Positions 1 through 31,623 of a DNA stretch of 31,623 nt are shown piece by piece. This stretch comes from a virus. The position numbers and the translations under genes are program-made. The DNA lies in IMG/VR virus record IMGVR_UViG_3300035701_000175, positions 1 to 31,623 of that record; one strand, given 5' to 3'. How positions within the stretch are numbered: position 1 is the first letter of the stretch; every line of letters begins with the position of its first letter. Under the pieces are notes generated by a model. That model made no database searches and was not told where the DNA came from. It was given only the letters and a program-made list of their open reading frames with translations.

Positions 1-348
1 CTCTGCAAATTTGTAGCGAAGATAGAAAATAAATCCAACCGGTTGCATTAACGGCTGAACGCCTACGAGTTTGTTTGCGATTAAGTTAGGGAATACCCTA
101 CGGATAATCGGAAGAGCATAGCGGATAAACTGGCCAGCTGTCCCAATAGAACTACCAGAAGATGTGCTTTCTGAAAGTAGTCTGTCGGCGAACTGAACTT
201 CATTCTCCATCAGTATTGCTGTTGATACCTTGGTGTATTCGTCTTCAATGCCTTCGAGCAATGGTTTGTATTTGTCAGCATATTTCTTGCCTTCAATCAT
301 CAATCTCTCGGCGTTAGCTCTAATAAAATCTTTGTAAGAATCGCTCAT
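1..348 (-). CDS. gp23: Major capsid protein, gp23-like (N-terminal 116 residues, cut by window edge)
   Basis: The frame opens with ATG at 348 and stays open to base 1, giving 116 residues of a longer protein. Residues 85-115 contain a VFPNLIANKLVGVQPL stretch followed by GFIFYLRYKF, which match the start of the mature T4 gp23 shell domain (Arg-Arg-x-x-Pro-Asn-Leu-Ile-Ala ... Gly-Val-Gln-Pro). Residues 1-60 would be the propeptide. A Leu-Ser-Glu at 58-60, followed by a Ser/Gly-rich stretch, is the likely maturation site; T4 gp23 is cut after residue 65 in FLTE. An AGGAGGAG ribosome site lies upstream, inside the end of the scaffold gene. Family assignment is firm; the cleavage point is inferred by analogy. 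Confidence 0.93.
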   Translation of the reverse strand, partial: MSDSYKDFIRANAERLMIEGKKYADKYKPLLEGIEDEYTKVSTAILMENEVQFADRLLSESTSSGSSIGTAGQFIRYALPIIRRVFPNLIANKLVGVQPLMQPVGFIFYLRYKFAE

Positions 349-353
349 TATTA

Positions 354-1082
354 TTAACTCCTCCTATTATAATTAGCTAAATATAGAATTTCATTGAGAA
401 AAGGACTATTTTCCTCTTTGTTTACTTCTGCTTCTTTACGTTCTAAAACTTTACCGATCTTCGATTCGTTTACTTGTCTGATTAACGGTTTATTCACTGT
501 TCTTTGCAACTTTTCTTGAAGTTGCTTATTGTCCGCCTTAATCTGAGCATTCTCTTTTATTAGAGAGTTAACTTTAGCAGTAAGCTCGTTAACTTTCTTA
601 GTGTCTACTACTTCTTTTATTACCGGTTTAGTTTCACCGTTAACAAAATTAGAAATAGCTTCAGAAAGTTGTTCGGTCTTCTTTGCTTTAACGTCTTCTT
701 TAATCTCTTTCTCGACGTGTTCTCTAATAATTTTCTCTGCTTCTTGCCATTTTGATTCAACAAAAAGTTTAACTTTTTGTGCAAGCTCTTGTTTATGGAG
801 TTTATAATCTTCCTCGATTAACTTCTTAACTCCTTCACGAGCCAAATTAAGACGCTTCTGAAAATCTTCTTTAGCTTCTTTAAGTTGGTTTGCAGCCTGA
901 CCCTTGACTTTATCTAAAGATTCTTTTACTAAATCGAAAGTTTCTTTATCTTCAAGCTCTTTGAGATCTGCCTGCTTTTTAACCCAACCATCAAAAGCTG
1001 CGGAAATTCCTTCAGAAAGTTGAGCAGCAACTTCTTTGTCAATGTTTGCTTCTTTTAGAATCTCTACTAATTTTTCTTTCAT
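354..1082 (-). CDS. gp22: Prohead core scaffold protein, gp22-like
   Basis: 242 aa, highly charged (Lys/Glu), almost wholly helical and predicted coiled coil, with no Cys. This is typical of the T4 gp22 assembly core, around which the shell forms and which is later degraded by the prohead protease. It lies directly between the gp21-like protease and the gp23-like capsid gene, the T4 order. Several hydrophobic-x-Glu sites (for example Leu-Ser-Glu near residue 23) could be protease cuts. The C-terminus ends in a less charged segment (FLNEILYLANYNRRS) that may contact the shell. An AGGAGG lies 13 nt before the ATG. The assignment rests on composition and position more than on residue identity. 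Confidence 0.8.
   Translation of the reverse strand: MKEKLVEILKEANIDKEVAAQLSEGISAAFDGWVKKQADLKELEDKETFDLVKESLDKVKGQAANQLKEAKEDFQKRLNLAREGVKKLIEEDYKLHKQELAQKVKLFVESKWQEAEKIIREHVEKEIKEDVKAKKTEQLSEAISNFVNGETKPVIKEVVDTKKVNELTAKVNSLIKENAQIKADNKQLQEKLQRTVNKPLIRQVNESKIGKVLERKEAEVNKEENSPFLNEILYLANYNRRS
358..365 (-). promoter_or_regulatory. Strong ribosome binding site for the major capsid gene
   Basis: The minus strand reads AGGAGGAG, then 9 nt, then ATG at 348. It is among the best Shine-Dalgarno matches in the window and lies inside the last codons of the scaffold gene. This fits very high capsid-protein synthesis coupled to scaffold translation. Confidence 0.8.
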
Positions 1083-1111
1083 AAGCTGCTCTTTTTCCTC
1101 CTGTAAAAAAT

Positions 1112-1714
1112 TTAAAGATTGTTCATGAAATATTCGTCTACGAAGTTGTATACGGCTTTTCTGAGATCTTTCGGTTTTCTAATGTCCTTCGATAATATTC
1201 TTCTGAGTATGCTTTCGTTTACTGGTATCGGATATGCGCCTGGAGTTGAGGGTTCTGCTACTAAGTCAAATGTTATAAGTTGAAAATCGTCATTGACGAC
1301 TAAGTATTCATCTTGCTTCCTAACTGTTCCTAAACCTCTGCTTGAAATTCCTATCTTAACATTAGCATCAATTAAGCTTTCTGCAATTTTTCCGTAAGGA
1401 GTTGAGAGTAATTCTAACTCTCCTACTGCTTCTCCTGAGGCGTCATCAAATTGAAGACCACTTATTAAGTGACTTGCTTTTGAAAATTCAATTGTTGCTG
1501 ATTGTGGATGATCTAGTTGCCCGACCAATTTTCTTTCTTTTATCGGGGCAATTAACTTTTCAATTTCACGTTTCAAAATGTCAGTTGTATAAATTCTTCC
1601 GTTAGCATTCTGAGCGTTAGCTTTCTGGAACAAACCACGCAATTTTTTGGGCTTGTTCTGCTCAGACACTAATTTATACTCGAAAATAATTTGTTCTACA
1701 ATGAGTTCTGACAT
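1112..1714 (-). CDS. gp21: Prohead core protease, gp21-like serine protease
   Basis: 200 aa, the usual size for T4 gp21/U9-S78-type prohead proteases, which mature the head by cutting scaffold, capsid propeptide and internal proteins after Leu/Ile-x-Glu. The catalytic motifs are visible: His69 in QLDHP, Ser124/Ser125 in GISSRGLG, and a conserved acidic Asp150 in ITFDLVAEPS. The N-terminal half carries the family's RIYTTDILKREI segment. The ATG at 1714 has AGAAGGG 6-7 nt upstream. The gene follows tandem terminator hairpins, so it probably begins a separate capsid transcription unit with gp22 and gp23. It is the obvious candidate enzyme for the many hydrophobic-x-Glu sites in proteins encoded to the right. 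Confidence 0.93.
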   Translation of the reverse strand: MSELIVEQIIFEYKLVSEQNKPKKLRGLFQKANAQNANGRIYTTDILKREIEKLIAPIKERKLVGQLDHPQSATIEFSKASHLISGLQFDDASGEAVGELELLSTPYGKIAESLIDANVKIGISSRGLGTVRKQDEYLVVNDDFQLITFDLVAEPSTPGAYPIPVNESILRRILSKDIRKPKDLRKAVYNFVDEYFMNNL

Positions 1715-1805
1715 TTTATCCCTTCTATTATAATATATAGTAAAAATTCGAAGTTCTCGTTGAGTTTTAACTAAAGAAGGTATAATAACTTATACCCTAA
1801 AAATC
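1715..1805 (-). promoter_or_regulatory. AT-rich leader of the protease-scaffold-capsid unit, with inverted repeat
   Basis: This 91-bp stretch between the terminator hairpins and the protease ATG holds no gene. It contains a perfect 7-bp inverted repeat with 4-nt spacer (GGTATAA-gtta-TTATACC on the minus strand, 1779-1796). Just upstream of the ribosome site is a TATATATTATAAT run that could serve as a -10 element; I see no convincing -35 box. A promoter is expected here because terminators precede it, but the exact element is a guess. Confidence 0.4.
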
Positions 1806-1831
1806 AAAAAGGGCCCAATTTATTGAGCCCT
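1806..1831 (-). terminator. Rho-independent terminator (second of a tandem pair)
   Basis: On the minus strand AGGGCTCAA pairs with TTGGGCCCT around a TAAA loop (9 bp, one G-U), immediately followed by TTTTT. It lies downstream of the 266-aa SWIM-finger gene and upstream of the prohead protease gene. Confidence 0.85.
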
Positions 1832-1840
1832 CTTGTTCAT

Positions 1841-1876
1841 AAAAATGCGAGCCATCGACCCAGTCAACGCCCGCAT
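1841..1876 (-). terminator. Hairpin with U-tract starting at the stop codon (first of a tandem pair)
   Basis: On the minus strand ATGCGGGC pairs with GCTCGCAT (8 bp, one G-U). The enclosed loop can itself pair TTGAC with GTCGA. A TTTT run follows. The hairpin begins within the stop codon of the 266-aa gene and is followed about 10 nt later by a second terminator. Confidence 0.65.
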
Positions 1877-2676
1877 TATGCCAATTTCTTTATTTTTTCC
1901 TGTAACGTTTCTTTAATACCTTCTCTTTCTTTATTAAATCTGTCTAAATGTGTGCACCGTTGATTCAACTTACCTTTTGGACAAGTGCACTCAAGTTCGC
2001 CGTCGTCATTTCTGACAATATAATACTTTCTTCCAGGTTCAATATCACTATCATAACTTTTTAATATGTCTCGGTTTTCAAGAGGATTAGTCTTAGGTTT
2101 TTCAATAGCTGGAGAAGAATACTTACCTGTTGTCTGAGATTCTCCTTTAAATGATTTTCTTATAATCTCACTCATCTGCCTTAAATCTATAACCATATCT
2201 GCCCAGTCATAAAGAGTGTCATTTAGTTTGAACTTAATATCTTCATAATCGTCAAGTCCAATTTCAGTTTTCAAAGTATCTAACATTTCTACCCAATACT
2301 TATCACCTCTTCCGGCAATTTCGACAAGTCTGTCCCAATCTGACTTAGAAACAAGCTGATCAGAATGGTCAAGCGCTTTGTCAGAAATGCCAGGAAAGGC
2401 TTTGGCCATCTGAACTGCGACCAAAGCCCTATCCCCGACTATTTCTAATAAATCAGCACTTGAAAAATTGTATGCTCTTTTTGGTTTGAATCCCTGAGTT
2501 CCCCAATCATCTGGATTAGCTGAATAAGAAACTTCTGCTCCACAAATATCTTCCCAATGATCGAACGGTCTTGAATTTTCCCAGTTACCATCAGAAACTT
2601 GTCCCGCCATTTCATGGTTCCAAAGAACTACTTGCTCTGGATTTGCGAAAACAAGTTTCCCTTTTTTCCAACTCAT
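1876..2676 (-). CDS. SWIM-type zinc-finger protein, 266 aa
   Basis: The C-terminal 60 residues form a SWIM-like finger: a hairpin (RKYYIVRNDDGELE) then Cys230-x-Cys232 and Cys241-x-His243 in CTCPKGKLNQRCTHL. SWIM fingers bind zinc and mediate DNA or protein contacts. Residues 10-95 include EMAGQVSDGNWEN and a DHWEDICGAEV segment, which I recall from uncharacterised phage proteins but cannot assign. Residues 140-175 are helical. The upstream 892-aa gene also ends in a SWIM finger, so the two are partly paralogous. The position between portal and protease is where T4 has genes 67/68. A good AGAGGAAA ribosome site precedes the ATG. Function unknown; a head-internal DNA-binding protein is only a guess. 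Confidence 0.7.
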   Translation of the reverse strand: MSWKKGKLVFANPEQVVLWNHEMAGQVSDGNWENSRPFDHWEDICGAEVSYSANPDDWGTQGFKPKRAYNFSSADLLEIVGDRALVAVQMAKAFPGISDKALDHSDQLVSKSDWDRLVEIAGRGDKYWVEMLDTLKTEIGLDDYEDIKFKLNDTLYDWADMVIDLRQMSEIIRKSFKGESQTTGKYSSPAIEKPKTNPLENRDILKSYDSDIEPGRKYYIVRNDDGELECTCPKGKLNQRCTHLDRFNKEREGIKETLQEKIKKLA

Positions 2677-2678
2677 CT

Positions 2679-5357
2679 TTATTTCCTCTTAGGATTTTTC
2701 TTGTTTTCTCTTAAAGCTCCAGGATAATTGTAATTACCTGTTATTTCTTGTGCCGGTTGATCTGATACTGGAGCACCTTCTTCTTTTACAGCTTGTGATC
2801 CTCCAGACTTCCAATTATCTAAGTGCCAACATGTTCTTTCCCAAGCAGGCTTACCTTTCTGGAACATGAATGCAGGACATGAGCAATAAATCGGTTTGCT
2901 GCTGTCATGCGGTTTCTTTATATAGTATCTTCGAGAAGGATCAGATTTACTCCTGTAAGTTGCAAGAATTTCTGCATCTATGCTTTGCCTTCTATCTGCT
3001 TCACTTATCTCGACTCTTTCAAACTCTTCATTTTCAACTTGATTTGAACACTGTTCACATTGTCCACATTCGCAAAGTGCACTTTCTTCTTTATTAGAAT
3101 GCTTGTTTTCGTCCCAACAGTCAGGGCATAATCCGCCAAAGTTCTTAGCGACTCTAGTACCGATATGAGCTTTACACACTTGGCATTTTTCAACTCCAGG
3201 ACTCTCGTGTGTTTCTTCTACTCCTGCTTCTTCTTTGCCAGCAAAATCCTCTTCTGAGATTTTCTCTTCCTCATCACCGAGAATTAAATCTCTTTTGTCT
3301 TTTGCTCTCATATCATCTTCTACATCTTCTTCTTTAACTGCATAGTCAACGTTACCAGCTACTTCCTGGCCAGGCTGATCAGCAGCAGGAGATTCATCTT
3401 TTAACGATGCTTCTACTCCGGCAGGGATACCTAGTCCTGCAGATACTTCAGCAAATTCTGCATCACTCATCTCTCTGTCATCAGAATCATAATACGTCTT
3501 CGTTCCGTCAGGTTTTACTGCTACAGCTATTTTTCCTGAACCGTCATTAGGTATAACGATATAAAAACTGTAACCTTGATTATCGTAACTATCAAACAGA
3601 TCAGCTCTTGATGGATCTGCAGGACACCACATAGAACCTTTTCCATATTCACAAAAATCTTCGGCATTCTGTACCGGCCCCATAACGGTTACTTTATCAT
3701 TCTCAAAAGCTTTAGGAGTAGGTTGCTGAGGTAAAGTTAACAATTCATTAATTTCTTCAGGCTCTTCCTCTGTCTCCTCTGTTTCTTCTTCAGGACCTTC
3801 CAGCGGCTCTTCTATATCAGCATCTACCATCTCTCCGCAATAAGGGCAATGATATTCCTCTTCTCCTGATTCTGCTTTAAATTCTTTTTCGCAGTCTATA
3901 CAAACGAGCGTATCCATTTCATCGTCTACATCTTCAAAATCTTCAGGAGAGAATTCAATATCTCCTTCAGGAGAAATCTCAGTATCTTCCTCACCTTCTA
4001 CTGCTTCTCTAATCTCTGCTTTTCCAGTTTCAGGAGCCGCTTCACCTTCTTCTCCTGAAATTGTTTCTTTATCTAATTCGTCGCTATCTTCCTCTTCTTC
4101 AGATCTCTTACTTACTTCTGTTTCTTCAGGTTCGATACCTTCGATCTTTGCCGCTAATTCAATTGCTTCTCTTGCAATCTCTGCTAACTCTTCTTTATCC
4201 CATTTTCCTACTTCTTTAGCTCTTGCAATAATTTTAAGAGAATTATCTACACGTCTTACAATTTCTCCGTCATCTGCGCCAACTTCTTTTACTTTCTCAA
4301 GAATCTGTGTAAGAACATCAACAAATTGCTGCATGAAAGAAAGTTTCTCTTTATCATCTTCAGCATTTATTGAATCTACAGCTTTATCTCCGTCAATTTG
4401 CTTTTCGGTATCGTTCTTAGCGTCAGGAGAAGGTGATTCGAAATCTGCATCTGTAGAAGGAGCTTCTTCTAATACCTGTTTTACTAGAGACTTAAATGAC
4501 TCTGATTCGTTCCTAATCTTGTTGAATTTATCAATTGTTTCTGAGACCATGCTGTTAGTAATAGCAATATCTTTCTTAGCTATCTCATTAAGCTTAACCC
4601 TGAGTGCTCCAGAGTTCAAAAGGAACAACTCCTCGTGCTCATTGACAAACTTATTTATATCTTCTAGCATCGGTTTTATATCCAAATTGTTAGCTTCTTT
4701 CTTGGCAATTTCAATGTTTCTAAGCAATGTAGGAACTCTTGCAGAAGTAGGATCAATTCTTACAAGCTTACCTTCTGTAAGATTAAACTCGAATTTAGTT
4801 CCCTCGACAAGTTTTTCTTTTCCGAGGAACTTCTCTATTAATTTCTCTAAGGATTCTGTTAACCTCTTGATCTCAACTTTAATAGGTCCTATTTCTTTCT
4901 TCTCAACAAGCTTACCTATATTAACTAATCTGTTCTTAGATTCTTTAATTACCGGTCTCTTGCCGAAGATGTTCAATTTATCTGACGTTTTCTCTTTTAT
5001 CTTGATATTTATAGCATCAGCAAACTTGTTTTCTGCTTCGTCAAGCTTATTCTCAGAAACTAAGTTGATTGCTTCTACTATTGTATTTGTAAATGCTTTC
5101 TCAAGAGAATTTGGCTCAATCTCAACATCTTTGATTTCTGATATATTGATTTTATTTTCAGACAGATCCCATCTGGCAGTCTTAAATTCTTTATCTACAT
5201 AAAAATAGATATTCTTATCAAAATCAGATCCCATCAATTTAACATTTTTACCTTCAAAAATAGCTTTAAGTCCTTTGTTGATATTCTCTAAAATAGGTTT
5301 TATAAGTTTATTTTCAATCTTTGACAAATCTTCGTATCTTAAAAGCTCTTTAGACAT
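2679..5357 (-). CDS. Large acidic multi-zinc-finger protein, 892 aa (possible internal head protein)
   Basis: Residues 1-300 are helical and Lys/Glu-rich. Residues 300-480 and 515-540 are very acidic linkers. Residues 485-508 form a zinc ribbon (CIDC ... CPYC). Residues 565-645 form a small globular segment with SMWCPA and a YSFYIVIPNDGSG strand. Residues 725-770 hold a second Cys-rich cluster (CQVC, CPDC, then CECGQCEQC). Residues 800-850 form a SWIM-like finger (Cys825-x-Cys827, Cys843-x-His845). A 14-residue element recurs: ADQPGQEVAGNVDY (659-672) and SDQPAQEITGNYNY (865-878). The gene sits between portal and SWIM-finger genes. The long acidic, domain-strung layout would fit a packaged core component, but I do not recognise the whole protein. 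Confidence 0.65.
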   Translation of the reverse strand: MSKELLRYEDLSKIENKLIKPILENINKGLKAIFEGKNVKLMGSDFDKNIYFYVDKEFKTARWDLSENKINISEIKDVEIEPNSLEKAFTNTIVEAINLVSENKLDEAENKFADAINIKIKEKTSDKLNIFGKRPVIKESKNRLVNIGKLVEKKEIGPIKVEIKRLTESLEKLIEKFLGKEKLVEGTKFEFNLTEGKLVRIDPTSARVPTLLRNIEIAKKEANNLDIKPMLEDINKFVNEHEELFLLNSGALRVKLNEIAKKDIAITNSMVSETIDKFNKIRNESESFKSLVKQVLEEAPSTDADFESPSPDAKNDTEKQIDGDKAVDSINAEDDKEKLSFMQQFVDVLTQILEKVKEVGADDGEIVRRVDNSLKIIARAKEVGKWDKEELAEIAREAIELAAKIEGIEPEETEVSKRSEEEEDSDELDKETISGEEGEAAPETGKAEIREAVEGEEDTEISPEGDIEFSPEDFEDVDDEMDTLVCIDCEKEFKAESGEEEYHCPYCGEMVDADIEEPLEGPEEETEETEEEPEEINELLTLPQQPTPKAFENDKVTVMGPVQNAEDFCEYGKGSMWCPADPSRADLFDSYDNQGYSFYIVIPNDGSGKIAVAVKPDGTKTYYDSDDREMSDAEFAEVSAGLGIPAGVEASLKDESPAADQPGQEVAGNVDYAVKEEDVEDDMRAKDKRDLILGDEEEKISEEDFAGKEEAGVEETHESPGVEKCQVCKAHIGTRVAKNFGGLCPDCWDENKHSNKEESALCECGQCEQCSNQVENEEFERVEISEADRRQSIDAEILATYRSKSDPSRRYYIKKPHDSSKPIYCSCPAFMFQKGKPAWERTCWHLDNWKSGGSQAVKEEGAPVSDQPAQEITGNYNYPGALRENKKNPKRK

Positions 5358-5376
5358 GTTGTAACATATCCTCCAA

Positions 5377-7284
5377 TTATAATAATTCTTGATTTCCGTC
5401 TACATTTGAATCAATATCAGTTATCTTACCGCCGAAATCTCCGTGTTCGAGTAAGTAAAAGAATCGGCTCTTATTTCTATATTTAGTATTTTCTAGCAGG
5501 CGTCCAGTTCTTTTAATTTCAGCTGTTATAGGTTTCTTAAAGAACCCTCCACGAGATTCTTTAGCTGTTATAGGACCTTCTGGTTTTTCTGGAGTTTGAG
5601 CTTTAGGAACTTCTTCACCTTCCGGAGGAATTTCTTCCTCTCCGCCCTCTTCACCTTCTTTACCTTTGGCAAACTCAGAAAATTCTCCTTCTATCCCGCC
5701 TGCTGGAGCCGCTCCACCACCACCGCCGACAGGAGCCTCTTCAGGAGGACCAGCTAAAGGCATTTCAGCTTTTCTCATTTCTTTAATTTCTTCAATTTCC
5801 TCATCAGTCATTCTCATTATATATTTATAAACATATTCGTCAGGGAATAACTGTTGAGTATCTAATCCAACCATTCCTTTAGCAATCGAAGCGGCATTCA
5901 GCCTCTGGTTTATTAATTCTAGCTTAGTCATTTCATCAATATTAGAAGGAGCAGTAATCGTTATCTCTAAATCCTTAATTTCTTCAGCAGAGAAACCTTT
6001 TAAATATAGATGAATATAAGCTATTTTATATAACTGAGCTATTACAGCTTTTTGAATACGTTGTATAGTTCTTCCAAATCTCTTATCCAGTATAGATAGA
6101 CCTGCTCTGGTCATATCTGTATTAGTTGATCCTTCAGGAGTTCCTGTAAGTCTTCCAAGATAAGCTGGAGGTATTTTTAATGCTGCTAAAATCTTGTCTC
6201 TAAAATAGTTGATGTCATATATCTGCTCAATGTTTGCTCCTGGTAATGTTTCTACTCTTGTACCTCTATTACCAGTAGTAGACTCTCTTGTAGGAATCCA
6301 TATATCTTCCTGTTGAGCAAGAGGAGATGCTTGTTCATCTATTTGGCCAGATATCGGATCATAAAATTTCTTTTTTGCATAATCTTGCTTTAATTGGTTA
6401 ATGAATCCTTTTACGTCTGCAGGACCCATGTTACCGACATCTATATAGAATATCCTTCTTTCTGGAGCTCTCACTAACCTGTTTATGATTAGTGAGTCTT
6501 CCATAATCTTTAACTGCTTCCAAATCTTACGAGCACCTTCAAGAATAGAAATGCCATAAGGAGAATATCTAGGATCGTTGGTCTTGACACTAAAGTGAGC
6601 TACCTGGAATGGTTCATATTTAATCGGCTCCATCTGAGTAGCAGCATTCGAAGCAATCATCGAACTAGAAGGATCTGTTAAAGATTCCTGAAATCTCCAT
6701 TCGAAACCTTTTAATACTCTATCCTCTTCAATTCTAATAAAACCGTCTACCGGAATTGGGACTAATTTAGCTATACCATCTTCGTCATGGTTCAAAACTA
6801 TCTCGAAAGGAGCATCACCATGTTTACAAAGATCTCTTACCAATCCCCAAACTTGTTCGTCAAAGAGTAAAGTTGAATAAAACAAATCTTCGCACTCTTC
6901 TTGAACTTTTTCATTTTCAGAATGGACTTGAATTACTGTTCCTTCTTCTATGTTCATTGAACAAGCTTCATCAGCATATATGTCTAATGATCCAGAAATC
7001 ATAGCATCCTGGTCCATCAAGTTATATTCTTCGTATCTCCTCTTCCTGTCAATCGACGTTTTTGCTACATTTTTCTCGTACCAAGACCAGGCCCAACCTA
7101 ACTGAGAATAATACCAAAGAGAGTCTTTAGTGGCTACTTTAAGATTAGAATCAAGAGAATCTTGAGTTTGTATTTCTTGACGCTTGAAGTAATTCTTTAC
7201 CTTTGTGAATATTGTAGGTTTTACAAAGAAATCACTATTTGTAACTATCGGAGGACTTCCTGGGGTTCTGCTATCGTCAGCCAT
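5377..7284 (-). CDS. gp20: Portal vertex protein, gp20-like
   Basis: 635 aa; T4 gp20 is 524. The portal forms the dodecameric DNA gateway, nucleates prohead assembly and docks the terminase. Matching family features include RRYEEYNLMDQDAMISGSLD near residue 83-102, the stem region with RAPERRIFYIDVGNM and QLKQDYAKKKFYDP, and the crown-proximal YLGRLTGTPEGS followed by a long helix. Residues after about 507 are an added tail: a poly-Gly/Glu/Pro linker and then a basic segment containing two Leu-Leu-Glu sites (about 596-598 and 611-613). The gene follows a 196-aa gene and precedes the acidic 892-aa gene. An AAAGGA ribosome site lies 8 nt from the ATG. Assignment is strong; the role of the extension is unknown. 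Confidence 0.94.
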   Translation of the reverse strand: MADDSRTPGSPPIVTNSDFFVKPTIFTKVKNYFKRQEIQTQDSLDSNLKVATKDSLWYYSQLGWAWSWYEKNVAKTSIDRKRRYEEYNLMDQDAMISGSLDIYADEACSMNIEEGTVIQVHSENEKVQEECEDLFYSTLLFDEQVWGLVRDLCKHGDAPFEIVLNHDEDGIAKLVPIPVDGFIRIEEDRVLKGFEWRFQESLTDPSSSMIASNAATQMEPIKYEPFQVAHFSVKTNDPRYSPYGISILEGARKIWKQLKIMEDSLIINRLVRAPERRIFYIDVGNMGPADVKGFINQLKQDYAKKKFYDPISGQIDEQASPLAQQEDIWIPTRESTTGNRGTRVETLPGANIEQIYDINYFRDKILAALKIPPAYLGRLTGTPEGSTNTDMTRAGLSILDKRFGRTIQRIQKAVIAQLYKIAYIHLYLKGFSAEEIKDLEITITAPSNIDEMTKLELINQRLNAASIAKGMVGLDTQQLFPDEYVYKYIMRMTDEEIEEIKEMRKAEMPLAGPPEEAPVGGGGGAAPAGGIEGEFSEFAKGKEGEEGGEEEIPPEGEEVPKAQTPEKPEGPITAKESRGGFFKKPITAEIKRTGRLLENTKYRNKSRFFYLLEHGDFGGKITDIDSNVDGNQELL

Positions 7285-7297
7285 ATTTTATCCTTTC

Positions 7298-7888
7298 TTA
7301 CGCTACTTCTGCTGCTGTTTTGTCAGCAGTCTGATTTGCAATTTCTTCCATTATTGTATAAAAACCTGTGCCTTTATTATCGTTAATAAAATCTATTAAA
7401 CCGCAAAGCTCTTCTTCTTGCATATGTAAAGAAGGAGCCATTTTTTTTAATACTCTGATTAGATCTTCTGCCATACCTTCATTAGATTTATTTGATATAG
7501 CAATTTGAGCTACGGCCCCTGCTAACTGCTTGTAATATTTCTTAATTATACTTATATCAGTTATTTTAGAGTTATCTTCAAATTTATTTATAACAGCCGC
7601 AGCCTGTTCTGAAACGCCTGTATCTTTATTCTTTTTCCAATCTGTATTCTGACTTCTTTCTATTTGAACTTCTAAAACCTTAATCTTTCTTGCCAATTCA
7701 TCAAAATTATGAATCTTAGATTTAAGAACTTGAGGATTTACTCTATCATACCTTTTGAAATTAGAGTTTAAATCCCAGACACCTCTTAAGCCAGTAGCAA
7801 CAGCTTGCATCATGCCACTTTTTACCGGTTCTCTCGGAACGTCAAATTGTTCAAATAGATGATCCAATTTGTCAATAATGCGCTTCAT
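7298..7888 (-). CDS. Helical protein between terminase and portal genes, 196 aa
   Basis: I do not recognise a family. The first 13 residues form a short amphipathic helix ending LDHLFE, the same form as the N-termini of the motif proteins further right, so a head-targeting leader cleaved after Phe-Glu is possible. The rest is mostly helical, with residues 60-80 (ELARKIKVLEVQIERS) coiled-coil-like and a C-terminal Ala/Thr-rich helix. In T4 the tail sheath and tail tube genes sit here, but this sequence does not look like a tube or sheath. The ATG at 7888 lacks a clear Shine-Dalgarno. A head-associated role is inferred from context only. Confidence 0.6.
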   Translation of the reverse strand: MKRIIDKLDHLFEQFDVPREPVKSGMMQAVATGLRGVWDLNSNFKRYDRVNPQVLKSKIHNFDELARKIKVLEVQIERSQNTDWKKNKDTGVSEQAAAVINKFEDNSKITDISIIKKYYKQLAGAVAQIAISNKSNEGMAEDLIRVLKKMAPSLHMQEEELCGLIDFINDNKGTGFYTIMEEIANQTADKTAAEVA

Positions 7889-7925
7889 ATTCTATATTTA
7901 GATTAATAGCAAAAGGATGATTTAA

Positions 7926-9602
7926 TTATTCTATCAGCCAACGGAGGTCTTCTTTCATTATTCTTCCATCTTCAAGTTTCACTTCTTGTATGTACGGATC
8001 CTTCCTCAATTTCATCATATAACGTATATCTTCAAATTTCTCTTCTGGTTTCTCTACTTTAGGTCCTGAATCAGGAAGTAACATAGCTCCAATAGCAGGA
8101 CTTGATAATAAAGCTTGTTTTATCCCGATAAGTGAAAGCCCCAAAGCTATAAGCAAGTCATCTGTAGAACCTCTTTGTTTTTCTACCTTACCGCTTTCAT
8201 CATCCCTGGCAAACGTTTGAAGCTCGTTTATAGTCCTAATTGACTTAATATCGATTGTGTCCTTCATGAATATGTGCTCTAATGCCTCAAGAATTAGTGG
8301 ACGAGTCCTCATCGTTGTTTCCCAACCTGGTATCCCACCTTTCCTATGATAAAAATTATGATAATGCTTATGATAATATAGCTCGTTCATTACTGCAAGA
8401 CCCATATTATTTATTTCTAGGACTAAAAATGCCATATTATATTCTCTAGCGACGACGTCAATTATATCTGCAAAATCTTTAATATCTAATTTTCCTGAGA
8501 ATTCTGCAGCCTGTTCATTAGTATTAATATCTATAATTTGAAATGTAGAATTACTTCTTCCTTTACCTATCTTAGCCACATCAACACCCATAACATAAAA
8601 GTGATCTCCAGCTGGCCTATTCCAAATCCAAAATTTTTCATCATATCTTTTTTCTATTGGATCTTTAATCCTTGGTTTTTCTCCTTCTTTAGGTTCTAAA
8701 TTAAGATATTTACTTATTATCTCATGAGGAATATACGTTTCTACAGAACCACTGAAGTCGCATAAAACTTCCTGTTGGAATTTCCTCTCTCCAAGATCCT
8801 TTCTTTGATTATCAAGCCACTCTTGATTATTATATTCAGGCCTTTCTGTATAATGAAGAGATATTGGATTAAAATTGTTTAATTTTAACTCAGCTTCTTT
8901 CCACTTAAAATAAAACCATTGTCCTGCCCCATAAGTTCCGTTTACTGTCGAAAGGACTATCGCTTTACCTCCAGTAGACAATATAGGAAAAGCTGACGTC
9001 CAAAGAGATTCAATATTATCTATAAAAGCAGCTTCGTCTATAATCAAGAAAGAAGCTGCAAATGAACGTGCTGCATATTTAGGAGATGGTATTGATTGGA
9101 TTCTTGACTCATTGTCAAATACCATAGTTGACTTATTATCTGCCACAAGCTTTCCGCCTAACCATCTAGGAATCCTATCATAAGCAACTTTTATATGTTT
9201 TAGAAACTCTTTAGATTCTCTGCTTCCAATAGAAACTATCATCATTTCTCTGGCAGGTATGAACATAGCAATCCACAGCACATAAACAGAAACCAAAGTA
9301 GACAACCCCATCTGCCTAGGTTTCTTTAAGATATTAAACCTGTTTTTTTGGAAATCTAAAAATACTCTTTCTTGAAATTGGTATAAATCGAATTTTATGA
9401 ATCCTTTAATCGGATGGTGGATAAATACAAATTTTCTGCAGAAATAAAAGAAATCTTCCCTACACTTGGCTATTTCTATTTTTCGTTCTTCAGCACTAAC
9501 TTTTTTAAACTCTCTTTTTATTGCACCTGGACCAGTTAACGTGGTAAAAACTCCTGCCATGTCTATTGGTTGGATTGCTGTTACTTCTTTAATTTCATCC
9601 AT
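7926..9602 (-). CDS. gp17: Terminase large subunit (packaging ATPase-nuclease), gp17-like
   Basis: 558 aa, close to T4 gp17 (610). It pumps genome DNA into the prohead through the portal and cuts concatemers. N-terminal ATPase: Walker A-like KKPRQMGLST (93-102), Walker B FLIIDEAAF (185-193), coupling motif STVNG (218-222). C-terminal RNase H-fold nuclease: Asp341 in GVDVAK, Glu396 in LVLEINNMG, Asp481/Asp482 in STDDLLIALG. The order of catalytic residues is complete, so the enzyme looks active. The start codon has no conventional ribosome site; it directly follows the U-tract of a strong hairpin (9603-9644) whose 5' arm carries AAGGAGG. The ATG is the only good start that keeps the N-terminal region intact. 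Confidence 0.96.
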   Translation of the reverse strand: MDEIKEVTAIQPIDMAGVFTTLTGPGAIKREFKKVSAEERKIEIAKCREDFFYFCRKFVFIHHPIKGFIKFDLYQFQERVFLDFQKNRFNILKKPRQMGLSTLVSVYVLWIAMFIPAREMMIVSIGSRESKEFLKHIKVAYDRIPRWLGGKLVADNKSTMVFDNESRIQSIPSPKYAARSFAASFLIIDEAAFIDNIESLWTSAFPILSTGGKAIVLSTVNGTYGAGQWFYFKWKEAELKLNNFNPISLHYTERPEYNNQEWLDNQRKDLGERKFQQEVLCDFSGSVETYIPHEIISKYLNLEPKEGEKPRIKDPIEKRYDEKFWIWNRPAGDHFYVMGVDVAKIGKGRSNSTFQIIDINTNEQAAEFSGKLDIKDFADIIDVVAREYNMAFLVLEINNMGLAVMNELYYHKHYHNFYHRKGGIPGWETTMRTRPLILEALEHIFMKDTIDIKSIRTINELQTFARDDESGKVEKQRGSTDDLLIALGLSLIGIKQALLSSPAIGAMLLPDSGPKVEKPEEKFEDIRYMMKLRKDPYIQEVKLEDGRIMKEDLRWLIE

Positions 9603-9644
9603 AAAAAATAAAAGGAGGACTTAGTTTCAAGTTAAATCCTCCTT
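9603..9644 (-). terminator. Terminator or attenuator hairpin abutting the terminase start codon
   Basis: On the minus strand AAGGAGGATTTA pairs with TAAGTCCTCCTT (12 bp, one G-U) around a 9-nt loop, followed by TTATTTTTT and then the ATG of the terminase gene. It has the form of an intrinsic terminator. The 5' arm contains a consensus Shine-Dalgarno and the 3' arm its exact complement, so it could also hide or reposition the ribosome site. It is the only content of the 9603-9663 gap apart from a short AT-rich spacer. Confidence 0.75.
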
Positions 9645-9663
9645 CCCTTTTTAAAACGTTATT

Positions 9664-10551
9664 TTATAAACCTTGTAATGGTGTAGAATCATCTGCTCTT
9701 TGAATACAGCCTTTCTGCTCACCTTTTATCTTTTTTCCTGATGCTGCAGCTTTCTGAAATTTCTCTTTGCCATACTTCTTACGGCCGATAGATGCTGCTA
9801 AACCGCCAGGACTAGAAACTCCAGGTTGCTTTGCTAATTTTGATTTTAATGATTTAAAACCGACAGATTTCTCTTGAATCGGCTTTTTAATTCCTTCCTC
9901 TTCCTCTTCACCACGTTTCTCTTCTAACTGTTCTTCTGTCTCGTCACCTTCTACATCGCCTTCTACGTCGCCTTCTACATCACCTTCTACGTCGCCTTCT
10001 ACTCCAGCCTCAATTTCGCCTTCTGCATCTTCTTCAGGAGCGATCTTATCTTTTAATATTGCTAAATCTGCCTCTATATCTGAGATAAGCTCAGCAACTG
10101 TTTTTTCCTCTTCTCCTGGCTCTTCCTCATCATGTGCTTCAAGATCAGCATCATCGGCACCAGTGTCAGTGTCAACATCAGTATCAGTATCAACGTCAGC
10201 ACCATCAACGTCATCGATATTAGGATCAGGTAAAGCATCCTCTCTGAGAGGAGAATCAATTTCTTTAGGCTCTGTATCATCCCTTGCTTCTAACGCGTCA
10301 GAACCAACTTTCTTTCTAGGTTTTAATAATGATTTCTCTCTAGCCTCTAAATCTTTCATTTTAGAATCTTCGTTACCAGCAAACGAGGGTTTCTGAGGAA
10401 GCTTAGACTCTGCCTCTTTAACCAAATTATAAAGCGCTTTGCCAGACACTTCCTTAATTATATCCTCTAGCGAGGATTCTTTCATTTTGAATTCAAAGTT
10501 TTCTTTGAATATTTTGTCTATTTCTCTCTTCTCGTTCATCATATTCCCCAT
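9664..10551 (-). CDS. Acidic low-complexity protein with VEGD repeats, 295 aa
   Basis: No recognised family. The N-terminus (residues 5-50) is helical and contains FKMKESSLEDIIKEV. Residues 95-150 are Asp-rich with DTDTDVDT-type runs. Residues 170-205 carry EGD repeats, including a four-fold VEGD array. The C-terminal 70 residues switch to basic (KSLKSKLAKQPG, ASIGRKKYGKEKFQKAAASGKK). That basic tail resembles the small helical, glycine-broken KKYGxxxFxKMAAxGK pattern common in phage proteins. The acidic-then-basic layout could suit a DNA-mimic or packaged protein, but this is speculative. AAGGAG lies 12 nt before ATG 10551. The gene lies upstream of the terminase and is separated from it by a terminator-like hairpin. 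Confidence 0.6.
   Translation of the reverse strand: MGNMMNEKREIDKIFKENFEFKMKESSLEDIIKEVSGKALYNLVKEAESKLPQKPSFAGNEDSKMKDLEAREKSLLKPRKKVGSDALEARDDTEPKEIDSPLREDALPDPNIDDVDGADVDTDTDVDTDTGADDADLEAHDEEEPGEEEKTVAELISDIEADLAILKDKIAPEEDAEGEIEAGVEGDVEGDVEGDVEGDVEGDETEEQLEEKRGEEEEEGIKKPIQEKSVGFKSLKSKLAKQPGVSSPGGLAASIGRKKYGKEKFQKAAASGKKIKGEQKGCIQRADDSTPLQGL
9947..10006 (-). repeat. 12-bp tandem repeat, five units
   Basis: Five head-to-tail 12-bp units (plus-strand form CCTTCTACGTCG with one to three changes) encode the Val-Glu-Gly-Asp run of the 295-aa protein. Units two and four are identical, which suggests recent expansion by slippage in an acidic linker. Confidence 0.9.
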
Positions 10552-10555
10552 GTTA

Positions 10556-11023
10556 TTATACTTCTCCTTGTAATTTAATTTTATTGGGTTCTATTTTCTT
10601 AGGCTCCTCTTTAGGGAGTTGAGCCTGTGGAATCGGTTGTTCTGGAATTCCTTTTGCGTTATCAATTTTGTTCTCTGCTTTTTTCTCTCCGAATGAACAT
10701 CCAATTTTACCGCTTGTTAATCCAGTGAAATAAGAGCATGTTTTATTTCCGGCTACGCATACCGGAGTGTCATAAGTAGGATCTAGAGGAACTTTAAATT
10801 TCTTTGCTGCATCTTCGGCGAATACCTTAGGAATTTTCACTACTTCTGTAATGTCAACTCTTCCAGCTATCTTAGTTTTAATAAGTTTCCAAAAAGGACA
10901 TTGTCCGTCACCTTTCAATGCCGGAGTCAATGTTTGGACTTTTCCTTTTGGATCCAAATTCATTTGGTTTGTCGATTCTGTTTCAACTTGATATTGCTCT
11001 TTCAATAGGTTTTCTAATTTCAT
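10556..11023 (-). CDS. Small protein with Cys-rich middle, 155 aa
   Basis: Unrecognised. The first ten residues, MKLENLLKEQ, form a short helix ending in Leu-Lys-Glu, the leader style shared with neighbouring genes. Residues 40-115 form a compact part with Cys at GQCPFW, PVCVAGNKTC and IGCSFG, plus an EVVKIPKVFAEDAAKKF segment. The spacing could bind a metal, or could reflect a reduced cytoplasmic protein. The C-terminal 35 residues are a Pro/Lys/Glu linker. ATGA overlap with the upstream gene. A head-packaged role is possible only by analogy of the N-terminus. Confidence 0.6.
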   Translation of the reverse strand: MKLENLLKEQYQVETESTNQMNLDPKGKVQTLTPALKGDGQCPFWKLIKTKIAGRVDITEVVKIPKVFAEDAAKKFKVPLDPTYDTPVCVAGNKTCSYFTGLTSGKIGCSFGEKKAENKIDNAKGIPEQPIPQAQLPKEEPKKIEPNKIKLQGEV

Positions 11024-11289
11024 CTTATTTTCTCACAGTATTCTAAAATAGAGATGACTAAATCTTCAAAATCATCCCTACTTATATTTCCTTCATCATC
11101 TGCATGCTCTTCTAAAATTTCCATCAAAGCTGTTTTATTGTCAGCTGACTCGGATTGTAATTGCTCTTCAACTTCTAAATTGTCAAATAACTTAGAAACC
11201 TTAGAAGAAATGCAATCTGTATTGCTATCTAAAGCTTCGTGCAAATCGTCCAGAATCTCTTTTTCTTCTCCAACATTACTTTTTTTCAT
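11020..11289 (-). CDS. Small acidic helical protein, 89 aa
   Basis: The preferred start is ATG 11289 (MKKSNV), giving 89 aa and a 14-nt overlap with the upstream gene. A longer frame would need a TTG at 11328 and a 53-nt overlap. The protein is acidic and helical (EILDDLHEALDSN, ALMEILEEHADDEGN, DLVISILEYCEKIR). It has an EF-hand-like acidic loop feel at HADDEGNISRDDF, but I would not claim calcium binding. No family recognised. The ribosome site is weak (GAAAAGAAAA), so translation may be coupled to the upstream gene. Confidence 0.55.
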   Translation of the reverse strand: MKKSNVGEEKEILDDLHEALDSNTDCISSKVSKLFDNLEVEEQLQSESADNKTALMEILEEHADDEGNISRDDFEDLVISILEYCEKIR

Positions 11290-12331
11290 TTTTTTTCTTT
11301 TCTGCCGAAATAACCTTCTTTGCACCAAGATTAAAAACCTTTACGCCAGCACTTCTAGCATCGATCGCTTCAACGACAACTTTTTGTTTTTTATCATTCT
11401 TATTGATAAATTCTACTGTATAAGATTCATCTTCCATTTCTTCTTCTGCAGAATAAACATCATCCATAGTTTCTTTATCGATGGATATTCCTAACTTTTT
11501 CAATACTTCTCTTCCTGAACCGTCTGAGCGGCTATAAGCGCTTCTTTTCTTGAATCTTTTTGCCCAATCGATAATATAATATTCAGCTTCGCCTTTAGGC
11601 CAACGAGTTTTCATATACTGGATAAAAGCATCTCTTACTTTGCCCATGAGACGATTTTCGTCTGCTATTCTTTCATATTCGTCTGTAAAACCAAGGCTAC
11701 TAGCTTCATTTTTGTCGTCTGACTCTAAAGGACCTAAATTGCCCTCGTTACCTGTATATCCTTGGGTATCTGATGCATCTATAATAGGTTTTTCAGTAGC
11801 TTCATTTTTGTCTAAATCTTCTTTAATCTTAGGAGAAGAAGTTTCGCCATAATTCAGCATCTTCTTTGGCTCTTCATCAACCTGAGAAAGAGCTTCTTTA
11901 TCTTTCTTTACTTTAGTGCCCTCTGTATCAGATTGTTCAGGTTCTTTGTCTTCTTCGCTGTCTTCCTTTGAAAGAAGTGGATTAGGCTTAAGATAAGTCG
12001 GTATGGTAAGTTGCTCGAATTCTTGCTGGCTAACTTCTTTTGCTTTATTGTCAACGTCATCTGATTTAAACTCCAGTTCGTAAAATTTAACTTTATTTTT
12101 GTCATTGACAACAACTGCATAACGTCTTTCAGGATACTCATAGTAGTTGGAGTGCTTCGCAATTGCTGTTTTCTTGAAATTATTAACTTCAAGGAAATCG
12201 ACTCCGGCTATTTTAAATTTAGAAATCAATTCAATAAAAAATTCATCCATCGGATCGAATATAGGGCGGAATAAATTAGTAATTTTATTCTGCAGACTAT
12301 CAAACTCTTTTGCCATGGTATCTTCAGACAT
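11276..12331 (-). CDS. Unrecognised 351-aa protein with acidic linker
   Basis: Three parts can be seen. Residues 1-110 are a folded N-terminal region (NLFRPIFDPMDEFF, then strands FLEVNNFKKTAIA and RRYAVVVNDKNKVKFYELEF). Residues 115-215 are a charged, Ser/Glu-rich linker. Residues 220-351 form a helical C-terminal region (KVRDAFIQYMKTRWPKGEAE, YIIDWAKRFKKR) ending in strands (ESYTVEFI, KQKVVVEAIDARSAG) and a lysine tail. The IFDPMDE at 24-30 recalls the IFxPMxE motif of the right-hand genes but lacks the preceding Glu-Asp and may be chance. AGAGGG lies 8 nt before the ATG. Confidence 0.6.
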   Translation of the reverse strand: MSEDTMAKEFDSLQNKITNLFRPIFDPMDEFFIELISKFKIAGVDFLEVNNFKKTAIAKHSNYYEYPERRYAVVVNDKNKVKFYELEFKSDDVDNKAKEVSQQEFEQLTIPTYLKPNPLLSKEDSEEDKEPEQSDTEGTKVKKDKEALSQVDEEPKKMLNYGETSSPKIKEDLDKNEATEKPIIDASDTQGYTGNEGNLGPLESDDKNEASSLGFTDEYERIADENRLMGKVRDAFIQYMKTRWPKGEAEYYIIDWAKRFKKRSAYSRSDGSGREVLKKLGISIDKETMDDVYSAEEEMEDESYTVEFINKNDKKQKVVVEAIDARSAGVKVFNLGAKKVISAEKKKNEKK

Positions 12332-12351
12332 ATATTGTTCCCTCTTATTAA

Positions 12352-12831
12352 TTATTTAGTATTTTGTTTATTTAGCCGCTCTTCTTCTATAATCTCTTCC
12401 AGTATTAAGCTTCTGTTATCTATATTGTCTATCTGAACATTGTTTTTAACTGTTCTTGCTTTCAATACAGCTGAGAGCAACCCGACGATGTTATCAGAAC
12501 TACGTATAGACATCTCTAATGCTCTATTTAGTTGTTCGACATATGAAACTATTGATTTTTTGTATGGAGGACGTCCTAGCGTCTTCAATAACTCTCTTTT
12601 TTTCTCAGAATCTGTCTCAATCTGAGCTTCTTTAAATAGATTGTCCCATGATTCCTTTTGTACTTTATAATCTTGCTCTACTAGCCTTATTTCTTCTTTA
12701 ATTAAGTCGTGGATCTGTTTGGCAGTATTTCTGTCATCATTAGCCCTGATGATAATAGAATTAGACAATTCTTCTAATCTTTTATTTGCTAACTCTAATT
12801 GTTGTTCTGGTGTTATTATTTCTTTTTCCAT
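12352..12831 (-). CDS. Helical 159-aa protein, weak candidate for terminase small subunit
   Basis: The start is taken as ATG 12831 (MEKEII), with AAAGG 10 nt upstream; a longer frame would begin with TTG. The protein is nearly all helix with heptad-like spacing (LELANKRLEELSNSI, KQIHDLIKEEIRLVEQDY, SYVEQLNRALEMSI). Size (T4 gp16 is 164 aa), coiled-coil character and a location a few genes before the large terminase make a small terminase subunit possible. I see no diagnostic motif, and other helical structural proteins fit equally well. Confidence 0.55.
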   Translation of the reverse strand: MEKEIITPEQQLELANKRLEELSNSIIIRANDDRNTAKQIHDLIKEEIRLVEQDYKVQKESWDNLFKEAQIETDSEKKRELLKTLGRPPYKKSIVSYVEQLNRALEMSIRSSDNIVGLLSAVLKARTVKNNVQIDNIDNRSLILEEIIEEERLNKQNTK

Positions 12832-12867
12832 CGTTTTATTACCTTTCAAATATTAATTGCAATTCTT

Positions 12868-13167
12868 TTATATTTCTTTTAAAAATTCTTGAATCGAACT
12901 CAGAAGCTTCGCTAACAAATTTTTAGTTGCATCTAACTTATCTGAATCAGTCTTCGCTTCTTTAGGCTCTTCTTTAGGCTCTTCTTTAGGCTCAGCAGGA
13001 TTGTCAGTTACTTCAGGAGGCAAAGAAGCCTTCTTATTATCTTGCGATTCTTCTTTCTCTTCATCAGTAGGATTAATTACCGTATATTCTGGCATCTTGT
13101 CAATTTTTACGATTGTGTCAAGATTGTCTCCTGCTTCTTGCTCTCTTAATAGCTCTTTAATCTTCAT
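12868..13167 (-). CDS. Small protein with EPKE repeats and leader-like N-terminus, 99 aa
   Basis: Starts MKIKELLREQEAGDN, again a short basic helix ending Leu-Arg-Glu. Residues 58-72 are a Glu-Pro-Lys-Glu repeat made by a 12-bp tandem DNA repeat, acting as a rigid extended linker. The last 25 residues form an amphipathic helix (NLLAKLLSSIQEFLKEI). AAAGGA lies 8 nt before the ATG, and the gene overlaps the upstream gene by 4 nt. No family recognised; the helix-linker-helix design suggests a tethering or scaffold-associated peptide. Confidence 0.6.
   Translation of the reverse strand: MKIKELLREQEAGDNLDTIVKIDKMPEYTVINPTDEEKEESQDNKKASLPPEVTDNPAEPKEEPKEEPKEAKTDSDKLDATKNLLAKLLSSIQEFLKEI
12957..12992 (-). 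repeat. 12-bp tandem repeat, three perfect units
   Basis: Three identical units (CTTCTTTAGGCT on the plus strand) encode the Glu-Pro-Lys-Glu run of the 99-aa protein. Perfect identity points to recent slippage. Confidence 0.9.
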
Positions 13168-13484
13168 TTTTTATTTCCTTTGGCTTCTTTCTCCATATTG
13201 AGCAATCTTGTATTATAATCTGGAATTTCATTTAAATGAGCCAGGGTAATTTTAGCTGTTTCTATCGGATCATCATCAGTTATATTAGTTTCAGGAGACC
13301 TAGTTCCATGCTCTAGTTCTATATCAAGTCCTTTCCTGAATTCCTCTACATCAAATTTATCGAACTTTACTCCAAGTTGCTCTCCTATTTCTTGAGCTTC
13401 TTCTACAGTGAACGACTTCTTAGCCTCATTACCTTTGTTCAATTCCTCAGAGAAAAATTTCTTAATCTTATTTTTTATCTTCAT
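13164..13484 (-). CDS. DUF5661-like protein, 106 aa
   Basis: Residues 45-98 match my memory of the DUF5661 signature: FRKGLDIELEHGTR, then TNIT-DDD and KITLAHLNEIPDYNTRLLNME. The family occurs in phages and bacteria and has no established function. The N-terminal 15 residues (MKIKNKIKKFFSEELN) are a basic amphipathic helix ending Phe-Ser-Glu, like the putative head-targeting leaders around it. A TVEEAQEIGEQLGV segment follows. The gene overlaps both neighbours by 4 nt. Family name recalled from pattern, not searched. Confidence 0.75.
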   Translation of the reverse strand: MKIKNKIKKFFSEELNKGNEAKKSFTVEEAQEIGEQLGVKFDKFDVEEFRKGLDIELEHGTRSPETNITDDDPIETAKITLAHLNEIPDYNTRLLNMEKEAKGNKK

Positions 13485-14170
13485 TTTTTCACCTTAACCT
13501 TTTCTTTCTTCTTTAAATATTTTGCGAACTCAGGGATTATATCTGCCCAATATTCCTTGGTAGACATCATCTTTTCAAGTGAACGTCTAGATCTTATAAC
13601 TTCGTTTTCAATCTTATCTATATTCATTAAAGTTTTATTTAATGATTTAATTGTTCCTGTTAATCCTCTATCTATTTCTAGTAAATCTCTCTTTGAAGGA
13701 AGATCTGAAAATATATTTTCGGCAGCAGTAATCCAATCTTCGTCATCTATCGTAGGTTTGTCAATATAAATCACCAACCATCCGCCTGATCTTCCTTCTT
13801 GATACCATTTTTCTATGGGATACTTCGTTTCAAGTTCATCCATAAAATTGCTCAGCTGTAATTGTATTTCTTCCCAATACAAGTGGTCAAATGACTCTGG
13901 ATATTCTCCACCAAAAAAATCGCTTAACTCTGATGGAAGACTTAAACTTCTCATTTTAATATCTATATCAAAAGAACCCTCATCTCCATGACCACCGGAC
14001 AAGGCTTCTTCCATATCTTCTACAAGTTGCCTTGCTGTATCTATTTTTGGTTCCATAACGTCGTATATTGGCTTTAGTTCACCAAGTTTTTTATCTTTGG
14101 CAACTTCATGTTCTGCTGAAGACATAGGTTTGAACAATGTTTCTTGTTCTAATAATTTACTGAGTTTCAC
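13481..14170 (-). CDS. Motif-bearing protein with LFKPM element, 229 aa
   Basis: GTG start (14170) with AGAGGA 8 nt upstream, overlapping the acyl carrier gene by 14 nt. The N-terminus MKLSKLLEQE leads directly into TLFKPMSSAEHE, a diverged copy of the D-[IL]-F-x-P-M motif found in the right-hand genes (Thr replaces Asp). Residues 50-130 contain an acidic GDEGSFDIDIKM strand and a WYQEGRSGGWLVIYID segment, possibly an alpha/beta domain. The C-terminal 70 residues are helical and basic at the end. No known family. The leader and motif place it in the same putative packaged group. Confidence 0.65.
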   Translation of the reverse strand: MKLSKLLEQETLFKPMSSAEHEVAKDKKLGELKPIYDVMEPKIDTARQLVEDMEEALSGGHGDEGSFDIDIKMRSLSLPSELSDFFGGEYPESFDHLYWEEIQLQLSNFMDELETKYPIEKWYQEGRSGGWLVIYIDKPTIDDEDWITAAENIFSDLPSKRDLLEIDRGLTGTIKSLNKTLMNIDKIENEVIRSRRSLEKMMSTKEYWADIIPEFAKYLKKKEKVKVKK

Positions 14171-14414
14171 CTATTTTTCCTCTGACGCACTCGACTATTT
14201 CACTTACTGTTTTAATCTTCTCAACTTCTTGATCTTCTATACTTATACTGAATACTTCTTCTAGTTTTAATACTATTGTTACAGCGTCTAATGAGTCTGT
14301 TCCTAAATCATCTTGAAGATTGTCTTCAATATTAATTTTATGATCAAGCATGCCTAAGCTTCCGTACAATTCTTCTCCAATAATATTTATAATCTTTTCT
14401 TCTAATTTACCCAT
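14157..14414 (-). CDS. acp: Acyl carrier protein
   Basis: 85 aa with ATG at 14414 (a TTG extension exists but is not preferred). Clear ACP: four-helix pattern, acidic, with the phosphopantetheine attachment serine Ser41 in the classic DLGTDSLDAV motif, followed by helix II LKLEEVFSISIED and a conserved ...IKTVSEIVECV helix. Bacterial AcpP carries growing acyl chains and also binds non-biosynthetic partners. The phage copy is embedded between structural-type genes with 8-nt and 14-nt overlaps, and no other fatty-acid gene is visible here. It may recruit a host enzyme, supply lipid modification or act as a protein adaptor; this is not resolved by sequence. Confidence 0.93.
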   Translation of the reverse strand: MGKLEEKIINIIGEELYGSLGMLDHKINIEDNLQDDLGTDSLDAVTIVLKLEEVFSISIEDQEVEKIKTVSEIVECVRGKIGETQ

Positions 14415-17400
14415 TTTGCTGTAAACCAACTTGAGTCGTAGGATTTGGCGGAGTTTGTGGATTTGCTGGCATCTTCTTCAGATATCCAGGCTGGGCGAAT
14501 GCTGCTTCTTTACCATCGTCAAATTTCACCTTTACTCCAGAAGCGTCAATAGCAATTACGACTCCCTGCTTATTGTTATAACTCGACATCACATCTTGAG
14601 TAGGAACTCCGCTAACTGATATTCTGTCATTAGCTTGGACAGGTATAGATTGTTCTTCAATTGCTATATTTAATGCTTCTTTTATTGATTTGCTCCAAGT
14701 CCTATCATATTCTTTTTGAGCTTTCTTATAGTCTGATGTTGATTTTGCTTTATCATATACTTTATTCACTTTTTTTGCTCTCTTTCTAATTTCTTTGGAA
14801 GTAAGTTCCTGCTCCCTAAATAATCCTATTTCTTCGTCTTTAAAATTAAATTCCGCTTGTTTCTCGGCTTTCCTCTTAGGAGGTCTTGTAAACGTTTTAT
14901 CTGCCCATTTTTTAGTAATATCGTAGGCTTTATCCGAAGACTTTGTCCTATCGTAAATTGTCTTATAATACCCTTGAATTTTCTTTTTGATTGTAGCTCT
15001 TTCTTCGTCTGAAAGGCCTGCCACATTTATAAAGTCGTCTACTAGAGGTTCAACTCCCTTATCGCTTCCGTCAGAAAGCTCTTCTCTGACTACCTGCCCT
15101 CCTGCTAATTTAGGAGGTTCTATACCCATTCCAGAAACAGGAGCTTGAGGATTAAAATCTTCGTCTTTTACTTCTTTTCCCACAGCTCTTAAAGCTCTTC
15201 TAAGATCAAAATCAGAAAATCTTCCGAATGCTTTATTCTTTACATAAACCAAAATTTTGGAAGAATGTTCCCAGTCATTTGTCGATATGTCGTCTAACTT
15301 AGCTCCAAAATTTATCAGTTTCTGGATGAATGAAAAAGCGTTCTTTTGAAGACTTGTATCTACATCGTTAATTGATTTAATTGTATACTTATTTGATGAC
15401 CATTTATCCTGGAACTTCCTTTTCAAATTGTCCAAGGTTTCTTTCTTCATTTCTTTTATCATTTCTGGCTTAAATCCTGTAAGCTTCTTGAAATCTTGTA
15501 AAAGAGATTCATTTACTTTACTTTCATCAACGTGCAATTCAGAAACGTAATCTCCAACCTCAGATTCAAATTGTTTCCATCTTTCAGGTCCTAAAAACTG
15601 CTTGAATTCTTCTGCAGCATATTCCTTGTCATCTTCAAGAGAAGTTATAGAATCTATCGTATAATCTTCTATATAATAATTACCCTGATGCTGGGTACCA
15701 AACTCATGAGAAAAACTTGTATCTTCATAACCTGTCGAGATGTCTGTTATTATAACGATATACTCTTTTCCTTCAAATTTTACGTCTACGTCTCTATCAT
15801 TATCCGAAGGAGGATAACCATGCTTCTCGTAATAATCTTCTTCTCTATATTCCATAGAATCTTCTTCAGTTTCAGAAATAGGAAAGCTCATTTTAACTTT
15901 TTCCTTGCTTAAATAATATTTTTTGTAGCTTTGCATAACGTATTCTAAAGCTTGTTTCCATTTATCTATCGTATCTAAAAGATTAAATTTCTTTACAACA
16001 TGAGGCATAGGAGAGCTGCCGTAGTATCCATGAGACAATTTCCTTATGTATCCGTTACTGTAAATTGTATAATCGTGCTTCTTATATTTTAATGCTACTT
16101 GATTTCTTCTCTTCTGTAAATCTGACGTTACGTCTTTAAACCCCCAACTAATCATAGCCTTATATTCTGGAAGATTTATAATTTCTTCACGGGAAACTGT
16201 AATAGGAAATTTCTTTTTAAATGCTTCTTTTCTTGCTACATCTATTCCTGTCCTTTCTTCTCTTCCCATCGGTTTGAATATAGAACTTTCGCTCCAACCG
16301 CACTCAGGACATTCTCCATTTTTAAGTTTTACTTCGCAATCTGGGCATTCGGCAGTAGAAACAGCTTCTGCAAGTTGGTCTGGCGTCTCTTCTTTATTAT
16401 ATTCAGCTTCAGCAGCCTCAGCTTGTTTTATCAATCTATTCATAATCATTTTACCTGAGCCAGAATCAGCAAGAACACTTTTTATCTCGTCAGGAGATAA
16501 TTTAACAGCATATCTCTGAACTAAAGGAGTTAAATGTTGTTTCTCTGGAGGAATGTGAGAAATAAACTTTTTGAATACTCCAGGGCCAGCGAGCATATCA
16601 CGTGTCTCGTTACCTAATTCTTCTCCTCCCATTTCAGGTTCATGTTCTTTATATAGAGAAAGCCACTCATATATTCCTTTGACAACCTCATGAACTAGAT
16701 AGGGGAACGTAACAGCACGAGCTTTAATGACGTATGTATCACCTTCAGGTTTTACTTCCTCTGAGCCAGCTTTAGCTTCACCAGAAGCAGCAGCCATCTT
16801 TTCAATACCGTCAGGAGTAATCCAATATCCTATTTGAGCAAGAGAAGCAAGAATCCCGTAAATTGTCGGGAGTGTCTTATCTATGCCTTCAAGCTTTTCT
16901 TTAATCATATTGAATAAATATAGTTTATGTGAAGCTCCGCCTGTAGTTAATAAATTAGCGAAACGTCTTTGAATTGCTTCGACAGAAGTAGCTTCAATAT
17001 CAGACATTTGATCGAAAATATCTTGGTTAATCTCTTCAGCTTGAGAAAGTTCACCTTCCTCAGGTTCATTTGAAACATGTGCGGATAAATCAGGTTCTTC
17101 TAATTTTGCGTCTATCTTTAAATCACCTGAAGTTATCGCTTTTTCTACCATCTTGAATTCTGCAGATTGTAATGGAAGCATAACAGCCCATTCTTCAAAA
17201 TGACGCTTGTGCCTCTGTTCGATACTTCTAGCTTTCTGTAACGACTGCATCAATAATTGAATTAAAGAAGGAAGATTACTTTCTTGGACCTTCATCCCGG
17301 TATAAGACTCTATTTTTGAGATCAAGTCTGTATACTCGTTGCTAGTTATCTTAGTCAAATAAGATTCTTCTGTATCGCTAAGTTGAGGCAGTAATTTATT

Positions 17401-17472
17401 AAGAGTCGGATCACCTTTTTTAATCCAGTCTAATTTTGAAGGATGGACGATATCTGGTTTAAACTCTGCCAT
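14407..17472 (-). CDS. Large multidomain protein with zinc ribbon and motif copy, 1021 aa
   Basis: Residues 1-350 are mainly helical, with FPYLVHEVVKGIYEWLSLY near 256-274. Residues 376-391 form a zinc ribbon (CPDC ... CPEC). Immediately after, at 397-402, is a diverged motif copy SIFKPMGREE (Ser for Asp). Residues 430-520 hold INLPEYKAMISWGF and YTIYSNGYIRKLS ... VVKKFNLLDT, a domain shared with the 393-aa protein at 25017-26198. Residues 560-660 look alpha/beta, 665-770 helical, 820-940 highly basic and coiled, and 945-1000 an SH3-like beta segment (NDRISVSGV ... GVKVKFDDGKEAAF). AGGAG lies 8 nt before the ATG. Function unknown; probably a virion-associated multidomain protein. Confidence 0.65.
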   Translation of the reverse strand: MAEFKPDIVHPSKLDWIKKGDPTLNKLLPQLSDTEESYLTKITSNEYTDLISKIESYTGMKVQESNLPSLIQLLMQSLQKARSIEQRHKRHFEEWAVMLPLQSAEFKMVEKAITSGDLKIDAKLEEPDLSAHVSNEPEEGELSQAEEINQDIFDQMSDIEATSVEAIQRRFANLLTTGGASHKLYLFNMIKEKLEGIDKTLPTIYGILASLAQIGYWITPDGIEKMAAASGEAKAGSEEVKPEGDTYVIKARAVTFPYLVHEVVKGIYEWLSLYKEHEPEMGGEELGNETRDMLAGPGVFKKFISHIPPEKQHLTPLVQRYAVKLSPDEIKSVLADSGSGKMIMNRLIKQAEAAEAEYNKEETPDQLAEAVSTAECPDCEVKLKNGECPECGWSESSIFKPMGREERTGIDVARKEAFKKKFPITVSREEIINLPEYKAMISWGFKDVTSDLQKRRNQVALKYKKHDYTIYSNGYIRKLSHGYYGSSPMPHVVKKFNLLDTIDKWKQALEYVMQSYKKYYLSKEKVKMSFPISETEEDSMEYREEDYYEKHGYPPSDNDRDVDVKFEGKEYIVIITDISTGYEDTSFSHEFGTQHQGNYYIEDYTIDSITSLEDDKEYAAEEFKQFLGPERWKQFESEVGDYVSELHVDESKVNESLLQDFKKLTGFKPEMIKEMKKETLDNLKRKFQDKWSSNKYTIKSINDVDTSLQKNAFSFIQKLINFGAKLDDISTNDWEHSSKILVYVKNKAFGRFSDFDLRRALRAVGKEVKDEDFNPQAPVSGMGIEPPKLAGGQVVREELSDGSDKGVEPLVDDFINVAGLSDEERATIKKKIQGYYKTIYDRTKSSDKAYDITKKWADKTFTRPPKRKAEKQAEFNFKDEEIGLFREQELTSKEIRKRAKKVNKVYDKAKSTSDYKKAQKEYDRTWSKSIKEALNIAIEEQSIPVQANDRISVSGVPTQDVMSSYNNKQGVVIAIDASGVKVKFDDGKEAAFAQPGYLKKMPANPQTPPNPTTQVGLQQNG

Positions 17473-18604
17473 TTGTACGGCTCCTCATAAAAAGGTCTAT
17501 ATCTCTTTTTGCTTTTGGTTTAGGCTGAATTCCAGGAGTTGGACTTAAAGGAGATCTTTTAGGTTTAGTAGTAGGCTCAGTTGTAGGTTCTGTTTCGGTT
17601 CCAGGTTCTGCTGTAGTCGTCTGTTCCTCTTCTATATCATCGTCTCCTTCTTCCCCTACTTCGTCTGCTCCAATTATTTCATTTGCAAGTTGTTTAATAA
17701 TTTCTGCTTTATCTCCTAAATTAATCCCTTTCTCGTCTGCCCAACTAAGAACTAAATCGTCATCTATCGGATCTAATCTACCTGACTCGTCGTAATAGTC
17801 TACTAATTTTCCTGCTAAGGCGTAATCTTCGTCAGATTGTTCTAATTTAATTCCTTTTTCCTCTAGCAATCTAGTTATCGATTCTAATTTAACTTTCTCA
17901 GGAAGCAAGTCTGCATATTGAGGATCTTTGGTAATTCGCTTTCTTAATTTACCTAAAGACCTGCTAATCATTTTGTTTATTCCCATCCTAGTCATTCCTG
18001 TAATCATCGAAATTTCTTCTACAGAAAGAGGTTGATTTTCTGAAAGTTTCTTAGCGATCGTTATAATTTTCAAATCTCTTGTATTAGGAACATAATCTGG
18101 ATTATTAAAGTACCTTTCAATCCTATCAAGCTCCTTGTTAATATTTAATGCTTTGTCGAATCCTTTAGTAGTTAAAAAGTCTTCTTTAATCCCAGAAAGA
18201 TTTTTGAAATCTGGCAAAATAGATTCAGGAACTCCAAAATTTTTCATTTTCTTTTCTCCCAATTTTTCTTTTTGCGGAACAGGCATAGCAAAATCTATTG
18301 ATTCATCTCGATAAGAGACAGGATAATCAAGTCCATGTTCATCGATAAAATCTTCAGCTGCTTCTCTAGTCGAAAAATAACGAGGTTCTTGTCTAGTTTC
18401 ATCTGCACTCGTTGCGATCCAAGCTCTGAAAGCAAAGTCTCCATCTTCAAGAGGCTCATTCGTATCGAAATATTCATATTGTCCTGCTGAATCATAACCT
18501 ATTTGAACTTCTTCTATATCGTATTTTTTACGTCTTTCTTTATCTTTTTTTTCAGCAGATTTTAATTCATTACCTTTCATAGGCTTAAAAATATCTTCTT
18601 TCAC
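17459..18604 (-). CDS. Motif-bearing HTH-like protein with Thr/Pro tail, 381 aa
   Basis: GTG start at 18604 in a TAAGTG junction, with GGGGAG 9 nt upstream. The protein opens directly with MKEDIFKPMKGNELKSAEKK, one intact copy of the recurring motif at residues 4-9. Residues 35-110 form a small domain with an EPRYFSTREAAEDFIDEHG segment. Residues 165-225 contain an HTH-like stretch (LSVEEISMITGMTRMGINKM) preceded by DYVPNTRDLKIITIAKKL; the same arrangement recurs in the 885-aa protein encoded just upstream. Residues 320-365 are an acidic then Thr/Glu/Pro-rich linker. DNA binding is suggested by the HTH-like spacing but not proven. Confidence 0.65.
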   Translation of the reverse strand: MKEDIFKPMKGNELKSAEKKDKERRKKYDIEEVQIGYDSAGQYEYFDTNEPLEDGDFAFRAWIATSADETRQEPRYFSTREAAEDFIDEHGLDYPVSYRDESIDFAMPVPQKEKLGEKKMKNFGVPESILPDFKNLSGIKEDFLTTKGFDKALNINKELDRIERYFNNPDYVPNTRDLKIITIAKKLSENQPLSVEEISMITGMTRMGINKMISRSLGKLRKRITKDPQYADLLPEKVKLESITRLLEEKGIKLEQSDEDYALAGKLVDYYDESGRLDPIDDDLVLSWADEKGINLGDKAEIIKQLANEIIGADEVGEEGDDDIEEEQTTTAEPGTETEPTTEPTTKPKRSPLSPTPGIQPKPKAKRDIDLFMRSRTNGRV

Positions 18605-21262
18605 TTATTTCAACTCCCCTAATTCAGGTCCTACTGATTTAATAAACTTCTTACCTAATTTGTAGGCTGCTATACCGACTAACGCTGCGGCACCTAGCCC
18701 TACAAGTTTCTCTGTATCTGTCTTTTCAATCTTCTTTACTAGATTAGTTACATCTTTACCTTTATCTTCTTCTACAGTCTTTCTTTCCTCAATCTTTTTT
18801 CCACACTTTTTACATTGGTACCATTCATCTTGATAATCTTCTGAATGTTGCAAGTTTACTTCTTTAGATCCGCATCCAGGGCAAGTTTCAAGATCTTCTA
18901 TAGTCGTTTCTTCTAGATCAGCATCAAAATCTTGAGTTTCCTCATCTTCCTCTAATGGTGCCCCATATTTCGCCCATTCTTTACCTTGAGGAGTCTTCTT
19001 AAAAGATTGCTTTGCTTTAGACGTAGCCTTGTATGCTCCCATTCTTGTCATGTTGGTTAAATAAGCTAATTCTTCGTCAGAAAATTCTATTGATTTACCT
19101 TCATCTTTATCAAGCATCTTGTAGAAGATGCTTTGGATAATAAGATCCTTTTTAGTAGGGATCCAATCAGGATCATTCATATCTTTATTAATTCTTGCTG
19201 TTTCTCTATTTATAAGCTTTCTTGCTTCAATATAGCCGATTTTATTTAAATCTGAAGCTTCATTTACTTCGTCTGCTTCAAAATGTTCCATCCAATAAAC
19301 TAATGCCTCTCGAGCTTCTTGTTTAGATAAGTTAAAATCTCTTTCAATATAAGCTCCGGCACCAAACATATTGGTTGCTCCAGACGTTCTAAGATCATTC
19401 AAATAACTAGAAATTTCTGCTTGACTAACTCCTCCTGAATACGTTTTATTGGAGTCAGTTCCCTCTTCTATATTACCCTTGTTCCAACCGCTTACTGACA
19501 TTGGTTTATGGTCGCAACCATGATATTCATTATCACATTGTTTACACGAAACTATCCAATCTCCAGTATAGTAACCTTTAAAGTTCCCAGAAGTCGCTTT
19601 TTTTCCAGTATTATATATTTTTGCTTCACCGCCACATTTCTTACATTTTGCAAGCTTTTCATTTAATTCATTATCATCTTGGCATCCACATTGACAATTT
19701 GGATCGGTTCCTTTACAACATTCTCCAGTCTTGCATGAAGAACATTTTTTCTTAGGATGAGCTCCCCATATACTTCCTGAAAACTCGTTTGGTTTAATTT
19801 TAGTTTCTGCTTCATCAGCCTCAGGAGGTAAATCTGAAGGAACATCTTCTTCTGGAGATTCTAAAGGCTCTTTAGTCACTAATGTCTTCTCAGAATATAA
19901 TATACTCTCTATTTTCTTTTTTACTTCTTCTAGATTGTCTCCGAATACTTTACTTATATATTCAGCAGTATTATCAATATCGGACTGACTTACTTTACCA
20001 GACCTCTTTAACAGAACATTGTTTACTATAGATTCTATATGGTCTTCGCCTTCTTTTAGATTCATTGAGCACTCGTACAGCTGTTGGTTAAGAGTCTTAG
20101 ATGAGAGCATATAAAAATCTTCTTTAATTCCTTCGTATAAGCCGCCTTGGTATCTTTGAGTTAAAGGATCTTGTTCTACGTATTCATTCTTAGGAAGATC
20201 TTCATAAGTCTCAACTTCTTCCATATCATCGTCTGCCCCAATCATTTTTCTTGAACCAGCACCTGGCAATTTTCCGATTCCATGCTTGGCCATAAGTTCA
20301 TTAATTGCTACCATCATATCTATAATATTGGCATCACGATATTGTCTTACAAATTTTGAAGCTTCTTTCTGAGGAACTCCAAATTGAGAAAGCAACTGTA
20401 CTGTTCCTACATCAATTTTTTTTCTCATTTCTGGGGTTTCAGATTTTGCTATGATTTCTGCTGCTTGTTGCGGGGATGTACCGAAAAGTTTTGTAAGTAT
20501 AGCTGTAAGAGCTTTTTTGTTTATATCTGTTCTGACTGCTGGTAATTGATCTACTATTTCAGGTTCATGGACAGGAGTTAACTGTTCGAATAGACTTCTT
20601 GCTTCGTCCATCGGTAAATCTTCATAAGCTTTGATCTCTTTCTTTAATTTAAGACCAGTTTTACCTGTAGTTTCTTCACCTAATTTTTTTTTTTCTCTTC
20701 CTTCTTTAATTAATTCTGAAGGTTTAAATGGCAATCTTTCCTTAGTAATATTATTCCTTGCGATATATTTGTCGCAAACTTTATCCCTTCCTAAAACTAT
20801 ATAGTGATTTCCTTTATCATCTCTAGCCTTATCTCCTATATCGAACAAAGGTTTAGATACAACAGAAGGAATTTCTATTTCTACAGGTTTAGGTTGAACT
20901 ATTGGTTTAGGCTCTGCCGGTTTAGGCTCTACCGGTTTAGGCTCTACCGGTTTAGGCTCTCTTAAAATTGGCCTTCTAATTGGAGACTCCGTTAACAACC
21001 CGACTTTAGTTTTATTTTCAAGAAGAATATTCTTACTTCTTATGAAATGAGCTTCTGAAATAAATAATTGATTTGCATTTCTCTCATCACAGTAAGCTTT
21101 ACATATATTCTTGACGTCGTGAACAGATTCTGACCAATCTCTTTCGTTCACGCATAAAATCTTGTTTTCTGCTAATTGTTTTTTGATATAAAGAATAGAA
21201 CCGTGGGAATGGGAATAAGTCTTATCATAGACTATAGTGCCTAAGTACAATTGATCTTTCAT
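18605..21262 (-). CDS. Multidomain zinc-ribbon protein with C-terminal membrane helix, 885 aa
   Basis: Residues 101-125 are an EPKPV/A repeat linker. Residues 137-185 form a beta-rich segment (FDIGDKARDDKGNHYIVLGRD). Residues 250-330 are helical. Residues 507-527 are Cys-rich (CSSC, CC, CQCGC). Residues 540-595 fit a Lar-like zinc ribbon (CKKCGGEAKIY ... WIVSCKQC ... SGWNKG). Residues 612-660 contain SYLNDLRTSGATNMFGAGAY and EAREALVYWMEHF, a phage domain I recall but cannot name. Residues 698-757 hold the HTH-like segment shared with the 381-aa protein. Residues 794-822 form another ribbon (CPGC ... CKKC). Residues 853-869 are a probable membrane helix. AAAGAGGA precedes the ATG. Overall function unknown. 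Confidence 0.65.
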   Translation of the reverse strand: MKDQLYLGTIVYDKTYSHSHGSILYIKKQLAENKILCVNERDWSESVHDVKNICKAYCDERNANQLFISEAHFIRSKNILLENKTKVGLLTESPIRRPILREPKPVEPKPVEPKPAEPKPIVQPKPVEIEIPSVVSKPLFDIGDKARDDKGNHYIVLGRDKVCDKYIARNNITKERLPFKPSELIKEGREKKKLGEETTGKTGLKLKKEIKAYEDLPMDEARSLFEQLTPVHEPEIVDQLPAVRTDINKKALTAILTKLFGTSPQQAAEIIAKSETPEMRKKIDVGTVQLLSQFGVPQKEASKFVRQYRDANIIDMMVAINELMAKHGIGKLPGAGSRKMIGADDDMEEVETYEDLPKNEYVEQDPLTQRYQGGLYEGIKEDFYMLSSKTLNQQLYECSMNLKEGEDHIESIVNNVLLKRSGKVSQSDIDNTAEYISKVFGDNLEEVKKKIESILYSEKTLVTKEPLESPEEDVPSDLPPEADEAETKIKPNEFSGSIWGAHPKKKCSSCKTGECCKGTDPNCQCGCQDDNELNEKLAKCKKCGGEAKIYNTGKKATSGNFKGYYTGDWIVSCKQCDNEYHGCDHKPMSVSGWNKGNIEEGTDSNKTYSGGVSQAEISSYLNDLRTSGATNMFGAGAYIERDFNLSKQEAREALVYWMEHFEADEVNEASDLNKIGYIEARKLINRETARINKDMNDPDWIPTKKDLIIQSIFYKMLDKDEGKSIEFSDEELAYLTNMTRMGAYKATSKAKQSFKKTPQGKEWAKYGAPLEEDEETQDFDADLEETTIEDLETCPGCGSKEVNLQHSEDYQDEWYQCKKCGKKIEERKTVEEDKGKDVTNLVKKIEKTDTEKLVGLGAAALVGIAAYKLGKKFIKSVGPELGELK
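20904..20963 (-). repeat. 15-bp tandem repeat, four units
   Basis: Four units of GGTTTAGGCTCTACC (plus strand), units two and three identical and the last diverging at its end, encode the Glu-Pro-Lys-Pro-Val/Ala linker of the 885-aa protein. Confidence 0.9.
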
Positions 21263-21280
21263 CTAGTTATCCTCTTTTTA

Positions 21281-21296
21281 GTAGGTTAATACCTAC
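21281..21296 (-). other. Small perfect hairpin in the 38-nt gap before the 885-aa gene
   Basis: GTAGGT-ATTA-ACCTAC on the minus strand gives a 6-bp stem with tetraloop between the CCA-adding enzyme stop codon and the ribosome site of the 885-aa gene. There is no U-tract, so it is not a terminator; it could be a processing or stability element. Confidence 0.45.
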
Positions 21297-21300
21297 GACT

Positions 21301-23301
21301 TTAATAGATATTTAGTATATAATCTTTTATCGCGTCTATATCTTCTATGTCTATGCTGTTCTCAATAATCCAATCAACTGTCTTCTGTATAATATCTCCG
21401 ACTTCTTTAGAAGGTTTCTCTATTCCTCTCAGTTCCATAACCCATTTACCGTTAACTACCTTCCTTATTGCTTCTAACGATTTCTTACCTTCATACTCCT
21501 TAGTTAACTGTTCAATCTTATCCATAAGAGCCTTCCATTCTTCTGGATCGAACAAGTGCATTCTAGCTGCTGAATCTGCATAAGCCACATTTTTCAATAC
21601 TTCCCAATGATCGTGTTTTATCAGATTAAGAACCTTGTTATTCGACATGTGCATCATATCAGGAATCTTCATGTGGTTTACTGTAGAAAATATTAAAGCT
21701 TCCCTTGTCTTGTTGTCCATCTTTAATCTGTCGGCTATCTGATTTATGACCTCTACGCCTTCCTCGGCATGGTTTATATAAGAAATCTTATCTCCTTCTT
21801 TCTTGTGAGTCCTGGGCTTTCCTACGTCATGCAGCAATATAGCCAGGTTGATTAGAGGATCTTTAATTGTATTCTTCTTCAACGCTTCCATGGTATGTTG
21901 AAGAACCCCACCCTCTGGATGGTATTCTGGAGAATGCTCATATTTTTCCATTTCCATAACTTCAGGAAGGATATGCTGTAGAAGACCAGTATCCTTTAAT
22001 ATCTGAAGAGCATAAGCGAATCTATCTCCTGATTGCTTGGCCATTCCTATAATCTCTTTCATTATCCTTTCAGGAGCGATATTCTTTATCTTCTCAGAAT
22101 GAGCTGACATTGCTGCCTTCGTCTCAGGATGTATTTCATACCCCATTCTAGAAGCAAATCTTGCAGCCCTCAGCATTCTTAGATAATCTTCTCCAAATCT
22201 CTTGTGAGGGTCTCCAACAGTCCTGAGCATCTTGTTCTTTATATCTCCCATCCCTGAGAAGTGATCGATGATATTACCTCTCTGGTCTAATCCCATGGCG
22301 TTGATTGTAAAATCTCTTCTTTCTACGTCAGTCTCGAAGCTTACTCCTATATCTACTTTCTCGGGGCGTCTTCCGTCAAGATATGCTCCGTCTGATCTGA
22401 ACTGTGCTACTTCAAATGTATGGCCTGCATACTTTACTCCAATTATTCCGAACGTTTCAGCCTTTCCTATATCGTAAGTCTCAAACATCTTTTGGATTTC
22501 TGCTATAGGAACATTTGTAGCTATATCAACGTCATCTGGATCTTTTTCTCCAGTAACTATATCTCTCACAGCTCCGCCTACGATATAAGCTTTTCCTTTC
22601 GTATTTAACTTCTCTAATATCTCTATTGAAGCTTTAATCATAGGATTTCTATTCACGTAACCTTCCCAGTCTGAAACTGCTTCTTCATTTAAAATGCATT
22701 CTCTCATTTGCGGTAGCTCTATTCCGTATTGGCCTAAATTAAGTTTGTTTATTACTTCCTCGGCTTTATTCCTTCCCCAACCGTAGGCTATATCTAAAAT
22801 CAGGTCCTTTAATTTATCTATAGAAAGATTTCTTATTGTACCGACTTCAAATTTTATATTGTTTGAAAGAGATGTTATTTCCTTTATTTTATTGTCGTAT
22901 TCTGATTTTGAAATCTCGTCGTTACCCATAGGGTGGAATAAGTCTTCATTAGTAATCTGATTATAATTAAAATCTCCGTTGACTATCAAAAGTGTATACA
23001 GTTGTAGATAAGTGTCTACATTATATACTTTACCTTTATATGTAATCTTATTGAATTTATGGAGCAACCTTAATAAAGCGCTTCTTATATTCCTGCTTCT
23101 AATCTTGGCTTTATATTCAGCGGTATCTTTAGGGAACCACACCTCAAAAGTGTGCTTTGGATATTTCTGCTCAGGATCAGTAACAACTTCTGGCTCAGAG
23201 ACAGGCTTGCCTTTAGTAAACTGGGCAAACATCTTCTCCATGTCGTCTACCGCCATCTCAAAAAGTAAATTAATCTTCTTTATTAATCTGTCTGTCTTCA
23301 T
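21301..23301 (-). CDS. cca: CCA-adding tRNA nucleotidyltransferase with 220-residue N-terminal extension
   Basis: The catalytic part starts near residue 222. It has the class II nucleotidyltransferase signature GGAVRDIVTG with DVD (Asp257, Asp259), RRDFTINAMGLD (328-339), EDYLRMLRAARF (371-382), then an HD phosphohydrolase-type domain (LHDVGK at 490-495, His511). Such enzymes build or repair the 3'-CCA of tRNAs; the HD domain gives phosphatase/phosphodiesterase activity in some bacterial forms. Usual length is about 400 aa; here it is 666. The extension begins with a basic helix ending NLLFE and contains a diverged motif copy NEDLFHPMGNDE (119-130), linking the enzyme to the neighbouring motif proteins. 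The ATG follows the upstream TAG directly, without a clear ribosome site. Confidence 0.94.
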   Translation of the reverse strand: MKTDRLIKKINLLFEMAVDDMEKMFAQFTKGKPVSEPEVVTDPEQKYPKHTFEVWFPKDTAEYKAKIRSRNIRSALLRLLHKFNKITYKGKVYNVDTYLQLYTLLIVNGDFNYNQITNEDLFHPMGNDEISKSEYDNKIKEITSLSNNIKFEVGTIRNLSIDKLKDLILDIAYGWGRNKAEEVINKLNLGQYGIELPQMRECILNEEAVSDWEGYVNRNPMIKASIEILEKLNTKGKAYIVGGAVRDIVTGEKDPDDVDIATNVPIAEIQKMFETYDIGKAETFGIIGVKYAGHTFEVAQFRSDGAYLDGRRPEKVDIGVSFETDVERRDFTINAMGLDQRGNIIDHFSGMGDIKNKMLRTVGDPHKRFGEDYLRMLRAARFASRMGYEIHPETKAAMSAHSEKIKNIAPERIMKEIIGMAKQSGDRFAYALQILKDTGLLQHILPEVMEMEKYEHSPEYHPEGGVLQHTMEALKKNTIKDPLINLAILLHDVGKPRTHKKEGDKISYINHAEEGVEVINQIADRLKMDNKTREALIFSTVNHMKIPDMMHMSNNKVLNLIKHDHWEVLKNVAYADSAARMHLFDPEEWKALMDKIEQLTKEYEGKKSLEAIRKVVNGKWVMELRGIEKPSKEVGDIIQKTVDWIIENSIDIEDIDAIKDYILNIY

Positions 23302-24399
23302 CTAATCTGGGTTATAACCATCATCATCATCAATATGCTTTACAGCAATTTTTATTGCTTTGTCTATTATATTTAATGCTCTTTGTTTGCTGACATCATT
23401 AAACTTCCTTTCATCATCACCTCGTATTTCTTCGCCTCTAAATTGGAAACATACGACGAGATGGGAGCGGCCTTCAATCCAAACGTTATTTTTCTTTTCC
23501 CAAGCGTCGAATAGCCCTTGTCTTTGGAGTCTTTTCCACCAATCTGATCCTTGCCTTCCGTTATATAACGCTTCGCCCACTTTATTATTTAATAAAACAT
23601 CAACGTATATATTTCTTACAGAATCACCTTCATATTTTAATATCTTATATTCTCCAAGTTTGCTGTTTATATCTTTTTTTTCTCTAGAAGACATCGGTTT
23701 AAATATGTCTTCATTTAAAAATCTTCCTAGACTATTAGAAAAAAGTTGGTTGACAACATTGAAAAATGTTTTGCTCCAAGGTTTATCTTGTATTCCAAGT
23801 TCTTTAACCTTTTCTTTTAAAGGTTTTAAACCAAGATAATTTGAATATCTGTTGTATCTAATTAATAAATTGCAGATATCCATAGATCTGTCTGCTACGT
23901 CAGTCTGATACGCGTTTCTATCCAATTCGTCAATAAGGTCCTTTATTTCTTCATCACCAGCCCAAATTTTCCTTCTTGCGACTTCTACATCTGCAGTTAT
24001 TCTTTCTTCGGATCCCATCGGTTTGAATATATCTTCTGCAAGTTGTTTTGCCATCGATACTATATCTTCTATAATTTTCTCTGCTTGCTCTCTAGTAAAA
24101 TTAGCATTAAATTTAAACCAGAAATAAGTCATTATATTGTCAACATCTCCAAACCTCATCCATATAAGACCATTTCCTTTATACTTTTTATATATTGCTT
24201 CCTTCACCATTATATCTTGGAGCCTGTCTCCTATCGTGCGAGTGAACCTTACCTTTAGGAACAGACTTCCGTCTCTTTCGTTACCGTAATCGACAACCCT
24301 AAAATGCTTCACACGCTTCTCTGCTTCTTCCCTTTCCTTAGAACCCATGGGTTGGAACAAGTCTTCCCATAATCTTTCTACCTTTAGTTGTAGTTTCAT
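23302..24399 (-). CDS. Three-module motif protein, 365 aa
   Basis: Three motif copies at residues 13 (DLFQPMGSKE), 123 (DIFKPMGSEE) and 231 (DIFKPMSSRE) divide the protein into modules of about 110, 108 and 135 residues, each preceded by hydrophobic-x-Glu (LWE, LAE, LNE). Modules 1 and 3 resemble each other (strand of FRVVDYGNE / YKILKYEGD type, a GLIW/GLFD turn, aromatic strands FWFKF / VVCFQF, then a C-terminal helix). Module 2 is helical and resembles the 105-aa protein encoded next to it. ATGA overlap with the upstream gene; TAG end abuts the CCA enzyme ATG. No database family recognised. Confidence 0.75.
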   Translation of the reverse strand: MKLQLKVERLWEDLFQPMGSKEREEAEKRVKHFRVVDYGNERDGSLFLKVRFTRTIGDRLQDIMVKEAIYKKYKGNGLIWMRFGDVDNIMTYFWFKFNANFTREQAEKIIEDIVSMAKQLAEDIFKPMGSEERITADVEVARRKIWAGDEEIKDLIDELDRNAYQTDVADRSMDICNLLIRYNRYSNYLGLKPLKEKVKELGIQDKPWSKTFFNVVNQLFSNSLGRFLNEDIFKPMSSREKKDINSKLGEYKILKYEGDSVRNIYVDVLLNNKVGEALYNGRQGSDWWKRLQRQGLFDAWEKKNNVWIEGRSHLVVCFQFRGEEIRGDDERKFNDVSKQRALNIIDKAIKIAVKHIDDDDGYNPD

Positions 24400-24713
24400 A
24401 ATCCCAAGTCAAACCCGTGTATTTGCTGCTCAGACCACATCTGAAGTTCTGGTATATTGAATTCTTTCATTAATTTCTTTACTTGCTTATATCCAAATTT
24501 CCTTGCCACTCTCTCAAGTATCCAAGCAGCAAATCTTTTTGTTTCGGTGCTGGCATACTCGTGACCTTCTGGAACTCTAATAGGTTCTAATTCCTTCTTA
24601 AAATCATCTAACTCTTTCTTCCTCAATTCAATATTTGTTCTATTCTGTTCAGGGCTAGACATCGGCTTGAATATGTCTTCCAACATTCTGTCTAACTCTG
24701 ATTTTAATTTCAT
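24396..24713 (-). CDS. Single-module motif protein, 105 aa
   Basis: MKLKSELDRMLE then DIFKPMSSPEQ from residue 13. This is the simplest example of the family: leader helix, hydrophobic-x-Glu, motif, one helical module. The module (FAAWILERVARKFGYKQVKKLMKEFNI ... MWSEQ) parallels the middle module of the 365-aa protein (NYLGLKPLKEKVKELGI ... PWSK). ATGA overlaps on both sides suggest translational coupling with the membrane protein upstream. Function unknown. Confidence 0.72.
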   Translation of the reverse strand: MKLKSELDRMLEDIFKPMSSPEQNRTNIELRKKELDDFKKELEPIRVPEGHEYASTETKRFAAWILERVARKFGYKQVKKLMKEFNIPELQMWSEQQIHGFDLGL

Positions 24714-25006
24714 TTAAACATCTTCATCCCTAAGTGTATAATCAACGCTGTCCACATCAAGGCCATTGATGCTAGTATAGCGATTGCCTTTACCTTGCTT
24801 TTTTCTGCATAGGCCCAGAATTGCTGGGATACTGTCTTACCAGTAAACTTGACGTATAAAACCTCTGTCAACCCAAATATCAAGTTGAATGCTAAGAATA
24901 CATAAAACAACGGCCACATCTGCAATACTGCCATTAATACCATGGGAAGAAACATACATAGTATAAATATTATTTCCCCTACTGAAGTTCCACCTTTATT
25001 ATTCAT
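24710..25006 (-). CDS. Three-helix membrane protein, 98 aa
   Basis: Hydrophobic segments at about 9-28 (VGEIIFILCMFLPMVLMAVL), 30-48 (MWPLFYVFLAFNLIFGLTE) and 72-93 (AIAILASMALMWTALIIHLG) predict three membrane helices, with a basic loop (KFTGKTV ... EKSKVK) between the second and third. This is one of the best ribosome sites in the right half (AAGGAG, 6 nt from ATG). Topology could suit a holin or other envelope protein, but neither size nor sequence proves it. It lacks the recurring leader and motif of its neighbours, so it is not part of that protein family. Confidence 0.75.
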   Translation of the reverse strand: MNNKGGTSVGEIIFILCMFLPMVLMAVLQMWPLFYVFLAFNLIFGLTEVLYVKFTGKTVSQQFWAYAEKSKVKAIAILASMALMWTALIIHLGMKMFK

Positions 25007-25016
25007 GTTTTTCTCC

Positions 25017-26198
25017 TTACCATCCTAATTCTTTTAATCTCTTTTTTTGCTCTTTATTAGGGACATCACTTTTTTTAATCCTGCTGCTATATAATCTGAA
25101 AGGATCCCCCCAAGCCTGTCTAATCTCGTTATTAACCCATATATTATAATGTTCTGTGCTATAAGTACTGTTTACAAGTTTAGTTGTAGAATGAATACCC
25201 AAATATTTGAGCTTATCCTCTATAACCTTTACCCAATAATCTGAAGGTTTATCGCTTAATTTAATAATTCTCCAATAATCAGTACCGATATCTTTTTCAA
25301 GTTTCCATCCCATAGATTTGAGAAAATCTCTCATAACTTTTATTTGTTCTGGAGACAACGTTCCTTTATGACTTGGAAAATACAGCCAAACGTCATTCAA
25401 AAAGTTTTTATCTATTTCTGATTTTTCTACGTCAGACATCGGCTTGAAGATGTCTTCTGTCATCACGTTAGTCGGATCAAAGAGGAATCTTATTCCTCCA
25501 CGCTTCTTTACGATTTCTGGACTTCTATTCGATAAATTGAAATCTGTTATTAATCTTTTATATTCTGGTAAATTTATTATCTCTTTATAAGAAGGAAGAG
25601 AAGACAAGAAAGCTTTATGTTTTGCATCTTGTTTGGCAATAAACTTTTTATATTCATCATTCTTAGCCTGAACTTTTATTGCCCAAGGAGAATTAGGATA
25701 ATCTTTAGTGAGTGCATCTAACTCTTTTACATCATACTTTCTAGGTTGACGTGGATAGCTGTGATTATCAATATAATTTATCATACTCTCTGCTCTTTTT
25801 TCGCGGTGATATTCTAAACTCGACTCTCTGTCTTCCTCTGTAAGTCTATATCTGTCTCTTAATTCAGGTGATAAACTATTTTCTATATCATTCTTATATC
25901 TTTTATATTTGTTTACTCTCTTGTTAAGATAATCATACAGCCAATTAAACATTATAGAATAATCTTCTATACTTTTCACAGGTTCGAATTTCTTCATTAC
26001 AAAAGGTTGGTGTTTCGTAACGTCTGCTCTAATATAGCCGTTAGAGTAGATTTGATAATATTTGGGCGTTTTAAGCCACTTCATCGCTTCTCTTTTATTT
26101 TCAAAAGATCCAATCGTCTCCACATCCTTTAATTCCTTGCCGCTCATCGGTTGGAAGATGTCTTCAAATAATCTATTTATCTTATATTCTAATTTCAT
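25017..26198 (-). CDS. Two-module motif protein, 393 aa
   Basis: Motif copies at residue 13 (DIFQPMSGKE, after NRLFE) and 249 (DIFKPMSDVE, after VMTE). Module 1 (236 residues) contains YYQIYSNGYIRADV ... FVMKKFEPVKSIEDY and INLPEYKRLITDF. Both elements also occur in the 1021-aa protein, although there their order is reversed. Module 2 has the recurring alpha/beta pattern: strand VWLYFPS, helix ending SMGWKL, aromatic YWRIIKL, then a helix DYWVKVIEDKLKYLGI. It overlaps the upstream gene by 17 nt. Function unknown. Confidence 0.74.
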   Translation of the reverse strand: MKLEYKINRLFEDIFQPMSGKELKDVETIGSFENKREAMKWLKTPKYYQIYSNGYIRADVTKHQPFVMKKFEPVKSIEDYSIMFNWLYDYLNKRVNKYKRYKNDIENSLSPELRDRYRLTEEDRESSLEYHREKRAESMINYIDNHSYPRQPRKYDVKELDALTKDYPNSPWAIKVQAKNDEYKKFIAKQDAKHKAFLSSLPSYKEIINLPEYKRLITDFNLSNRSPEIVKKRGGIRFLFDPTNVMTEDIFKPMSDVEKSEIDKNFLNDVWLYFPSHKGTLSPEQIKVMRDFLKSMGWKLEKDIGTDYWRIIKLSDKPSDYWVKVIEDKLKYLGIHSTTKLVNSTYSTEHYNIWVNNEIRQAWGDPFRLYSSRIKKSDVPNKEQKKRLKELGW

Positions 26199-27138
26199 CT
26201 TTAAGCTTTTTCTCTTTAATATACGTAAATTCTATATTTGTCGGACTAAATTTAAAAAACTCTTGTCTTACTACTGATATTCCCCCTAGCGGAGAAGTTC
26301 TTTGCACATCTTCGAAAGAATTAAATTTTTTTAATATCCCCGTAATTCCGTTAACATAACTCTGCCATTTTGGTATTTTTTTATTTGTAAGTTCATACCA
26401 TACACGGTTTTGCCAAGGATATGTTGGATCTTTTGACTTAATAAAACCGCTATCTATCATAAAAGCGTTGATTGAAGACAGAATACGACTACCAATATAC
26501 GAAGGAACTCCGACTTGAAGTGTTTCAGTTACCTCGAATTTCGCTTCAACGTCCTTCAATTCCCGGCCTTTCATTGGCTTGAATAAGTCCTCAGATACTT
26601 GGCCTGTTATTTTATATTTAGCTAATTTCTTACTTTCATCTTTCTTAACATCTTCTGACAACCATTTCTTTCTGATTTTATCCTTGAACCATCTGAAGAG
26701 TATCCCAAATTTACTATCGTAAGGCCTCTCCGCTTTATAACCTTTAATCATATAACCGGCATGAAAATTATCTCCTTCCCAACCACTTTCATATGTTATC
26801 GGAGGAGCTTCTAATACCCCTAAATCTTTTAATTTTTTTTCTATCGCTCTTAAATATTTCTGAGGATCTTCAAAATGGTCTTTCTTAATATGGTACCAAT
26901 CCCATCCTTGATTCTCTTCCAATTGTGAAAACATTGCTTCAGCCATCCTGAATCCAAGTTTAATTAACAGATCCTGAACAGCCGACCCTACTTTATTGTC
27001 TAAATTGTCCTGAATCCCGACAGTTATTCCTTCTACATATGTAAATTGTGCCTCATATTCCTTATCGGCTTCTGCCTGTTCTGGACCAGACATAGGAGCA
27101 AAAATATCTTCTAATAATCTATCTAAATTAAAATTCAT
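26182..27138 (-). CDS. Two-module motif protein, 318 aa
   Basis: Leader MNFNLDRLLE, then DIFAPMSGPEQ from residue 11, and a second copy DLFKPMKGRE at 184 after QVSE. Both modules follow the same layout: a strand ending in Gly (ITVGIQ / LQVGVP), a helix leading to GF (LIKLGFRM / FMIDSGFIK), Trp/Tyr-rich strands (GWDWYHI / NRVWYEL) and a helix that ends the module core (YLRAIEKKLKDLGV / SYVNGITGILKKF). ACGAGGAAGAG precedes the ATG; ATGA overlap with the upstream hydrolase gene. No known family. Confidence 0.74.
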   Translation of the reverse strand: MNFNLDRLLEDIFAPMSGPEQAEADKEYEAQFTYVEGITVGIQDNLDNKVGSAVQDLLIKLGFRMAEAMFSQLEENQGWDWYHIKKDHFEDPQKYLRAIEKKLKDLGVLEAPPITYESGWEGDNFHAGYMIKGYKAERPYDSKFGILFRWFKDKIRKKWLSEDVKKDESKKLAKYKITGQVSEDLFKPMKGRELKDVEAKFEVTETLQVGVPSYIGSRILSSINAFMIDSGFIKSKDPTYPWQNRVWYELTNKKIPKWQSYVNGITGILKKFNSFEDVQRTSPLGGISVVRQEFFKFSPTNIEFTYIKEKKLKDEIRI

Positions 27139-27866
27139 CTCTTCCTCGTGATCTTTATATACAACTGTACAAGTAGAGCCGGTATAAAAAACAGTATTGG
27201 AGTTATAATCGATATGAATATATAACCAACATACATTAACGTTCTCTTTATCCTATAAACAATTTTACTGTCTTTATCAGGTTCAAGGTATAACGCTACC
27301 TTCTCAAATATCAACTCGTTGCAAAAATCAATTGGCCTTATCTTAGAAGGAGCTCTCTCAAAACAATAGACATTTGCGTACCTCAATCCAGTTGCAATAA
27401 GTTCCGCACAGAAATAGGCATCCTTTACGTTGTAGCATGAATCGTCGGTATCCCTCCCAAGCAAGAAGTGCAGACTATTCGGGAATATAGAATAGAATAT
27501 AAAATAGATAAATGCTCCAAAATCGTATTCTTTTCCTTTTAGATTGGTAAGAACAGTTATAACCTTCTCTACATCTTCAGACTTGGCGAATCTGTGTCTA
27601 AGCACTAAAAAATTGCAATAACAATTTAAATATGATTCTGAAAAACTTGATTCTGTTATACCTTCTGGATTGGCCTCAATAATACGATCGTTACCTAGAT
27701 ATAGAACAGAATGCTCCCAACCCCTATTACCATACCCAACCTTATAGAAATTAGATATTTTGATAATAGGAGTATACCAGGAAGGACTGTCTACTTCATT
27801 AGTAAGTATAATGTCTCCTGGCTTTAATATGTAAGGCAATTGATTTTTTAATATTAGTTGCTGCAT
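27135..27866 (-). CDS. Membrane-anchored YiiX/NlpC-like permuted papain-fold hydrolase, 243 aa
   Basis: Features of the permuted NlpC/P60 (YiiX/YaeF) group: KPGDIILTNE at the start, His52 in WEHSVLYLG, an IIEANPEG element, GKEYDFGAF, and catalytic Cys153 in YFCAELIATG. The His-before-Cys order marks the permuted class, which acts as cysteine hydrolases on amide or ester (peptide or acyl) bonds. Residues 211-237 form a strong membrane helix or helical pair, followed by a basic end. It could act at the envelope during lysis or entry, or modify lipids; the sequence does not decide. No motif leader. AAGGTGG lies 9 nt before the ATG. Confidence 0.82.
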   Translation of the reverse strand: MQQLILKNQLPYILKPGDIILTNEVDSPSWYTPIIKISNFYKVGYGNRGWEHSVLYLGNDRIIEANPEGITESSFSESYLNCYCNFLVLRHRFAKSEDVEKVITVLTNLKGKEYDFGAFIYFIFYSIFPNSLHFLLGRDTDDSCYNVKDAYFCAELIATGLRYANVYCFERAPSKIRPIDFCNELIFEKVALYLEPDKDSKIVYRIKRTLMYVGYIFISIITPILFFIPALLVQLYIKITRKR

Positions 27867-27868
27867 AT

Positions 27869-28111
27869 TTATAAACCACCTTGCCGATATATTCCTCTAC
27901 TTTTCATCGGCTTAAATATATCATCTTTAACCAGTACACTCCTTCTCCAAGTAGAAGCTTCTTTCTCAGCACAATCAGGGCATAATATCCCAGAATAATC
28001 AGACGGCTCTCTAGCTTTGTCCCAAGAAACCCAATTGCCACATTTGGAGCAACTTGATTCAGTTAAACCTTCAAATAATTTATCTATCTTCTGTTTAAGC
28101 CTCATCGTCAT
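27869..28111 (-). CDS. Zinc-ribbon protein with C-terminal motif, 80 aa
   Basis: Leader MTMRLKQKIDKLFE, then a zinc ribbon (Cys21-x-x-Cys24 and Cys44-x-x-Cys47 in ILCPDC), then at residues 64-69 an intact DIFKPM followed by only 11 more residues. The motif here ends the protein rather than opening a module. It may be a truncated or split module string, or evidence that the peptide itself is functional. ATG at 28111 has AAAGGA close by; the third codon ATG is an alternative start with better spacing. It overlaps the upstream gene by 17 nt. Confidence 0.7.
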   Translation of the reverse strand: MTMRLKQKIDKLFEGLTESSCSKCGNWVSWDKAREPSDYSGILCPDCAEKEASTWRRSVLVKDDIFKPMKSRGIYRQGGL

Positions 28112-28433
28112 ATCTTCCTTTAGTAATCATTATAGAATCTCTATGTATTTTTAAATGTTCATACCCAGCCATATAAGCTGCCAAAGAATATCCTGGAGGG
28201 GTGTAGTCTATAAAGAAATGAGGTGAACCATGTCCTCCAAAGTCGACTGGATACTTTATATCAGTTGTCACAAATCCAGCTTTTTGCAATTCATCACGGC
28301 ATTTCTGAAGTATAGTCGTATCCAGATAAGGATACTTCTTGTTTATACCTGCTATTTCAGGTTTTCCCATGGGCTTGAACAGGTCTTCTTTAATCGGTTC
28401 AAACAATTTTTCTATCTTATTTTTTCTTCTCAC
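28095..28433 (-). CDS. Single-module motif protein, 112 aa (GTG start)
   Basis: The frame could be read from a TTG at 28460, but the GTG at 28433 gives MRRKNKIEKLFE, the same leader as its neighbours, with GGGG 6 nt upstream. After PIKE comes DLFKPMGKPEIAGINKKY at residue 17. The module core has a helix ILQKCRDELQKAGF, strand VTTDIKYPVDFGG, HFFIDYTPPG and a last helix. The start lies inside the end of the lipoprotein gene (17-nt overlap). Function unknown. Confidence 0.68.
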   Translation of the reverse strand: MRRKNKIEKLFEPIKEDLFKPMGKPEIAGINKKYPYLDTTILQKCRDELQKAGFVTTDIKYPVDFGGHGSPHFFIDYTPPGYSLAAYMAGYEHLKIHRDSIMITKGRYDDEA

Positions 28434-28581
28434 ATTGATCCCCGTTACATACTGCTCCAAGTCCTAACATAGTCCTCTGAAATATCCCAGAATCTCCACA
28501 TAGTAAATAGTCATATGACGCGCATCCTAACATATTATTTAATAATAAGAGTAAAGCTGCTATCTTTATAATCAATCTCAT
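28417..28581 (-). CDS. Small lipoprotein, 54 aa
   Basis: A short gene easily missed by length cut-offs. ATG 28581 is in an ATGA overlap with the 409-aa gene, with AGAGGAAG about 6 nt upstream. The product opens with a signal peptide (MRLIIKIAALLLLLNNMLGC): a basic residue, a leucine-rich core and a lipobox MLGC, so Cys20 would be lipidated after cleavage. The mature part is about 35 residues with three more cysteines (28, 45, 50) and a KKK end. Phage lipoproteins of this size include Rz1-type outer-membrane spanin subunits and superinfection-exclusion proteins; no Rz partner is seen beside it. It implies a diderm-type host envelope. Confidence 0.75.
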   Translation of the reverse strand: MRLIIKIAALLLLLNNMLGCASYDYLLCGDSGIFQRTMLGLGAVCNGDQCEKKK

Positions 28582-29807
28582 TGTTTCTTCCTCTCTTCTT
28601 TTTTAGCCCCCATAGGCTTGAATATATCTTCTGTCATCTTCCTTCTTTTGTCTCTCCATACCTCTATGGTTACGCGGTCGCTCTTGTCATTCGCCACAAT
28701 ATGCTGCCAAGCGTCGTTTACTTTTGCTTCACCTTGCCAAGGCAAAGTCATTCTATTTATTACTCCTACAAGCCAATGAAGATACTTCGACTTAGCATTT
28801 AAAGTAGACAGGCGGTTAGTAGACGGCTCAGTCTTCTCCCACACGTGGGAAAAATTGCTGAATTTAGGAGTAAATCCATTTTCCTTGAAAGCCTTCCACA
28901 ACTTCTTCCTCTGCTTATCAGTAAACTTATTCTCTATAGATATAGACATTTGAATTGTATCTGTTGTCTCTATCTGCTTATCTGCAAGCTCTTGTTCGGG
29001 TTTAGACATGGGTTTAAATAAATCTTCTTCTATCTGTGTATATTTAACCATATCATTGAACCGTGGCCTTGAAAACCATGATAGTGCCTTAGGAGAAGAC
29101 CATGTAACTATCTTTATAAATCTTTCCTTTTCTCTGTCTACCCACCTTCTACATTTTTCTTTGTCATCTGTCCGTCCAGACCATTCATTAAACCTTTCTT
29201 CAAAAAAATTGTCTATGGCTTCTTTTGGATTGACGTTGTCAACTATCATCTTAGATACCTTCATCAAGAAACTCTCAGGGAATCCTATAGTCGAATCCCA
29301 AAATGTAAAGAAGTTTTTCTTCATATCTTTATATAATTTCGATACTTCGTTATTCTTGTCAAGCTCTTCCCCGCCCATCGGTTTAAATATATCTTCTCTA
29401 ATTACTTCTCTTAAATAGTCTATATAAATTAATCCTTCTCCATAAATTGATTCGTCGCCTGGACCATAATACTTTTTCCACCTGAGCGATACCAGCTGTG
29501 GACGTCCTGGCCTAGATCTCCATTGCTCTTTTACTTCTATCTTTTCTGATTCAAGGAAGCTCGTCATCTTACGTACTTCTTCCATAAAATCTCCAGCAGA
29601 TCCTTTTTTGGCATAATCATAAGCGTAATCTTTTCTTAATTCATAGCCATTTTTCTTCAGATAGCCGTCTATAAACCAGTCAGGTAACGAGTATATGCCT
29701 CCATCTACCTTTATCAGCTCTTCCATTCTCTTGTCTACATCCTTTTGTTCAGGTTCTGACATGGGCTGGAATATATCTTCTAATAATCTGTCTAGATATT
29801 TAATCAT
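28578..29807 (-). CDS. Four-motif modular protein, 409 aa
   Basis: Motif copies start at residues 11 (DIFQPMSEPEQ), 139 (DIFKPMGGEE), 262 (DLFKPMSKPEQ) and 394 (DIFKPMGAKKEE), each preceded by hydrophobic-x-Glu (LLE, IRE, IEE, MTE). Cutting at each would give products of 128, 123, 132 and 16 residues. Module 3 shows the alpha/beta pattern (IQMSISI, FKENGFTP, SHVWEK, YLHWLVGVI); module 2 is more helical. The last copy is a C-terminal stub with no module after it. ATGA overlaps on both sides; the ribosome site is weak. No known family. Confidence 0.75.
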   Translation of the reverse strand: MIKYLDRLLEDIFQPMSEPEQKDVDKRMEELIKVDGGIYSLPDWFIDGYLKKNGYELRKDYAYDYAKKGSAGDFMEEVRKMTSFLESEKIEVKEQWRSRPGRPQLVSLRWKKYYGPGDESIYGEGLIYIDYLREVIREDIFKPMGGEELDKNNEVSKLYKDMKKNFFTFWDSTIGFPESFLMKVSKMIVDNVNPKEAIDNFFEERFNEWSGRTDDKEKCRRWVDREKERFIKIVTWSSPKALSWFSRPRFNDMVKYTQIEEDLFKPMSKPEQELADKQIETTDTIQMSISIENKFTDKQRKKLWKAFKENGFTPKFSNFSHVWEKTEPSTNRLSTLNAKSKYLHWLVGVINRMTLPWQGEAKVNDAWQHIVANDKSDRVTIEVWRDKRRKMTEDIFKPMGAKKEERKKQ

Positions 29808-30673
29808 TTCTTTATCTTTTCCCTGCTAACATTAAGGTATATGATAGTGGATCCTTTATCTCCTGAAACTACTACTCCGAATATATCAGAAGACTTTATA
29901 TCAACTCCTATTCCCTCTAATATGTCGGTAATAAACTTTATGTACTTCAGTTGAGTCTGCCTCTTTGATTCATAGTAATTCTGCACGTATCCTTGCTGGC
30001 CGAAAGGTTGCTTCTTACTTTCTATTTTTTCTCTTTTGTCGTACCAGAAATTTCTATTCAAGTAACCTGCTTCCCTGAATCCGTTAGCTAATAACTTGTC
30101 ATGGAAGCTAGACATTTGTTCCTTGCTTAAGTTATTGGCGGCAGGTATATTAATTGCAATATTATCGACATATGTCATCTGAGAATCTACAATTTCTTGT
30201 TCTGGATCAGACATCGGTTTGAATATATCTTCTGAAAAAATAGCCTTCCTTATTTTATGCAATACTATTCCTATTTCAGGAGATACTACATCGCTGGTTA
30301 TACCAATAGTATAAATATCATCTATGCCGCCTGGATAATAATGGTCTTTAGGAACCTCTCCAGTAAATTCCCAAACTTTCTTCTTAATCCTATCTTTAAT
30401 ATAAGCTAGATCTTTATTCTTAGGATTCTTTAATCCTGATTTATACCATGTCGTCCCTTCACCGCGATGGTCACTCTTAAACCCCTCTGCTGCCAGCATC
30501 TCTATAAGTTTAATCCACATCCCTTTTCTTCTTATACTGTCGTCTAACCCCACATTAAGAGTAGTCTTGAACATTATATCCAATTTCTTCTCTACATTCT
30601 TCTGCTCAGGAGAAGACATTGGAGCAAATATATCTTCCAATAATCTGTCTATATCTTTATATAAAATTTCCAT
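29804..30673 (-). CDS. Two-module motif protein, 289 aa
   Basis: Leader MEILYKDIDRLLE, then DIFAPMSSPEQ from residue 14, and a second copy DIFKPMSDPEQ at 149 after IFSE. Both modules show the family pattern: strand LNVGLDD / IAINIPA, helix to GF (LAAEGFKS / LLANGFRE), aromatic strand TTWYKSG / NFWYDKR, helix LAYIKDRI / YIKFITDIL, then a final strand. The two halves are clearly related to each other and to those in the 409- and 318-aa proteins. It overlaps the upstream gene by 17 nt. Confidence 0.75.
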   Translation of the reverse strand: MEILYKDIDRLLEDIFAPMSSPEQKNVEKKLDIMFKTTLNVGLDDSIRRKGMWIKLIEMLAAEGFKSDHRGEGTTWYKSGLKNPKNKDLAYIKDRIKKKVWEFTGEVPKDHYYPGGIDDIYTIGITSDVVSPEIGIVLHKIRKAIFSEDIFKPMSDPEQEIVDSQMTYVDNIAINIPAANNLSKEQMSSFHDKLLANGFREAGYLNRNFWYDKREKIESKKQPFGQQGYVQNYYESKRQTQLKYIKFITDILEGIGVDIKSSDIFGVVVSGDKGSTIIYLNVSREKIKK

Positions 30674-31607
30674 ATATTGTTACTTCTGTTTGCTGCCACT
30701 TATACCGTTCGTCGATCATAGTAAACATGGCTACGTGTCTACCTTTTATTTTAATTATTTCCAGTTTCATGAATACAGCATCTTTTACTCCAAACTCACC
30801 TTCATATTCTTTAGGCTCAAAGTCTTCTATATCGTTGACAATATCTCCATACGGTTCAGGTGGTAACATTACTTTTACTACAGGGCCTAGATACTGTTCT
30901 ATTCTAGTATACACTTTTGTAAATTCTTCTTTTATTTCTGCTCTCATACTTCCAATATTCCTTCTTCCAGGCATAGATATTTCAGCCCTTGGAACTATAA
31001 TACTCTTAAGTATATTCTTTAATGATACGGTCTTTGCTGATTTAAATTCTTCAGACAAGCCTGAATACAACTTTTCTTCAGAATGTTTCTTTACATCTTC
31101 CAACTCTTCTCCACGCATTGGAGAGAATAGATCTTCTTCCAATCTTATGCCTTTCTTGTTCCTCTGGGTCGTTATAATTATTCTTCTAGGCATTAAAGTT
31201 CCAGGCTCATCAAACTCGACTACTCTCTGCCCCAATCCAGGAGAACTAGAAGCTATATAATCTCTGCTTAATGTAGGAGTCTTCTTAAACCATTTTTTAA
31301 TCGTGACGGCATGTGCGAATCTTATATCTGACAGTATATTCGGATCTTCTGTATACTTTATATCTTTCCTATATAAGGTACTGTCATCATTACCTATGTA
31401 TTTACTTTTAAACCTTTTAAATCCTATTTCTACAAGCTTTTTATCTATTTCAGCCATCTGCTTCCATCCAGTAAAGTTGTCTACTCTTGCCGTCAATATC
31501 ATCTTGAATAGTTTATTAACGTCTGCTTGTTCAGGACCAGACATTGGCCTAAATATGTCTTCTGCCAATCTTAACTCTTTCTTCATTCTGATTTTTTTAG
31601 ATATCAT
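30657..31607 (-). CDS. Two-module motif protein, 316 aa (start uncertain)
   Basis: The frame stays open to the window edge. ATG 31607 is chosen, with ATG 31586 (MKKELRLAE) as an equally good alternative that gives a leader more like the neighbours; neither has a visible ribosome site. Motif copies at residue 17 (DIFRPMSGPEQ, after LAE) and 159 (DLFSPMRGEE, after LEE). Module 1 shows the strand-helix-GF-aromatic layout (ILTARVD, LVEIGFKRF, STLYRKD). Module 2 has a basic helix region and strands (YLGPVVKVML, VFMKLEIIKIKG). Function unknown. Confidence 0.7.
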   Translation of the reverse strand: MISKKIRMKKELRLAEDIFRPMSGPEQADVNKLFKMILTARVDNFTGWKQMAEIDKKLVEIGFKRFKSKYIGNDDSTLYRKDIKYTEDPNILSDIRFAHAVTIKKWFKKTPTLSRDYIASSSPGLGQRVVEFDEPGTLMPRRIIITTQRNKKGIRLEEDLFSPMRGEELEDVKKHSEEKLYSGLSEEFKSAKTVSLKNILKSIIVPRAEISMPGRRNIGSMRAEIKEEFTKVYTRIEQYLGPVVKVMLPPEPYGDIVNDIEDFEPKEYEGEFGVKDAVFMKLEIIKIKGRHVAMFTMIDERYKWQQTEVTIYGNFI

Positions 31608-31623
31608 GTGGACTAATATAGTC
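31597..31623 (-). CDS. Possible 3' end of the next upstream gene
   Basis: One frame reads DYISPHDI then TAA at 31597-31599, overlapping the next gene's ATG by 11 nt. This matches the short overlaps used across the region, but only eight codons are visible, so it may be chance. Confidence 0.25.
   Translation of the reverse strand, partial: DYISPHDI

Follow-up and report, generated by a model that had tools for sequence, protein, structure and literature searches.

The T4-type head-gene cluster of the window

The analysed sequence, hereafter the window, is the full 31,623 bases of IMG/VR record IMGVR_UViG_3300035701_000175, a contig that represents a genome fragment of an uncultured, T4-related phage and carries every recognised gene on the minus strand. 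From the low end of the window these genes read as the N-terminus of a gp23-type capsid protein, a scaffold candidate, a gp21-type protease, a gp20-type portal and a T4-type large terminase. The terminase (positions 7926–9602; phrog_2, 1.6e-39), the portal (5377–7284; phrog_213, 2.8e-75) and the prohead protease (1112–1714; phrog_207, 8e-44; T4 gp21, 5jbl, 3.6e-9) all have family matches. In an alignment of the latter with T4 gp21, Ser125 belongs to the conserved SRGLG and His69 to the conserved block that precedes it, and we take the two to be the expected catalytic serine and histidine positions. Both family and His/Ser pair identify the gene, as judged from its sequence, as a gp21-type protease. 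The gp22-like scaffold candidate (354–1082) is named for its position between the protease and capsid genes and gave no family match to any scaffold, while the adjoining open frame (1–348), truncated by the contig end, presumably encodes the N-terminus of a gp23-type major capsid protein, a reading that comes from a by-eye comparison with T4 gp23; it contains a candidate cut site, LLSE↓STSS. Genes of small to medium size occupy the region upstream of the terminase, portal, protease and capsid genes, and this motif-bearing block is continuous, in the same orientation, with the head genes from terminase to gp23. A preliminary description of the sequence had looked to a gp21-like protease and to nearby head genes as support for its proposal of a shared peptide mark, and both are indeed encoded here in a T4-type head cluster.

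A recurrent peptide in thirteen genes

Between positions 14123 and 31562 of the minus strand, the pattern [EDS]-[DTS]-[IL]-F-x-P-M occurs 22 times in 13 genes, a scripted count that reproduces the tally of the preliminary description as well as its division into N-terminal, internal and two C-terminal places. Ten of the copies fall within the first 25 residues of their proteins and 12 beyond residue 30, either internally, with a spacing of 108–236 residues, or close to the C-terminus.

Beginning at the high end of the window, gene 30657–31607 has an N-terminal EDIFRPM (31542–31562) and an internal EDLFSPM at residue 158 of 316 (31116–31136), and gene 29804–30673 has an N-terminal EDIFAPM (30617–30637) and, at residue 148 of 289, an internal EDIFKPM (30212–30232; copy 4), which is followed by the module modelled below. 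Gene 28578–29807 holds four copies, namely EDIFQPM at its N-terminus (29760–29780), EDIFKPM at residue 138 of 409 (29376–29396), EDLFKPM at residue 261 (29007–29027) and a C-terminal EDIFKPM at residue 393 (28611–28631). There follow EDLFKPM near the N-terminus of gene 28095–28460 (28368–28388; residue 25 of 121) and the second C-terminal copy, DDIFKPM, at residue 63 of 80 in a four-cysteine protein (27905–27925; gene 27869–28111). Pairs of an N-terminal and an internal copy recur in gene 26182–27138 (EDIFAPM, 27091–27111, and EDLFKPM at residue 183 of 318, 26572–26592) and in gene 25017–26198 (EDIFQPM, 26145–26165, and EDIFKPM at residue 248 of 393, 25437–25457). Gene 24396–24713 has a single N-terminal EDIFKPM (24660–24680), and gene 23302–24399 combines an N-terminal EDLFQPM (24346–24366) with EDIFKPM at residues 122 (24016–24036) and 230 (23692–23712) of 365. 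In the gene for a CCA-adding enzyme (21301–23301), EDLFHPM lies at residue 119 of 666 (22927–22947), and in the GTG-initiated gene 17459–18604, EDIFKPM begins at residue 3 of 381 (18578–18598). The last two copies are diverged: SSIFKPM at residue 396 of 1021 in gene 14407–17472 (16267–16287; copy 21) and an N-terminal ETLFKPM in gene 13481–14170 (14123–14143). A further diverged look-alike, LFRPIFDPMDEFF, is found near the N-terminus of gene 11276, where relatives keep LFRPIYDPIDEFF.

The strict form ED[IL]FxPM is matched by 19 of the 22 copies, and shuffled-residue protein sets yield 0.0025 relaxed and 0 strict matches per set, compared with the 22 and 19 observed. Aligned, the window copies give the extended consensus Φ-x-[ED]-D-[IL]-F-x-P-M-[SG]-x-x-E, in which all 22 copies have F, P and M, 20 have a Glu four positions past M (PM-[SG]-x-x-E), and the first acidic residue is E in 20 copies and D in one. 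Because the 19 strict copies are spelled by 18 distinct 21-base DNA sequences, which between them use all four Pro codons, both Phe codons, both Asp codons and seven Ile/Leu codons, it is the peptide and not the DNA that is conserved, as the preliminary description had argued from synonymous changes; a DNA-level repeat as the cause is thereby ruled out.

In Pfam and PHROGs no significant match covers the motif, and the majority of the tagged proteins are without any match; one sigma-region-4-like tagged protein gives a weak Pfam match. Family, paper and structure searches returned no description of the motif, and the paper search likewise gave no mention of the LR756508 peptide introduced below. 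The earlier claims that the peptide links otherwise unrelated proteins and has gone undescribed therefore hold in these searches, and no annotated domain family of which it might be a fixed part explains it.

A drifted form of the peptide in relatives

Relatives of the source phage were found through a portal search, which returned L010, identical to the window over their overlap, L009 and L130, with portals at 80%, and L131 and L132, with portals at 72–74%. In L131 and L132 the tag has drifted to [ED]-D-[IV]-F-K-P-A, at N-terminal or internal places, and the five copies (LNDDIFKPAG, IQDDIFKPAS, LNDDVFKPAD, IHEDVFKPAD and MLEDIFKPAS) are encoded around the terminase, portal and protease; the drifted tag heads two gene families in both contigs and occurs once internally, in L132 only. 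Gene 13481 and its ortholog L132:15719 are 33% identical and have the motif in equivalent positions, as ETLFKPMSSAE and EDIFKPASTAD respectively, where the L131 ortholog has DDIFKPA. The gene 13481 and L132:15719 loci occupy different positions within the head cluster.

The motif is absent from the six-frame translations of a further 151 loci, which total 2.06 Mb and come almost exclusively from T4-type phages. Neither IMG/VR, queried with DNA patterns and with the back-translated peptide, nor the GTDB genomes yielded matches beyond chance, so that the scatter through unrelated genomes named in the preliminary description as evidence against its proposal is not seen. The relatives themselves were missed by these motif scans and surfaced via the portal only, since their motif ends in A and not M; a terminase-based scan returned no further clade members. 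The link between the copies and head genes spans three contigs of one clade, all of them genome fragments.

The motif at module joints

Comparison with the relatives also reveals where the motif sits in composite proteins. The relatives encode the CCA-adding enzyme (474 aa) and a protein of 118 aa in two neighbouring genes, whereas the CCA gene of the window is a fusion of the two (63% and 53%, respectively) in reversed order. The joint contains EDLFHPM and about 90 residues, with the motif 8 residues past the end of the first homology. Similarly, about 90 residues of L132:2702–3760, starting with HEDVFKPAD, form an insert that is lacking from the L131 ortholog. In gene 14407, the part before copy 21 corresponds to a protein that is separate in the relatives (48%) and the far end to part of another separate relative protein (39% over 62 residues). 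The fusions and the insertion thus place the motif at joints and indicate that it comes and goes with modules, and we regard the tag as probably both clade-specific and transplantable. The tagged L131:1456–2205, which lies between the two separate genes in the relatives, was considered as the counterpart of the body after copy 21 of gene 14407, and comparison gave no support. In the L132 contig, a cluster of 24 tRNA genes is found beside the CCA-adding enzyme.

Two separable halves and a module model

A short predicted helix of the pattern K-[IL]-[DN]-x-L-[LF]-E, amphipathic in character, usually precedes the N-terminal copies. The broader pattern [ILV]-[DNE]-x-[LIM]-[LFW]-E is present in the first 30 residues of ten window proteins, compared with 0.4 expected from internal stretches, and the same N-terminal segment is found in six proteins of the relatives against 0.2 expected. 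One of the ten is gene 7298–7888 (minus strand), which has the N-terminal helix half, IIDKLDHLFEQ (KIDKIFEQ in the L131 ortholog), without any FxPM. These counts, with gene 7298 among them, indicate that the tag has two separable halves, namely an N-terminal segment, predicted helical and ending in Φ-x-E, and a D-[IL]-F-x-P-M part that also occurs by itself within proteins and at their C-termini.

A model of the module after copy 4 (pLDDT 75, from nine aligned window sequences) shows in order a helix, an extended EDIFKPM, a second helix and a beta-alpha domain, and from this model of modest confidence we infer a helix-loop-helix shape for the tag; a ferredoxin-like arrangement of the domain is only a guess. 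Foldseek comparison of the module model with PDB and BFVD returned nothing significant, and a single-sequence model of the CCA-adding enzyme (pLDDT 37) was uninformative.

A similar architecture with an unrelated peptide

A terminase search also led to LR756508.1, an uncultured T4-type phage of 484 kb with 661 open reading frames, of which 32 begin with a recurring KLRxIIREEI (LRxIIREEI...LxE). Of these 32, 26 lie at 141–222 kb, around the terminase, and the peptide has ten more matches inside proteins or at their C-termini. Among 25 occurrences inspected, 23 run on into [LIVM]-x-E, against a background of 19% over the remainder of these proteins. Ten tagged proteins were scanned, with one intein and otherwise no convincing family match. 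The likeness to the window is one of architecture only, in that many N-terminal and some internal or C-terminal copies lie mostly at head genes and are associated with Φ-x-E, whereas the peptide itself is unrelated in sequence and lacks the D-[IL]-F-x-P-M part.

A candidate docking tag for the prohead

We give roughly an even chance to the explanation that the peptide acts as a movable docking tag and sends fused domains to the prohead, and thus into the virion, in the manner of T4 capsid-targeting sequences. The tag would be the linear motif Φ-x-[ED]-D-[IL]-F-x-P-[MA]-[SG]-x-x-[ED], often placed after a short amphipathic helix at N-termini, and would be read by one prohead partner, which could be the core or scaffold, the inner shell or the protease. 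Being graftable onto any module, it would allow otherwise unrelated domains to be recruited to the growing prohead, and the recruited proteins would become internal or ejected components of the virion, possibly after a further step in which the prohead protease cuts at Φ-x-E↓D. The head as destination and the binding partner of the tag are both what we infer from the following observations: 22 copies in 13 genes, of a pattern nearly absent from shuffled sequence, lie in a block contiguous with head genes; the drifted tag persists beside head genes in L131 and L132 and is absent from the 151 other loci; and the motif sits at module joints, with an ortholog pair that keeps its place. The module model, the LR756508 analogue and the precedents of T4 and SPN3US fit this docking function as well.

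In T4, an N-terminal capsid-targeting sequence of 10 residues that ends in L/I-x-E loads internal proteins; its residues 4 and 7 serve targeting and residues 8 and 10 cutting, and Asp at residue 10 prevents cutting but not targeting (PMC9026906). Giant phages use the same loading principle (PMC5694885, PMC7411985), and in SPN3US the identical short N-termini of gp53 and gp54 are cleaved by a gp21 relative after x-x-E (PMC5694885). Like the T4 sequence of IPI, IPII, IPIII and Alt, the window tag is short, common to dissimilar proteins and encoded beside T4-type head genes that include a gp21-type protease, and in most window copies a Φ-x-E abuts its most conserved part. It differs, however, in sequence and in a conserved core that lies after the possible cut; furthermore, the T4 sequence is N-terminal, removed and confined to four proteins, whereas the window tag has 12 of 22 copies at internal or C-terminal places and occurs in 13 genes for modular proteins and an enzyme. 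The head proteins of SPN3US and phiKZ likewise have a short N-terminus common to different proteins, but these are paralogs with one N-terminal propeptide each and with AXE or SXE motifs, and F-x-P-M or copies at joints are not described for them.

Head cargo and its selection are known for few large phages. With a tag that can be recognised, the probable cargo of uncultured phages could be listed from sequence alone, and engineered capsids would gain a signal for loading. The different peptide of LR756508, with its same architecture, suggests that tag systems of this kind are lineage-specific, perhaps widespread, and overlooked.

Alternative explanations

The best of the alternatives, though we hold it to be unlikely, is that the motif is chiefly a gp21-type protease site, Φ-x-E↓D-[IL]-F-x-P-M, so that the multi-copy proteins would be polyproteins, which are cut at every copy in the prohead and release modules of about 110–240 residues, an outcome that is compatible with docking. 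T4 gp21 cleaves after L/I-x-E, and the T4 core proteins gp22, gp67 and gp68 are cut repeatedly at several Φ-x-E sites per chain (PMC9026906). Several such sites in one chain are found in the window proteins too, although the products of the T4 scaffold and core proteins are mostly discarded peptides and most window copies are followed by modules. The residue two before the first acidic one (P3) is hydrophobic in 19 of 22 window copies (p about 2e-9; 25% at E-x sites elsewhere in these proteins) and, by reading, in all five copies of the relatives; this could equally reflect a helix, and only 12 of the 22 have L or I there. The encoded protease with its His and Ser kept, the position of copies where relatives have separate genes and the [LIVM]-x-E after the LR756508 tags also fit cutting. 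Nevertheless, the strongest conservation, D-I-F-x-P-M-S-x-x-E, lies past the cut, where it is superfluous for T4-type cutting, three of the five relatives' copies and one window copy have at P1 the Asp that blocks cutting in T4 (PMC9026906), and a cut at copies that start at residue 3 would remove almost nothing. Docking is ranked first and cutting second because of this conservation past the cut, the many internal copies and the Asp that several copies (one in the window, three in the relatives) have in place of Glu. A fivefold N-terminal enrichment of L[LI]xE in T4-type loci was dropped as evidence, as the supposed control, which itself holds T4-type contigs, gave 3.9-fold.

It is rather doubtful that the tag addresses a place other than the head, be it the tail, the baseplate or some structure that phage or host builds in the infected cell, given that every known copy in the three phages lies in a block that directly adjoins the terminase, portal, protease and capsid genes and that no tail genes were recognised near the copies in these contigs. 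Still, the copies were mapped on partial genomes, the CCA-adding enzyme and the weakly matched sigma-region-4-like protein would suit the cytoplasm, and the tRNA genes that adjoin the enzyme in L132 cast doubt on a purely head-bound role and suggest a task inside the infected cell and not in the head.

It is also conceivable, if improbable, that one peptide serves as address label and cut site at once, in which case proteins of diverse fold, the tRNA-repairing CCA-adding enzyme included, would be made as strings of modules and loaded into the prohead, where the prohead protease would separate them before their delivery to the next host, and other T4-type giant phages would do the same with unrelated peptides.

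Quite improbable, finally, is ordinary paralogy, with the motif as the folding hairpin (helix, FxPM turn, N-capped helix) of one diverged domain family and not a signal: modules do align weakly in places (module 1 of 26182 with module 2 of 25017, E 3e-4), the model suggests one compact order for motif and domain, and PM-[SG]-x-x-E resembles a helix N-cap, but leave-one-out profiles of the module bodies are not clearly above shuffled decoys and do not establish homology beyond the motif, no domain follows the two C-terminal copies, and FxPM stays invariant while joined to unrelated bodies, the CCA-adding enzyme fusion among them, and to modules that are barely alike.

Genes beside and among the tagged genes

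Beyond the 13 window genes that carry the Phi-x-[ED]-D-[IL]-F-x-P-M peptide, the N-terminus of the 11276-12331 product, LFRPIFDPMDEFF, resembles the motif in diverged form; the look-alike is retained as LFRPIYDPIDEFF in L131 and L132, two loci of related phages in which the motif has drifted to [ED]-D-[IV]-F-K-P-A. Two tagged genes flank 14157-14429, which encodes a phage acyl carrier protein with the DSL serine present (PF00550, 1.2e-10). Gene 27135-27866, located mid-block among the tagged genes, specifies a product with a hydrophobic C-terminus and weak likeness to NlpC/P60 and C92 peptidases. Whereas 24 clustered tRNA genes (L155:3295-6604) adjoin the CCA-adding enzyme of a relative, the window contains no tRNA genes, and a row of tagged genes occupies the corresponding place.

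The products of 1876-2676 and 2679-5357, both with matches in relatives, have an alike C-x-C...C-x-x-L stretch near the C-terminus that, judged by eye, resembles a SWIM zinc finger. By the same visual comparison, an alike helix-turn-helix-like stretch is found in the products of 17459-18604 and 18605-21262, the former with a weak Sigma70_r4 match.

Recurring peptides in other T4-type phages

Near T4-type terminases (many of loci L032-L113), numerous genes, including those for capsid, scaffold and protease, start with M-[IK]-K-L-K-x-L-L-N-E or alike, though the statistical control for this N-terminus was not clean. The 484-kb T4-type phage LR756508.1 has a recurring, undescribed peptide of its own: an MKxxExKLRxIIREEI..LxE-like sequence opens approximately 30 reading frames at 141-222 kb (L030 and L120-L129), with some internal and C-terminal copies as well. 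Directly past the terminase, the open reading frame L030:21912-23693 contains an intein that carries a LAGLIDADG endonuclease, and the frame has an LRxxIRE copy close to its C-terminus.

Follow-up and report, generated by a model that had tools for sequence, protein, structure and literature searches.

In bacteriophage T4, the internal proteins IPI, IPII, and IPIII, together with Alt, carry capsid targeting sequences that are cut by the prohead protease gp21 according to its rule of cleavage after Leu/Ile-x-Glu (L/I-x-E). An Asp at the P1 position stopped the processing of IPIII, as described in PMC9026906. In the giant phage SPN3US, 13 of 14 sites serve to remove N-terminal propeptides, with the remaining site being the C-terminus of the protease itself, according to the account in PMC10052503. 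Polyvalent proteins of phages and conjugative elements, in which several domains per chain are delivered with the DNA, have been likened to polyproteins by the authors of PMC5512222, where the cutter is given as a peptidase domain within the chain, typically if not universally.

The window considered here, that is, the whole 31,623-nucleotide stretch of viral DNA analyzed, encodes a gp21-type protease, a gp23-type capsid protein, a scaffold-like protein at 354-1082, and a series of proteins carrying a DIFxPM motif (Table 1). The original prediction had described the protease as having intact His and Ser motifs and, indeed, His69, Ser124, and Ser125 are invariant in an alignment of five phages including T4 gp21. 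The capsid protein retains LxE at the alignment column of FLTE/AEIGG, the T4 gp23 cleavage site, with Ser at P1′; Glu60 of this site is invariant in all five aligned phages, again including T4, with P2 being variable.

Table 1. Features of the window, by position (a slash marks the known cut point of T4 gp23 or a predicted cut point; numbers after the modules are the residues after which cutting is predicted)
Feature	Position	Strand	Remarks
gp23-type major capsid protein, N-terminal part	1..348	-	PF07068; LLSE/STSSG aligned with T4 FLTE/AEIGG
gp21-type prohead protease, 200 aa	1112..1714	-	Peptidase_S77, Pfam PF03420, E 2.5e-19; His69, Ser124/125
106-aa DUF5661 protein	13164..13484	-	PF18905, E 1.9e-17; leader IKKFFSE/E; within longer proteins in relatives
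229-aa protein MKLSKLLEQETLFKPM	13481..14170	-	orthologues begin MLE/DIFKPA, MLQIQD/DIFKPA
1021-aa protein	14407..17472	-	degenerate internal copy SSIFKPMGREE, without cut site
381-aa protein	17459..18604	-	starts MKE/DIFKPM; in frame with 885-aa ORF, one stop codon downstream
666-aa fusion	21301..23301	-	homologue of a stand-alone 118-aa protein, then a motif module (at 119) and an enzyme resembling CCA-adding/polyA polymerases
365-aa protein	23302..24399	-	leader + 3 modules; 12, 122, 230
105-aa protein	24396..24713	-	leader + 1 module
393-aa protein	25017..26198	-	leader + 2 modules; 12, 248
318-aa protein	26182..27138	-	leader + 2 modules; 10, 183; module 1 modelled ferredoxin-like
80-aa protein	27869..28111	-	leader RLKQKIDKLFE/G; C-terminal motif copy, P1 = Asp
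121-aa protein	28095..28460	-	leader: KLFE, then IKE/DLFKPM
409-aa protein	28578..29807	-	leader, 3 modules, and a further motif copy in a C-terminal tail of 16 aa; 10, 138, 261, 393
289-aa protein	29804..30673	-	leader + 2 modules; 13, 148
316-aa protein	30657..31607	-	leader + 2 modules; 16, 158

A pattern search of the whole window returned 20 strict copies of [ED]D[IL]F.PM, all on the minus strand, with 18 lying within 23302-31607 and the other two at 22944 (666-aa protein) and 18595 (start of the 381-aa protein). P1 here denotes the residue preceding the motif core and P3 the residue two before P1, with L, I, V, M, and F counted as hydrophobic. P1 is Glu in 19 of the 20 copies, the exception being the Asp at 27922, as had been claimed from a count of 19 copies, and the hydrophobic P3 noted earlier for the right-hand genes was found in all 18 copies inside 23302-31607. 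Over the whole window P3 is hydrophobic in 19/20 copies (Thr at 22944), compared with 19/75 (25%) of the other Glu-Asp pairs in the window proteins (p ~7e-11); for the internal and C-terminal copies alone, the value is 10/11 (p ~9e-6 against the same background). In these 11 copies, upstream conservation is confined to the hydrophobic P3 and the Glu at P1 (10/11 each), with no hydrophobic P6 (0/11) and no Arg at P4 (0/11); the N-terminal copies additionally have a hydrophobic P6, a hydrophobic P10, and Arg at P4, each in 7/8. The best-conserved portion of the element is its prime side (DIFxPM...E), with the P1′ Asp and the downstream F, P, and M identical in 20/20 copies, an invariance partly imposed by the search pattern. 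Two copies occupy C-terminal tails, with 16-17 residues remaining. Beyond the strict pattern, there are degenerate copies early in the 229-aa protein (TLFKPM) and within the 1021-aa protein (SSIFKPM), neither immediately preceded by hydrophobic-x-Glu.

The N-terminal copies terminate an amphipathic leader resembling the T4 capsid-targeting sequence; in 8 of 9 cases, this leader comprises 10-25 residues and ends in hydrophobic-x-Glu, with the exception of the 381-aa copy, where merely MKE precedes the core. The predicted product lengths proved exact, namely 110, 108, and 135 residues for the 365-aa protein, 128, 123, 132, and 16 for the 409-aa protein, and 135 and 141 for the 289-aa protein, following leaders of 12, 10, and 13 residues, respectively. 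Across all genes, 19/32 bear hydrophobic-x-Glu leaders, a count that includes the motif genes, and the enrichment was therefore recomputed without them: among neighboring genes lacking an N-terminal motif copy, such leaders were found in 12/23, against a background of 29% of 20-residue windows (p 0.017), and the amphipathic form in 11/23, against 18% (p 0.001). Because the triplet is so common, a single hydrophobic-x-Glu junction is little proof of cutting.

The modules behind the motif are mostly without mutual similarity in an all-against-all BLAST, and the tag is thus transferable. Several modules are weakly similar to one another. Modelling of the first module of the 318-aa protein (pLDDT 68) placed a helix (5-13), a loop, and a second helix (19-31) across the motif, followed by a ferredoxin-like fold; a Foldseek search of the PDB with this module returned no match reaching E 0.001. 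For the 289-aa protein (mean pLDDT 52), module 2 was modelled better than module 1 and the junction, both of which are poor, so that exposure of the cut point is not readable from the model. Cutting predicts a depletion of [LI]xE triplets within modules; 19 were observed against 25.5 expected, a weak depletion (P 0.10), and the broader [LIVMF]xE is not depleted (46 observed, 48.3 expected).

Relatives provide a further view of the junctions. The 666-aa protein, which has PolyA_pol and HD domains in Pfam, with CCA transferase models scoring under their cutoffs, corresponds to two proteins that are separate in relatives (118 and 474 aa) with a motif module added, and its junction ILNE/E stands opposite the relatives' leaders ILFE/S and MLFE/S. 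Conversely, the 106-aa DUF5661 protein (FFSE/E) is internal in relatives, with the junctions SIRE/E and ALRE/E. That predicted cut sites coincide with module boundaries corresponding to ends of separate proteins is supported at two junctions and contradicted at the motif of the 1021-aa protein, where a cut site is lacking. Elsewhere in relatives, the motif lies at the extreme N-terminus (MLE/D, MLQIQD/D, MTPLND/D), with P1 being Asp in 3/5 copies and P3 being hydrophobic even where P1 is Asp.

From these sequence patterns, the motif is best read as a dialect of capsid targeting with internal copies. The motif proteins would be cargo of the prohead core. In each, a clade-specific form of the T4 capsid-targeting sequence would dock on the core, namely an amphipathic helix at the N-terminus, ~10-16 residues long and with the pattern MKLxxx-h-[DE]-R-h-h-E, which the gp21-type protease would cut off after hydrophobic-x-Glu. 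Extra signal copies within longer chains may have arisen by fusion of genes and insertion of modules, the internal copies having lost the targeting helix and kept the cut rule, by virtue of which the protease would separate the modules inside the prohead, every freed module starting with DIFxPM(S/G)xxE. In this scheme, the motif proteins are presumed to lie in the head, and DIFxPM is presumed to have a role of its own in docking or retention. Taken as a whole, the explanation is finely balanced. Removal of the leaders is likely and, given their T4 capsid-targeting character, would be ordinary processing; freeing several modules from a single chain is a further step and is plausible, with cleavage at the internal copies falling just on the doubtful side of an even call. 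More tentative still is the proposal that the phage packages true polyproteins, with long chains brought into the prohead by one N-terminal tag, cuts made in trans by the head-maturation protease at hydrophobic-x-Glu/Asp, and retained modules keeping a DIFxPM end for docking or ejection. The polyprotein reading put forward in the original prediction thus survives in part: the gp21-type protease, the LxE kept in the capsid protein, internal P3 and P1 residues equal to the gp21 rule, and junctions of relatives that fit fusion and cutting speak for it, while a prime side over-conserved for a cut rule, P1 Asp in 3/5 relatives' copies (the residue that stopped IPIII processing in T4), and the 1021-aa copy without a cut site speak against it.

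Those same adverse points favor the main rival, in which the 13 residues hxEDIFxPMSxxE form one linear docking motif for scaffold, capsid, or portal, with multivalent repeats and chains left uncut, the leader perhaps excepted. Conservation is strongest on the prime side, and the invariance of P1′ Asp, F, P, and M counts against a protease reading P3 and P1 alone, since such a protease needs none of them, as does the Ser at P1′ of the capsid site; in addition, a cut at the relatives' extreme N-terminal motif would free a mere stub, and P3 stays hydrophobic there despite Asp at P1, the 1021-aa copy lacks a cut site, and two copies sit in C-terminal tails. We nevertheless regard docking alone as rather unlikely, as the internal copies drop all upstream features but the two cut determinants and, among strict copies, Glu is kept at P1 in 18/18 where a cut would free a leader or module but in 3/7 elsewhere (p 0.003, for a partition chosen after the data were seen and counted genes that include related ones; p 0.03 with the 1021-aa copy added and orthologues collapsed).

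Alternatively, the motif could be the structural first turn, a helix-loop-helix header, of a repeated domain in ordinary duplicated multi-domain proteins that remain unprocessed, in keeping with the flanking helices and subsequent fold of the 318-aa model and the weak similarity among several modules. This is improbable, however, because the motif also precedes unrelated modules, lies in two C-terminal tails with 16-17 residues left, and starts the 381-aa protein of different content, and because the P3/P1 pattern is left unexplained. Less probable again is a non-virion role, in which the tag would serve a different intracellular complex during infection: neither the modules nor the 409-aa protein gave a confirmed relative in the collections searched or a significant family match, but the genes adjoin head genes on the same strand, and the cluster also contains capsid-targeting-type leaders.

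Among the viral contigs searched, no relatives of the 409-aa and 666-aa proteins were confirmed, nor any module relatives by profile search, nor any match to a longer motif pattern, and a profile search with the 229-aa family recovered again solely the contigs of loci L007 and L008. An exact DNA search of viral contigs for EDIFKPM gave four loci (L023-L026), all discarded: L023 and L025 as lone matches, L024 as a glycosyltransferase-like ORF by eye, and contig G012 for a portal-like protein that is different by eye and for its lack of an S77 protease. In tblastn searches against phage records, the 409-aa protein had no relatives, and the motif peptides gave two weak unrelated records for one and none for another. 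A weak match to PHROG phrog_19243 (E 0.009) covers a motif copy in the 316-aa protein. Rfam gave nothing over the window at gathering thresholds.

If the explanation holds, the head-maturation protease would also process polyproteins among the virion cargo, a function so far proposed in phages for in-chain peptidases, in the account of PMC5512222. It would also account for the free shuffling, fusion, and splitting of head-cargo genes in such phages. Under the polyprotein reading, a junction cut would restore the separate proteins and make gene fusion or fission nearly neutral. Furthermore, a sequence rule for predicting head-packaged unknown proteins would follow from the DIFxPM tag together with the leader dialects found in other large T4-like phages.

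Unlike in polyvalent proteins, the cutter would be the separate prohead protease; a Pfam scan of the nine proteins with the motif between 23302 and 31607 turned up no embedded peptidase family with E values up to 1. The giant phages SPN3US, phiKZ, and 201phi2-1, in which many head proteins are cut after Glu, likewise have a gp21-like protease, the sites here being predicted ones; the several retained modules from one chain proposed here differ from SPN3US processing, for which no such separation is described in the available portion of PMC10052503. The T4-like phages LR756508 and Flavobacterium phage immuto also have repeated N-terminal hydrophobic-x-Glu leaders near head genes, with some copies in LR756508 being internal or C-terminal, although their consensuses differ (MKxxExKLRxIIREEIKxVLxE and NFDLKKFLVENKLTTNS) and lack DIFxPM. 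As in T4, an S77 protease and T4-like head genes occur within the same genome, and a short N-terminal leader with a hydrophobic-x-Glu end is carried by many unrelated proteins that are presumed cargo; unlike in T4, the signal is also internal and C-terminal, is followed by a conserved DIFxPM, and admits V, M, or F at P3. Overall, with its polyprotein part partly supported, the system appears to be a variant of T4 capsid targeting and processing.

Scanning the window proteins for the core [ED]D[IL]FxPM returned 20 copies, nine near N-termini, nine internal, and two in C-terminal tails, along with two more, degenerate copies (TLFKPM and SSIFKPM). The original prediction had taken such copies as possible prohead-protease cut points in polyproteins, after hydrophobic-x-Glu and before the core Asp; its motif residues and product lengths were reproduced when recomputed from the window proteins, and the observation as a whole was confirmed. 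Numbering back from the putative cut (P1; cuts are marked by a slash), the residues before the N-terminal copies form a leader—that is, hydrophobic at P3 (9/9), P6, and P10 (7/8 each), with Arg at P4 (7/8), an acidic residue at P5 (6/8), and Glu at P1 (9/9). Upstream conservation in the internal and C-terminal copies was left only at P3 (hydrophobic in 10 of 11) and P1 (Glu in 10 of 11), with P2 and P6 hydrophobic in none, as expected if each chain is targeted a single time by its leader and the cut rule suffices at internal sites. The prime side (Asp, Ile/Leu, Phe, x, Pro, Met, with Glu at P10′ in 18/20) is not explained by cleavage alone, and likely has a second role.

In the available excerpts of PMC9026906, T4 gp21 cleaves after L/I-x-E, with targeting of IPIII residing mainly in the N-terminal part of its leader and processing governed by positions 8 and 10 (P3 and P1), Asp at 10 being inhibitory. 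The window, a complete record (31,623 bases) of a T4-like phage carrying all genes discussed on its minus strand, encodes a gp23-type capsid protein, an S77 protease, and a gp20-type portal (all above cutoffs). It also encodes a terminase-like protein, together with an enzyme resembling CCA-adding enzymes or polyA polymerases. The predicted protease residues His69 and Ser124/125 match T4 gp21. Capsid protein LLSE/STSSG aligns opposite T4 FLTE/AEIGG, the established gp23 cut, and opposite LLTE, LLQE, and IVSE in three other phages, Glu being invariant (5/5). Hydrophobic-x-Glu leaders, among them MKLENLLKE/Q, MKIKELLRE/Q, MKIKNKIKKFFSE/E, and MKRIIDKLDHLFE/Q, also begin 12 of 23 window genes without an N-terminal motif copy (p 0.017; amphipathic form 11/23, p 0.001), and 26/46 genes in relatives versus 28%, these being orthologues and not independent. 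Head targeting with leader removal is judged likely.

As for the modules following the motif, the motif proteins gave no significant match in Pfam or PHROG, and searches for relatives came up empty for the 409-aa protein among phage records and in viral contigs, and for the module profile in viral contigs. One module was modelled with moderate confidence as a ferredoxin-like fold, without significant match in the PDB.

Features located in the window and in other phage contigs
Feature	Record	Position	Strand	Remark
CKYG...WC and zinc-finger-like domains	window	2679-5357		by eye; shuffled among different long proteins of three phages
same	L007	6043-7521
same	L008	5914-7503, 11847-15707
Acyl carrier protein-like gene	window	14157-14429	-	within head cluster; NCBIfam E 1e-18, below its cutoff; possible leader ending hydrophobic-x-Glu
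Stop between 885-aa and 381-aa ORFs	window	18604-18607	-	single TAA
Stop between 365-aa and 666-aa ORFs	window	23301-23304	-	likewise same frame, stop codon alone between
NlpC/P60 or YaeF-like papain-type protein	window	27135-27866	-	weak; no motif; inside motif gene array
593-aa ORF	L020	17898-19679		between terminase and portal; ends in leader-bearing domain
immuto leader dialect	L071	8741-23884
same	L069	1794-2315

The closest relatives of useful length, contigs L007 and L008 (portals 72-74% identical), hold five motif copies with FKPA replacing FxPM; motif scans of shorter related contigs (portal identity up to 100%) returned no copy. In each of these two relatives, the counterpart of the window's 666-aa protein is two separate proteins of 118 aa and 474 aa; the 666-aa chain has a motif module between the two parts, and its ILNE/E aligns opposite the 474-aa leaders ILFE/S and MLFE/S. 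The window's 106-aa DUF5661 protein corresponds to the C-terminal part of 263-aa (L007) and 352-aa (L008) proteins; hydrophobic-x-Glu lies shortly upstream of the domain in all three phages (FFSE/E, SIRE/E, and ALRE/E), and L008 has an additional motif module (IHE/D) at the junction. The 885-aa and 381-aa ORFs lie in one frame, parted by one TAA directly before GTGAAAGAAGAT (MKE/D); through this stop a copy that was once internal may have become N-terminal, which would account for the absent leader of the 381-aa protein.

The probability of internal cutting of chains is put, on current evidence, just short of even, yet such cutting explains the P3/P1 pattern most economically. The main rival is docking by the motif with chains left intact internally. 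The 1021-aa protein, in which relatives of two separate proteins (378 aa and 227 aa) are joined, has its own motif copy without a cut site. In the five copies of the relatives, P3 is hydrophobic throughout, and P1 is Asp in three, where a cut would free little, and Glu in two, including the sole internal copy. This placement agrees with cutting, in a small, partly orthologous sample partitioned post hoc; equally, these copies show the core retained where no useful cut would exist.

No description of prohead-protease release of several modules was found in titles and abstract openings of the papers listed on capsid targeting, jumbo or huge phages, and polyproteins (subscription journals falling mostly outside this scope). 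In the accessible parts of the reports, 13 of 14 SPN3US sites remove N-terminal propeptides, the remaining one being the protease's own C-terminus (PMC10052503), and polyvalent proteins, with embedded peptidases, are likened by their authors to polyproteins (PMC5512222). A profile from 15 seed leaders of LR756508 (i-E ≤0.03; 2038 ORFs of at least 50 aa) gave 32 matches, 25 within the first 25 residues and seven further in, one of these following an in-frame ATG and probably N-terminal; internal and C-terminal leader copies are therefore not unique to the window. LR756508 (L020 and L059-L089) carries a large leader family, MKxxExKLRxIIREEIKxVLxE, on many small genes near head genes, and motifs in its 593-aa ORF suggest that an intein interrupts it. 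Flavobacterium phage immuto has a further leader dialect, NFDLKKFLVENKLTTNS, at four N-terminal places, with conserved residues after its presumed cut, as in the window.
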